DNA of 64,000 bases, from NCBI GenBank assembly GCA_011947345.1, contig JAAVTG010000382.1:1-64000 (forward strand), read 5' to 3'. This document shows positions 1 through 64,000 of this stretch, piece after piece; within the stretch, counting starts at the first letter, position 1, and the number at the start of each line of letters is the position of its first letter. The translations under genes were made by a program, and so were the position numbers. The stretch is from Phytophthora quininea. Its lineage: Eukaryota; Oomycota; Peronosporomycetes; Peronosporales; Peronosporaceae. The notes under the pieces were generated by a model. The model had not been told where the DNA came from. It was given only the letters and a program-made list of their open reading frames with translations, and searched no databases.

Positions 1-217
1 CCAGACTTGGGTGAGCAGCACCAAGTGACTCAAGACCGCCGCATCCTGCTCTCGGTACTGCACGCGAGAGAAGCGACCTCCCATCAGCCCCGTCAAGAGC
101 TCGATCTGTAGCGATCGCCAACTCGAAGAGCCGCGACTGAAACATCGAGCAGCAGGTGAGTCTTGTGGACACTGGGAATTCCATAGACAGGCGAGCGAAG
201 ACGACCAGTGGAGCGGC

Positions 218-1182
218 ATGGGAGCTCGGGACGACGACGCGGAGCCCTCGCAGATCCTGGAGCATCTGTTCCTCGGGGCGAGAGCTCACGCGCGCGACAA
301 GGAGCTGCTGCAGCGACTGGGGATCACCCACATCCTTAACGTGAGCCCTTCGTCCTCAGTCAATGAGACCAACACTTTGCTGACTGATTTTGTTGGTTGT
401 ACAGGTGACGCCGCCCAAGAAGACGGATCCTGTGGCTGGAGTGCCCAACTTCTTCGAGAAGCTCTTCACGTACCGACGTTGCCCCATCTTCGACAACAAG
501 GCCGAGGATATTTCCAGTGTGCTGGAGGGCTGCATCTCCTTCATGGATCAGGCCAAGTACTATGGTATTTCAGCTCTTGATGCAGTGATGACTCGTGGTC
601 TGTTGTTGCTAACGATGGTCAAGTGCTCTCCTTGTGTGCATGTTTTCATTCTTAGGGCGGATCCTGGTGCACTGCAACAAAGGAGTGAGTCGCTCCTCGT
701 CCATGGTGGTGGGCTACCTCATGAAGATCAACAGCATGAACTTCGAGCAGGCCTTGGGTTTCGTTGTCGAGCGTCGACCGATGGCCAATCCCAACGAGAG
801 TTTCCGTAGACAACTGCAGGAGTACGAGCGTCGTCTTCAACGTGCTGTGCCCAAGGAGAAAAGTGCTCGAGCTGCTCGTGGACCAGTTGGCCCTGCCCGT
901 GGCCCCATCGGTCCGTCGATGCCGCTTAAAGCAACGTCGAAGGAAATCGATGGCAGTGGTGATGAACAAGCGGCCTCTATTGGACCGCAGCTACCACCAC
1001 ACCTTGCGAAAGCTCGGACTTCTAACGAACTTGATGAAGCTGTAGAAAAAGAACGTGCTGCACAAGACAAGACTGTAGTTACCATCGGACCCAGTCTGCC
1101 ACCTCATCTAAAGCGTCCACGGTTGGAATCGGGTGAAGACATCAATGCATCCAAGAAGAAAAAGTTGGAGAAGAATGAATAA
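218..1182 (+). CDS. Dual-specificity protein phosphatase with GPxLPPHL-repeat tail
   Basis: Three exons, 218-340, 405-564 and 656-1182, give about 269 residues; the introns (64 and 91 bases) start GTGAGC and GTATTT and end in AG. The catalytic signature HCNKGVSRSS (CX5R loop, nucleophile Cys, Arg) lies at the start of exon 3, and the preceding part (LFLGARAHARD, GITHILN) is the usual DSP fold start. It should remove phosphate from Ser/Thr/Tyr; the substrate is unknown. The tail is unusual: IGPQLPPHL and IGPSLPPHL, preceded by a GPVGPARGPIGP stretch, then a basic KKKKLEKN end that could be a nuclear signal. No frame break is seen. The start ATG at 218 is chosen because it gives the conserved DSP N-terminus. 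The gene converges with the kinase gene, with 74 bases between the stops. Confidence 0.85.
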
Positions 1183-1256
1183 ACTACCACAACGACGGTG
1201 CAACACAAACGAGCCGCAATAATTCAAGCACTGTATTGGATATGGATATCGGTCTC

Positions 1257-3958
1257 TTAGTGCGGGTTGTGCGTCGCGCGCATAATGAATCCGTCTTCTT
1301 GGTACGTGAAGTCGTCGAAGTGGTGGCCTTCGCCCTTCTTGCTGTTCACGGGCGAGTCCACCGCTGCCATGTTCTGGAACATCTCCGGTACGTTCGTAAT
1401 ATCATCCACGGTCGTAACGTCCGGCACAAACGTTGGCTCGATCTCCTTGCGCATCAGTTTATCCCAGTCGATGGCCTCGAAGAACGGGTGCGCCATAATA
1501 TCGCGGCCTCCGTTGGGGCCGCCACCAAGTCGTCGAGCTGGGTCGCGGTTCAGCAGCTTCGAGATCAACGAGCGAGCCACTGGGGAAATGTGCGACGGGT
1601 AGATCACTTCCGACTGCATAATGTTTTTGAACATCTGCCGGCGGTTGCGATCCACGAACGGCGTGCGTCCTGTCAGCATCTCGAACAGCAAAATGCCGTA
1701 GCTCCACCAGTCGACCACCTTACCGTACGGCTGGTGGCGCAGCAGCTCAGGAGCCATGTACTCGGCTGTCCCACAGATCGTTTTCATTCCTGTATCGGCC
1801 TGGGACGCACGAATCGCACCTTCAACTAATTGACCTTCCTTGGAGAGACCGAAATCAGTCAAGGCGATGTTACCCTTGGGGTCCATTAGAATGTTCTCCA
1901 ACTTCAGATCACGGTACGCAATCTGTTTGCTGTGCAAGTGCATCAAAGCGGTCAGCAACTGCGCCATGTACAGTCGTGTGCGTTCTTCAGAGAATCGCTT
2001 TGACTTTCGTAGGTGGTAGAACATTGATCCACCTGGGTAGTAGTCCATGATGAGGTAAAGTTTGTCGGCGTTCTGGAACGCATACCGCAGCCGTACGACG
2101 TACGGGTGGCTGATCTCCTTCAGAATATGCTGCTCTGCCTTTGTGTTCTCGATCTGGTCGTTTTTGATGATGTGCGACTTCACGAGGATCTTCATAGCAT
2201 AAATCTGGCCGCCATTCTTGCCATCCTTCTTGCGTACCAACAGCACTTTACCGAAGGCACCGCGGCCGACAACTTTCAGTAAATCAAAGTCAGCAATGGA
2301 CAGCGGCTTCTTTTCTGCTTCTTCGCGCTTCCGCATTGCTTCCATACGCTGTGTGTGCTCTGCCAGCTTCTCGTCAGACGGAACCTTAGCAGCGTTGCCA
2401 TTTGGACCCATGCGCGGCAGTTTGTTGTGCAGCATCATTTGAAGATCACAGCAACCGGAGCACACTCGCTTCGGCTCGCTGAATCCAGGCAAGAAGAGAC
2501 GATCCGAGCAAGATGTACACACAAGCCGCAGACACATCCGGCAGTATCGGCGGCGGTGCAGCACAAAGGTAGTCTTGCACAAATAGCAGCAGTCCCCGTT
2601 GGTCCCCGTCGAGGCTGTTGAGCCTCCAACGTCGGCATTCGATGCCCACGAAGGTACGAGTCCGATCTAGCGACGAATGTGTCGTGTACCCACTCTAAAG
2701 TGAGTTCGACTTCTCCGTTGCCGTGAGCTGTGGGCACCTTTTCGTCTTTCAGTGCAAACCATCTTCTATCGGCTCGATTCAACCCCACCTCGCTCATACT
2801 GACAACCACTTGGCCCAACGACGAATTCATCGGGAACGACCGGTCCTTCACAACAATCACCACTTGCGCTTCGCTGCTAGTGACCGGGAATGAAAAGGTC
2901 TGGTTCCATTCAGGATCCATGGTGTGTTTGTGACTCCCCACCGTCTCCTTCTTCTGCCCGGAACACATCACAACCGCGAACGGGTTATTGTACGGCTGTC
3001 CAGTCAACCTCGCGCGGTTTATCGTGACAATGAGCTTGTTCGGAAATGTCGCTCGAATTGCGTTCAAAGAGTCGTTAATACCATTGGCAATGGACTGGAG
3101 AAACACAAACGCCGACGTCTGCACGGAATGGACCGTCCACTCACGGTTTTGGCCTCTCCAGATGTGCGTCCAACCGACAGCGACGTGCATCCCAGTCTCG
3201 CCTTGGAAGATCCAATCACTGTAAACATGGGCTCCGTCGAGGCCTCAAAATTCACTCCTTTCTCCCGCAGCAATTGCCGCAACGCCTTGGAGTCTCCAGA
3301 CGTTACCTGGTGCGCCGACTCGATGAACGCAATGCCGCCGATCCGCTGCTCCTCGTGGTTGTTCAGCGTCGCCAAGAAGCTCTTCAGTAGCACTCCAGCT
3401 GTGTCATGCACAATGAAAGAAATCTCCTGCGCCGCATTGGGCACAATGTAGTTCTTCCAGACGTAGGCGACGTGAGCCTCAGGTGTCGAGCTGTGCAGGA
3501 TCTTGGCTCTGTGGCCGTTGACCATGCAGAAGTTGGTGCTGGGGTTGAGGATGACCACTCCGTAGCCGCCCTGGATGGCCGTCTTCAAATACGGGATCAT
3601 GGAGCCCTGGAAGCCCGTCTTGGGGTGGATCGTGCGGCTCCACATGCCCGGGTGCATGCCCTCGCCAGGCTGCAGGAAAACGCAGAGCTTGGGACACGCC
3701 GCGTAGTTGTGCGACACGAAGATGCTGCAGCGCGCCTCGGCCTTGGAGTTTGGGATGAAGATCTCGCGCAGGTTGAGCTCGCTCTTGAGCTTGCTGTGGA
3801 TCTGCGCCACCAGCGTCTGCATGAGCTCCTCCACGTCCTCCTCGCTCTTGAGCGAGAAGTTCTTGCCGCCTGCATCGACACACAGTCAGTCAGTACTGCG
3901 CTACGCCACAGAGAGAGAGAGAGAGCAGGACGCCACCTCTGGAGCTCAGGCGCCGCAT
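1257..3958 (-). CDS. Arb2-like / C2 / FYVE / AGC-family protein kinase, multidomain
   Basis: Exon 1 is 3937-3958 (ATG at 3958), intron 3870-3936, exon 2 1257-3869; about 878 residues. In order: an Arb2/FAM172-like domain (about residues 25-265; LQPGEGMHPGMW, ISFIVHDTAGVLLKSF), a C2 domain (about 275-385; KLIVTINRARL), a FYVE-type zinc finger (about 425-475; CYLC, HRRRYCRMC, CTSC, CSGC) and an AGC kinase (about 525-800) with GRGAFGKV, AMKI, YRDLKLEN, DFGLSKE and an activation-loop TICGTAEYMAPE. FDDFTY near residue 853 is a hydrophobic motif like that of S6K/Akt. All catalytic residues are present. FYVE and C2 domains suggest recruitment to phosphoinositide membranes. The frame breaks twice, near 3230 (C run on the coding strand) and 2646 (G run); one missing base at each restores a single open frame. 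Its start faces the PLP-enzyme gene 100 bases away. Alternative: two adjacent genes, Arb2 and kinase. Confidence 0.8.
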
Positions 3959-4058
3959 GCCGGAAGCCCTCAAGAACTGAACTGGCCGAGGGGTTTCTGC
4001 ACCGAAACGGCGTTGCGTTGTGATGCCGGACTAGGTACGATTTGGTCATCAAGGCACC

Positions 4059-5171
4059 ATGTGTTGGCGCTGGAGCAAGTCTCCTGTGTCGCGCGTGCTG
4101 TTCCGCGCCCAACGCGTGCACGTTAAACGAGATGATGTCTTCCATCTCGCGGGGAATAAGGTGGGGGCTTGCATTGTGGGAGTTGCTAGCTGAGACTAAC
4201 GCCGTGGGTGCTGCAGATGAGGAAGATGTATTGGTTTGTCAAGCAGAGCGACGAATTCTATCGAGGTGAGAGGCCAAATTACTCTTATGCAACGTGTTCT
4301 GTAGTGACTGAATAGTTGCAATCCACTTAGACGCTCACATCTTCAGCTTTGGGGGTCTCAGAGCAACGCGATGCTGGCACTTGCTCAACTGGCCCATGCC
4401 AAAAGCGTCCCCTTCACGTACTTCAGTCGGGAGCTGCATCTCCTCGAGACTAATTACCCAATTGAAGGCAATCTGGCCATGGCTAAAGCGCTCGGGATGC
4501 AGCACATTCAGCTCTCTCCAAATGCCTACCACGAATTGGTGGAGACCAGGAATTTTGCAGATTTTCTGCAGGGAGATCTCTGTCCTCCTCCAGATACGAA
4601 AAACTTGGACGTGCCGCAGGGAGCAGCATTTCAGAAGCTCAAGACGGCGTCAAGTTGCTGGCGGAAGAGATCAATGAGTACGTGGAGTCGGAGTGGCCCG
4701 AGAAAAGTTTTCGGTGGTGCTGCCCTGCGGGACCGGGACGACGGCGCTGTATCTGGCGCAGCACTTGAACCCGAACACTCGAGTGTACGCGGTTCCGTGT
4801 GTGGGCAACGCTGCGTACTTGCAACAACAATTCCGACAGCTAATCGATGAAGACCCAACGCTGGACAAGGAGACGGCTCTGCTGCCACGGGTGCTCACTC
4901 CGAAGCGAAAGAGTCGCTTTGGACGCTTGTGGTGGCCGCAGTATGACATGTACCAAGAAGTGCTGGAAGAGACCAAAATCGACTTCGACCTCGTGTATGG
5001 AGCCTTTGCCTGGCATACACTGTTCTCCAACCCTGCAGTGCTGGACGAAGTGCTGGGTCGACAGAAGTCGAATTCATTTCCGACAAGTGACGAACGAGAA
5101 TTGCTCTACGTACACACGGAGGCACGTCGGGCAACGCCACCATGCTGGCGAGGTATACCAAGCCGAGATAA
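4059..5171 (+). CDS. PLP-dependent enzyme, D-cysteine desulfhydrase / ACC deaminase family (frame-broken)
   Basis: Exons 4059-4160, 4217-4265 and 4347-5171. The first exon ends in KRDDVFHLAGNK, the family motif with the PLP-binding lysine, and the next begins MRKMYWF. Exon 3 carries QSNAMLALAQLAHAK, the substrate-binding loop, then LPCGTGTTALYLAQ, the phosphate-binding glycine loop, and GGTSGNATMLARY at the C-terminus. The family are fold-type II PLP enzymes that deaminate or desulfhydrate small amino acids. The frame must be shifted at four places: G run 4351-4355, GGG 4619-4621, CCC 4697-4699 and GG near 5118. Each fits missing bases in a short run, and the motifs on either side are undamaged, with stop TAA at 5169-5171. 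It is either a young pseudogene or, more likely given the neighbours, a correct gene read with missing bases. Confidence 0.7.
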
Positions 5172-5275
5172 AACGCAGACAATAAAAGCCGACGATCTTT
5201 GCGAGGCGTCGCGGCCAGTCGGCACTTCCAGAGGACCACAAGCGACCAGTTCCTGCTTTGACGTGCTGCTCCACG

Positions 5276-6661
5276 ATGTCGTTCCGAGAGCTGCGCAACT
5301 TGACGGAGATGATGCGGGCGCTGGGTTACCCTCGCCCGATCTCGGTGGAGAACTTCCGCACGCCCAACTTCGAGCTTGTGTCGGATCTGCTTTACTGGAT
5401 GGTCAAGAAATACGACCCGAGCTCAAGTATCACGGAGGAGATCGACACGGAAGAAGATCGAATCGAGTTCCTGACGCAGATAGCGACGGAGGTCTTGGCC
5501 AAGGCTCGGATTCGACTCAACCCCAAGCGACTTTATGCAGCCGACGGATTCGCCGTCAAAGAGCTCATCAAACTCGCCCACGTGCTCTACGAGGCCTCAC
5601 GGATCGATTTGGCAAACCAGCAAGAACCGGATGATGATGACGACGAACTGTCGGTGAAGTCACTGCTGGGGTCTCGTGTCAAGGACCCGAAAGCAATCCG
5701 CCAACTTGCGTCGGACATCACACAGTCTGGTGCCAAGCTCTACGATCTCTTAGAGACGGAGCTTGACGTTCGTGACGCTCGACAGCAAGCCATCCGCTTC
5801 TTGGACGCTCTCTCCACCAAAAGCGAAAACTCGAGAGAGCAGAAATTCCTCGAGCGCAGCATCCAAGACATTCTGGTCAGTCTGCAGGAGAACGTCGAGC
5901 TGACGGAGCGCCAAGTCGTGGAGTTGGAGGCCGAGGAGAAAGCTCTAGCAGCGAAGATCAAGAAGGCGCAGACAGACTTGGAGCGCAGCGAAAAACGCTT
6001 GAAGAGTTTGCAGCACGTGCGGCCGGCGTTTATGGACGAATACGAGAAGCTGGAGAAGGAGCTGGAGCGCCAGTACGCCGTCTACTGCGAGCGCTTCCGC
6101 AACCTCGACTACTTGCAACGTGAGTTGGATCTGTACAACAGCCGAGAGATGAAGAAACTGGCTGAGAATGACCGATCGCTCAAGAAGCTGCAGAAGAAGT
6201 TCCGCGACGATGAGCTTGCAATTTTGCGCGGTGAACAGGAGGACCAGATCGAGAACTCGATGCTGGATGCGATGGAGAGCAACAACAATAATAGGCATAG
6301 CAGCAAAGCACGAGTATCTGCGAGCAACCAGAAGCGAGCAGCTGGCGGGGCTAACAAGAAGAAGCCCGGATCCGATGAAGACAGCAGCTCTGAAGGTGGC
6401 AGCGGCAGTGGCAGTGGAAGTAGCGACGAAGATGATGACTCGAGTGATGAGAGCACCGGTGGCCGCAGACCTGCTGGAAATGGCGGGAATGGGAATGCAG
6501 GGGACGGCTCCGACTCGGATCAAGTGTCGTTGGCAGATTCCGGCGAGCTCATCGACAACGACGACGACTCTGGTTCTGACGCAGGCTCTGGCTCAGGCTC
6601 TGGCTCCGGATCGGGAGGCTCGGGCTCGGAAACAAACTCGGACTCGGACCAGGACTTCTGA
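5276..6661 (+). CDS. CLUAP1: Intraflagellar transport protein 38 / clusterin-associated protein 1
   Basis: A single intact reading frame of 461 residues. The start is set at 5276 because MSFRELRNLTEMMRALGYP is the conserved beginning of the family; an ATG six codons upstream is in frame but adds unconserved residues. The N-terminal CH-like domain (about residues 1-140, with NFRTPNFELVSDLLYW) is followed by a long coiled coil (about 190-330, rich in LE/EK heptads) and an acidic Ser/Gly/Asp tail (about 355-461). IFT38 is a peripheral subunit of the IFT-B complex that builds flagella, which fits an organism with zoospores. The Ser-Gly-Asp tail contains long GSGSGSGS stretches and is low complexity. 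The gene starts 104 bases after the PLP-enzyme stop. Confidence 0.92.
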   Translation: MSFRELRNLTEMMRALGYPRPISVENFRTPNFELVSDLLYWMVKKYDPSSSITEEIDTEEDRIEFLTQIATEVLAKARIRLNPKRLYAADGFAVKELIKLAHVLYEASRIDLANQQEPDDDDDELSVKSLLGSRVKDPKAIRQLASDITQSGAKLYDLLETELDVRDARQQAIRFLDALSTKSENSREQKFLERSIQDILVSLQENVELTERQVVELEAEEKALAAKIKKAQTDLERSEKRLKSLQHVRPAFMDEYEKLEKELERQYAVYCERFRNLDYLQRELDLYNSREMKKLAENDRSLKKLQKKFRDDELAILRGEQEDQIENSMLDAMESNNNNRHSSKARVSASNQKRAAGGANKKKPGSDEDSSSEGGSGSGSGSSDEDDDSSDESTGGRRPAGNGGNGNAGDGSDSDQVSLADSGELIDNDDDSGSDAGSGSGSGSGSGGSGSETNSDSDQDF

Positions 6662-6771
6662 GTATCGATCCACTGTACTGAAAGCGAGATTGTTGTCTGC
6701 CTCAGCACGTTAATTCTTCCCTGATAGTCCTAACCTATGAGAAGCAAAGTACCCACCTCCTCTATTCGACG

Positions 6772-8227
6772 CTAAAGCACTGCCGAGGTGCTTTCTTCTA
6801 CTTCCAGGTCTTGCTCCTGCGCGTCCACACTACTAACCTCATTTACAAAATTGTTGCGCTCCGTTGGAATCGCTTGGACTGATGCTGCATCCGCTGGAGA
6901 CTGGTTGCCGTGCGTATCATCCGCCGTGTCTTTGCTTTGAGTGCCGACAGTTTGGCCAACTCCAAGAGCCTCCATGATTGACGAAGTTGGGATCGATGCT
7001 TGCAGTTGTTGCTGGTCTCCTCCTCCAGATGATGCTTTAAGGCATCCGGAAAGCGATCGCCCAGCAGCGCTGCAAAAGCGAGCATGAGCTCGCGGTGGTC
7101 TTTTCGCCGTTGCAGGTCTTTTGAAGCCGTCGCTCTTCTCGCTCTCGCTGCTCTTGCTCTCGACGCGCTTGTTCTGCCTCGAGTCGCTGTGCATTCTCTA
7201 TTTGTTGCGCTGTCATAAACTGTAAGAGCAGCTCCATCACCCCAAGAGACGACGAGTCCTGAACCGCTGGTAGTTGATTCAAGGCCCCGGCAGGGTAGAA
7301 TGAACGCGGCACGGACGTTCCTGAGCCTGCTGCAAATGAAGACACGCCCTGTTGCTGACCCGGTGACGTTATGTGATGATTTGTGTAAGCTGGTGGTGGG
7401 ATCGTTGCTTCAGTCTCCATCTCTCCAGCACCTTCTTGCTCTCTCTCCTGTTGCTCCTGATGAATTGATAGCAGAACTTGTTCCATTTTCCTCTTCTTCC
7501 GCTCACGTCTGACTCGTTCACTCTCACTCAGCATCTGCTCCTCCACTGTCCGTCGCTTCTTCTCCACACTGTGCCGCAACATTGCAATGACACTTGACGT
7601 GGACGTCTCTCCAGTCAGCCAGGTGCCTGCAGGCTGTGCCTGCATCACAGAAGACGCCATCCCATCTACTGCAGCAGCACCAGTGCCTTCTTCTTCTGCC
7701 TCATCGACTCTCTTGTCTTCCAGCGTGCGATGATACTCCTCCTCCATCTGCCTCAGCTTGACGGCGATGTCTCCACCCGCCTCCACCTCGCTCTCTGCGT
7801 CCTGCCGTTGCTGCCCCTCCGTCATCTCGTCCTTCGCCTCCGTCGTCTCGCTCTCCGCTTGGCTCTTGCCGTCCGACCGCTGGTTGATCAGTCGCCGCAG
7901 TTCTTTAGCCTCCGCAATGTAGTCGGGCAGCCGGCCGCCTGAGCCTCGACTGCAGTACATCTTCTTGAACTTGCGCTTGAGACTCTCCACCTCCCGGTAC
8001 GGGATGGCCTCCGGCCGCAGGTAGTTGAACTGGTAGGCCACGTGCAGCCAGTCCTCGCCCGCCAGCGGCAGCACGGCGCGCACTTTGGCGTTCAGGCGCC
8101 GCATCTCGTCCACAGAGTAGTTAACGGTGCCGAACTTGCTGCTTGGGCGGCCGCTGCGCCCGCCGCGGGGCTTGGACGGAGGACTCGAGACGCCTGACGG
8201 CGCCCGACTCGCCGCACTGCGCGTCAT
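6772..8227 (-). CDS. DUF6818 (Myb/SANT-like) domain protein
   Basis: Starts at the ATG at 8225-8227 and ends at the stop at 6772-6774; about 485 residues once two missing bases are allowed for, near 7120 (A run on the coding strand) and 7017 (GAGGACC read as GAGACC). Residues about 30-100 (NYSVDEMRRLNAKVRAVLP, EDWLHVAYQFN, ESLKRKFKKMY) match the DUF6818 helix-turn-helix-like domain common in oomycete proteins. Acidic and Arg/Glu-rich coiled-coil regions follow (EEQMLSESERVRRERKKRK). A short conserved-looking C-terminal piece, MLAFAALLGDRFPDAL, lies after the first frame break, supporting the joined reading. A DNA- or chromatin-binding role is inferred only from the fold. The gene is divergent from the NELF-A-like gene, with 78 bases between the start codons. 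Confidence 0.65.
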
Positions 8228-8305
8228 GGAAAAAATCGGAATTGATTAAATAAAACTTTTAGGACAGTATACAGCTGACAAGTGCAACAAAATCTCATAA
8301 GCCTT

Positions 8306-9981
8306 ATGGAGACAAGCACTCGGGAGGTGTCCCCTCGGCGGCGACGCCGTCCTCCCGCGTGGAGGCTGGGTCGTCGTTCGACGCCTGGCTGTTGCAGAAA
8401 CTCCGTCAGGAGTGGAGCTCGCGCGAGTTCGGCGGGCTGCTCACGTCCTCCAAGCTGGCGGAGGCTCGCGCCAGCTTCCCGCACTTGGAGACGCCCGTCA
8501 AAGTGCGGCTGCTGTTGGCGCTGCTGAGCGTCCGCAAGGATGAGGAGAACCCCAGGGAGTTCGCTGAGCTGCTGAAGCTGGCGGAGCAGGATGCGGAGGA
8601 GTGGGTCAAGGTCAGCGCAGGCGTCGTCCAGCAGTTCCTGGTACTGCAGAGAGACGGCACGGCCAAAGACTCTTATTTACACGCCCAATTGGAGGCTACA
8701 GCTGATAAGGTGGTGGCGGCAGTGGCATCTCCCCCAGAAGCGCCACAGCAGCTCGCAGGTGGCGCTGGACGACTTTTCTCGCTAGAGAACGGACTGCTGA
8801 GCCACTCGCTGAGGCCGCAGCTCGCTCCAACGGCTGCTACCCATTTCACTGTGAGTGGGGAGGACGATGACGTGAAGAGGAAGGGAGACATGGGAGATTC
8901 GCCCTTGAAGAAGCCACTGCATCGTCCGCAGATGGCGCGGCCCTTGACGGCGGCGGGCATGTCGACGATCAATTCGGCTGGGGCAACTGCGTCTGCACGG
9001 CTGGGTGTAGCTGCAGCCAAACCGCCGATGGGGAAGAAGAAGAACATTTCAGAGTTGTCGTCGGAGATCCGACGCAAGGCAGATGCGGGGCGCTTCAAGC
9101 GCCAGCGCAGTCGTATCTCGATGATCGACATTGACGAAGTGAAGCAGATTGAATCGGAGAAAGCGCAAAAGGCTGAAGAGCGCAAGAAACAGAAACTGGC
9201 AGCTAAGGAGAAGGAGAAGGAGAAGGAGAAGGAGAAGAGCGCGAGAAGAGCAGGAGAAGAATGCTGCGGCTCCCGCTGTGGCAGGCTCAGATGACACGGG
9301 TATGGCTGTGGATGTCAACGCTGTGGTGACGTCTGCAGCGGATGAACACGCATCCATTGCTGCAGACATTTTCGCGATGCATCAGCAGCCAGGACCGGAG
9401 GACGTGACGCAGCAGTACGCGCAACAACAGCAGCAACCAACTGAGCAAAATACGACGCAAGCAGGCGGAGACGAGTATGTCCCCGATGGAACACAAGCGC
9501 TGCTAAATGCTGCATTCCACTCGACCCAGGATATCATGAAGGAAGTCGTGAGCCAGCAAACGCAGCAGATCCAGCAGCAACAGCCACTGGAGCCGCCGGC
9601 TTTCCAGCAAATGTACCGTCCTCAGCAACAGCAGATGCAAATGCACCACCTCGTTCCCCCACCACCGCAATTTCACCAGGGTTTCGAACCGGAAGATGCT
9701 ACGCTCAACAACAACAACGCAAGCGCAGTGCCGATGGGATTCGGCGGTTTTGGTATGGGTCTTCTGCAGGGTACTACGGAGACCAATTCGGCAACTATGG
9801 GACCAATATCTACGGCTCGACGGGATATGGCATGGCCCAGCCGGACAATAATGTCGGCTTGCCTCCTCTAGGTGGTCGGCAACTTGGATTTGACACCACC
9901 CCGCAGCAACAGCAGCAGCAACAACAACAGCAACAAAACAATGGCGGGTACATGGGCGGATCTGGAGAATACTGGAGATAA
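8306..9981 (+). CDS. Putative NELF-A-like protein with glutamine-rich C-terminus
   Basis: The main frame runs from about 8335 with an N-terminal helical domain (WLLQKL, GGLLTSSKLAEARASF, KVRLLLALLSVRKDE) resembling the N-terminus of negative elongation factor A, then a conserved-looking central motif RSRISMIDIDEVKQIE, a Lys/Glu stretch (EKEKEKEKEK) and a Q-rich tail ending GGYMGGSGEYWR with stop TAA at 9979-9981. No ATG exists in the main frame; the ATG at 8306 joins it if the C run at 8331-8334 lacks one base. Two more shifts are needed, near 9235 in the AAGG-rich stretch and at GGG 9769-9771, and together they bring the length into frame. NELF-A promotes Pol II pausing; the assignment rests on pattern resemblance only. 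It could also be an unrelated nuclear coiled-coil protein. Confidence 0.5.
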
Positions 9982-10068
9982 GCATGGGCTGTGAGAATTC
10001 ACCTACGCGAGGAAGTACATTTTGTTTCCCACTGTTTATCAATGTGCGTTGTGGTTCTTCGAGTCGTG

Positions 10069-10864
10069 TTAGAACCTCAGGTAGTAGTGGAACGCGTGGA
10101 TGTATGGGAAGCCCCCAGCGTTTCGCAGGCAGTCGCTACGTTCGTATCCGTCCGGAATGGAAAAACTCGACACGTTTTGCGGTCCGACTTGGACGTCGTG
10201 CAGGTCAAACGTGAGCAGCATCGTTGGCTGGCCGTTCACAACATTTTCTTCAGTTAACCGAATCGGAACTGCACGAAAACATTGGCGATCCGTGAGTTTT
10301 CCGCAAACCCTGATAGCTTGTAAAGAGTAGCTTACCGTTTGTTGCTACGTCGCTATACACATGTACGCGGACATCCTGATGGGAGTGCACCCAATGCTCA
10401 CACACTTTTCCTCTCACACTCTCCATCGCCTGGAGATAACAATAGTAAGTCACCAGTTTTGTTCCTTCCGAGTCAATTGCAGCAGTAATACCCACCACGA
10501 ATTGCTGTTTGAACGGGATCTCTGGCGTTGGCATTGCATCCCCCAAGTAGGCGCGCTCGCACTTGCGGAACTCGCCGTGCTTAACCATGAATTCTTGCTT
10601 CTGGTCGTAGCGCCGCAGGTAGGTCTTCCCCGCATTGTATCCCTCCAGCATCTCTGCGCGAGCGAGCTGCTGGTCAAAATCGTAGTGGATCTTCATCTTC
10701 CCCATGGACGGAGGATACCCCTGACGAGGGTCAGTCAGGTGCGACAGTACATGCACCTCCGCCTGGAACTGACGAGGCAGTTGCGGTGCTGTGTGGTCAC
10801 TGCACACCTCGTGGAGGTTCACGGCGAGAGTGAGAAGCAGCAGCGAATACAGCGAACTCTTCAT
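10069..10864 (-). CDS. Secreted protein of unknown function
   Basis: Exon 1 is 10336-10864, intron 10269-10335 (GTAAGC...CAG), exon 2 10069-10268; 242 residues with no frame break. The N-terminus (MKSSLYSLLLLTLAVN) is a clear signal peptide cut around residue 20. The body carries YDFDQQLARAEMLEG, several cysteines, and a C-terminal region ending FPYIHAFHYYLRF. The layout of a beta-rich, cysteine-poor body with a late Cys-containing segment recalls ependymin-like secreted proteins, but I cannot make that call firmly. There is no RXLR or LFLAK motif after the signal peptide, so it does not look like a typical host-directed effector. The gene converges with the NELF-A-like gene, with 87 bases between the stops. 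Confidence 0.75.
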
Positions 10865-10969
10865 GGTGTCGCTTCAAGATATCTTTTGACATGGTTTGTT
10901 AGTGACACTGGGCTCTAAAGATGCATAGGTCGTTAAACTCGGGTGTCCTTGAACAATTTCAATGCCAAC

Positions 10970-12271
10970 TCACTCGAGCAAGTTGGTTTGGATGAGCTGC
11001 ATGAGGCCCACGGGGTTGTCGATGTGCACCCAGTGACCAGAGTTCTGCAGCAAGTGGTGGTAGATCTGGTTGTCGTGCTGGGCATCCAGTCGGTCGAGCA
11101 GCTCGGGCGTCCACATGTTGTTCCTCTCGGCGTGCACAAAGTGGATCTCCACGTCCTTGCCTTCTGCAGCAGGAGGGTTCTCCACCACTGGCCAGAGGTC
11201 GGTCGCCAGGAAGGAGCGGAAGAGCTGCTCGATCACATCTACGTCCATCTTCCACTCGTACTGCTCGGGGCTCTTGCCGATCAAACGCAAGTTGGTGGTG
11301 AGCCATTGAGCCTCCCCAATGCAACGCCATTGGCCTGCAGGTCCTTGACGAGCTGCGCCTTGGAGTGGATGGGCAGCGGGATCTGCTTTACTACGGGGAG
11401 AATCGTCTCGATCGAGTTGGTAAGGTCTCGGCTGGCGTAGTCCGTCTCGCCTGTGCCTGGCAAGGAGTCTAGGATCCAGACTTGGCTGGGGAGCGCTCGC
11501 GATTTTTGCATGCACTGCTGAAGATACGTCAACGCCACCTTGCCACCGAAGGAGTGTCCGAGTACCGCCGTAGGCTCCACCTTCAGGTGAGTAGCCAACT
11601 TGCTGCGAGTTAATCATTAACACAATCAGAAGTTAGTTAGGAGGTGTAATGCAAACAGATATTGCACACAAGTTCAAGCGTACAAGACGTCGTCAGCACA
11701 CGTTTCCAAATTGTGTGGCTCGGAGAATGACGGCGAGTCTCCGTGGCCTACACATATCAACATCAGTTAGCTGTTCTAGAAGGTCCTCCAGGCGATGCAA
11801 CTCACCACGAAGGTCTAAACAAACAAAGCGCCAGTCTGGATTCGCCTTGGTCAGTCTGCAACGTCCAGTACACTTAGCAAACTCCACATTCTAGAGGTAA
11901 TTCTCCAGCTGCGTACTTCTGCGAGAATGTGCGCCAGTTGAGCTTGTTCCCTGCAGCACAGCAAGTACAGCAACACTAGTCAGCTTTCCGCTCTGTCTTA
12001 ATCAAACCGTTGCAGTCTCCTTACCGAGGACACCGTGCATCACCAGCGCCGTCTTCGTGGGCTTCTGGCCGCTGCTCGTGTCCTCAAAGATGCGGTAGGA
12101 CAGCGTGCTCTTCTTACGACCGACAGTGAAGCTGCGACACCATACACCAAACAACACAGTCAGGGTCTGTACAGCGGTTCATCAAGCAAGGATGGCGGGG
12201 ATGGACCTGCGAGCAGCAGCTCCACGACGCACGGAGCCAAACATCCCTCGGGGAAGCGCACGCAGGCTCAT
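10970..12271 (-). CDS. Alpha/beta hydrolase, ABHD11-like, probably mitochondrial
   Basis: Six exons: 12207-12271, 12025-12131, 11917-11950, 11806-11855, 11684-11747 and 10970-11602. All junctions are GT-AG and keep phase. The N-terminus MSLRALPRGMFGSVRRGAA is basic and lacks acidic residues, a likely mitochondrial leader. Motifs: ALVMHGVLG (oxyanion loop), NWRTFSQK, WRFVCLDLRGHGDS, GHSFGGKVAL (nucleophile Ser in GxSxG) and SGHWVHIDNP (catalytic His). This is the order and spacing of the ABHD11/YbfF group. About 317 residues. One base appears missing in the C run 11314-11317 of exon 6 (G run on the coding strand); with it the frame continues into EAQWLTTNLRLIG. Natural substrate unknown; ABHD11 homologues act in mitochondrial lipid or lipoate metabolism. 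Confidence 0.8.
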
Positions 12272-12445
12272 CGTAAATGGCGGCGAGGTGGCTTGGTGTG
12301 CTGACGTCGGGCACTAAGCTTGGCTGCTGTATGGAGGTATACAAACTTCGTGTCATCCATCACTGCGTGTCTCAAATACTGCCATCATTGGAGAGATTGA
12401 TACAGTTTTCGATGGTCGAACTTCAACTATATTGGTGTGTTATCT

Positions 12446-15400
12446 TCAGTCTCCTCCATTCGTGGCTCCGCCCTTCGCTTTCTTCCACCTCCAGGACGGT
12501 CCTATTGACGGCTGAGAGAACTTTTGGACCGGCGTGCCACCAGCGATACCGATTCTGGCCGACGCTTTGCGCACAGCCCGCACACTGATTCGGATGACGT
12601 CCCTCTTGCTGCTGGTCCTGGAGCCTTTGGCGCTATTCCTGCGATCTGCGTCGTTTCTGCTGCTTCTACTGCTCTTGCGACTAGCTCGACGTGCGGTGGA
12701 AGGCGTCACTCTGGCCGCCTCCTCCTCGGACGAGTTGTTTGCCTTCTCAACCGAGTTCGTGGTCGTCGGTCTGGAGCTCCTGGTATCCGACTCTTGTAAT
12801 CGCAGGATTTTGGGCACCAGCATGAGGCCGATCACGAGCGACGTGGCGCTGAGCACAATGAACGAGAAGAAGAGGAAGAAGACGGTGGCCGAGAGCGTCA
12901 CGAAGTAGCCCATAGGTAGCAGCAGCAGACTCGAGAAGAGCACCACCACTGCAGACGCAAAGATCCAAACAGATTCCTGGAAGTCCGAAGACACTTTGCG
13001 GATGAGGATCGACAAGTACAAGCCGCCGAACAGCATGACCGCCTTCCAGAAGAACAGCAGCCCGATGAAGACGGAGCTGGTGGACACGCAGCGCAGTCGC
13101 TCCACTGGTAACCCGCCAATGTCTACACTCGCTTCGGCTTTCAGAGTGGCTTTCGAGGGAGAAACAATTTGCCACGACACCAAAATCACAATATCTACCG
13201 CCAGGAACGCTGCCAGCACTTTCATCATGGTGCCAGTGGAGAGCACGACGCGCTTCATAGACGACGACAGAAAGACACGATACACTCGCATGGACTTGAC
13301 CACCAGCGAACCGAAAATGAGTGTGAAGGACCAGGAAACTAAAGTCGGGCGCAGCGCACAAACGGATCGGGATGGGGCTCCGCTGTACAGGACAGTGGCG
13401 CAGCACATGAGAATCCCACCGAGAAGCATCGTCACCAGGAACTGGTACTGCGATCGCTTGACGATGGGCTTCTCTCGGTTATACATCACGAACCCGGTGC
13501 AAGCGACCATGACGCAGACAAGCAGACTTGCAATCACGGTGACCGCTACAGAAGGTGCCGTGTCAAAACGCACGTATTCGCAGTCAATGAGCACCGACGC
13601 AGGGAGATCCACGCCGCCGGAGCATTCGCTGGATAGTGACGCGTTCTTCTCATCCGGCAGATACCAGCGGAATGTCACGTTGCGTCGGCCTGAGCTCGTG
13701 CATCCCGTGACATCGTACGTGTAGAAGGTGCTGTCACATTGCGGCTTCCTGCCAAGCGTTATCCACAAGAGCCACGTGTTGGTGTTGTCTGTAAGCCACG
13801 TGCACGATCGACTCGTCACCAACGTCGGAGGAAGCCCCGAACCGGGCAACGTGTACGCGTCGCAATTGTAAGGCAGCGAAGAATTGTCGGGTTGAGGCAC
13901 TCGCCAGTAAAATGCCACACGCCGAGGAGACGACTCGGTGCCGTTCTTGGTCGTGGCGCACCCGCCCAGCGTAAAGCTGTAGTGAGTATCGTACTTGCAG
14001 ACTGGCAGCGGGTCGAGCCACAGACTCCACGTGGGATAGTTTTCGGGATCCCGCAACCAAGTGCAGGCAGCTTGGAACTTCGACTCGAGATCCGATCGAT
14101 TTCCAGCACTTTGCAGATCATCGTAGTCGGCCAGCAAGCTGTCCATGTGTTTTTCCTGTAGTGTGAATTGATACATGAGACTTGAGAATCCGCCGTCGCT
14201 CTTTGACACCAAGTTGGCGACATACTTCCCCAGCAGGACGTGCGGGAAGTCCGCTTTGACAGGGTTGGTGGTCGCTTTTCCATAGCCGTTCTCCCCGAAC
14301 GAGCCCGTGTTTACCGCCGTCCGGGTAGGTGTAGCCCACGGCAGCGCCACTCGCTCGATTTGTCCGACATGGCGCTGGTGGAATTCATCGGGTTGATAAT
14401 GGTAAAACGCCACTGGGACGTTTGTTTTGAGGGCCTCCTCAATGTAGACGATCGCACCGTCGATGCCCAGGAAGCAGAAGTAAGCGGGGATATCGTTGTT
14501 GGACATCGAAGCCTGCAAGTAGCCGACATCGTACGATGCGTCCATCATAATGACCACGAGACATTGTCCGCCGTTGTTTTCTCGATTGGTGCAGGCTTCG
14601 GATTTGAGCAAGAATTCAGACAGCCTAGTAGGCCGTCCTCACACCCGGAGGTTTGTGGCGGGTAGTACGTTGGGTTGTTGAAGAGCACGGATGCCTGTAG
14701 CGTGTGAATGAGATCGTCGCTCTCGCTGTAATCTCTCCAAAAGTCCGCACTGAAAGCTGGTGACGATCCAAGTCCCTGGGCAATGAATGTTGTGCTGGTG
14801 TAGAGTCCCGAGAGTCCGTCGTATCCGACGCTCCCGACGAAAGATGATTCGTTGTAATAGACAGCCAGATCGCGGGCGGTGGCAGCGTCCAACCACACCT
14901 CAATGTTGGCGTGGGTAGGAGAGCAGATCCCTGTCCCGACGGAAGACATTCGCTGCGTCATATCCACAGCCCCAGACGCTGTGAAGAAAGAAACTTCATA
15001 GCCCAACTAGTCGATAGCAACGGATACGGTTAGTGAGTAGATCGCTCATAAAGTCTTCTTCTTCACGTACCAATTCCTGGGCGAGGATCGATAGCACGAA
15101 CGTCGAAAGATCATGAGACGTCCACGTGTCAAACTCCAATACCAGAGTGCCGTTCACGCGTCCCCGGTCAATGATGTTGCCGTTGTCATCCACACGAGCG
15201 CCGACGCCGTAAAACGACGAGTCTGATGGCATGCAGTCCGCTTGGTACAGCTCTGCGAGTGGTTTTGCAGTCCGTTCGTCACTCAGGCGAAAGCGAGGAG
15301 TGCTGAGAGCTCCGTGAAGGTACGGGTTTACTAGCGTACCGATCGAGTCTCGATCCGTAGCCGATATGGACAAATTCTGCTCGACAATGGCGGCCCATGC

Positions 15401-15593
15401 GTCGTCGAAGCATGTTCCTAATAGCTGGTTGGGCGCGATATCTGCGGAAGATGTCTGGAAGTGCTGCCAAAGAGGAATAATCGCACAATAAGAACAGGGT
15501 AGGCGTGGTAAAACAGCTAGCTCAACGTACTAGGCAAGCACAGAGCACGGTGAAGACTCGACGGACAGTCACGAACTTCCACGGAGCAGCCAT
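12446..15593 (-). CDS. Class C G-protein-coupled receptor with OpuAC-like ligand-binding ectodomain
   Basis: Exons 15531-15593, 15071-15463 and 12446-15006; about 1,005 residues. MAAPWKFVTVRRVFTVLC is a signal peptide. The ectodomain (to about residue 530) contains LGYEVSFFTASGAVD and GICSPTHANIEVW, which resemble bacterial glycine-betaine-type substrate-binding proteins (OpuAC); a Cys-rich repeated segment follows (YDTHYSFTLGGC and YTYDVTGCTSSG are two copies). Seven hydrophobic segments follow from VAVTVIASLLVCVMVACTG to FLFFSFIVLSATSLVIGLML, with KPIVKRSQYQFL and GLYLSILIRKVS typical of the 7tm_3 family. The tail is Ser/Arg-rich. A likely metabolite-sensing receptor at the plasma membrane. 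One base is missing near 14604 (A run on the coding strand); with it GLLGCLNSCS runs into SEACTNREN. Neither ligand nor G protein can be read from sequence. Confidence 0.82.
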
Positions 15594-15897
15594 CGCAGTG
15601 GATCCTGCAATAAATACGAAGAGTGAATTGGAGACCTTCCTGGAGGTGACTGTCCGTTTTTCAAGGTGCCTATTCGGATGGACGTCCTCGCGATTTTGCA
15701 TCTGCGGTGAGATGGTTGCATCTAGCTATGCCGAGCTGGTTGCACTGGTGAACTTCCTCACACAGCAAGAAAGCCTTCCAACAAACTCAATGAATTCAAA
15801 GATGTTCACTACAAGTGGTGCGCCTTGAAAGCATCGAAATCAGTATCCGATGCCAGCACCTCTACTCCAGAGTAGCTGAGCAATTCAAGTGCTTCAG
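15594..15897. other. Intergenic gap between receptor start and HIG1 gene stop
   Basis: 304 bases with no convincing gene, repeat or RNA. It should hold the receptor promoter and the 3' end of the HIG1 transcript. Confidence 0.5.
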
Positions 15898-16539
15898 CTA
15901 CTTATTGCCGCCGTCTTCCTCCTCGTCGAACCTCCCGCGTCTCTTCATAAAGTCGTTGAACGCCATCGTGCTCAGCAGCAGCGCCACCACTGCCGACTGC
16001 GCGTACAGCCGCGTGTGCATGATCTGCTGCGAGCGCTGGATGGCCGTGTTGGTGCTCTGGTACGCGAAGATGCCGCCGACGATCGGCACGCCGGCCATGA
16101 CGAGCACTCGGTACGGGTGGTCGTACCAGTAGTTGGCGGCGCGTTGCAACGGCGTCAGCGATCCTCGGTGGTGCATCCGCAGCTCCACAAAGTTGGGGTC
16201 CATGGTCGCCAGATACTTTTCCGGGTTGCGAGCGCCCGCGACGATGCGCTGCTCCGACACGAACGTGAAGACGGCCAGTCCTGGCATCAGAGCGAGCGCA
16301 GTCTTGCCACTCACGTTGAGTCGGGAGCGAAAAGTCGACCAGTACTTGTTGGCCGTCAAGACTGCGCCAGCTGAGACGATGCTGGTCGCCCCGCCAGCCT
16401 TCAGACCGGACACGTAAGCGTGCCACGAGATGATGTCGCGATTCGTCTTGGAGCTCATCGATGGCGGAGTAGACATTGGGCTCGTAAATTCAGGAGTGAA
16501 GAAAGCGGCGGTTCGAGGAGGACCTTCGGTTTCTTTCAT
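15898..16539 (-). CDS. HIG1-domain protein, probable mitochondrial inner-membrane factor
   Basis: Single exon, 213 residues. The ATG at 16539 is preferred over an upstream GTG. The C-terminal part (about residues 135-205) has two hydrophobic segments, YRVLVMAGVPIVGGIFAY and AQSAVVALLLSTMAF, separated by a polar loop QRSQQIMHTRLYAQ; this hairpin, and the basic-loop RLYAQ pattern, are typical of hypoxia-induced HIG1/Rcf1 proteins, which bind cytochrome c oxidase and respiratory supercomplexes. The N-terminal half holds two more moderately hydrophobic segments (KAGGATSIVSAGAVL, TALALMPGLAVFTF), so it is longer than the usual 90-150 residue members. Intact frame. Its start lies 43 bases from the stop of the DENN gene, on the same strand. 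Confidence 0.65.
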   Translation of the reverse strand: MKETEGPPRTAAFFTPEFTSPMSTPPSMSSKTNRDIISWHAYVSGLKAGGATSIVSAGAVLTANKYWSTFRSRLNVSGKTALALMPGLAVFTFVSEQRIVAGARNPEKYLATMDPNFVELRMHHRGSLTPLQRAANYWYDHPYRVLVMAGVPIVGGIFAYQSTNTAIQRSQQIMHTRLYAQSAVVALLLSTMAFNDFMKRRGRFDEEEDGGNK

Positions 16540-16582
16540 GGTAAGCCCAAGCGGTTGCCCTTTGCCTCGCACTCACTCGTGT

Positions 16583-19383
16583 TCATCTGAATTTGAGCTC
16601 GTCACCAATAATAATACTGCCACTGATGCAGCTTTCGTACGCTCCGTGATCATCGACATCGGCACTGTTTTCCTTGTTGTGCTCTTCATCGCTATCATCA
16701 TGCTCCGCGTCGTCTTCGTTCTGCGCGTCTTGAGCTTGCACAGCGAACATGCTGAACATTTGCGTCTCCTGGAAGCGTAGGATGTAGTCAGCGACCATGG
16801 CGCTGCAACGGCGACGGGAGCTGAGTAATGTGATGGAACCTCGCGAAGACGACGAGGACGAGGACGTTGACGAGCTAACGCGATCCGAGCGCTTCTCCGG
16901 GGAACTCTCTCCGCTGTTTTCCTTCTCTGCCATCGCCAACGTGCAGATAGACTCGATGTGGCGATGGATGCGAGCGCACATAATCTTGCAGGCCTCGTCC
17001 TGCCGAACGGTAGGAAAGTCTGGCTCCTGATGTTTGCCAAAGAGTTGCGCCGAAAAAGGTTCGAGTTCGTGTACCAGTTCATCACACTCTGGCAACTTGA
17101 GCTCATGGTACGTGATCAGGTCTTCGTCGTGCATATGCAGCGCGTTTTGGTCCATGTTCATCTCGATGACATCCTTCATGGGCTTCTCCAGCGTCGAGAA
17201 TTTAGGGATTGCAGCGGAGTTGATCGATACACGGCCAGCAATGAGAGGAACGGGAGCTTCCAACAACTCGTCGAGCCGAGGCGGAAGAACGGTGATCACA
17301 GGCCCCGCCCACTGCAAGGGGTGAAGGAGAGTGATGAGAGCAAGCACGCAGGAACTGACGATGTTCACGTGGTCGGATACCACCAACACCTTCCGCTCGC
17401 AGCACAAGCAGCCCAGCAGAAACAGCACTTGGTCCACTGAGAGCAGTCCAAAGAGTGTCGGGGCTGCGTATTCCAGCAGCAAGTGTCTCTGCTCCACGTC
17501 TAGACTCGCCTTGTGCGACCGGTGGAAAGCCAACTTTGTAATATTCGGTGAGAGCACCATGCGACTCCAGCCGCCCATCGATGGGATCGGCATCGTCTTC
17601 AGGTGCTCCATGACCCCTTGAAAGACCTCCACAAAGTCGAGCATACCCAGTGGTTTTTCCAGTAGTGCTGCCGGTTCTGAAGTCTTGCGCGTCCTTTTCT
17701 CCGTGTCTTCGGATCGTTTAGCATTCCAGAGCACCGCTATCCCATACAGGACTTTGAAAAACAAACTAAAGAATGGATACGGGCTCAGCAGACACAAACA
17801 GCATTGCGTTGGACCATTGCTAGCTGTCGATTTTCGCGATGCGGGGTCTGACTTGTCGTTCGTTTGGTCTTCATGATCTGGAAACAGAGGACAACGCACG
17901 CAAATGGCGTAGGTGACCTCTGTCGGGCTGCTAGCACTAGCGATCGTCAACACAAAAGTGGAGTCTGGACTTCGATACGTGCGGTGGCGCTCTTGCAGCG
18001 AGCGTTTGAGTTGTGCGAGGGAAAAATCGCTCGAGACTGGAGGCTCTGCCCCGTACGGAAAGCAAATCTCCAGTAAACCTTCGAGTTCTTGGACTTCCCC
18101 GGCGTTCTGTGGGTATACACACAAAAGCTTCGATGCTGGAGACGGATCTGCAGCTTGGGTAGTTTTGGCTTTTGTTGGCGCAGCAGGCGGAAGTGGTGGC
18201 GTGGTCGGTGCGCTGTTCGTCCCTCTCAAGCCGTTGGGAACGAGGTTGGAAAACAATCCGGTGGCTGCGCGTCTCAACGGAGACAATGTCTTGTCTTCAA
18301 CGGCGCTGTCCTGCGTCGCCTGCGACTGACGTTTTAGCAGCCACATGCTCCCAGCGCTAGGGGTTTTCCACTTGCTGCTGGATGCAGCATTCTTCGAGCG
18401 CAGTGTTACTTCATCTGATGTCGTTGAATAATTCTGCTGCGCTGGTGTTGAATCATCGTACTCTGGGAAACTTCTTGCGCGCTGGAAGTCTGGGTTCTGA
18501 AGGCGGTCTGGGAACGACAGCCTCGGTCTGGGCTTCGGCTTCGTCGGAGTTGGGCCAGCCAGCACAACAGCGTACTTAAATAATGATTCTATCGAGGAAT
18601 CATAGACTTCGGGTCTGGAAGGAGAGCACTCTTCACATTCGGGCGGACCTTGAGACTGTCGTGGCGAGTCGTGGTCGATCTGGTTGCTCTCATCAGTAGA
18701 TGGCTCCTCAATTGAAAACGACAGCGCGCTAACTTGTCTGGGCGATTCTGGTAAAGATACCTCCTCGCCAGAGTCCTTGACAGCAAGCGAGGACACTTTG
18801 CTGTCCTGTTGACGATCAATCTCGGCGATGTTGCTCTCTGGGCCCTTGGGGGATGTTGATGATAGTGAGGACAATTCCAAGCTCGTCGTAGACGTTGTTT
18901 CACTGATGCTACGCTTCAGTTGAGTGAGTTCTCCCTGTAGTCGCTCGCAATTAGAGCAAACGTCATTTTGGCGCTGAGCAAAACAAAAGGCGACCGTCAG
19001 ACCAACAATACTCTTCGAAGCAGACGCGCGGACCTCGTACGCTTTGGTGATCTTGACAAGAACAGTGCCTTTTCCAGTCCAGCAATTGAGCCGTCAACTC
19101 TTGACACCGCACTTTCTCCTCCTGCAGTTGACGCTTTGTTTCCTGTAAAACATTTCCGCTCAGCCCTAGAACAAAGCGCTAGAAGATTGAATTGCAGAGA
19201 TCTTACCCGAAGACGTCGACCAAGCTCCTTGTTAACCTATGAGTGAAGCCACACATGTGAGCAGGAGACACGAAACAGTCGGCAGCTTCGCCCCACTCGT
19301 ACCTTGGTTTCTCGTTGGAATCTGCGTTTCCACTCTGCTGCTGCCAGCTCTTGGTTCTGATCGTCGACGTCGACTCCTTGCAT
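16583..19383 (-). CDS. DENN-domain protein (putative Rab GEF)
   Basis: Four exons, 19303-19383, 19207-19236, 19041-19142 and 16583-18973, all in phase; 867 residues without frame breaks. The N-terminus (QELAAAEWKRRFQRETK, KRQLQEEKVRCQELTAQLL, ERLQGELTQLKRS) is a coiled coil split over the small exons. After a Ser/Pro-rich linker comes the uDENN part (LFKYAVVLAGP around residue 203; KLLCVYP around 353), then cDENN (about 510-680) with LLLEYAAPTLFGLLS, VLFLLGCLCCERKVLVVS, ALITLLHPLQWAGPVI and LEAPVPLIAGR, the family hallmark. An acidic Ser-rich tail follows. DENN proteins usually activate Rab GTPases by nucleotide exchange; the partner Rab cannot be read from sequence. The coiled-coil exon boundaries are less certain than the DENN exon. 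Confidence 0.82.
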
Positions 19384-19651
19384 GATAGAAGAGCAAGTGC
19401 AGGAGCCTGACACCAATCGCGAAGGCTATTTTGTCCGCCTCCTCACTGCGGTCCGTTTCTCCGACCTAAGCGGTTTTCAGCATAAATCAATTCGGTCCAA
19501 ACGACAACGCGAGCTGGGACGACTCGACCGCTGCAACATTGCTGCATCACGTTACCATTGGACAGTTTCTCTTTCATTTTGTTTGCCAGTGGGCTGAGTC
19601 CACGTTCTCCATCTAAAGACGCTCTTCAGCCACGTCGTCCTTGCTGTAAAT

Positions 19652-21132
19652 CTATCTGAGCTCGACGCCGAGGTCCTTCACCATCTTGTCACGCACAAGG
19701 AGCTACAATACACGTGCATCACGTTAGAAAGATACCCCCGACGTCAATCAAGACAAAGTCGTTACCTGAATGTCGTCGACCTCACTATTTGTCAGGTTGC
19801 GATCCATGTGGCGATACGTGATGCGGTAGCACTTGCTCTTGCGCTGCGTCTTCGGGTGCGTAAACTCGTCCACAACAGCGACCTGCTCGACCATATCGCC
19901 AGCGATATCGCGCACAACTTCGCACAGGTTGTTCTCGTGGAAGTCATCACCATGCCAGAAACTCACGTCCTTGAAGCAGGCCGGATACTTGCTGTAGGGC
20001 TTGAACTTGGTGATCTCGCCGTCCATGAATTGCGAGATGAAGCGCTGGTCCTGGGACCAGAACAGACGGATGTCCGGAATGTCAAACAGCACCATTGCGA
20101 GGCGCTCCAGACCAAGACCGAACGCCCAGCCAACATTCTCCCCAATCCGGCATTGCGGACGATCTCCTGCTGCAGCACACCGCAGCCAAGTACCTCGAGC
20201 CAGTCGCCGTTGAAGTAGATCTCCAGCTCCAGAGACGGCTCCGTGAACGGGAAGTACGCCTCCACCCAGCGCATCTCCACCTCGCCGAACAATTCTTTTG
20301 CCATGCCTTCCAGCGTCTTCTTCAGCTCTTCCTTGACGATCGCAACCTTCTCCTCGCGAGGGGTAGACGCATCCAACTGCAGCAGCACAACAAGAAGGCA
20401 TCAGTAATCAGGTAAAAAAATCTTCGCACTAATCCTCCACACCTCGGAGAAAATGCGGACGCCCTCCATCTGATGGAAGACTGGGTAGTGACTGGCATCG
20501 ATCTCATCGCGACGGTAGACGTCTCCAGAGACCAGAAAGGACTTGTATCCCTTCTTCATCGTCGCCACTTCGTGCGCGCTCGTGTGTGCTCGCAGCACCC
20601 TGTCCTGGTCCACGTAGTACGTGTCCGTGACTTTTCGACTCACGTGGTCCTTAGGCACGAGCATCGAGTCGAAGCAGTCGTAGGTCGTCACGACGGGGTC
20701 CAGGTCGTCAAACACTGTGAACTTGGGAGCACTGTCACAACGCCATTAGTTTGCATGTCAATTCTACTAGAGAACTCCTCTCCGTCTCACCCGTGGGACT
20801 CGTGCAGCTCGTCGAAGTAGCCCTCGATCTTGGTTTTGATGATGTGCAGCGGGTGGTTGGGCTGGCGGTGCAGATTAACGCCGATCTTGTTGGCGATAGA
20901 TTCGCCCACGTTGCAGTACGGGTCGCGGTTCTTCATCCAAGCAAGCTCTGTAGCAGAAATGGCGTTGGTCAGACAGGATGACTTGGCAAAAGGAGGCAGT
21001 ATGAGTGAGCTGCGGACCTGAGCTGCTGCTTGCAAGAGTGCGACTGGGAGTGCTAGAGCCAAGTAATGCGTGAGGTCGACGCGTGAGAGAGGCGCATCGG
21101 GCCTGGAGGCCTTGAGGTGCGCGGCGCAGCAT
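19652..21132 (-). CDS. FARS2: Phenylalanyl-tRNA synthetase, mitochondrial (class IIc, monomeric)
   Basis: Five exons: 21018-21132, 20791-20947, 20443-20731, 19766-20376 and 19652-19702. The leader MLRRAPQGLQARCASLTRR is a mitochondrial presequence. The core shows NKIGVNLHRQPNHPL, LRAHTSAHEVATM (motif 2 region), DASHYPVFHQMEGVR, WAFGLGLERLAMVLFDIPD (motif 3) and LFWSQDQRF. The C-terminal FDX-ACB anticodon-binding domain begins KYPACFKDVSFW and ends in exon 5. The enzyme charges mitochondrial tRNA-Phe as a monomer. One base is missing in the C run 20140-20143 of exon 4 (G run on the coding strand); adding it makes the exon length fit exactly and restores NAGLGENVGW. About 407 residues. A 753-base transposon-like element sits 84 bases upstream of the start codon. 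Confidence 0.9.
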
Positions 21133-21216
21133 GATCCTTTGACGCGCTCGATGTGCGGCGACGGAGGAGCAGCGGTACTCGGTGTGTACCACACCATTAC
21201 GCATTTTTGCAGGTTA

Positions 21217-21969
21217 TTAACAAGGATTGCCTGACTCAACCAGACCATTTTTCGTTGTGGGTCGAAAACTAATTTTACCAAAAGATATGAGGCATCGTTA
21301 AGCTGTGTCAATACATCATGCCATGGTATAAAAACATTGTGGGCTAGGTTGTACCGCGGAATAGCGTCCATTCAACTTATACTATATGATATGTAGGAGG
21401 TGGCAAGTTCAGAGTTTTGAAAAATTGTCGGTATGTCTCTAAGTGTTTCGTTAAAATGATGGCACCTTAGCCAAAACTAGTTATACACATCCAATCACAG
21501 CGCTTTCGATATTGCCTAAACATTTGCGTTAAGGTGTGTATTCACGTGCAGCGCCCTAGATGCCCCGCTAAAAACAGCTTCTTGAGAAAAACTCAAAACG
21601 ACCAACTATGCTATCGTTTTAGACATGTTATATCCTCAGGAACTATTATTATTTTACTTAGACAACTAGATATGGCATAGGTAGCCCAAGAACAAAGACG
21701 CCATGTAAAAATAACTCCGATCGAACGAAATTTTTATTTTGCCTATAGAAAAGTCGAAGCCATTTTGCTCGGAATGCCATGTTTGACCTACGATAATGCA
21801 ATAACCAAAACAGATCCGATCATGCCACTACCCCCACTTCTCTTAGAAAAACGTCAATTTAATGGCATAAAAATATTGTGGGCTAATTTACAAAACTGGA
21901 GATTTTAATTTTCAGGCAACCCCGAAAATGCCGTTTTTCAGTCTGGTTGAGTCATGCAATCCTTGTTAA
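21217..21969. mobile_element. MITE-like element with 29-base terminal inverted repeats
   Basis: The ends 21217-21245 and 21941-21969 are inverted copies (TTAACAAGGATTGC, then TGACTCAACCAGAC) differing at one position. The 753-base interior is AT-rich, has no long open frame, and holds an internal direct repeat (ATTGTGGGCTA at about 21338 and 21876). A short TTA/TAA target duplication is possible but not certain. It is non-autonomous; the superfamily is not identifiable. Confidence 0.7.
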
Positions 21970-22550
21970 TTTTTTGAAGTAAAAAGCCTCGGCAAATGTA
22001 CATGAGAAGGCTCCGGTTGACATGTGCAGTTATTTTCGCTATTCGCAAAAGCTTCATGGCTCCCCAGGAAATCGTCTCAGCCGACCTTTTTAAAACGAAT
22101 GTGTCGGAAAAGTGATTTCGACTCGCATCGAGGTTATTCTCCGAGATGTGTGCCATACGTGCGCGCGTATACAATGGCGCAAGGCCGAACCAACCGTTCT
22201 GTTGAAACCTGATTATTGTTGGGTTAAATTAACACCTACGCGCTGTTATCATACGTTTCATGGCGAGATTGCAAGGGGGTGGGTGTAAGTTTATAGGCCC
22301 CCGCAGAGTCAACAACAAATTGGGCTTCTGCTGCGCCCAGACCGACATCCGTGGGGGTGCTGGAGTTGTGCTCACCTTGTGTACCCGTCGGCGAGCTCGT
22401 GCAGCTCTTCAAGGATGCTTGATGGATCGAGGTTGAACCTTACAGAGGCTTACGCCATCATTTCGCGCAGGATCCTCGTATTTTTAATGCAACAACAGTA
22501 GAAATTTCGTATACATGTACTAACGTTTTTATATTATAATACCAACATTA
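21970..22550. other. Non-coding stretch between two transposons
   Basis: 581 bases, with no open frame I can assign and no recognisable RNA. A C/G-rich patch at 22270-22400 separates AT-rich flanks. Confidence 0.4.
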
Positions 22551-22802
22551 CACTCCGCAACAGGATAGATCGGCCACCCATGCTGGTGGCCGTAATTTCG
22601 TCAATTTTAGGAGTTGGAGCCTACTATTTAGATATGTTCTGTCGCTAATTGAGAGAAAGACTGTGTTTGTGCTAACGAGCTGGATTTAGCAGTTTATCGG
22701 GTGGCTAGCATACAGAGCAACGCCTTTGGCACTGCGACAGAATAGATCGGCCACCCACACCTATAGTGAACGCAAGTATAAATGTATCAAAATGATTGAA
22801 TC

Positions 22803-23782
22803 TCAGTAATGGGTCCTGTTCCCTTTCTTATCAACAACTTCTACGCATCGACGCAGCATTGACTCGATGAGCGACTCAAGTAGAGCGGTGGAGATTGATT
22901 CCCACGCTTCGAAAAGTGCAGCAGTGAGTTCTGCTACGCTTTCAAACTGTTTCCGATGGCTATATACTCTTCTACTCATTATGGACCACAAGATTTCAAT
23001 GGGGTTCAAATCTGGGGACTTAGACGGCCAATCCAAAACTTCAACATCTTGCTCCTGAAAAATTCCTTCGTACCCTTCGATACGTAAATGCTTGCGTTAT
23101 CCTGCTGGTAGATGTAGTCTGTACCGTAGTTTAGATGTTCGAAGAGGAGGAGAAATTCGGTGACAGTGTAGATGTAGTCTTTCGAGTTCTGCCTCCCCTT
23201 TAGCACCACCAGCTGCGACTTTCCGAGCTTGGAAAATCCGCCTAGACCATGACAGAGCCCCCACCTGCTTGACGTCTTTTGGTATAGCGTGGGGGCTTTC
23301 TCAGGTCCCGCCAGTAGTGCTGAAAGCCGTCGGGGCCGTCTAGGTTCCACTTCTTATTGTCTGAGAAGATGATGGTATTCCAGACGGCATCGGCGTCTTC
23401 CCGCACCAGCATGGCTCTAGCCCACGCTTTGCGAGCAGCCATGTCCTCGGGCTTGAGTGGCAATGTGTTCACCATCTTGGTGTATACCAACCAGTCCACC
23501 CTAGAAAGAGTGCGCTCACCGAGACGGAGAACTGCGGCTCGGCCTTGAGCTTGGCGGTCGAGAGATTGCCCTTGGACGACTAGGCGCCGAGTGAGTGGGG
23601 GGAGGGGGTGGGGCGACAACTCGGCTGACAGTGTCTAGGCTTCGCACTACCAGTAGCGCGACATCTCGGGCGCTCACGCCCGCTTCATGCAGGCCTTGGA
23701 GCTCATGGCTTCTTTGGAGAGGGAAGGCTTCTTTTTGCGTGGCATCTTGCGCAATGAGCAGCATGAGCGCCCAGCACACCAC
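22803..23782 (-). pseudogene. Tc1/mariner transposase, frame-broken
   Basis: Pieces in several frames on the minus strand line up in order. From the N-terminus: a helix-turn-helix (LHEAGVSARDVALLVV), a catalytic-region start (IIFSDNKKWNLDGPDG, with the first Asp), a middle section (NYGTDYIYQQDNAS, with the second Asp) and the C-terminal WPSKSPDLNPIEILW, holding the third acidic residue in a DD34E-like arrangement. The frame changes about three times. These may be real decay or the missing-base artefact seen elsewhere in the window, so activity cannot be judged. No host function is implied. Confidence 0.75.
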
Positions 23783-24042
23783 TCGTCTGCTATTGTTGCA
23801 TTACTGAGATTCAATCATTTTGATACATTTATACTTGCGTTCACTATAGGTGCGGGTGGCCGATCTATTCTGTCGCAGTGCCAAAGGCGTTGCTCTGTAT
23901 GCTAGCCACCCGATAAACTGCTAAATCCAGCTCGTTAGCACAAACACAGTCTTTCTCTCAATTAGCGACAGAACATATCTAAATAGTATCAACTCCTAAC
24001 GAGGCCACCAGCATCCGATCTATCCTGTTGCTGTAAGTAATG

Positions 24043-25051
24043 TAGAAATTTGCCCCTGAGGTAATGGAGTCACCGTAGCAACGGCGAGACGAAGAGTAAG
24101 CCTGAACGGCTCGGCACTTGTCTTGCTTGCGCGGTCGAGAGTCTATGTCCCTTGGTGGTACGGCATCTCAAGATCCCACGCACTTCGGGCTTGATGGCCT
24201 GCTCGCACTGAGGTGCGGATGGCGCGTGTCCGTGAGAGCAGGAGGGGGCCCTGGGCGCTTGGGGGTAGTGGGGGAGGAGGTGGGGCGACAACTCGGCTGA
24301 CAGTGTCTAGGCTTCGCACTACCAGTAGCGCGACATCTCGGGCGCTCACGCCCGCTTCATGCAGGCCTTGGATTCTACCCCGCTCATGATCAGTGAGGAG
24401 GGGCTTCTTTGGAGAGGGGAAGGCTTCTTTTGCGTGGCATCTTGCGCAATGAGCAGCATGAGCGCCCAGCACACCACTCGTCTGCTATTGTTGCATTACT
24501 GAGATTCAATCATTTTGATACATTTATACTTGCGTTCACTATAGGTGCGGGTGGCCGATCTATTCTGTCGCAGTGCCAAAGGCGTTGCTCTGTATGCTAG
24601 CCACCCGATAAACTGCTAAATCCAGCTCGTTAGCACAAACACAGTCTTTCTCTCAATTAGCGACAGAACATATCTAAATAGTAGGCTCCAACTCCTAAAA
24701 TTGACGAAATTACGGCCACCAGCATGGGTGGCCGATCTATCCTGTTGCGGAGTGTATCGTGTAGGTAAACTGTAGTCAAAGCAATTAATTTATCAATTGG
24801 ACCATTTGAGTCACCTGGGCGATACCTAGAAATTATTTGCTCATCCGATTAGGTGATCAAGAGTCTTTAATGAGTAATTAGTTAGTCTGATAGTATGCGG
24901 CCGCAGCCGATCTTGACACGTACCTAAGGAGTTGTTTTTGGACAAAATGTTGGCTTTTAGCCAGTACAGATGGGAAATCAAATAATGTGGTAAGATTATC
25001 GATGGAAACGTAGCGAAATTTGCCCCTGAGCGTAATGGAGATCACCGTAGC
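24043..25051. repeat. Direct repeat pair flanking the duplicated Tc1 end
   Basis: A segment of about 37 bases beginning GAAATTTGCCCCTGAG occurs at 24043-24080 and again at 25015-25051, differing by two single-base gaps and little else. The pair brackets the second right-end copy and may mark the ends of a larger rearranged insertion. Confidence 0.55.
24070..24472 (-). pseudogene. Second, truncated copy of the Tc1 transposase N-terminus
   Basis: Carries the same helix-turn-helix segment (GLHEAGVSARDVALLVV) as the first copy at 23516-23782, then a proline-rich stretch and an unrelated end. It lies between the two right-end copies of the element and has no catalytic domain. Confidence 0.65.
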
Positions 25052-25682
25052 TTGGTTGCCGTAACGGCTTCGAATTCTACGACCGAAGTGCCGCTTGGAT
25101 GTATGAGCCTATTAACCCACCTCAACCACAAATAAGAACAGGCCCCTCTTCCCTCACGAAGAATAACACAAGCACTAGTAATTATTACGTATTGCTTTGC
25201 GCGGAGAAACAGTGCCGACCCACAAGATAATCTACAAATCCTAATTAGTAATATGTCCGCTTTCCTGTAATGTGGTCATGAACGGGACATCCGAGTTTTG
25301 GAGCAAGATGATTAACCCTTGTGCTACCAGACAAAATTGGGGCTGTTGATGGACCATGGCGGACCCGAAATTCAGAGTCACTGAGGTGCTATTGGCTGAA
25401 AATTACCAGAGAGATAACCTATCCCATGTGACTGGCGCTAATTGGTCCGAGGAGGACCCACAAGAGATCCAACAAGACGTAGCACAGTAACTCCCGCAAT
25501 AACCTGTCCCTCGTGCAAGCCAGTCGTTTCAATTTCACTCCTGGTGCACATTTGGCAGGATGGCAACCGCCATTCTCCCATAAGCGCGCCAAGCACTGCA
25601 TGTTTCGAGTGATAAACATACGTTTTTGCTGAATGGCTTTGCGGAAGGGTATTTGGTTTGCTGTCGATAGAGAATGCAAATA
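24755..25682. other. Repeat-island spacer with no assignable gene
   Basis: About 930 bases. The only sizeable open frame (25419-25679, minus, 86 codons) matches nothing I recognise and has no supporting features. The only other structure seen is the second member of the direct-repeat pair at 25015-25051. Confidence 0.4.
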
Positions 25683-25803
25683 GATCGATTCAACCGATTA
25701 CAACCGGTTCAAAACCGATTTTAATTCAGTTTAACTCATCAGGTCATCAAACCGAATCAAGCGGTTTCCGATCAGAATAAAACCGGTTTATAACCGGTTT
25801 GTG
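25683..25803. repeat. AACCGGTT-rich degenerate repeat block, left
   Basis: About nine copies of a degenerate, mostly palindromic (A)ACCGRTT motif are packed in 120 bases (for example AACCGGTT at about 25701, 25783 and 25793). A similar block lies at 27290-27415. Clustered short palindromes of this sort occur in the subterminal parts of hAT-type elements, but no element boundaries are seen. Confidence 0.5.
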
Positions 25804-25895
25804 TTTGCTCTTATCGATATCCATAACACCAGGGACCTGTTCAAAGGTGATCAGCGCAGTGGAGCTACGACGTTAGCTGCTAGCAATCGTGGTCC

Positions 25896-26231
25896 TTGAA
25901 GGCGCACGAGATGGAGCGACTGATAGCGGTCGTGCGCACGCATCCGGAGCTGATCCAGATCTCACGGTCGATCTGGGTTGAACGCCGCAAACACTGCAGC
26001 TACTTCGACCGGTACAACGCCATCAGTGAACATGCCGACGCCTCCACAGCAGCAAGCGCAGCAGTGGCTGCAGCGCATCCAAGTGCAATTCCAAGCCCAG
26101 CAGCGCCAGTTGCTGCACACGCAAAACCAAGAGACGCAGCAATTGCGCCAGCAACACTTGAACCAGCAGCAACAGCAGCAAAACATCGCCCCCGATCTAC
26201 TCCGACAGCAGCAGACACGACGCTCTCGCTC
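25896..26231 (+). pseudogene. Fragment of a glutamine-rich protein gene
   Basis: Reads MERLIAVVRTHPELIQISRS from about 25911, then changes frame to NAANTAATSTGTTPSVN and a Q-rich stretch (PPQQQAQQWLQRIQVQFQAQ) up to about 26231, where homology stops abruptly at a junction with an antisense sugar-transporter piece. No complete gene. Parent gene unknown; a transcription co-factor is possible from composition only. Confidence 0.4.
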
Positions 26232-26430
26232 TGTAGGTCGCTGAGATCGAACACGTCGGGGCTCTTGAGCGGCACCAGAGCTCCGGAGATGACGCCTGTG
26301 TCGTAGCCGAAGAGGAAGCCGCCGATCGTGGAGCACAGAGTGAGCAGATACATGTAGAGAGGATTGCCGTCCTTGGGGATGAGGAAATCCGACCTCGGCA
26401 GCAGAGGGTGGCCTCTTTGACATGATCACG
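26232..26430 (-). pseudogene. 5' fragment of a sugar/myo-inositol transporter (MFS)
   Basis: On the minus strand, from about 26430 down to 26232: PLLPRSDFLIPKDGNPLY, then YLLTLCSTIGGFLFGYDTGV, ISGALVPLKSPDVFDLSDLQ. This is the first transmembrane helix and the D-T-G-V signature of the sugar-porter family. The sequence ends at about 26232 in the antisense of a Q-rich fragment, and nothing of the other eleven helices is present, so this is a truncated copy moved into the island. Confidence 0.65.
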
Positions 26431-27289
26431 AGAGGCTTGGATAGTGGTCACTCGCGGCATCGTTGAAGTTGCTGTCACTCGAATGGTACTCAACGTCTCC
26501 GATCACTCGAACGGCAATCAACGATCGCTCTAGTCGGGTAGCACTTGCGTCGACGCCGGCGATTTTGTAAATGAAACGGACCACTGAGATTGCCATCGTA
26601 TGGCGAGATGAGAACAGCGGCATCACAGCATCGCAGTGGTGGGGTTGTCAAGAACTCGAGATGGCTTCCTTTCGAGCTGGGAAATCTCGGTGACTTGCAT
26701 TGCATGTGCCGACGGACAGTCAAAGCCGCAATGCTCAAAGTGATCCGGGTGATTCCCAAATTTTTACCAACACGGGGTTCGTCCCCATTGGGGCAGCAAG
26801 CTCCTAGTCTTCCTGGACCTTCCAGCACCGTCGTCAAGAAGCAAATCGCGACTTAGGGTCCGTGTTTGTCGTCTTCTGCCGTCAAGGTGAAGGCCAGTCT
26901 TCGGGGTTGCCTGGCATCACGTCCATGAGAGGACCCCACCAGCGCCAGTATCTTGATCCCCACCGAGGGAGGACTTGTAGATGACGATGATGTTCTTGGA
27001 AAACGGAGCCAGCTCATCCAACACGAGGTACGCCACACACGGTGCGCGGCGTTGCTGGAAGTCCTGCAGTGCAGAGTTTTCGTCGCGACTCGCGATACTG
27101 GGTGATCTCCTCGACAGCAAATATATTTGCATTGCTTGATTATATAAAATCTTGCAAAATCAAGCTGATTGGTGCAAATCAAAAACATTTTCAACCAATT
27201 ATATGCTTTTCATACCCTGTATTTAGTAATGAACTTCTAAACGCATGACTAATGGCATGCAAAATGACAGTAAAAAACATAATTGAAAT
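26431..27289. other. Gene-debris region
   Basis: Short open frames on both strands, none complete. A minus-strand piece at 26923-27060 (CVAYLVLDELAPFSKNIIVI) reads like real protein but I cannot place it. Nothing here supports an intact gene. Confidence 0.35.
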
Positions 27290-27415
27290 CGAGTCGAGTC
27301 GAATTGATTCGATTTTCAGTCGGTTTAAACTGATTATCACGTCATAAAAACTGGTTATAACTGGATGTGCGAAAAGGGACAAACCGGAAATCCGGATGGA
27401 ACCGGTTAAATTCTT
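27290..27415. repeat. AACCGGTT-rich degenerate repeat block, right
   Basis: Contains TCGGTTT, AACTGGTTATAACTGG, AACCGGAAATCCGG and GAACCGGTT within about 125 bases. Reverse-complemented it shares the CAGTTTAA core with the left block, so the two blocks may be inverted relatives enclosing about 1.5 kb of debris. Confidence 0.45.
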
Positions 27416-27670
27416 TAGCTGTCGACCAAGGTTTATCTGACTACATATCCCAATCCAATCGTTTGTGAACAAAACTAATTTCACTTCCTTTCTCCATTAT
27501 TTGAGCTACGCCACTTCATTGAGGAATAGACGGGTTCGAAACTTTATGATTCAGTTTGACGTTTGGACGACCAAGACAACACTCTAAGATCGAAATATCC
27601 TATACGTCAGAGGCCCAAAAGGATCCTCTAAATTATATACTGCGTTTGTATTAGAGCGGGGAAGGGGGGT

Positions 27671-27913
27671 ATGAGGGTATGGCGAACTAGTAACGCTGCT
27701 GAAAAGCAGCGAAGAAATAGAATGGTAGACCTACTTGGGATCCCTCTGCTAGAGCCCAACCTCGACGTGAAACGTTATGTCAATGCACAACCTAAAGTAC
27801 GAGAAGTCATGAAATGTGTAGGTGAGCTCATTTCGCAGGCAAAAAATCAAGACAGTTTGCGACGTGACTTATTACATGATGTCGATTTAAAAACAGCCGT
27901 TAGAAAGATGTAA
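27671..27913 (+). pseudogene. Short open frame, possible transposon fragment
   Basis: 80 codons ending LLHDVDLKTAVRKM and TAA. I do not recognise the family. It is placed with the hAT fragment because of its position in the same island, not by homology. Confidence 0.3.
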
Positions 27914-28009
27914 AATAGGAAAGTCAATGACCGAGGACGAGCGTTAATTCAGTAGCAGGCGACCACAAACCACGAAGCGTAAATGGGGGAAGGTGTTAAA
28001 GGAAACTTT

Positions 28010-28309
28010 TTATCTTATCTCCTGGTACGACACTACAAACAACTGCGTGTGGAAGAGTACGAAAGCTTCAATCAAATGGTCACAAAGCCGCTCACCGGTG
28101 CGCGTACACATGACCCGCTTAAACGCAACTGTGACAGACTGCATGGGCCAGTTGTCGTCGATGTAGTGCATTGCGGCAACCATGGAATTATGCTTTGGAA
28201 GTGATATCCACATGTCAGTTGTCAAGCCAACGCGTCGAGTTCTCATAACCACATCACTATGAAGTCTCGGACGCACGCGTTCTTTCTCAACAAACCATTT
28301 CTGCATCAT
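28010..28309 (-). pseudogene. hAT-family transposase fragment
   Basis: The segment VGLTTDMWISLPKHNS, MVAAMHYIDDNWPMQSV and TGERLCDHLIEAF matches the start of the hAT catalytic core (Asp followed by W-x-S, then a conserved H-[YF]-I-D and a W about six residues on). Only about 100 residues survive; the remaining catalytic residues and the dimerisation domain are missing. Confidence 0.6.
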
Positions 28310-29030
28310 TCGATATTGGTCACTTTGCCGGCTAGAAACTCTATACCGTCTTGTTGGGTTCGCCTGTCGCAGTCACGGCTCATTTTCAGCCTGGCGTAGC
28401 ACAGTGCAGCGCATCATATTTTTATTAGCGTATGCTCGCATCGGTTTAGAACGGCCGAGAGGGAGTCGCAGGGCCCTTAAAAACATCTGTTAAAAAAGGT
28501 ATCAACGGCACAGATCAGAACTGGTATCAGCGCAGCTACGAGCGTTTCACTTTCCGCAAAAACAACAACTGTTGAACACTACGAAAGGCATCAAGATTCT
28601 CTTGTGATGACTTAGGGTCGCTAAGGTGGTAGTTGGCTCCACTTAATAAACTTACACATTGCTTTTATTCCTACGAGCCCTTGTGTCCTAAATTTCATGC
28701 GGGTTCTCATTTTATGTTTTGTTCTTGCGTAAGCCGCGACCTCTAGACAATCAATCACATGTGTTTCAGTGCATGGCTCGCTTAAAAATGATCCTAGTAG
28801 AATGTTTAGTACAGCAAAATGCGTTATGACCTTATTCGAAGCCATTGTTTTTGACGACAGATCGATTGTTTTGAAGATCCAAGACGCCGCTGATGCAATT
28901 AAAGCAGGCCGCAAAATGAGATAATAGCGAATTGATTGCTTCTTCGCAATACAGTACAAAATATTTATATACTTTGCTTTTTGTCGTATTTTATTCGTAA
29001 TATAGTTTATATATTGCAACAGAAGTACTT
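28310..29030. other. Region upstream of hAT debris and downstream of the PP2C gene
   Basis: AT-rich. One minus-strand frame of 132 codons (28621-29019) contains SNKVITHFAVLNILLGSFL and may be an old transposon or gene piece; I cannot assign it. The last 100 bases are probably the 3' end of the PP2C transcript. Confidence 0.35.
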
Positions 29031-30524
29031 CTACTTGAGTTCTATATTGATGAGCACGGCCGTCATGTTGTCTGCCTGCTCTCCGAAGAAGCTTTTTGCT
29101 CGACGCAGGTTCACAGACATCAATGAAGATGCCATTTCACCGATTACAACTCCTTTTTCCTCGTCGGATAACTGGCCATGTTGGCGAACACTGCCAGTCT
29201 CGCAGAGGAATGATCGGAGATCGTGGTAGGTCCAATTATCCCATACGCCGTCAGACGCCACCATCAGCAAGAAAGATTGCTGTTGCTGCTGCTCACCGTT
29301 GTTGTTGGTCGACAAACAGTCAGCTTCAACTCCTGTAGCGGCGGTGTGTTTGTCTTGGTTATCCTGCTCGTGCCCACTGTCTCTCCTAACAATTCGCTCC
29401 AGCGATAACTCCGTCACCGTCGGGTCGCAACTGACGCCGTAGCTGTGCATGTGGAAATCACCGAGGGACCGCGTAAACGCCAACGCATCCGGGAACAATG
29501 CAGTGAATGGAGTGGCCACCACGGAAGCCCACTCGTCGCGGACGTTCTTGTAGTAGTCCCCGGACGGGTGATGTTGAAACTCACCCTTGATGGACATTGT
29601 GAAAATGGGCAAGCGACGACTACGCGGCTCCGAGGTATCGTACACAAAACGCAGCGCCGGTAGCGACGCGTCCAACGGGTTGCAGCAAGCTTCTCGCGCG
29701 CGAACGAACTCTGTCGAGCAGTCTGGGCTGTGGTTTCCTGACAATAGCAGGAGTTCGGATCTTGCCGGGTGGTTGTTGTTGAGCTCGTCCACCTCGTCGA
29801 CTTCGTCAGGTTCAGCGGCGAGCAATTTGTTCGTGCTGGCTTCGTGAATCTCCACATCTGACGCTTGGAGAACCGGTCGCACTGCTGTCAGCATCGCCAC
29901 CGAGTCGCCAACATTCGACGTATAAATCTTCTCGCCACCGTTGAGCACCACCACGATCGTCGCAGTGGTGCCACCTCGAGCGTTGGCCACCACGCCCGTC
30001 CGCAAGTCGTGCCGCACCATAAATCCCTCGGGCTGGTGCTCCTCGACAAAGTGGCCCGAGTGCTCGTAAATCTCCCTGAGAACGTGCTTGAGCTCGGCAT
30101 GGCACGCTTCGAACAAGGACTGGAAGAAAGCGTTGGGGTCCTGTTCCAGACGCTCGTAGTCTTCGTGCGAGAAGCTCTGGAACTGCGTCTCAAAGTAGCG
30201 CTTGGCAGCCATCGCCACGTCCCGCCCCGTGTCTCGGCCGTGGCCGTCGAACAGCCCCACCACGAGCGCGGCGTTCTTGGGGTCGTAGAAGGAGAAGAAC
30301 GCGTCTTGATTCTGGCTGTTGGAGGCGCCGCCAATGTCCGAGATGCCGCTCACACTCACGTTGGCGCACAAACCCATGGATTCCCACTGCGACTGGAAGC
30401 AGATCGGGCGTGTCGGGCGAGCCGTCGACGCCATGCTGCCTCGAGCTGGAGGAAGTGGATCTGCTACAACGGCTGAGCTTTCCGGCAACGAGTTTCTGAT
30501 ATGCCGAAGCAGCGTCGGTTTCAT
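29031..30524 (-). CDS. PP2C-type Ser/Thr protein phosphatase
   Basis: One intact exon of 497 residues. PPM-family metal-binding motifs are all present: NQDAFFSFYDP (first Asp), VVGLFDGHGRD, GGTTATIVVVLNGG, FTRSLGDFHMHSYG, LLMVASDGVWDNW and QADNMTAVLINIE. Two insertions lengthen the domain: an acidic VDEVDELNNNHPARSE loop (about residue 240) and a Q-rich stretch before the DGVWD motif. It should dephosphorylate Ser/Thr with two Mn/Mg ions; the target is unknown. There is no signal or membrane segment, so it is probably cytosolic or nuclear. The ATG at 30524 is the first in frame; a second Met at residue 31 is also possible. Confidence 0.9.
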   Translation of the reverse strand: MKPTLLRHIRNSLPESSAVVADPLPPARGSMASTARPTRPICFQSQWESMGLCANVSVSGISDIGGASNSQNQDAFFSFYDPKNAALVVGLFDGHGRDTGRDVAMAAKRYFETQFQSFSHEDYERLEQDPNAFFQSLFEACHAELKHVLREIYEHSGHFVEEHQPEGFMVRHDLRTGVVANARGGTTATIVVVLNGGEKIYTSNVGDSVAMLTAVRPVLQASDVEIHEASTNKLLAAEPDEVDEVDELNNNHPARSELLLLSGNHSPDCSTEFVRAREACCNPLDASLPALRFVYDTSEPRSRRLPIFTMSIKGEFQHHPSGDYYKNVRDEWASVVATPFTALFPDALAFTRSLGDFHMHSYGVSCDPTVTELSLERIVRRDSGHEQDNQDKHTAATGVEADCLSTNNNGEQQQQQSFLLMVASDGVWDNWTYHDLRSFLCETGSVRQHGQLSDEEKGVVIGEMASSLMSVNLRRAKSFFGEQADNMTAVLINIELK

Positions 30525-30621
30525 TCGAGCCGACGACGAAAGTGATGACCGAAGTTGCCAACAACGAGCACTCGTTTTGATGCGTTGGGCGCTATATTTT
30601 ATACTTTGTAGGATCGATCGT

Positions 30622-31554
30622 CTACGCCGAGCTTTGCAGCTTAGACTTGATGTAGTGCAGCAGCACGGCCGCGGGGCGCTTCTCGAAGCCCTGCAGCGTC
30701 TCGTGGCTCGACAGCACTTGGTCGCCGTTCAGGCGGTTCAGCAGCGTCACACACACCACCGCGAGCGGGATGTTGAGCTTGTGGCAGAAGCCGGCCATGC
30801 CGCGCGCCTCCATCTCGATGTTGCGCACGCCCGCGTCCGCGCACTTTTGCAGGAAGGCCATCTTGTCCTCGAGCGAGTACTCGCAGATGGCGCCGTCCAG
30901 GCGGCCCTGGCCTTCGTAAAAGTCGTTGCAGCTGAGCGTCTTGCCCACGGCGTAGGGCAGACCCACCTCCTTGGCCGCGGTAATGATCTCTTCGCGCACC
31001 TCGGGCGCGCAGATGGCAGGACGACGCACCGTGGAGCCCAGCACGGCGACTTCGTCCACCGACTCCATCTTGTTGTTGACGCCTTCGGACGTGATGACGA
31101 CGGTGCCCGGCTCGACGCCGATGCCGCCGCTCGTGCCCATGCGGATGTAGATGACACGGCCGGCGTTGGCGTAGTCCAGCAGCTTGGTGACCTCGTGCAG
31201 CAGGATCGAGACGGACGGCATGCCGATGCCGTGGTTGGCTACGAGCACGGGGCCCACCTTGAACAGCGTGTAGCGAGACGTGCTGCCGATCGGGGACAGT
31301 TTGTAGCCGTAGGGAGTGGCAATGTTGAGCTCCTTGGCGATGGCCTCGGCAAAGTGCGTCATGCGCTCGGCGCTGCCGCCCGTGACGAAGAACTTGACGT
31401 CGCCGAACGTGTCGATGACCTGCTGGCGCTCCTCGGTGGAGCACGTGAGGCCGATGTGGAACAGCACGTCCGAGTGCATCTCGGTGATGTGGCTGTTCTG
31501 TACGTGGGCCAGCGGGGCCGTCGTGGGGGCAGACACGTCCATGTTGGGGGCCAT
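30622..31554 (-). CDS. Uridine phosphorylase
   Basis: 310 residues from the ATG at 31554, the same length as the animal enzymes. Motifs: FFVTGGSAERM, TSRYTLFKVGPVLVANHGIG (phosphate-binding region), RMGTSGGIGVEPGTVVIT (phosphate/ribose binding), NIEMEARGMAGFC (ribose and catalytic site) and the base-binding region QGQGRLDGA in the middle. It cleaves uridine to uracil and ribose-1-phosphate in pyrimidine salvage. The open frame extends 43 codons upstream of this ATG, starting with a TTG right after a CAG that looks like a splice acceptor, so a short 5' exon with a longer N-terminus is possible. No frame break. Confidence 0.92.
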   Translation of the reverse strand: MAPNMDVSAPTTAPLAHVQNSHITEMHSDVLFHIGLTCSTEERQQVIDTFGDVKFFVTGGSAERMTHFAEAIAKELNIATPYGYKLSPIGSTSRYTLFKVGPVLVANHGIGMPSVSILLHEVTKLLDYANAGRVIYIRMGTSGGIGVEPGTVVITSEGVNNKMESVDEVAVLGSTVRRPAICAPEVREEIITAAKEVGLPYAVGKTLSCNDFYEGQGRLDGAICEYSLEDKMAFLQKCADAGVRNIEMEARGMAGFCHKLNIPLAVVCVTLLNRLNGDQVLSSHETLQGFEKRPAAVLLHYIKSKLQSSA

Positions 31555-32041
31555 CTTGCAGCGAGAGAGTTGTGACTTGGTCAGGAGCGGGGAAATTGGA
31601 TACTGGTGCTCGAGGGCAAGCGCGCCGCGAGCATTGTGCTGCGACACACTTTGAAGCAAGGCAAGTGTCCTTGCTCCCTGCAATGCACCGGACGAAATAA
31701 ACAGTGCAGTTACTGCTCAAGATGCTCGCCATCGCATGGCCTTTGACCGATCGCATGCAGGCCTTGTCGACGACAGAGCGGCATGGTTAGCATTCAGTTG
31801 ACGTCACGGCAACTCGCGTTGCAGTTGCAGTTGTTGACTAGCCCAATGCGCCGGATCATAGTCACTAATACATGTTCAGCGTGGTTAGTATCGAGCTGCT
31901 CGCGGACGCACAGAGACATGGCAAAGCCAAAGCACCAGCAGCAGCAATCGTACAGTCCGCATGTGTATTGAGATTCTCGAGCCCCAGCGGAGGCTTCTTC
32001 GCGCAGTCCCCACTGCATTCAACAGGAAGGGCGAGTTTCAT
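31555..32041. other. Gap upstream of uridine phosphorylase
   Basis: 487 bases between the uridine phosphorylase start and the stop of the membrane-protein gene. The first 130 bases continue the phosphorylase frame and may be part of its 5' exon. Beyond that I see no gene. Confidence 0.4.
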
Positions 32042-33239
32042 TTACTCGCCAAAGTTTTCGTACATGTTCATGGCCTCCTCTTCCAGAACGCGGCCGAACG
32101 CTTCGAGCGCGTGCTGCACCTTCACCAAGCGACTCGCCACCGCCATGAACGGGTCGTCCAGCGCTCGCTCCTCCCAGAAGCCGTACTCGATCTTCTCGTC
32201 CTCGGAGCGCTCAATGTCCGGAAGCCGATCAAGTCCCGAGCTGAGAGACACGCCCACGGCGACCAACGTGCCTACGCGGAACGCCCACCAGAAGTCCTCC
32301 GAGCTGTAGTAGAAGTAGCTCGTGCACAAGATCCAGCTCAGGATCTCAACCAGCGAGCGGATCGGGTGCTCCTGCCAATTCCGTGACACCTCAGTGAACC
32401 GCGACTGAAGCGTCAAGCCTACTTGTCGTGTCGGCAGCCAGAGACAGCAAAACTCGGCTGTGACCACAAAGGCCACTCCGGTGCACGCTGTCAGCAGTCC
32501 AAAGAACTTGACGTCGTGGAAGTTTTCCCAGAATGAGCGCACTGCCACGACGCCGAGGTAGCCGAAGAGCAAGTTCTTGATCAACGTGATCTCCTGGCCG
32601 TCGGTCGGCGCCTTGCCGTTCTTGGGCACGTCAAAGCCAAGACATTGTAGCAAGTCAGGACCCCTGGCTGGTTGCGGATGACCCGTCCCAGCCCGCGTAC
32701 AAACTGCAGCACGATCTCGTCGCAGACCGACATCATGGCGCCGACGAACGTGCCGACTTCGAAGGCCAACAGTGCGTCGCCATAGAGCGAGTAGGTCGCG
32801 TACGTGACGCTGGTCCAGCAGACCATCTCCAAGAAAGACTGCAGCGTCTTGGTGGTCCAGTTGAAGCGCACGTCCGTGAAGCGCAGCACCAACGAGGCCG
32901 CGATGACCGGGGCCATCCGCACAGGAAAACTGCCGCAAAAGCGCAGGATGGACTCGGACAGCGCGTCTGTAGAGGGCATGAACTTGCCGTAGAATTCGCT
33001 GTCGTTTAAGATGCCTTGAGTGGCCTCGTCGCCAGGGTACAGGATCTCGTACTCGCTGTCCGAGTCGCTCTCGGCTGTCTGCAGACAAAGGACGCAAGCA
33101 GCTCTGTGTGAGTACGTAGATCTGCTCAAAGGCCCTGGCGTATCTAGAGACCTACAGGACTGTAAGTCGTTGTGGTGGGTGGGTCGTCCAGGGCTTTACT
33201 CCTTGCTGTAGGACGCCGCACCGCCGTCGCCACCTCCAT
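32042..33239 (-). CDS. Multi-pass membrane protein of unknown function
   Basis: Exon 1 33156-33239 (28 codons from the ATG at 33239), intron 33079-33155, exon 2 32042-33078; about 373 residues. The N-terminus is acidic (AESDSDSEYEILYPGDE). Several hydrophobic stretches follow: MAPVIAASLVLRF, LEMVCWTSVTYATYSLYG, NLLFGYLGVVAVRSFW, FFGLLTACTGVAFVVTAEF and WAFRVGTLVAVGVSLSSG. One base is missing in the C run 32661-32664 (G run on the coding strand); with it QPG joins PDLLQCLGFDVPKNGK and the exon length becomes a multiple of three. No family recognised. It is divergent from the anoctamin gene, with 181 bases between starts, which could reflect shared regulation. Confidence 0.7.
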
Positions 33240-33420
33240 GCTTCTCTTGCCCCAACGTCCTCGTTCCTGAAGGTGTCGGACTGAAGGGGCGTAAGAAAAC
33301 TCGAAGAATTTCGACCTCGTTTCTAGCACACCTCAAAAGTGGCTACCGCCTCAAAAGTGTTAGCAGCCCCTTGAATCAGAAGCAAATTCGTGCAAACTGA
33401 GCTCGATCGCTCTCGCGCAC

Positions 33421-36149
33421 ATGGAGGACGACAACACGCCTGAAGTGACGTCCGTGCTGATTCACGGTGATGGCAATATCAATCGTCCCCACGGCCGCAG
33501 CGATCGCCACCTCTCGGCGGGAGCGGTGAGTCTGGCGCTGCAGGACCAATGGACCTTCGAGTCGCCAGTGTCTCCGCAGCCGGGACAGCCAGCGGTGCGT
33601 CCCGGACGTACCGGTATCTGAAGGGGGCGGAACTGGAAGGAGCCACCTACGACTTTGCCATCGTGACGAGACGCTCCAACAAGCAGAAGCAGCACACGTC
33701 GTCGGACGTCGATGTGGCCGTGGACATTAGCGCCGGCGTGGAAGGCAAAATGATCGAGAAGCTGGTGGCCAGCGGGCTAGACGTGGACGTGCTGGAAGGA
33801 GACTTTAGCCGCGTGGAGGCCGACGGCAAGAAGGCTAGCAAGTACTTTGTGCTGCTGATCCGCGGGAACGACGAGGCGCTGGCCATTTACGGCCGCAGAC
33901 TGCGCTTCCAGACGTGGCTGCGCAACGGCAACTCTCGGGAGGTGGACGCGGTCGTGCAGAGCAGTCCCATTGTGACGCCGGCCGAGCGCATCCAGGTGAT
34001 CGACCACATTATTCGAGAGACGGCTAAGATCACGGAAGACCACCCGAATGTGCGTTCGATCTTCCCCGTGCACGACCCCGCCACCAACCGATACCTGCTG
34101 AACACTTTTATCGGAACGCAGAAGCTGGAGTTCCTCTCGGAGAACTTCTTGCGCAAAGTGAGAGCTCACTTTGGCGAGAAAGTGGGGTATTATTTCGCGT
34201 TCATGGACTTTTACAACAAGGCGCTGGTGCCAATAGCGCTGCTCGGAGTATTGCTGGCATGTCTGCGCGGCGTCATGGGTACGCCCATGTACATGCGCGT
34301 GCTCGTGGTTTGGGCCGTGCTCATTTCCGTGATTTGGAGCTACTGGTTCCTGAAGTTCTGGTCGCGCCGCAACAACGAGCTCAATGCCATGTGGGCGAAC
34401 AACTTGGAGACTAATGCGATCATGTACCGCAATCCGAAGTTCCGTGGCGATGCCTTCCTGAACCCGGTTACGGGGTTGCCTGACCAGCACTACGCCAGTT
34501 GGAAGCGATATCCTAAATACTTGGCCGTTGTGCTCTTCATGCTAGTGCAAATCACCATCATGATGTTCATTATTGCGATCTGGATCACTGCGTTTGAGGT
34601 GCTCAAAGTCCGCTACCCGGACAGAGGACTCTTCTCGGCGCAGTGGTTTTACATTCTCGGTGGTGGTATTATGTATGGATTGTTCGTGGACATTATCCAG
34701 TGGGAAGTGATTGTGACGCGTGCTGCGCGTTGGTTCACGGACTGGGAAAACTGGAAGACTATCGAGCAGTATGAGAAGTCGATTGTTCGCAAGCTGTTCC
34801 TGATGGATTTCCTCAACTACTATACGTGGTTCTTCTTGCTGGCCTTTGTGTACGTGATTCCCGGCGCTGGCGATACGATCACCAATTTCCTGAATACGTT
34901 GATCTGGAAGGACCCGGCGAATTGTTGCTTCGGGCCGTATATGGATCGTTCGGGATCCTATTGCGATTCCTGTCCTCCAGCCTGGAACGAACTCGGGCTT
35001 CGTGAAACACGCTGCATTCCGTGTCGTGGCTGGGTAACCTTTGACATCAACCATCTTGATTTGGAGACGCTTTTCCTCACGCCGATTATTATCACCCAGC
35101 TGCTCAACTTGGTCATTGCAGTCGTTGTTCCGTGGATCCACCGCAAACATTACGAGCAGCGGCTACGTGGCACGGACAAGAAAGTTATGGATATGGTGAA
35201 GGCCCGAGGAGAGCGCCGCCTGCTCGCAGATATGGCCTACCGTGACGGAGAAACTAACAACGGGTGTGGCCGGGCAAGCGAGCAAGATGACAGTGAAAAA
35301 CTCGCTCAGCTGCTGAATCGGTCATCGGCACGATATCTAGAGAATAGCGAGCGCGAGATGGAAATGCTGAACGCCAAGGCGCGCGCGATCCTGTTCGAAA
35401 GCGAGCAGGAGAACTACGACCCGTACAACGACTACCACCACATGACGGTGCAGTTCGGGTTCGTGGTCATGTTCTCGATGCTGTGGCCACTCATGCCGGC
35501 GGCTTGCATGATCGTGAACGCTCTCAAGACGCGCGGCGACGGATTCCGCTTGTGCCGCACGAATCGCCGTCCGTTCCCGCACAAGGCCGGCGGCATCGGG
35601 GAATGGTACAACATGCTGCACTTCATCGCGCTCACGGGCGTGATCGTTAACATTGGGCTCATCTTCATCTCAACGGGCGCTATGGAGTTCTTCTCGCCGT
35701 CCTGCTCCAAGCAGATCTCGGACGCTATGGGCGACGACTTCTCCCATTTCCGCTTCGGCCCGGACTTTGCCTGCTTTTCGCTCACAACGCGCATGGTGAT
35801 GATTCTCGTGAGCGAGCACCTGTCGCTGCTGTTGATCTGGTCGTTCTGGAAGATCTGCCGCAGCGTCCCGGCCAAGGTGCAGCTCGACATGCTGCGCCAG
35901 GAGTACGGGTTCAAGACCAAGCTGTACCAGCGCGCAGTCAAGATGTCGAACGCCAACGCTGCTGGCGTCCAGACTGCTCAATACTCTGCCACCATCGTGA
36001 GCGGGCCCTCCACACCCGTGGGGGTCTCGCAGCGTGTCGATGGAGGGCTCAAAGGCTCGAAGGAGGAGAAGGAGCCGTTGCTTTCGAACAAACGGCTCGC
36101 GCAGGCCTGGGACTCGTCGCCGCACGCTTCCAACCAAGACGCCGCGTAG
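33421..36149 (+). CDS. Anoctamin (TMEM16) family membrane protein
   Basis: The N-terminus is set at 33421 (MEDDNTPEVTSVLIHGDG), which joins the main frame if the C run 33601-33603 lacks one base; the total is then 909 residues. Without that, an ATG at 33549 gives an 866-residue protein. After a cytosolic part (DYDFAIV-like fold, KKASKYFVLLIRG) come the anoctamin core segments: VGYYFAFMDFYNKALVPIALL, VVWAVLISVIWSYWFLKFWSR, YPKYLAVVLFMLVQITIMMF, LFLMDFLNYYTWFFLLAF, a Cys-rich extracellular loop (CCFGPYMDRSGSYCDSCP), FGFVVMFSMLWPLMPAACM and a final helix MVMILVSEHLSLLLIWSF. Members are calcium-activated chloride channels or lipid scramblases; which applies here cannot be told. The C-terminal tail is Ser/Lys-rich. 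Confidence 0.87.
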
Positions 36150-36443
36150 GGATACCGTCTGTCGGCCACTTTATCTTATTCGAACGTCGCGTGCTGAAGC
36201 TGCAAACTAACTCCAATTGATTCGCCACAAGTTTACCATCCCGCCTGTCATGTGGCCGAGTTGCACCGGAACCAAGCCAAGGTAGAGATGATCGCAATGT
36301 GGTCAAATTGCAGCGCAGCCTTTTCATGTCCTTTCCGTGCATTTGCCAGTTCAGAACTTCCAGCTGGTCTTGGTCTCCGCTGCCGTCGTCGCTGTCATTC
36401 TCCGATTTTCAAACTCCAGGTGTCAAGCCAGACCAAGCCACCG

Positions 36444-38114
36444 ATGTCTTCCCGAGCGCCAGTGCAGGTCCGCGGCGGCGGCTACGGGCTGGACGCGGAG
36501 CTGGCGCGCAAGGCCGCCGAGCGCTACGACTACGACATGGAGGACGAGGCGCGCACGTGGCTCGAGAGCATCTCGGGCATGGAGATCGGCGACGACTTTG
36601 GCGAGGGCCTGCGGGACGGCGTAATCCTCTGCACGGTGGCCAACACGATCCACGCGGGCATCATCAAGCGCGTGGAGACCAAGTCCAAGATGCCCTTCAA
36701 GCTGATGGAGAACGTGTCGGCCTTTCTCAAGGCCTGCCGCGTCATGGGCGTCAACGAGTTCGACCTGTTTGAGACTGTGGACCTCTTCGAGCTCAAGGAC
36801 CTGGGCAACGTCGTGCGCTGCATCTTCGCGTTGGGACGCGCCGTGCAGCGCAACTACCCCGAGTTCAAGGGCCCCACGCTGGGTGTCAAGGAGTCCAGCA
36901 AGAACCAGCGCGCGTTCACGCCCGACCAGCTCGCGGACGCCAGGAACGCTCCGGCGCAGCAGACGCTGGGCAGCTTCCGCACCATGAAGAGACAGACCAC
37001 GTCCCACAGCAACCGAGTGATGCTGGGCGCCGATGCGGCGCAGAGTGCGTACCGCGCGCCGCCTCCGCCGCCACCTCCGTCTGCGGAGAAGATTGAGCAG
37101 CTGTCGAGGTTCCGCAAGGCGGACCAGCTGACGACGTTCGACTCTCGTCAGCCCGAAGGCGAGCTGTCCCCAAGTGGAGCGACCGAACCGTCCAAGGAAG
37201 AGGTCGCTGCGACGGTGAAGGAACTCGCGGAAGACCTGAGCGAGACGACAGTAGCTGAGAAGAAGCTGTCGTCCTCGATCCCTGGCCTGAACAGCGCCAA
37301 GGATAATGTCGGTCCGACGGCGGAGGAAGAGGCACAGAAATGGATTGAAGCCGTACTGGGCGAAAAGTTCCTGGCCAGCTTTGGCGACAGCCTCAAGGAC
37401 GGCGTGATGCTGTGCACGCTGTTGAACAAGATCAAGCCGGGCCTTATTCCGCGGGTGCAGAACTCTACGATGCCTTTCAAGCAGATGGAAAACGTGTCGA
37501 GCTTTCTGCGCGCGTGTCGGACGCTAGGTGTCGCCGAATTTGACTTGTTCGAGACGGTCGACCTGTACGAGCAGAAGAATCTTGGGCAGGTGGTGCAGTG
37601 CATCCACGCTCTAGGCCGCACGCTCCAGAAAAACCATCCGGAGTACGATGGCCCTCGTCTCGGCGTGAAGGAGTCGACGGTGAACCCGCGTCAATTTTCC
37701 GAGGCCCAACTTCGCGAGGCAGCCACAGCCGTCCCTGTGCTAGCCCATGGCAGTCAATCCGTTATGGAGCGCCTTGGGTTTGACCGCTCTGCTTCCGTGA
37801 CTTTTGGCTACGATGCTGCTGCTAGCAAAGCGGATAGCGACAAGTCCTCACCCAAGACGCAGAGCAAGACTGCTGAGGCTGAGCCTGAACCTGTGGAGAC
37901 CCCAGCTGAAGCTGAAGTCACTCCAGTGAAGATCGAGCCTGAAGCTGCTGAGGCAGAGAAGGTGGAAGAGAAGGATCCCAAGGCAAACGGACCCAGTTGG
38001 TTGACCCAGCGGGTTGCGTCGCTGAACTCTGTGAGCACCGACAATACTGCGAAGCCCCACCTCCCTGTCGGAGGCTCCTCTAGTGCGCTGCCCACCCGTA
38101 CTGTGTGGAGCTAA
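36444..38114 (+). CDS. Tandem calponin-homology domain protein, transgelin-like
   Basis: 556 residues from the ATG at 36444 (MSSRAPVQVRGGGYGL), chosen over an upstream in-frame ATG because the extra residues look like 5' leader. Two CH domains (about residues 30-135 and 290-400) share the pattern ARTWLESI...LRDGVILC...MENVSAFLKACR...LFETVDLFELKDLG and AQKWIEAV...LKDGVMLC...MENVSSFLRACR...LFETVDLYEQKNLG. Each is followed by the same transgelin-style segment, GPTLGVKESSKNQRAFTPDQL and its second copy GPRLGVKESTVNPRQFSEAQL, so the protein is an internal duplication of a whole CH-plus-tail unit. A PPPPPPP stretch and an acidic Glu/Ala tail complete it. It probably binds or bundles actin. No frame break. 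Confidence 0.87.
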   Translation: MSSRAPVQVRGGGYGLDAELARKAAERYDYDMEDEARTWLESISGMEIGDDFGEGLRDGVILCTVANTIHAGIIKRVETKSKMPFKLMENVSAFLKACRVMGVNEFDLFETVDLFELKDLGNVVRCIFALGRAVQRNYPEFKGPTLGVKESSKNQRAFTPDQLADARNAPAQQTLGSFRTMKRQTTSHSNRVMLGADAAQSAYRAPPPPPPPSAEKIEQLSRFRKADQLTTFDSRQPEGELSPSGATEPSKEEVAATVKELAEDLSETTVAEKKLSSSIPGLNSAKDNVGPTAEEEAQKWIEAVLGEKFLASFGDSLKDGVMLCTLLNKIKPGLIPRVQNSTMPFKQMENVSSFLRACRTLGVAEFDLFETVDLYEQKNLGQVVQCIHALGRTLQKNHPEYDGPRLGVKESTVNPRQFSEAQLREAATAVPVLAHGSQSVMERLGFDRSASVTFGYDAAASKADSDKSSPKTQSKTAEAEPEPVETPAEAEVTPVKIEPEAAEAEKVEEKDPKANGPSWLTQRVASLNSVSTDNTAKPHLPVGGSSSALPTRTVWS

Positions 38115-38301
38115 TAAACTCTTTATACCCTGGCGACGCGAGGAGGCTTAGATAAGAAGTCCAGCGACAGAATGCTGCGTGTTGCATGTGTAAGCTATTC
38201 TATGGCTGAAAGTGGTTCGTACTTGTCGTGCTTCTCGTCTTGGAGTTTGTACGCACAACGCGCGCAAAGAATAATGACCTCTAGCGTGCACTTCTACATT
38301 T

Positions 38302-39349
38302 CTATTGGTACAAGTTCGCCACTTCTGTGAGCAAACTCGTGCAAGGCTTGTCGACGCGCAAGTCGCACATTTCGTCGGCGCGTGTGGGTCCCAGGTTCAG
38401 AATCGCAGTCGGGATCTTGCGCGCGTGTGCGTGGTTGATGAGTCGCATTGCCGAGAACACTTTCAGCGAGGATCAATAACCAGCAGCGCGTCTGCTTCAG
38501 CCACTCGGTTTAGTGCTTCCGTTCGCGTAGCTACAGGCATGTTTTCTCCGAAAAATACCACCCTGTCAAAATCGCCATCGAAGCGTGAGCTGCCACTTTG
38601 TTCTTTTAAAATAATAAACACACAGTACCTGGGCTTCATGATTCCTCCACACTCGCTGCAAGCAGGGTACACAAAGTCGTCGTAGTTCCACGTGATGTCA
38701 AAGTCGCCGTCCGGATTCACCTTGTCGCTCGACGCCACATCGCCTGCCCTCTTCTCCGGGTGAGCTTCTGACCACTCTGCAATTTTGGAGTTCAACTCCC
38801 GCAGCGCGTCTTGATAGTCCTGGCGAGACGTCACGTGGCCGCAGCCTTGGCACTCCACTTCATGCAGCGTGCCGTGCATCTCCACTACACTGTGAGACCC
38901 GCTCTTGGCGTGCAGGCGGTCCACGTTTTGCGTGACGATACCAGACACTGCGCCAGCGCGCTGCAACGCTGTGAGCGCATAGTGTGAGCCATTGGGCTGC
39001 GTCTTCAGGATCTGGGGCCACCGAGGAAGCTGCGCGCCCAGTAGCGCTGGCGGTAGGTGTGGGCTCCAATGAACTGTGGTGGACATCCAAGAGGAGAGTC
39101 AGTTATGATACGTTCGTGCCCGAAGAGAATTAGAAATGAGGCTCCTACTTCCTGGAACTGGATGGGGCGGAAGTCTTTGTTGCGGTTGTAGACGCCGTTG
39201 GGGCCGCGGTAGTCGGGAATCCCAGAGTCCGTCGAGATACCCGCGCCTGTCAGGACCAGCGTCTTGCCCCGCCCTGCATCCAGGAACCTGCGTAGGCGAG
39301 CGGCATCATCGCTAGCGACTGTCTTCACCGCCTGCATTTTCACTTTCAC
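38302..39349 (-). CDS. SIR2-family NAD-dependent deacylase, SIRT4-like
   Basis: Exons 39149-39349, 38629-39073 and 38302-38562; about 302 residues. NAD-binding motifs TGAGISTDSGIPDYRG and TQNVDRLH, the catalytic His in VEMHGTLHEVECQGC and zinc cysteines CQGC and CSECGG are all present. The sequence of ARSFLGWPQ after QRYW and the VVFFGENMP loop fits class II (SIRT4) enzymes, which are mostly mitochondrial, but there is no strong leader. One base is missing near 39021 in exon 2 and one near 38472 in exon 3; adding both gives exon lengths that fit exactly and restores LLVIGSSLKVFSAMRL. ATGs at 39349 and 39337 are both possible starts. Confidence 0.88.
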
Positions 39350-39685
39350 GAAGTTTCCCAGATTCTCAGAAATCTGATTCCACAGATTATCGAGGTAATA
39401 TATTTTTAATTACATCATCAAAATTGTACTTCAGTATTACCATCGACAACGCATGAATTTGCATGACGGTATGTCCAATAATGCATCAAGAGATGTGAGT
39501 GAAGCATTTATGTTTAAAGCAAAATAGATGCATAATTGCGTTGTTCACATCACTTGACACGCGTCTCAAACTGTAAGCTGTTTCTTGGTGGACTTCGTCA
39601 TTCTCAAACTCTCCGCTCCCTGCAAAATTCCCTAACAATCTACCATCAATGGGCCGCCCTCGTGAGATTCCTTTGCATATAACAC
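39350..39685. other. Spacer between SIR2 gene and tRNA array
   Basis: 336 AT-rich bases, including a poly-T/A stretch near 39405, with no gene I can support. It ends at the array's first unit, so it holds the left junction. Confidence 0.5.
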
Positions 39686-39857
39686 GTCGTAGTTTACCAG
39701 TCGTTTTCGCCGTCGTGTGACGCCGCGTCCAGCTCGGATTCGGTGCGGCCACGTGTGCTGCTCCGTCAGCACAAGCAGCCCGACACGGCTGTGGACGCTA
39801 ACCGCCCAAAACAGCGAGCGTGTGCCAGCAAGAGCGGCAAAGAGAATGCGCCGTCCG

Positions 39858-39868
39858 GGAATCGAACC
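39858..39868 (-). promoter_or_regulatory. Internal B box of tRNA copy 1
   Basis: GGTTCGATTCC on the coding strand, a perfect match to the Pol III B-box consensus GGTTCGANTCC that binds TFIIIC. It is kept in all 38 copies, including the ones with single-base changes nearby. Confidence 0.85.
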
Positions 39869-39899
39869 CGGGGCATCTCGTTGGCAACGAGATATTTTA

Positions 39900-39910
39900 C
39901 CACTAAACCA
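39900..39910 (-). promoter_or_regulatory. Internal A box of tRNA copy 1
   Basis: TGGTTTAGTGG on the coding strand, matching the A-box consensus TRGCNNARYNGG over the D arm. It is present in every copy. Confidence 0.8.
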
Positions 39911-40218
39911 ACGGCGCTTCGTGGACGCCACAACACCCACACGCCCTCCAAAACGCGCTGACGCACGCCGCACCACCACGCGCGATGCACGGCCCGCACG
40001 CTCCAACCATGCGCTACACCACGGCGCCCGACGCGACTGCCAGCACCGCTCACACGACTCTGTGCGGCGACGGTCGCTGACGGTCGGTACGGACGCCGGC
40101 GAGTCGGGCTGAAATGTCTCAATGGGCTGGCCAGCGCGAGCGGTGCGGCCTGTGGTAGGCGGACCGGGCGGCACGTGAAGGTCTCCGTCGTGTGCGAGCG
40201 GCTGGTGCGGCTGCCGGC

Positions 40219-40328
40219 TACTGACATTACTGACATTACTGACATTATTGACATTACCGACATTACTGACATTACTGACATTACCGACATTACTGACATT
40301 ACTGACACTACCGACACTACCGACATTG
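40219..40328. repeat. 9-base-period short tandem repeat in the array spacer (first unit)
   Basis: Repeats of ATTACTGAC with C/T and A/T changes (ATTACCGAC, ATTATTGAC), about twelve copies here. The block starts with three ACTGACATT units then TTGAC, and closes with CACTACCGACATTGCC. Every array unit has one such block; copy number differs between units and explains most of the length variation (shortest near 42175-42231, 45370-45423 and 52500-52556; longest near 56360-56500). Confidence 0.9.
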
Positions 40329-40499
40329 CCTACAGCGTGTCGTAGTTTACCAGTCGTTTTCGCCGTCGTGTGACGCCGCGTCCAGCTCGGATTCGGTGCG
40401 GCCACGTGTGCTGCTCCGTCAGCACAAGCAGCCCGACACGGCTGTGGACGCTAACCGCCCAAAACAGCGAGCGTGTGCCAGCAAGAGCGGCAAAGAGAA

Positions 40500-40570
40500 T
40501 GCGCCGTCCGGGAATCGAACCCGGGGCATCTCGTTGGCAACGAGATATTTTACCACTAAACCAACGGCGC
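40500..40570 (-). tRNA. tRNA-Gly(GCC), array copy 2
   Basis: Full-length form, same body as copy 1; three Ts follow the 3' end. Confidence 0.97.
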
Positions 40571-41152
40571 TTCGTGGACGCCACAACACCCACACGCCCT
40601 CCAAAACGCGCTGACGCACGCCGCACCACCACGCGCGATGCACGGCCCGCACGCTCCAACCATGCGCTACACCACGGCGCCCGACGCGACTGCCAGCACC
40701 GCTCACACGACTCTGTGCGGCGACGGTCGCTGACGGTCGGTACGGACGCCGGCGAGTCGGGCTGAAATGTCTCAATGGGCTGGCCAGCGCGAGCGGTGCG
40801 GCCTGTGGTAGGCGGACCGGGCGGCACGTGAAGGTCTCCGTCGTGTGCGAGCGGCTGGTGCGGCTGCCGGCTACTGACATTACTGACATTACTGACATTA
40901 TTGACATTACCGACATTACTGACATTACTGACATTACCGACATTACCGACATTACTGACATTATTGACACTACCGACATTGCCTACAGCGTGTCGTAGTT
41001 TACCAGTCGTTTTCGCCGTCGTGTGACGCCGCGTCCAGCTCGGATTCGGTGCGGCCACGTGTGCTGCTCCGTCAGCACAAGCAGCCCGACACGGCTGTGG
41101 ACGCTAACCGCCCAAAACAGCGAGCGTGTGCCAGCAAGAGCGGCAAAGAGAA

Positions 41153-41223
41153 TGCGCCGTCCGGGAATCGAACCCGGGGCATCTCGTTGGCAACGAGATA
41201 TTTTACCACTAAACCAACGGCGC
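41153..41223 (-). tRNA. tRNA-Gly(GCC), array copy 3
   Basis: Full-length form. The unit has a three-base deletion in the spacer near 41325. Confidence 0.97.
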
Positions 41224-41803
41224 TTCGTGGACGCCACAACACCCACACGCCCTCCAAAACGCGCTGACGCACGCCGCACCACCACGCGCGATGCACGGCC
41301 CGCACGCTCCAACCATGCGCTACACCGGCGCCCGACGCGACTGCCAGCACCGCTCACACGACTCTGTGCGGCGACGGTCGCTGACGGTCGGTACGGACGC
41401 CGGCGAGTCGGGCTGAAATGTCTCAATGGGCTGGCCAGCGCGAGCGGTGCGGCCTGTGGTAGGCGGACCGGGCGGCACGTGAAGGTCTCCGTCGTGTGCG
41501 AGCGGCTGGTGCGGCTGCCGGCTACTGACATTACTGACATTACTGACATTATTGACATTACCGACATTACTGACATTACCGACATTACCGACATTACCGA
41601 CATTACTGACACTACCGACACTACCGACATTGCCTACAGCGTGTCGTAGTTTACCAGTCGTTTTCGCCGTCGTGTGACGCCGCGTCCAGCTCGGATTCGG
41701 TGCGGCCACGTGCGCTGCTCCGTCAGCACAAGCAGCCCGACACGGCTGTGGGCGCTAACCGCCCAAAACAGCGAGCGTGTGCCAGCAAGAGCGGCAAAGA
41801 GAA

Positions 41804-41874
41804 TGCGCCGTCCGGGAATCGAACCCGGGGCATCTCGTTGGCAACGAGATATTTTACCACTAAACCAACGGCGC
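41804..41874 (-). tRNA. tRNA-Gly(GCC), array copy 4
   Basis: Full-length form. The unit shares the CACGTGCGCTG change with copy 5 only. Confidence 0.97.
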
Positions 41875-42400
41875 TTCGTGGACGCCACAACACCCACACG
41901 CCCTCCAAAACGCGCTGACGCACGCCGCACCACCACGCGCGATGCACGGCCCGCACGCTCCAACCATGCGCTACACCACGGCGCCCGACGCGACTGCCAG
42001 CACCGCTCACACGACTCTGTGCGGCGACGGTCGCTGACGGTCGGTACGGACGCCGGCGAGTCGGGCTGGAATGTCTCAATGGGCTGGCCAGCGCGAGCGG
42101 TGGCCTGTGGTAGGCGGACCGGGCGGCACGTGAAGGTCTCCGTCGTGTGCGAGCGGCTGGTGCGGCTGCCGGCTACTGACATTACTGACATTACTGACAT
42201 TATTGACACTACCGACACTACCGACATTGCCAACAGCGTGTCGTCGTTTACCAGTCGTTTTCGCCGTCGTGTGACGCCGCGTCCAGCTCGGATTCGGTGC
42301 GGCCACGTGCGCTGCTCCGTCAGCACAAGCAGCCCGACACGGCTGTGGGCGCTAACCGCCCAAAACAGCGAGCGTGTGCCAGCAAGAGCGGCAAAGAGAA

Positions 42401-42471
42401 TGCGCCGTCCGGGAATCGAACCCGGGGCATCTCGTTGGCAACGAGATATTTTACCACTAAACCAACGGCGC
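42401..42471 (-). tRNA. tRNA-Gly(GCC), array copy 5
   Basis: Full-length form. The preceding spacer repeat is short (period to copy 4 is 597 bases). Confidence 0.97.
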
Positions 42472-43047
42472 TTCGTGGACGCCACAACACCCACACGCCC
42501 TCCAAAACGCGCTGACGCACGCCGCACCACCACGCGCGATGCACGGCCCGCACGCTCCAACCATGCGCTACACCACGGCGCCCGACGCGACTGCCAGCAC
42601 CGCTCACACGACTCTGTGCGGCGACGGTCGCTGACGGTCGGTACGGACGCCGGCGAGTCGGGCTGGAATGTCTCAATGGGCTGGCCAGCGCGAGCGGTGC
42701 GGCCTGTGGTAGGCGGACCGGGCGGCACGTGAAGGTCTCCGTCGTGTGCGAGCGGCTGGTGCGGCTGCCGGCTACTGACATTACTGACATTACTGACATT
42801 ATTGACATTACCGACATTACTGACATTACTGACATTACCGACATTACTGACATTACTGACACTACCGACGACATTGCCTACAGCGTGTCGTAGTTTACCA
42901 GTCGTTTTCGCCGTCGTGTGACGCCGCGTCCAGCTCGGATTCGGTGCGGCCACGTGTGCTGCTCCGTCAGCACAAGCAGCCCGACACGGCTGTGGGCGCT
43001 AACCGCCCAAAACAGCGAGCGTGTGCCAGCAAGAGCGGCAAAGAGAA

Positions 43048-43117
43048 TGCGCCGTCCGGGAATCGAACCCGGGCATCTCGTTGGCAACGAGATATTTTAC
43101 CACTAAACCAACGGCGC
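43048..43117 (-). tRNA. tRNA-Gly(GCC), array copy 6, one C short
   Basis: 70 bases: one C is missing from the TGCCCC stretch, giving a 3-base variable loop if the T stem is kept. The flank also lost bases (ACACCCTCAAAA). Confidence 0.85.
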
Positions 43118-43696
43118 TTCGTGGACGCCACAACACCCACACCCTCAAAACGCGCTGACGCACGCCGCACCACCACGCGCGATGCACGGCCCGCACGCTC
43201 CAACCATGCGCTACACCACGGCGCCCGACGCGACTGCCAGCACCGCTCACACGACTCTGTGCGGCGACGGTCGCTGACGGTCGGTACGGACGCCGGCGAG
43301 TCGGGCTGGAATGTCTCAATGGGCTGGCCAGCGCGAGCGGTGCGGCCTGTGGTAGGCGGACCGGGCGGCACGTGAAGGTCTCCGTCGTGTGCGAGCGGCT
43401 GGTGCGGCTGCCGGCTACTGACATTACTGACATTACTGACATTATTGACATTACCGACATTACTGACATTACTGACATTACCGACATTACCGACATTACT
43501 GACACTACCGACACTACCGACATTGCCTACAGCGTGTCGTAGTTTACCAGTCGTTTTCGCCGTCGTGTGACGCCGCGTCCAGCTCGGATTCGGTGCGGCC
43601 ACGTGTGCTGCTCCGTCAGCACAAGCAGCCCGACACGGCTGTGGACGCTAACCGCCCAAAACAGCGAGCGTGTGCCAGCAAGAGCGGCAAAGAGAA

Positions 43697-43766
43697 TGCG
43701 CCGTCCGGGAATCGAACCCGGGCATCTCGTTGGCAACGAGATATTTTACCACTAAACCAACGGCGC
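43697..43766 (-). tRNA. tRNA-Gly(GCC), array copy 7, one C short
   Basis: Same single-base loss in the variable loop as copy 6, with a normal flank. Confidence 0.85.
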
Positions 43767-44341
43767 TTCGTGGACGCCACAACACCCACACGCCCTCCAA
43801 AACGCGCTGACGCACGCCGCACCACCACGCGCGATGCACGGCCCGCACGCTCCAACCATGCGCTACACCACGGCGCCCGACGCGACTGCCAGCACCGCTC
43901 ACACGACTCTGTGCGGCGACGGTCGCTGACGGTCGGTACGGACGCCGGCGAGTCGGGCTGGAATGTCTCAATGGGCTGGCCAGCGCGAGCGGTGCGGCCT
44001 GTGGTAGGCGGACCGGGCGGCACGTGAAGGTCTCCGTCGTGTGCGAGCGGCTGGTGCGGCTGCCGGCTACTGACATTACTGACATTACTGACATTATTGA
44101 CATTACCGACATTACTGACATTACTGACATTACCGACATTACCGACATTACTGAGACACTACCGACATTGCCTACAGCGTGTCGTAGTTTACCAGTCGTT
44201 TTCGCCGTCGTGTGACGCCGCGTCCAGCTCGGATTCGGTGCGGCCACGTGTGCTGCTCCGTCAGCACAAGCAGCCCGACACGGCTGTGGGCGCTAACCGC
44301 CCAAAACAGCGAGCGTGTGCCAGCAAGAGCGGCAAAGAGAA

Positions 44342-44412
44342 TGCGCCGTCCGGGAATCGAACCCGGGGCATCTCGTTGGCAACGAGATATTTTACCACTA
44401 AACCAACGGCGC
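44342..44412 (-). tRNA. tRNA-Gly(GCC), array copy 8
   Basis: Full-length form. Confidence 0.97.
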
Positions 44413-44996
44413 TTCGTGGACGCCACAACACCCACACGCCCTCCAAAACGCGCTGACGCACGCCGCACCACCACGCGCGATGCACGGCCCGCACGCTCCA
44501 ACCATGCGCTACACCACGGCGCCCGACGCGACTGCCAGCACCGCTCACACGACTCTGTGCGGCGACGGTCGCTGACGGTCGGTACGGACGCCGGCGAGTC
44601 GGGCTGGAATGTCTCAATGGGCTGGCCAGCGCGAGCGGTGCGGCCTGTGGTAGGCGGACCGGGCGGCACGTGAAGGTCTCCGTCGTGTGCGAGCGGCTGG
44701 TGCGGCTGCCGGCTACTGACATTACTGACATTACTGACATTATTGACATTACTGACATTACTGACATTACTGACATTACTGACATTACCGACATTACATT
44801 GACACTACCGACACTACCGACATTGCCTACAGCGTGTCGTAGTTTACCAGTCGTTTTCGCCGTCGTGTGACGCCGCGTCCAGCTCGGATTCGGTGCGGCC
44901 ACGTGTGCTGCTCCGTCAGCACAAGCAGCCCGACACGGCTGTGGACGCTAACCGCCCAAAACAGCGAGCGTGTGCCAGCAAGAGCGGCAAAGAGAA

Positions 44997-45067
44997 TGCG
45001 CCGTCCGGGAATCGAACCCGGGGCATCTCGTTGGCAACGAGATATTTTACCACTAAACCAACGGCGC
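44997..45067 (-). tRNA. tRNA-Gly(GCC), array copy 9
   Basis: Full-length form. Confidence 0.97.
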
Positions 45068-45596
45068 TTCGTGGACGCCACAACACCCACACGCCCTCCA
45101 AAACGCGCTGACGCACGCCGCACCACCACGCGCGATGCACGGCCCGCACGCTCCAACCATGCGCTACACCACGGCGCCCGACGCGACTGCCAGCACCGCT
45201 CACACGACTCTGTGCGGCGACGGTCGCTGACGGTCGGTACGGACGCCGGCGAGTCGGGCTGGAATGTCTCAATGGGCTGGCCAGCGCGAGCGGTGCGGCC
45301 TGTGGTAGGCGGACCGGGCGGCACGTGAAGGTCTCCGTCGTGTGCGAGCGGCTGGTGCGGCTGCCGGCTACTGACATTACTGACATTACTGACATTATTG
45401 ACACTACCGACACTACCGACATTGCCTACAGCGTGTCGTAGTTTACCAGTCGTTTTCGCCGTCGTGTGACGCCGCGTCCAGCTCGGATTCGGTGCGGCCA
45501 CGTGTGCTGCTCCGTCAGCACAAGCAGCCCGACACGGCTGTGGACGCTAACCGCCCAAAACAGCGAGCGTGTGCCAGCAAGAGCGGCAAAAGAGAA

Positions 45597-45667
45597 TGCG
45601 CCGTCCGGGAATCGAACCCGGGGCATCTCGTTGGCAACGAGATATTTTACCACTAAACCAACGGCGC
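45597..45667 (-). tRNA. tRNA-Gly(GCC), array copy 10
   Basis: Full-length body; the first copy with four Ts (coding strand) just after the 3' end, a complete Pol III stop. The preceding spacer repeat is short. Confidence 0.97.
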
Positions 45668-46246
45668 TTCGTGGACGCCACAACACCCACACGCCCTCCA
45701 AAACGCGCTGACGCACGCCGCACCACCACGCGCGATGCACGGCCCGCACGCTCCAACCATGCGCTACACCACGGCGCCCGACGCGACTGCCAGCACCGCT
45801 CACACGACTCTGTGCGGCGACGGTCGCTGACGGTCGGTACGGACGCCGGCGAGTCGGGCTGGAATGTCTCAATGGGCTGGCCAGCGCGAGCGGTGCGGCC
45901 TGTGGTAGGCGGACCGGGCGGCACGTGAAGGTCTCCGTCGTGTGCGAGCGGCTGGTGCGGCTGCCGGCTACTGACATTACTGACATTACTGACATTATTG
46001 ACATTACCGACATTACTGACATTACTGACATTACCGACATTACCGACATTACTGACATTGACACTACCGACATTGCCTACAGCGTGTCGTAGTTTACCAG
46101 TCGTTTTCGCCGTCGTGTGACGCCGCGTCCAGCTCGGATTCGGTGCGGCCACGTGTGCTGCTCCGTCAGCACAAGCAGCCCGACACGGCTGTGGACGCTA
46201 ACCGCCCAAAACAGCGAGCGTGTGCCAGCAAGAGCGGCAAAGAGAA

Positions 46247-46317
46247 TGCGCCGTCCGGGAATCGAACCCGGGGCATCTCGTTGGCAACGAGATATTTTAC
46301 CACTAAACCAACGGCGC
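46247..46317 (-). tRNA. tRNA-Gly(GCC), array copy 11
   Basis: Full-length form. Confidence 0.97.
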
Positions 46318-46899
46318 TTCGTGGACGCCACAACACCCACACGCCCTCCAAAACGCGCTGACGCACGCCGCACCACCACGCGCGATGCACGGCCCGCACG
46401 CTCCAACCATGCGCTACACCACGGCGCCCGACGCGACTGCCAGCACCGCTCACACGACTCTGTGCGGCGACGGTCGCTGACGGTCGGTACGGACGCCGGC
46501 GAGTCGGGCTGGAATGTCTCAATGGGCTGGCCAGCGCGAGCGGTGCGGCCTGTGGTAGGCGGACCGGGCGGCACGTGAAGGTCTCCGTCGTGTGCGAGCG
46601 GCTGGTGCGGCTGCCGGCTACTGACATTACTGACATTACTGACATTATTGACATTACCGACATTACTGACATTACTGACATTACCGACATTACTGACATT
46701 ACTGACACTACCGACACTACCGACATTGCCTACAGCGTGTCGTAGTTTACCAGTCGTTTTCGCCGTCGTGTGACGCCGCGTCCAGCTCGGATTCGGTGCG
46801 GCCACGTGTGCTGCTCCGTCAGCACAAGCAGCCCGACACGGCTGTGGACGCTAACCGCCCAAAACAGCGAGCGTGTGCCAGCAAGAGCGGCAAAGAGAA

Positions 46900-46970
46900 T
46901 GCGCCGTCCGGGAATCGAACCCGGGGCATCTCGTTGGCAACGAGATATTTTACCACTAAACCAACGGCGC
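46900..46970 (-). tRNA. tRNA-Gly(GCC), array copy 12
   Basis: Full-length form. Confidence 0.97.
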
Positions 46971-47552
46971 TTCGTGGACGCCACAACACCCACACGCCCT
47001 CCAAAACGCGCTGACGCACGCCGCACCACCACGCGCGATGCACGGCCCGCACGCTCCAACCATGCGCTACACCACGGCGCCCGACGCGACTGCCAGCACC
47101 GCTCACACGACTCTGTGCGGCGACGGTCGCTGACGGTCGGTACGGACGCCGGCGAGTCGGGCTGGAATGTCTCAATGGGCTGGCCAGCGCGAGCGGTGCG
47201 GCCTGTGGTAGGCGGACCGGGCGGCACGTGAAGGTCTCCGTCGTGTGCGAGCGGCTGGTGCGGCTGCCGGCTACTGACATTACTGACATTACTGACATTA
47301 TTGACATTACTGACATTACTGACATTACTGACATTACCGACATTACTGACATTACTGACACTACCGACACTACCGACATTGCCTACAGCGTGTCGTAGTT
47401 TACCAGTCGTTTTCGCCGTCGTGTGACGCCGCGTCCAGCTCGGATTCGGTGCGGCCACGTGTGCTGCTCCGTCAGCACAAGCAGCCCGACACGGCTGTGG
47501 ACGCTAACCGCCCAAAACAGCGAGCGTGTGCCAGCAAGAGCGGCAAAGAGAA

Positions 47553-47623
47553 TGCGCCGTCCGGGAATCGAACCCGGGGCATCTCGTTGGCAACGAGATA
47601 TTTTACCACTAAACCAACGGCGC
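47553..47623 (-). tRNA. tRNA-Gly(GCC), array copy 13
   Basis: Full-length form. Confidence 0.97.
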
Positions 47624-48196
47624 TTCGTGGACGCCACAACACCCACACGCCCTCCAAAACGCGCTGACGCACGCCGCACCACCACGCGCGATGCACGGCC
47701 CGCACGCTCCAACCATGCGCTACACCACGGCGCCCGACGCGACTGCCAGCACCGCTCACACGACTCTGTGCGGCGACGGTCGCTGACGGTCGGTACGGAC
47801 GCCGGCGAGTCGGGCTGGAATGTCTCAATGGGCTGGCCAGCGCGAGCGGTGCGGCCTGTGGTAGGCGGACCGGGCGGCACGTGAAGGTCTCCGTCGTGTG
47901 CGAGCGGCTGGTGCGGCTGCCGGCTACTGACATTACTGACATTACTGACATTATTGACATTACCGACATTACTGACATTACTGACATTACCGACATTACT
48001 GACATTACTGACACTACCGACATTGCCTACAGCGTGTCGTAGTTTACCAGTCGTTTTCGCCGTCGTGTGACGCCGCGTCCAGCTCGGATTCGGTGCGGCC
48101 ACGTGTGCTGCTCCGTCAGCACAAGCAGCCCGACACGGCTGTGGGCGCTAACCGCCCAAAACAGCGAGCGTGTGCCAGCAAGAGCGGCAAAGAGAA

Positions 48197-48267
48197 TGCG
48201 CCGTCCGGGAATCGAACCCGGGGCATCTCGTTGGCAACGAGATATTTTACCACTAAACCAACGGCGC
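48197..48267 (-). tRNA. tRNA-Gly(GCC), array copy 14
   Basis: Full-length form; first of eight consecutive units (14-21) sharing G at the GTGGRCG marker site. Confidence 0.97.
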
Positions 48268-48849
48268 TTCGTGGACGCCACAACACCCACACGCCCTCCA
48301 AAACGCGCTGACGCACGCCGCACCACCACGCGCGATGCACGGCCCGCACGCTCCAACCATGCGCTACACCACGGCGCCCGACGCGACTGCCAGCACCGCT
48401 CACACGACTCTGTGCGGCGACGGTCGCTGACGGTCGGTACGGACGCCGGCGAGTCGGGCTGGAATGTCTCAATGGGCTGGCCAGCGCGAGCGGTGCGGCC
48501 TGTGGTAGGCGGACCGGGCGGCACGTGAAGGTCTCCGTCGTGTGCGAGCGGCTGGTGCGGCTGCCGGCTACTGACATTACTGACATTACTGACATTATTG
48601 ACATTACCGACATTACTGACATTACTGACATTACCGACATTACTGACATTACTGACACTACCGACACTACCGACATTGCCTACAGCGTGTCGTAGTTTAC
48701 CAGTCGTTTTCGCCGTCGTGTGACGCCGCGTCCAGCTCGGATTCGGTGCGGCCACGTGTGCTGCTCCGTCAGCACAAGCAGCCCGACACGGCTGTGGGCG
48801 CTAACCGCCCAAAACAGCGAGCGTGTGCCAGCAAGAGCGGCAAAGAGAA

Positions 48850-48920
48850 TGCGCCGTCCGGGAATCGAACCCGGGGCATCTCGTTGGCAACGAGATATTT
48901 TACCACTAAACCAACGGCGC
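48850..48920 (-). tRNA. tRNA-Gly(GCC), array copy 15
   Basis: Full-length form; the unit looks identical to copies 16-18. Confidence 0.97.
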
Positions 48921-49502
48921 TTCGTGGACGCCACAACACCCACACGCCCTCCAAAACGCGCTGACGCACGCCGCACCACCACGCGCGATGCACGGCCCGC
49001 ACGCTCCAACCATGCGCTACACCACGGCGCCCGACGCGACTGCCAGCACCGCTCACACGACTCTGTGCGGCGACGGTCGCTGACGGTCGGTACGGACGCC
49101 GGCGAGTCGGGCTGGAATGTCTCAATGGGCTGGCCAGCGCGAGCGGTGCGGCCTGTGGTAGGCGGACCGGGCGGCACGTGAAGGTCTCCGTCGTGTGCGA
49201 GCGGCTGGTGCGGCTGCCGGCTACTGACATTACTGACATTACTGACATTATTGACATTACCGACATTACTGACATTACTGACATTACCGACATTACTGAC
49301 ATTACTGACACTACCGACACTACCGACATTGCCTACAGCGTGTCGTAGTTTACCAGTCGTTTTCGCCGTCGTGTGACGCCGCGTCCAGCTCGGATTCGGT
49401 GCGGCCACGTGTGCTGCTCCGTCAGCACAAGCAGCCCGACACGGCTGTGGGCGCTAACCGCCCAAAACAGCGAGCGTGTGCCAGCAAGAGCGGCAAAGAG
49501 AA

Positions 49503-49573
49503 TGCGCCGTCCGGGAATCGAACCCGGGGCATCTCGTTGGCAACGAGATATTTTACCACTAAACCAACGGCGC
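49503..49573 (-). tRNA. tRNA-Gly(GCC), array copy 16
   Basis: Full-length form. Confidence 0.97.
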
Positions 49574-50155
49574 TTCGTGGACGCCACAACACCCACACGC
49601 CCTCCAAAACGCGCTGACGCACGCCGCACCACCACGCGCGATGCACGGCCCGCACGCTCCAACCATGCGCTACACCACGGCGCCCGACGCGACTGCCAGC
49701 ACCGCTCACACGACTCTGTGCGGCGACGGTCGCTGACGGTCGGTACGGACGCCGGCGAGTCGGGCTGGAATGTCTCAATGGGCTGGCCAGCGCGAGCGGT
49801 GCGGCCTGTGGTAGGCGGACCGGGCGGCACGTGAAGGTCTCCGTCGTGTGCGAGCGGCTGGTGCGGCTGCCGGCTACTGACATTACTGACATTACTGACA
49901 TTATTGACATTACCGACATTACTGACATTACTGACATTACCGACATTACTGACATTACTGACACTACCGACACTACCGACATTGCCTACAGCGTGTCGTA
50001 GTTTACCAGTCGTTTTCGCCGTCGTGTGACGCCGCGTCCAGCTCGGATTCGGTGCGGCCACGTGTGCTGCTCCGTCAGCACAAGCAGCCCGACACGGCTG
50101 TGGGCGCTAACCGCCCAAAACAGCGAGCGTGTGCCAGCAAGAGCGGCAAAGAGAA

Positions 50156-50226
50156 TGCGCCGTCCGGGAATCGAACCCGGGGCATCTCGTTGGCAACGAG
50201 ATATTTTACCACTAAACCAACGGCGC
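50156..50226 (-). tRNA. tRNA-Gly(GCC), array copy 17
   Basis: Full-length form. Confidence 0.97.
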
Positions 50227-50808
50227 TTCGTGGACGCCACAACACCCACACGCCCTCCAAAACGCGCTGACGCACGCCGCACCACCACGCGCGATGCACG
50301 GCCCGCACGCTCCAACCATGCGCTACACCACGGCGCCCGACGCGACTGCCAGCACCGCTCACACGACTCTGTGCGGCGACGGTCGCTGACGGTCGGTACG
50401 GACGCCGGCGAGTCGGGCTGGAATGTCTCAATGGGCTGGCCAGCGCGAGCGGTGCGGCCTGTGGTAGGCGGACCGGGCGGCACGTGAAGGTCTCCGTCGT
50501 GTGCGAGCGGCTGGTGCGGCTGCCGGCTACTGACATTACTGACATTACTGACATTATTGACATTACCGACATTACTGACATTACTGACATTACCGACATT
50601 ACTGACATTACTGACACTACCGACACTACCGACATTGCCTACAGCGTGTCGTAGTTTACCAGTCGTTTTCGCCGTCGTGTGACGCCGCGTCCAGCTCGGA
50701 TTCGGTGCGGCCACGTGTGCTGCTCCGTCAGCACAAGCAGCCCGACACGGCTGTGGGCGCTAACCGCCCAAAACAGCGAGCGTGTGCCAGCAAGAGCGGC
50801 AAAGAGAA

Positions 50809-50879
50809 TGCGCCGTCCGGGAATCGAACCCGGGGCATCTCGTTGGCAACGAGATATTTTACCACTAAACCAACGGCGC
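50809..50879 (-). tRNA. tRNA-Gly(GCC), array copy 18
   Basis: Full-length form. Confidence 0.97.
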
Positions 50880-51463
50880 TTCGTGGACGCCACAACACCC
50901 ACACGCCCTCCAAAACGCGCTGACGCACGCCGCACCACCACGCGCGATGCACGGCCCGCACGCTCCAACCATGCGCTACACCACGGCGCCCGACGCGACT
51001 GCCAGCACCGCTCACACGACTCTGTGCGGCGACGGTCGCTGACGGTCGGTACGGACGCCGGCGAGTCGGGCTGGAATGTCTCAATGGGCTGGCCAGCGCG
51101 AGCGGTGCGGCCTGTGGTAGGCGGACCGGGCGGCACGTGAAGGTCTCCGTCGTGTGCGAGCGGCTGGTGCGGCTGCCGGCTACTGACATTACTGACATTA
51201 CTGACATTATTGACATTACCGACATTACTGACATTACTGACATTACCGACATTACTGACACATTACTGACATTACCGACACTACCGACATTGCCTACAGC
51301 GTGTCGTAGTTTACCAGTCGTTTTCGCCGTCGTGTGACGCCGCGTCCAGCTCGGATTCGGTGCGGCCACGTGTGCTGCTCCGTCAGCACAAGCAGCCCGA
51401 CACGGCTGTGGGCGCTAACCGCCCAAAACAGCGAGCGTGTGCCAGCAAGAGCGGCAAAGAGAA

Positions 51464-51534
51464 TGCGCCGTCCGGGAATCGAACCCGGGGCATCTCGTTG
51501 GCAACGAGATATTTTACCACTAAACCAACGGCGC
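51464..51534 (-). tRNA. tRNA-Gly(GCC), array copy 19
   Basis: Full-length form; the preceding spacer repeat is irregular (GACACATTACTG near 51256). Confidence 0.97.
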
Positions 51535-52129
51535 TTCGTGGACGCCACAACACCCACACGCCCTCCAAAACGCGCTGACGCACGCCGCACCACCACGCGC
51601 GATGCACGGCCCGCACGCTCCAACCATGCGCTACACCACGGCGCCCGACGCGACTGCCAGCACCGCTCACACGACTCTGTGCGGCGACGGTCGCTGACGG
51701 TCGGTACGGACGCCGGCGAGTCGGGCTGGAATGTCTCAATGGGCTGGCCAGCGCGAGCGGTGCGGCCTGTGGTAGGCGGACCGGGCGGCACGTGAAGGTC
51801 TCCGTCGTGTGCGAGCGGCTGGTGCGGCTGCCGGCTACTGACATTACTGACATTACTGACATTATTGACATTACCGACATTACTGACATTACTGACATTA
51901 CTGACATTACCGACATTACTGACATTACTGACACTACCGACATTACTGACCGACATTGCCTACAGCGTGTCGTAGTTTACCAGTCGTTTTCGCCGTCGTG
52001 TGACGCCGCGTCCAGCTCGGATTCGGTGCGGCCACGTGTGCTGCTCCGTCAGCACAAGCAGCCCGACACGGCTGTGGGCGCTAACCGCCCAAAACAGCGA
52101 GCGTGTGCCAGCAAGAGCGGCAAAGAGAA

Positions 52130-52200
52130 TGCGCCGTCCGGGAATCGAACCCGGGGCATCTCGTTGGCAACGAGATATTTTACCACTAAACCAACGGCGC
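52130..52200 (-). tRNA. tRNA-Gly(GCC), array copy 20
   Basis: Full-length form; the period to copy 19 is 666 bases. Confidence 0.97.
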
Positions 52201-52727
52201 TTCGTGGACGCCACAACACCCACACGCCCTCCAAAACGCGCTGACGCACGCCGCACCACCACGCGCGATGCACGGCCCGCACGCTCCAACCATGCGCTAC
52301 ACCACGGCGCCCGACGCGACTGCCAGCACCGCTCACACGACTCTGTGCGGCGACGGTCGCTGACGGTCGGTACGGACGCCGGCGAGTCGGGCTGGAATGT
52401 CTCAATGGGCTGGCCAGCGCGAGCGGTGCGGCCTGTGGTAGGCGGACCGGGCGGCACGTGAAGGTCTCCGTCGTGTGCGAGCGGCTGGTGCGGCTGCCGG
52501 CTACTGACATTACTGACATTACTGACATTACATTACCGACATTACTACCGACATTGCCTACAGCGTGTCGTAGTTTACCAGTCGTTTTCGCCGTCGTGTG
52601 ACGCCGCGTCCAGCTCGGATTCGGTGCGGCCACGTGTGCTGCTCCGTCAGCACAAGCAGCCCGACACGGCTGTGGGCGCTAACCGCCCAAAACAGCGAGC
52701 GTGTGCCAGCAAGAGCGGCAAAGAGAA

Positions 52728-52798
52728 TGCGCCGTCCGGGAATCGAACCCGGGGCATCTCGTTGGCAACGAGATATTTTACCACTAAACCAACGGCGC
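52728..52798 (-). tRNA. tRNA-Gly(GCC), array copy 21
   Basis: Full-length form; the preceding spacer repeat is collapsed and irregular (period 598). Confidence 0.97.
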
Positions 52799-53380
52799 TT
52801 CGTGGACGCCACAACACCCACACGCCCTCCAAAACGCGCTGACGCACGCCGCACCACCACGCGCGATGCACGGCCCGCACGCTCCAACCATGCGCTACAC
52901 CACGGCGCCCGACGCGACTGCCAGCACCGCTCACACGACTCTGTGCGGCGACGGTCGCTGACGGTCGGTACGGACGCCGGCGAGTCGGGCTGGAATGTCT
53001 CAATGGGCTGGCCAGCGCGAGCGGTGCGGCCTGTGGTAGGCGGACCGGGCGGCACGTGAAGGTCTCCGTCGTGTGCGAGCGGCTGGTGCGGCTGCCGGCT
53101 ACTGACATTACTGACATTACTGACATTATTGACATTACCGACATTACTGACATTACTGACATTACCGACATTACTGACATTACTGACACTACCGACACTA
53201 CCGACATTGCCTACAGCGTGTCGTAGTTTACCAGTCGTTTTCGCCGTCGTGTGACGCCGCGTCCAGCTCGGATTCGGTGCGGCCACGTGTGCTGCTCCGT
53301 CAGCACAAGCAGCCCGACACGGCTGTGGACGCTAACCGCCCAAAACAGCGAGCGTGTGCCAGCAAGAGCGGCAAAGAGAA

Positions 53381-53451
53381 TGCGCCGTCCGGGAATCGAA
53401 CCCGGGGCATCTCGTTGGCAACGAGATATTTTACCACTAAACCAACGGCGC
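53381..53451 (-). tRNA. tRNA-Gly(GCC), array copy 22
   Basis: Full-length form. Confidence 0.97.
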
Positions 53452-54033
53452 TTCGTGGACGCCACAACACCCACACGCCCTCCAAAACGCGCTGACGCAC
53501 GCCGCACCACCACGCGCGATGCACGGCCCGCACGCTCCAACCATGCGCTACACCACGGCGCCCGACGCGACTGCCAGCACCGCTCACACGACTCTGTGCG
53601 GCGACGGTCGCTGACGGTCGGTACGGACGCCGGCGAGTCGGGCTGGAATGTCTCAATGGGCTGGCCAGCGCGAGCGGTGCGGCCTGTGGTAGGCGGACCG
53701 GGCGGCACGTGAAGGTCTCCGTCGTGTGCGAGCGGCTGGTGCGGCTGCCGGCTACTGACATTACTGACATTACTGACATTATTGACATTACCGACATTAC
53801 TGACATTACTGACATTACCGACATTACTGACATTACTGACACTACCGACACTACCGACATTGCCTACAGCGTGTCGTAGTTTACCAGTCGTTTTCGCCGT
53901 CGTGTGACGCCGCGTCCAGCTCGGATTCGGTGCGGCCACGTGTGCTGCTCCGTCAGCACAAGCAGCCCGACACGGCTGTGGGCGCTAACCGCCCAAAACA
54001 GCGAGCGTGTGCCAGCAAGAGCGGCAAAGAGAA

Positions 54034-54103
54034 TGCGCCGTCCGGGAATCGAACCCGGGCATCTCGTTGGCAACGAGATATTTTACCACTAAACCAACGG
54101 CGC
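54034..54103 (-). tRNA. tRNA-Gly(GCC), array copy 23, one C short
   Basis: 70 bases; variable-loop C missing as in copies 6 and 7. Confidence 0.85.
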
Positions 54104-54685
54104 TTCGTGGACGCCACAACACCCACACGCCCTCCAAAACGCGCTGACGCACGCCGCACCACCACGCGCGATGCACGGCCCGCACGCTCCAACCATGCGC
54201 TACACCACGGCGCCCGACGCGACTGCCAGCACCGCTCACACGACTCTGTGCGGCGACGGTCGCTGACGGTCGGTACGGACGCCGGCGAGTCGGGCTGGAA
54301 TGTCTCAATGGGCTGGCCAGCGCGAGCGGTGCGGCCTGTGGTAGGCGGACCGGGCGGCACGTGAAGGTCTCCGTCGTGTGCGAGCGGCTGGTGCGGCTGC
54401 CGGCTACTGACATTACTGACATTACTGACATTATTGACATTACTGACATTACTGACATTACTGACATTACTGACATTACTGACATTACTGACATTATTGA
54501 CACTACCGACATTGCCTACAGCGTGTCGTAGTTTACCAGTCGTTTTCGCCGTCGTGTGACGCCGCGTCCAGCTCGGATTCGGTGCGGCCACGTGTGCTGC
54601 TCCGTCAGCACAAGCAGCCCGACACGGCTGTGGACGCTAACCGCCCAAAACAGCGAGCGTGTGCCAGCAAGAGCGGCAAAGAGAA

Positions 54686-54756
54686 TGCGCCGTCCGGGAA
54701 TCGAACCCGGGGCATCTCGTTGGCAACGAGATATTTTACCACTAAACCAACGGCGC
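54686..54756 (-). tRNA. tRNA-Gly(GCC), array copy 24
   Basis: Full-length form. Confidence 0.97.
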
Positions 54757-55338
54757 TTCGTGGACGCCACAACACCCACACGCCCTCCAAAACGCGCTGA
54801 CGCACGCCGCACCACCACGCGCGATGCACGGCCCGCACGCTCCAACCATGCGCTACACCACGGCGCCCGACGCGACTGCCAGCACCGCTCACACGACTCT
54901 GTGCGGCGACGGTCGCTGACGGTCGGTACGGACGCCGGCGAGTCGGGCTGGAATGTCTCAATGGGCTGGCCAGCGCGAGCGGTGCGGCCTGTGGTAGGCG
55001 GACCGGGCGGCACGTGAAGGTCTCCGTCGTGTGCGAGCGGCTGGTGCGGCTGCCGGCTACTGACATTACTGACATTACTGACATTATTGACATTACCGAC
55101 ATTACTGACATTACTGACATTACCGACATTACTGACATTACTGACACTACCGACACTACCGACATTGCCTACAGCGTGTCGTAGTTTACCAGTCGTTTTC
55201 GCCGTCGTGTGACGCCGCGTCCAGCTCGGATTCGGTGCGGCCACGTGTGCTGCTCCGTCAGCACAAGCAGCCCGACACGGCTGTGGACGCTAACCGCCCA
55301 AAACAGCGAGCGTGTGCCAGCAAGAGCGGCAAAGAGAA

Positions 55339-55408
55339 TGCGCCGTCCGGGAATCGAACCCGGGCATCTCGTTGGCAACGAGATATTTTACCACTAAACC
55401 AACGGCGC
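55339..55408 (-). tRNA. tRNA-Gly(GCC), array copy 25, one C short
   Basis: 70 bases; variable-loop C missing as in copies 6, 7 and 23. Confidence 0.85.
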
Positions 55409-55991
55409 TTCGTGGACGCCACAACACCCACACGCCCTCCAAAACGCGCTGACGCACGCCGCACCACCACGCGCGATGCACGGCCCGCACGCTCCAACCA
55501 TGCGCTACACCACGGCGCCCGACGCGACTGCCAGCACCGCTCACACGACTCTGTGCGGCGACGGTCGCTGACGGTCGGTACGGACGCCGGCGAGTCGGGC
55601 TGGAATGTCTCAATGGGCTGGCCAGCGCGAGCGGTGCGGCCTGTGGTAGGCGGACCGGGCGGCACGTGAAGGTCTCCGTCGTGTGCGAGCGGCTGGTGCG
55701 GCTGCCGGCTACTGACATTACTGACATTACTGACATTATTGACATTACCGACATTACTGACATTACTGACATTACCGACATTACCGACATTACTGACATT
55801 ATTGACACTACCGACATTGCCTACAGCGTGTCGTAGTTTACCAGTCGTTTTCGCCGTCGTGTGACGCCGCGTCCAGCTCGGATTCGGTGCGGCCACGTGT
55901 GCTGCTCCGTCAGCACAAGCAGCCCGACACGGCTGTGGGCGCTAACCGCCCAAAACAGCGAGCGTGTGCCAGCAAGAGCGGCAAAAGAGAA

Positions 55992-56061
55992 TGCGCCGTC
56001 CGGGAATCGAACCGGGGCATCTCGTTGGCAACGAGATATTTTACCACTAAACCAACGGCGC
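55992..56061 (-). tRNA. tRNA-Gly(GCC), array copy 26, T-stem variant
   Basis: 70 bases: one G of the T-stem 5' strand is missing (CCCCGGTTCG), leaving a stem with a mismatch or only four pairs. The B box is still intact. Four Ts follow the 3' end. Confidence 0.8.
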
Positions 56062-56670
56062 TTCGTGGACGCCACAACACCCACACGCCCTCCAAAACGC
56101 GCTGACGCACGCCGCACCACCACGCGCGATGCACGGCCCGCACGCTCCAACCATGCGCTACACCACGGCGCCCGACGCGACTGCCAGCACCGCTCACACG
56201 ACTCTGTGCGGCGACGGTCGCTGACGGTCGGTACGGACGCCGGCGAGTCGGGCTGGAATGTCTCAATGGGCTGGCCAGCGCGAGCGGTGCGGCCTGTGGT
56301 AGGCGGACCGGGCGGCACGTGAAGGTCTCCGTCGTGTGCGAGCGGCTGGTGCGGCTGCCGGCTACTGACATTACTGACATTACTGACATTATTGACATTA
56401 CCGACATTACTGACATTACTGACATTACTGACATTACCGACATTACTGACATTACTGACATTACCGACATTACTGACATTATTGACACTACCGACATTGC
56501 CTACAGCGTGTCGTAGTTTACCAGTCGTTTTCGCCGTCGTGTGACGCCGCGTCCAGCTCGGATTCGGTGCGGCCACGTGTGCTGCTCCGTCAGCACAAGC
56601 AGCCCGACACGGCTGTGGGCGCTAACCGCCCAAAACAGCGAGCGTGTGCCAGCAAGAGCGGCAAAGAGAA

Positions 56671-56740
56671 TGCGCCGTCCGGGAATCGAACCGGGGCATC
56701 TCGTTGGCAACGAGATATTTTACCACTAAACCAACGGCGC
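56671..56740 (-). tRNA. tRNA-Gly(GCC), array copy 27, T-stem variant
   Basis: Same T-stem loss as copy 26, with three Ts after the end. The spacer repeat before it is the longest seen (period 680). Confidence 0.8.
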
Positions 56741-57342
56741 TTCGTGGACGCCACAACACCCACACGCCCTCCAAAACGCGCTGACGCACGCCGCACCACC
56801 ACGCGCGATGCACGGCCCGCACGCTCCAACCATGCGCTACACCACGGCGCCCGACGCGACTGCCAGCACCGCTCACACGACTCTGTGCGGCGACGGTCGC
56901 TGACGGTCGGTACGGACGCCGGCGAGTCGGGCTGGAATGTCTCAATGGGCTGGCCAGCGCGAGCGGTGCGGCCTGTGGTAGGCGGACCGGGCGGCACGTG
57001 AAGGTCTCCGTCGTGTGCGAGCGGCTGGTGCGGCTGCCGGCTACTGACATTACTGACATTACTGACATTATTGACATTACCGACATTACTGACATTACTG
57101 ACATTACTTACCGACATTACTGACATTACTGACATTACCGACACTGACATTATTGACACTACCGACATTGCCTACAGCGTGTCGTAGTTTACCAGTCGTT
57201 TTCGCCGTCGTGTGACGCCGCGTCCAGCTCGGATTCGGTGCGGCCACGTGTGCTGCTCCGTCAGCACAAGCAGCCCGACACGGCTGTGGGCGCTAACCGC
57301 CCAAAACAGCGAGCGTGTGCCAGCAAGAGCGGCAAAAGAGAA

Positions 57343-57412
57343 TGCGCCGTCCGGGAATCGAACCGGGGCATCTCGTTGGCAACGAGATATTTTACCACTA
57401 AACCAACGGCGC
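57343..57412 (-). tRNA. tRNA-Gly(GCC), array copy 28, T-stem variant
   Basis: Same T-stem loss as copy 26; four Ts follow. Confidence 0.8.
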
Positions 57413-57994
57413 TTCGTGGACGCCACAACACCCACACGCCCTCCAAAACGCGCTGACGCACGCCGCACCACCACGCGCGATGCACGGCCCGCACGCTCCA
57501 ACCATGCGCTACACCACGGCGCCCGACGCGACTGCCAGCACCGCTCACACGACTCTGTGCGGCGACGGTCGCTGACGGTCGGTACGGACGCCGGCGAGTC
57601 GGGCTGGAATGTCTCAATGGGCTGGCCAGCGCGAGCGGTGCGGCCTGTGGTAGGCGGACCGGGCGGCACGTGAAGGTCTCCGTCGTGTGCGAGCGGCTGG
57701 TGCGGCTGCCGGCTACTGACATTACTGACATTACTGACATTATTGACATTACCGACATTACTGACATTACTGACATTACTGACATTACCGACATTACTGA
57801 CATTACCGACACTACCGACATTGCCTACAGCGTGTCGTAGTTTACCAGTCGTTTTCGCCGTCGTGTGACGCCGCGTCCAGCTCGGATTCGGTGCGGCCAC
57901 GTGTGCTGCTCCGTCAGCACAAGCAGCCCGACACGGCTGTGGACGCTAACCGCCCAAAACAGCGAGCGTGTGCCAGCAAGAGCGGCAAAGAGAA

Positions 57995-58064
57995 TGCGCC
58001 GTCCGGGAATCGAACCGGGGCATCTCGTTGGCAACGAGATATTTTACCACTAAACCAACGGCGC
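57995..58064 (-). tRNA. tRNA-Gly(GCC), array copy 29, T-stem variant
   Basis: Same T-stem loss as copy 26; three Ts follow. Confidence 0.8.
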
Positions 58065-58646
58065 TTCGTGGACGCCACAACACCCACACGCCCTCCAAAA
58101 CGCGCTGACGCACGCCGCACCACCACGCGCGATGCACGGCCCGCACGCTCCAACCATGCGCTACACCACGGCGCCCGACGCGACTGCCAGCACCGCTCAC
58201 ACGACTCTGTGCGGCGACGGTCGCTGACGGTCGGTACGGACGCCGGCGAGTCGGGCTGGAATGTCTCAATGGGCTGGCCAGCGCGAGCGGTGCGGCCTGT
58301 GGTAGGCGGACCGGGCGGCACGTGAAGGTCTCCGTCGTGTGCGAGCGGCTGGTGCGGCTGCCGGCTACTGACATTACTGACATTACTGACATTATTGACA
58401 TTACCGACATTACTGACATTACTGACATTACCGACATTACCGACATTACTGACATTACCGACACTACCGACATTGCCTACAGCGTGTCGTAGTTTACCAG
58501 TCGTTTTCGCCGTCGTGTGACGCCGCGTCCAGCTCGGATTCGGTGCGGCCACGTGTGCTGCTCCGTCAGCACAAGCAGCCCGACACGGCTGTGGGCGCTA
58601 ACCGCCCAAAACAGCGAGCGTGTGCCAGCAAGAGCGGCAAAGAGAA

Positions 58647-58717
58647 TGCGCCGTCCGGGAATCGAACCCGGGGCATCTCGTTGGCAACGAGATATTTTAC
58701 CACTAAACCAACGGCGC
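58647..58717 (-). tRNA. tRNA-Gly(GCC), array copy 30
   Basis: Full-length form between T-stem variants. Confidence 0.97.
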
Positions 58718-59300
58718 TTCGTGGACGCCACAACACCCACACGCCCTCCAAAACGCGCTGACGCACGCCGCACCACCACGCGCGATGCACGGCCCGCACG
58801 CTCCAACCATGCGCTACACCACGGCGCCCGACGCGACTGCCAGCACCGCTCACACGACTCTGTGCGGCGACGGTCGCTGACGGTCGGTACGGACGCCGGC
58901 GAGTCGGGCTGGAATGTCTCAATGGGCTGGCCAGCGCGAGCGGTGCGGCCTGTGGTAGGCGGACCGGGCGGCACGTGAAGGTCTCCGTCGTGTGCGAGCG
59001 GCTGGTGCGGCTGCCGGCTACTGACATTACTGACATTACTGACATTATTGACATTACTGACATTACTGACATTACTGACATTACTGACATTACCGACATT
59101 ACTGACATTATTGACACTACCGACATTGCCTACAGCGTGTCGTAGTTTACCAGTCGTTTTCGCCGTCGTGTGACGCCGCGTCCAGCTCGGATTCGGTGCG
59201 GCCACGTGTGCTGCTCCGTCAGCACAAGCAGCCCGACACGGCTGTGGGCGCTAACCGCCCAAAACAGCGAGCGTGTGCCAGCAAGAGCGGCAAAAGAGAA

Positions 59301-59370
59301 TGCGCCGTCCGGGAATCGAACCGGGGCATCTCGTTGGCAACGAGATATTTTACCACTAAACCAACGGCGC
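59301..59370 (-). tRNA. tRNA-Gly(GCC), array copy 31, T-stem variant
   Basis: Same T-stem loss as copy 26; four Ts follow. Confidence 0.8.
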
Positions 59371-59958
59371 TTCGTGGACGCCACAACACCCACACGCCCT
59401 CCAAAACGCGCTGACGCACGCCGCACCACCACGCGCGATGCACGGCCCGCACGCTCCAACCATGCGCTACACCACGGCGCCCGACGCGACTGCCAGCACC
59501 GCTCACACGACTCTGTGCGGCGACGGTCGCTGACGGTCGGTACGGACGCCGGCGAGTCGGGCTGGAATGTCTCAATGGGCTGGCCAGCGCGAGCGGTGCG
59601 GCCTGTGGTAGGCGGACCGGGCGGCACGTGAAGGTCTCCGTCGTGTGCGAGCGGCTGGTGCGGCTGCCGGCTACTGACATTACTGACATTACTGACATTA
59701 TTGACATTACCGACATTACTGACATTACTGACATTACTGACATTGACATTACGACATTACTGACACTACCGACACTACCGACATTGCCTACAGCGTGTCG
59801 TAGTTTACCAGTCGTTTTCGCCGTCGTGTGACGCCGCGTCCAGCTCGGATTCGGTGCGGCCACGTGTGCTGCTCCGTCAGCACAAGCAGCCCGACACGGC
59901 TGTGGGCGCTAACCGCCCAAAACAGCGAGCGTGTGCCAGCAAGAGCGGCAAAAGAGAA

Positions 59959-60029
59959 TGCGCCGTCCGGGAATCGAACCCGGGGCATCTCGTTGGCAAC
60001 GAGATATTTTACCACTAAACCAACGGCGC
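59959..60029 (-). tRNA. tRNA-Gly(GCC), array copy 32
   Basis: Full-length body with four Ts after the 3' end. Confidence 0.97.
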
Positions 60030-60612
60030 TTCGTGGACGCCACAACACCCACACGCCCTCCAAAACGCGCTGACGCACGCCGCACCACCACGCGCGATGC
60101 ACGGCCCGCACGCTCCAACCATGCGCTACACCACGGCGCCCGACGCGACTGCCAGCACCGCTCACACGACTCTGTGCGGCGACGGTCGCTGACGGTCGGT
60201 ACGGACGCCGGCGAGTCGGGCTGGAATGTCTCAATGGGCTGGCCAGCGCGAGCGGTGCGGCCTGTGGTAGGCGGACCGGGCGGCACGTGAAGGTCTCCGT
60301 CGTGTGCGAGCGGCTGGTGCGGCTGCCGGCTACTGACATTACTGACATTACTGACATTATTGACATTACCGACATTACTGACATTACTGACATTACCGAC
60401 ATTACCGACATTACTGACACTACCGACACTACCGACATTGCCTACAGCGTGTCGTAGTTTACCAGTCGTTTTCGCCGTCGTGTGACGCCGCGTCCAGCTC
60501 GGATTCGGTGCGGCCACGTGTGCTGCTCCGTCAGCACAAGCAGCCCGACACGGCTGTGGGCGCTAACCGCCCAAAACAGCGAGCGTGTGCCAGCAAGAGC
60601 GGCAAAAGAGAA

Positions 60613-60682
60613 TGCGCCGTCCGGGAATCGAACCGGGGCATCTCGTTGGCAACGAGATATTTTACCACTAAACCAACGGCGC
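60613..60682 (-). tRNA. tRNA-Gly(GCC), array copy 33, T-stem variant
   Basis: Same T-stem loss as copy 26; four Ts follow. Confidence 0.8.
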
Positions 60683-61264
60683 TTCGTGGACGCCACAACA
60701 CCCACACGCCCTCCAAAACGCGCTGACGCACGCCGCACCACCACGCGCGATGCACGGCCCGCACGCTCCAACCATGCGCTACACCACGGCGCCCGACGCG
60801 ACTGCCAGCACCGCTCACACGACTCTGTGCGGCGACGGTCGCTGACGGTCGGTACGGACGCCGGCGAGTCGGGCTGGAATGTCTCAATGGGCTGGCCAGC
60901 GCGAGCGGTGCGGCCTGTGGTAGGCGGACCGGGCGGCACGTGAAGGTCTCCGTCGTGTGCGAGCGGCTGGTGCGGCTGCCGGCTACTGACATTACTGACA
61001 TTACTGACATTATTGACATTACTGACATTACTGACATTACTGACATTACCGACATTACCGACATTATTGACACTACCGACACTACCGACATTGCCTACAG
61101 CGTGTCGTAGTTTACCAGTCGTTTTCGCCGTCGTGTGACGCCGCGTCCAGCTCGGATTCGGTGCGGCCACGTGTGCTGCTCCGTCAGCACAAGCAGCCCG
61201 ACACGGCTGTGGACGCTAACCGCCCAAAACAGCGAGCGTGTGCCAGCAAGAGCGGCAAAGAGAA

Positions 61265-61335
61265 TGCGCCGTCCGGGAATCGAACCCGGGGCATCTCGTT
61301 GGCAACGAGATATTTTACCACTAAACCAACGGCGC
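61265..61335 (-). tRNA. tRNA-Gly(GCC), array copy 34
   Basis: Full-length form with three Ts. Confidence 0.97.
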
Positions 61336-61918
61336 TTCGTGGACGCCACAACACCCACACGCCCTCCAAAACGCGCTGACGCACGCCGCACCACCACGCG
61401 CGATGCACGGCCCGCACGCTCCAACCATGCGCTACACCACGGCGCCCGACGCGACTGCCAGCACCGCTCACACGACTCTGTGCGGCGACGGTCGCTGACG
61501 GTCGGTACGGACGCCGGCGAGTCGGGCTGGAATGTCTCAATGGGCTGGCCAGCGCGAGCGGTGCGGCCTGTGGTAGGCGGACCGGGCGGCACGTGAAGGT
61601 CTCCGTCGTGTGCGAGCGGCTGGTGCGGCTGCCGGCTACTGACATTACTGACATTACTGACATTATTGACATTACCGACATTACTGACATTACTGACATT
61701 ACCGACATTACTGACATTACTGACACTACCGACACTACCGACATTGCCTACAGCGTGTCGTAGTTTACCAGTCGTTTTCGCCGTCGTGTGACGCCGCGTC
61801 CAGCTCGGATTCGGTGCGGCCACGTGTGCTGCTCCGTCAGCACAAGCAGCCCGACACGGCTGTGGGCGCTAACCGCCCAAAACAGCGAGCGTGTGCCAGC
61901 AAGAGCGGCAAAAGAGAA

Positions 61919-61989
61919 TGCGCCGTCCGGGAATCGAACCCGGGGCATCTCGTTGGCAACGAGATATTTTACCACTAAACCAACGGCGC
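61919..61989 (-). tRNA. tRNA-Gly(GCC), array copy 35
   Basis: Full-length body with four Ts. Confidence 0.97.
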
Positions 61990-62572
61990 TTCGTGGACGC
62001 CACAACACCCACACGCCCTCCAAAACGCGCTGACGCACGCCGCACCACCACGCGCGATGCACGGCCCGCACGCTCCAACCATGCGCTACACCACGGCGCC
62101 CGACGCGACTGCCAGCACCGCTCACACGACTCTGTGCGGCGACGGTCGCTGACGGTCGGTACGGACGCCGGCGAGTCGGGCTGGAATGTCTCAATGGGCT
62201 GGCCAGCGCGAGCGGTGCGGCCTGTGGTAGGCGGACCGGGCGGCACGTGAAGGTCTCCGTCGTGTGCGAGCGGCTGGTGCGGCTGCCGGCTACTGACATT
62301 ACTGACATTACTGACATTATTGACATTACCGACATTACTGACATTACTGACATTACCGACATTACCGACATTACTGACATTATTGACACTACCGACATTG
62401 CCTACAGCGTGTCGTAGTTTACCAGTCGTTTTCGCCGTCGTGTGACGCCGCGTCCAGCTCGGATTCGGTGCGGCCACGTGTGCTGCTCCGTCAGCACAAG
62501 CAGCCCGACACGGCTGTGGGCGCTAACCGCCCAAAACAGCGAGCGTGTGCCAGCAAGAGCGGCAAAAGAGAA

Positions 62573-62643
62573 TGCGCCGTCCGGGAATCGAACCCGGGGC
62601 ATCTCGTTGGCAACGAGATATTTTACCACTAAACCAACGGCGC
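62573..62643 (-). tRNA. tRNA-Gly(GCC), array copy 36
   Basis: Full-length body with four Ts. Confidence 0.97.
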
Positions 62644-63226
62644 TTCGTGGACGCCACAACACCCACACGCCCTCCAAAACGCGCTGACGCACGCCGCACC
62701 ACCACGCGCGATGCACGGCCCGCACGCTCCAACCATGCGCTACACCACGGCGCCCGACGCGACTGCCAGCACCGCTCACACGACTCTGTGCGGCGACGGT
62801 CGCTGACGGTCGGTACGGACGCCGGCGAGTCGGGCTGGAATGTCTCAATGGGCTGGCCAGCGCGAGCGGTGCGGCCTGTGGTAGGCGGACCGGGCGGCAC
62901 GTGAAGGTCTCCGTCGTGTGCGAGCGGCTGGTGCGGCTGCCGGCTACTGACATTACTGACATTACTGACATTATTGACATTACCGACATTACTGACATTA
63001 CTGACATTACCGACATTACCGACATTACTGACATTATTGACACTACCGACATTGCCTACAGCGTGTCGTAGTTTACCAGTCGTTTTCGCCGTCGTGTGAC
63101 GCCGCGTCCAGCTCGGATTCGGTGCGGCCACGTGTGCTGCTCCGTCAGCACAAGCAGCCCGACACGGCTGTGGGCGCTAACCGCCCAAAACAGCGAGCGT
63201 GTGCCAGCAAGAGCGGCAAAAGAGAA

Positions 63227-63297
63227 TGCGCCGTCCGGGAATCGAACCCGGGGCATCTCGTTGGCAACGAGATATTTTACCACTAAACCAACGGCGC
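63227..63297 (-). tRNA. tRNA-Gly(GCC), array copy 37
   Basis: Full-length body with four Ts. Confidence 0.97.
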
Positions 63298-63880
63298 TTC
63301 GTGGACGCCACAACACCCACACGCCCTCCAAAACGCGCTGACGCACGCCGCACCACCACGCGCGATGCACGGCCCGCACGCTCCAACCATGCGCTACACC
63401 ACGGCGCCCGACGCGACTGCCAGCACCGCTCACACGACTCTGTGCGGCGACGGTCGCTGACGGTCGGTACGGACGCCGGCGAGTCGGGCTGGAATGTCTC
63501 AATGGGCTGGCCAGCGCGAGCGGTGCGGCCTGTGGTAGGCGGACCGGGCGGCACGTGAAGGTCTCCGTCGTGTGCGAGCGGCTGGTGCGGCTGCCGGCTA
63601 CTGACATTACTGACATTACTGACATTATTGACATTACCGACATTACTGACATTACTGACATTACTGACATTACCGACATTACTGACATTATTGACACTAC
63701 CGACATTGCCTACAGCGTGTCGTAGTTTACCAGTCGTTTTCGCCGTCGTGTGACGCCGCGTCCAGCTCGGATTCGGTGCGGCCACGTGTGCTGCTCCGTC
63801 AGCACAAGCAGCCCGACACGGCTGTGGACGCTAACCGCCCAAAACAGCGAGCGTGTGCCAGCAAGAGCGGCAAAAGAGAA

Positions 63881-63950
63881 TGCGCCGTCCGGGAATCGAA
63901 CCGGGGCATCTCGTTGGCAACGAGATATTTTACCACTAAACCAACGGCGC
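63881..63950 (-). tRNA. tRNA-Gly(GCC), array copy 38, T-stem variant
   Basis: Same T-stem loss as copy 26; four Ts follow. Last copy in view; the window ends inside the following spacer, so the array continues. Confidence 0.8.
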
Positions 63951-64000
63951 TTCGTGGACGCCACAACACCCACACGCCCTCCAAAACGCGCTGACGCACG

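Follow-up and report, generated by a model that had tools for sequence, protein, structure and literature searches.

Extent and composition of the array

The window studied here (the whole stretch of 64,000 nucleotides) closes with a long run of units that each carry the same tRNA gene, which raises the question of what kind of repeat this is, how it is maintained and whether its like is known. The first-pass annotation described a single-isoacceptor tRNA-Gly(GCC) array, with 38 same-strand copies in units of about 653 bp, and both ARAGORN and Rfam confirmed this. ARAGORN found 38 tRNA genes in total over the whole window, all tRNA-Gly(GCC) and all on the minus strand, between positions 39,847 and 63,950, and Rfam family RF00005, whose gathering score is 29, matched the same 38 genes at 56.8–68.1 bits (Table 1).

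The array had also been said to run off the window. This is correct in that six further genes lie past the window on the same contig (C355, 91,552 bases), giving 44 in total, but the run is not indefinite: unit-like sequence ends near contig base 68,060, 4.1 kb beyond the window, and is followed by non-array sequence, so that C355 spans the whole array and continues into other sequence at either end. All 44 genes belong to the same isoacceptor and lie on the same strand, head to tail, with one tRNA gene per unit. Across the full array, 18 of the 43 intervals are exactly 653 bp, with a range of 597–679 bp. These differences are almost wholly due to a 9-bp repeat in the spacer, as the 43 units measure 527–532 bp once the repeat region, itself 67–149 bp, is excluded. 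Within the array portion of the window, Tandem Repeats Finder reported 37 occurrences of this repeat, which reads TACTGACAT or TACCGACAT, with 3.3–15.1 copies each.

Table 1. Features of the window in and beside the tRNA-Gly(GCC) array
Feature	Position	Strand	Evidence and remarks
Anoctamin family gene (PF04547), left flank	33549..36149	+	Pfam
Calponin-homology (CH) domain gene, left flank	36252..38114	+	Pfam; closest Pfam-named protein gene to the array
tRNA-Gly(GCC) tandem array, part within the window	39686..64000	-	38 genes; ARAGORN, Rfam, Tandem Repeats Finder
Canonical 71-nt tRNA-Gly(GCC) gene, first in the array	39847..39917	-	ARAGORN; Rfam RF00005, 68.1 bits
9-bp short tandem repeat, first spacer	40219..40327	.	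TACTGACAT, 12.1 copies; Tandem Repeats Finder
38th (last in window) tRNA-Gly(GCC) gene, 70-nt form lacking one G	63881..63950	-	ARAGORN; Rfam, 56.8 bits

Gene body and spacer

Within the window, 27 of the 38 copies are identical to the first gene (the canonical 71-nt form), while in seven a G is missing from GGG, a change that disrupts one T-stem pair, and in four a C is missing from CCCC. Three forms likewise make up the 118 arrayed copies on C355 and two further contigs, C660 and C661, with 100 canonical copies and 12 and 6 that carry a one-base deletion; none of the 118 has a substitution in the gene body. The T-stem pair is broken in 12 of the 18 deletion copies. These may be pseudogenes, or they may be consensus errors, as 28 of the 31 one-base indels on C355 fall in homopolymer runs at least three bases long. 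Apart from the one-base deletions, the body is thus invariant inside a more variable spacer, where 77 of 564 columns vary by substitution among 114 units. TTTT is a usual Pol III stop. It is present no more than 35 nt downstream of the gene in all 114 units, directly behind the gene in 31 and 30–35 nt later in 83.

An Rfam search of positions 39,600–41,260 for further RNA in the spacer returned only the three tRNA genes as significant. Three Plastid-ycf2 hits on the opposite strand of this interval scored 23.1 bits, below the gathering score of 65.7, and were taken as chance, and a 257-aa ORF (39,632–40,405), which crosses both the 9-bp repeat and a tRNA gene, was taken as mechanical.

A second version of the array and its inversion

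A second version of the array is split over two contigs, C660 with nine genes and C661 with 65. Sequence comparison suggests that it is probably the other haplotype: C661 is regarded as allelic because the unit family is shared and 599 bp of right flank match at 94.5%, and the CH-domain gene sequence also precedes the array on C660. The left edge is common to both versions and agrees with the array start first placed at 39,686. When the nine genes of C660 were compared with the first nine of C661, the best register matched at 98.4% (15 mismatches, 71 gaps) and the other registers listed gave 96.7–97.5%. The two contigs may or may not overlap here, so the second version holds 65 to 74 or more genes.

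The versions also differ in orientation. On C661, 14 genes point one way and 51 the other, the latter forming an inversion of 32.7 kb that takes in ~0.7 kb of flank. A fold-back artefact was rejected as its cause, since the inversion is reciprocal at its two breakpoints, each of which includes flank sequence. Furthermore, the unit families of the two versions are different, with 3.2–3.9% substitutions per site between versions compared to 0.53% within C355 and 2.0% in the shared left flank. Neighbouring units are more alike than distant ones, and the observed likeness was reached by none of 500 shuffles in both arrays tested. To see whether units may have been homogenised after the inversion, the inverted block was compared with the non-inverted units: units 1–9 of the block are close (0.5–1.1%), many middle units diverge by up to 4.2%, and units 40–50 are mixed (0.7–2.9%). 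One reading, which we regard as unlikely, is that these alleles, differing in length, unit family and orientation, now evolve apart: the 51-gene inversion would hinder exchange between homologues, so that each array would be homogenised alone and would drift faster than its flank. If this is true, the locus would offer a natural experiment on tRNA-array evolution after exchange between homologues is cut, and tRNA-Gly gene dosage would be unequal between the haplotypes.

An earlier proposal that the array is a subtelomeric element is unsupported on the left, where ~266.6 kb of C660 precede it. It may apply on the right, where only 23.5 kb of contig follow; the last 3 kb of C355 and of C661 contain no telomere-like TTTAGGG run. 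One flanking protein has 53 relatives, of which every organism-named one is from an oomycete, in line with the oomycete host first supposed, and its best match (86%, Phytophthora kernoviae) places the host in Peronosporaceae on the evidence of that protein.

Relation to known tRNA arrays

Such arrays were first thought to be undescribed in oomycetes, but they have been published for Phytophthora infestans (PMC9584435) and Peronospora effusa (PMC11540230). In P. infestans, tRNA genes in tandem arrays are reported to number in the thousands, one example being 271 tRNA-Cys genes in 513-nt units; the repeats are near-identical with grouped variants, and unequal crossing-over is proposed for their growth (PMC9584435). 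Like these, the present array repeats one gene in a head-to-tail series of units several hundred bases long; it differs from the example quoted there in its isoacceptor, Gly(GCC), and in its 44 units compared to hundreds. In P. effusa, 33–39 tRNA clusters are described per isolate, as are spacer ORFs and a tRNA-Arg cluster of 570 copies with a 717-bp unit (PMC11540230). That report likewise describes an invariant tRNA, variable spacers (the rest of the unit being 95–99% identical), unit subgroups, inversions inside an array and large length differences between isolates, which compare with the inversion and the 44 and 65 or more genes of the two versions here. In contrast, the P. effusa cluster tRNAs are reported to share less than 70% with tRNAs outside (PMC11540230), whereas the array gene here is identical to a lone gene elsewhere.

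None of the running text covered by the literature search names an oomycete Gly(GCC) array. To the tRNA arrays known from Peronosporaceae, the locus contributes a Gly(GCC) case for which two versions and both ends are seen.

Outside the oomycetes, Entamoeba, a lineage unrelated to the present host, has arrays whose units hold one to five tRNA genes, some being single-gene, and concerted evolution has been proposed for them (PMC2652664). The likeness to Entamoeba initially seen in the short tandem repeat of each spacer holds, the 9-bp repeat found here corresponding to the 7–12 bp repeats of variable copy number described between genes there. However, Entamoeba spacers are given as ~80% A+T (PMC2652664), whereas array windows here have 61–63% G+C. 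The human tRNA macrosatellite at 1q23.3 is likewise described as a G+C-rich tandem repeat whose copy number differs greatly between alleles, from 9 to 43 units, but differs in its 7.3-kb units, five tRNA genes and CTCF sites (PMC4041453).

Origin and maintenance of the array

We consider it highly probable that the locus belongs to the type of monomeric array known from Peronosporaceae, made up of true tRNA-Gly(GCC) genes that each have their own spacer and were amplified head to tail. Unequal sister-chromatid exchange and gene conversion would add, remove and homogenise units, slippage would alter the 9-bp repeat, and selection for a working tRNA would hold the 71-nt body fixed. Pol III would transcribe the units, and the array would then supply most of this tRNA.

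It is doubtful that the copy number itself is adaptive, with GGC/GGU glycine codons in demand. GGC and GGT make up 173 of the 254 glycine codons in seven mechanical ORFs of the window, a usage that neither demands nor rules out a dosage role for tRNA-Gly. In P. infestans, tRNA gene number and codon use are reported to be only modestly correlated (R = 0.41), with the most expanded families serving rare codons (PMC9584435), and the difference in copy number between the two versions here (44 compared to 65 or more) also speaks against selected dosage.

That the array is kept as a boundary or architectural element, its many Pol III/TFIIIC sites insulating or tethering chromatin, is decidedly unlikely. 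The gene-rich left flank next to the array would suit such a role, which has been read into the human 1q23.3 macrosatellite (PMC4041453) and raised for oomycete arrays (PMC9584435), but a strict structural function would have to tolerate the differences in length and orientation between versions.

The P. effusa authors call their units SINE-like (PMC11540230), and each unit here could similarly be a retroelement with a tRNA head, spreading as a repeat. Both the unit length and the tRNA-like head match the cited SINE definition (200–700 bp), and array length changes fast between versions. We nevertheless find this highly improbable, because a 41-nt spacer word (allowing up to three mismatches) occurs 118 times in the assembly and every time within the arrays on C355, C660 and C661, whose status as one locus rests on shared flanks, and not as the dispersed copies expected of a SINE. 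The assembly contains 119 near-identical genes, and the single one outside the arrays, on C815, has the identical 71-nt body yet different flanks. The same authors note that their elements are confined to their own regions and probably immobile (PMC11540230). Selfish amplification, as first suggested, is therefore disfavoured in the form of a mobile element, while passive unequal exchange is retained in the tRNA-gene array that we prefer. This bears on the open question of whether Peronosporaceae arrays should be named true tRNA genes or SINE-like repeats, and the evidence here favours true tRNA genes.

An assembly artefact, in which a few real units were multiplied or folded back, is scarcely credible, even though C660 ends and C661 begins inside the array and many one-base indels lie in homopolymer runs, as C355 crosses the entire array, unit differences are spatially ordered, two unit families 3.2–3.9% apart were assembled separately, the inversion with its two reciprocal breakpoints and flank sequence is unlike a simple fold-back, and representative array copy numbers in P. 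infestans are reported as confirmed by read depth (PMC9584435).

The number of tRNA genes counted in genomes of this sort varies with the assembly and with whether both haplotypes are included. Other tRNA arrays are also present in this genome, where an assembly-wide Rfam tRNA search scored 63 of 4,332 first-look candidates, and C62 carries the Thr(CGT)-Trp(CCA)-Ser(GCT) trimer that is also described for P. infestans (PMC9584435).

The tRNA-Gly(GCC) array on contig C355

The window spans bases 1 to 64,000 of contig C355 (91,552 bases), one of 993 contigs in an assembly of 87.2 Mb. ARAGORN and Rfam agreed on 38 tRNA genes in the window, all tRNA-Gly(GCC) and all on the minus strand, which bears out the first-pass annotation. 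Its unit of about 653 bases is borne out too: of the 43 gene-to-gene intervals in the full C355 array, 18 come to 653 bp, within a range of 597-679. The array had been described as running off the window; six further genes do follow, after which non-array sequence resumes on the same contig, so that C355 holds 44 genes flanked on both sides. The canonical gene scores 68.1 bits with Rfam. Once the repeat region is set aside, the 43 units span 527-532 bp, and the repeat region itself ranges from 67 to 149 bp; thus, slippage of the 9-bp repeat accounts for nearly all differences in length. For the anoctamin protein encoded in the flank, the closest relatives are from Phytophthora (P. kernoviae at 86%, P. 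lilii and P. ramorum at 85%), ahead of downy mildews and Pythium relatives; on this one gene the organism is placed in Peronosporaceae, probably in Phytophthora.

A second version of the array

The 5' 44 nt of the tRNA-Gly gene gave 119 matches in the whole assembly with up to three mismatches allowed, and all were placed by counting on the DNA, each without mismatch: 44 on C355, 65 on C661, 9 on C660, and 1 on C815. The left flank common to C660 and C355 shows 2.0% substitutions over 28,781 aligned sites, those in three long matches, and the left edge of the array falls at the same point in both. Large insertions also set the flanks of the two versions apart. The unit family on C661 is that on C660. 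C661 also shares 599 bp of the right flank with C355 at 94.5%; for the initial 363 bp of this stretch, C355 has a further match elsewhere. From these sequence comparisons we read C660 as the other haplotype relative to C355, and C661 is likely to belong to it as well. The second version would have 65 to 74 or more genes, according to whether C660's nine overlap C661's first nine.

About 7 kb of the window is poorly matched by C660, where 0.9 kb stands in its place, and is likely a version-specific insertion; G+C falls to 49% between 20 and 30 kb of the window. Where the CH-domain gene begins, C660 is longer than C355 by about 2.9 kb.

An inversion on C661

The C661 genes run 14 one way and 51 the other. 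The junction contains, reversed, a 0.7-kb segment that adjoins the array's right edge on C355; the two copies are about 79-80% alike and their alignment has many gaps. At its far end the inverted block joins the continuation of the C355 right flank. The breakpoints are reciprocal to within 1-2 bases and enclose 32,731 bp of inverted sequence. Both junctions are explained by a single inversion in place, which took in 51 units and the flank segment. Inversions within such tRNA arrays are already known in P. effusa (PMC11540230). The Lys(TTT) array on C473 likewise switches direction, perhaps another inversion inside an array.

Unit variation

We aligned 114 complete units (43 from C355, 8 from C660, and 13 and 50 from C661), with end units excluded. 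Substitutions per site amount to 0.53% among the C355 units and to 0.4-1.7% among units of the second version, whether from the same or different parts of it; the two versions differ from each other by 3.2-3.9%. Neighbouring units resemble each other to a degree reached by 0 of 500 shuffles, both for C355 and for the 50-unit C661 block. Substitution varies 77 of 564 spacer columns. Among the 71 gene columns the script marked one as substituted, which we take as the aligner's placement of a deletion because the 118 arrayed genes have only three forms: 100 are canonical, and two different one-base deletions account for the other 12 and 6. The pattern is the one expected from concerted evolution, whether through unequal exchange or gene conversion, combined with selection acting on the gene. 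As 28 of 31 one-base indels on C355 lie in runs of at least three bases, some of these indels, including the deletions in the gene, may reflect consensus error. TTTT lies 5 nt downstream of the gene in 31 of the 114 units and 30-35 nt downstream in 83.

Comparison with described arrays

The array had been thought undescribed in oomycetes, which does not hold: PMC11540230 reports 33-39 tRNA clusters per isolate of P. effusa, in which about 99.6% of the tRNA genes lie; the clusters show inversions and changes in length, and their units are called SINE-like. For P. infestans, 7,519 tRNA genes are reported in PMC9584435. Short spacer repeats are also present in Entamoeba arrays, which are A+T-rich, whereas the C355 array is 61-63% G+C. 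The tRNA-Gly(GCC) array is of an already known kind, and the use of the locus is its view of two versions.

Within the tests possible, a SINE reading of the array unit was ruled against: a spacer word of 41 nt gave 118 matches in the assembly (up to three mismatches), and all 118 fall on C355, C660, and C661. The lone C815 gene has a 71-nt body identical to the array gene and different flanks. C8 carries a lone relative of the array gene that differs at 5 of 71 positions. Every change is G to A or C to T, and the changes convert the anticodon to ACT (ARAGORN reads Ser); this gene may be a decaying copy. Both lone genes have a tRNA-Arg(TCG) neighbour, at 1.9 kb on C815 versus 0.34 kb on C8; the extra C815 DNA has ends similar in reverse and, by eye, looks like a DNA transposon.

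Other tRNA arrays in the genome

With Rfam, 63 of 4,332 first-look candidates from the assembly were scored, so the other arrays given below are examples, seen in 10-kb samples, and make no genome-wide count.

Coordinates of side features and sampled tRNA arrays
Feature	Contig	Position
Stretch with little match to C660	C355	21220-28393
Site where C660 is longer	C355	near 36290
Lone relative of array gene	C8	L015 2379-2449
tRNA-Gly to tRNA-Arg(TCG)	C815	L014 2700-4620
Lys(TTT) genes changing strand	C473	L027 4157-6796
Arg(ACG)-Gln(TTG)-Gln(CTG) array	C86	10-kb sample
Thr(TGT) array	C136, C551	10-kb samples
Lys(TTT) array	C473, C432	10-kb samples
Thr(CGT)-Trp(CCA)-Ser(GCT) array	C62	10-kb sample

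The stretch L031 and contig C389 carry mixed, tightly packed, mitochondrial-looking tRNA genes, whose matches recur at a distance of about 36.6 kb, as would happen if the organelle genome had been assembled more than one time round.
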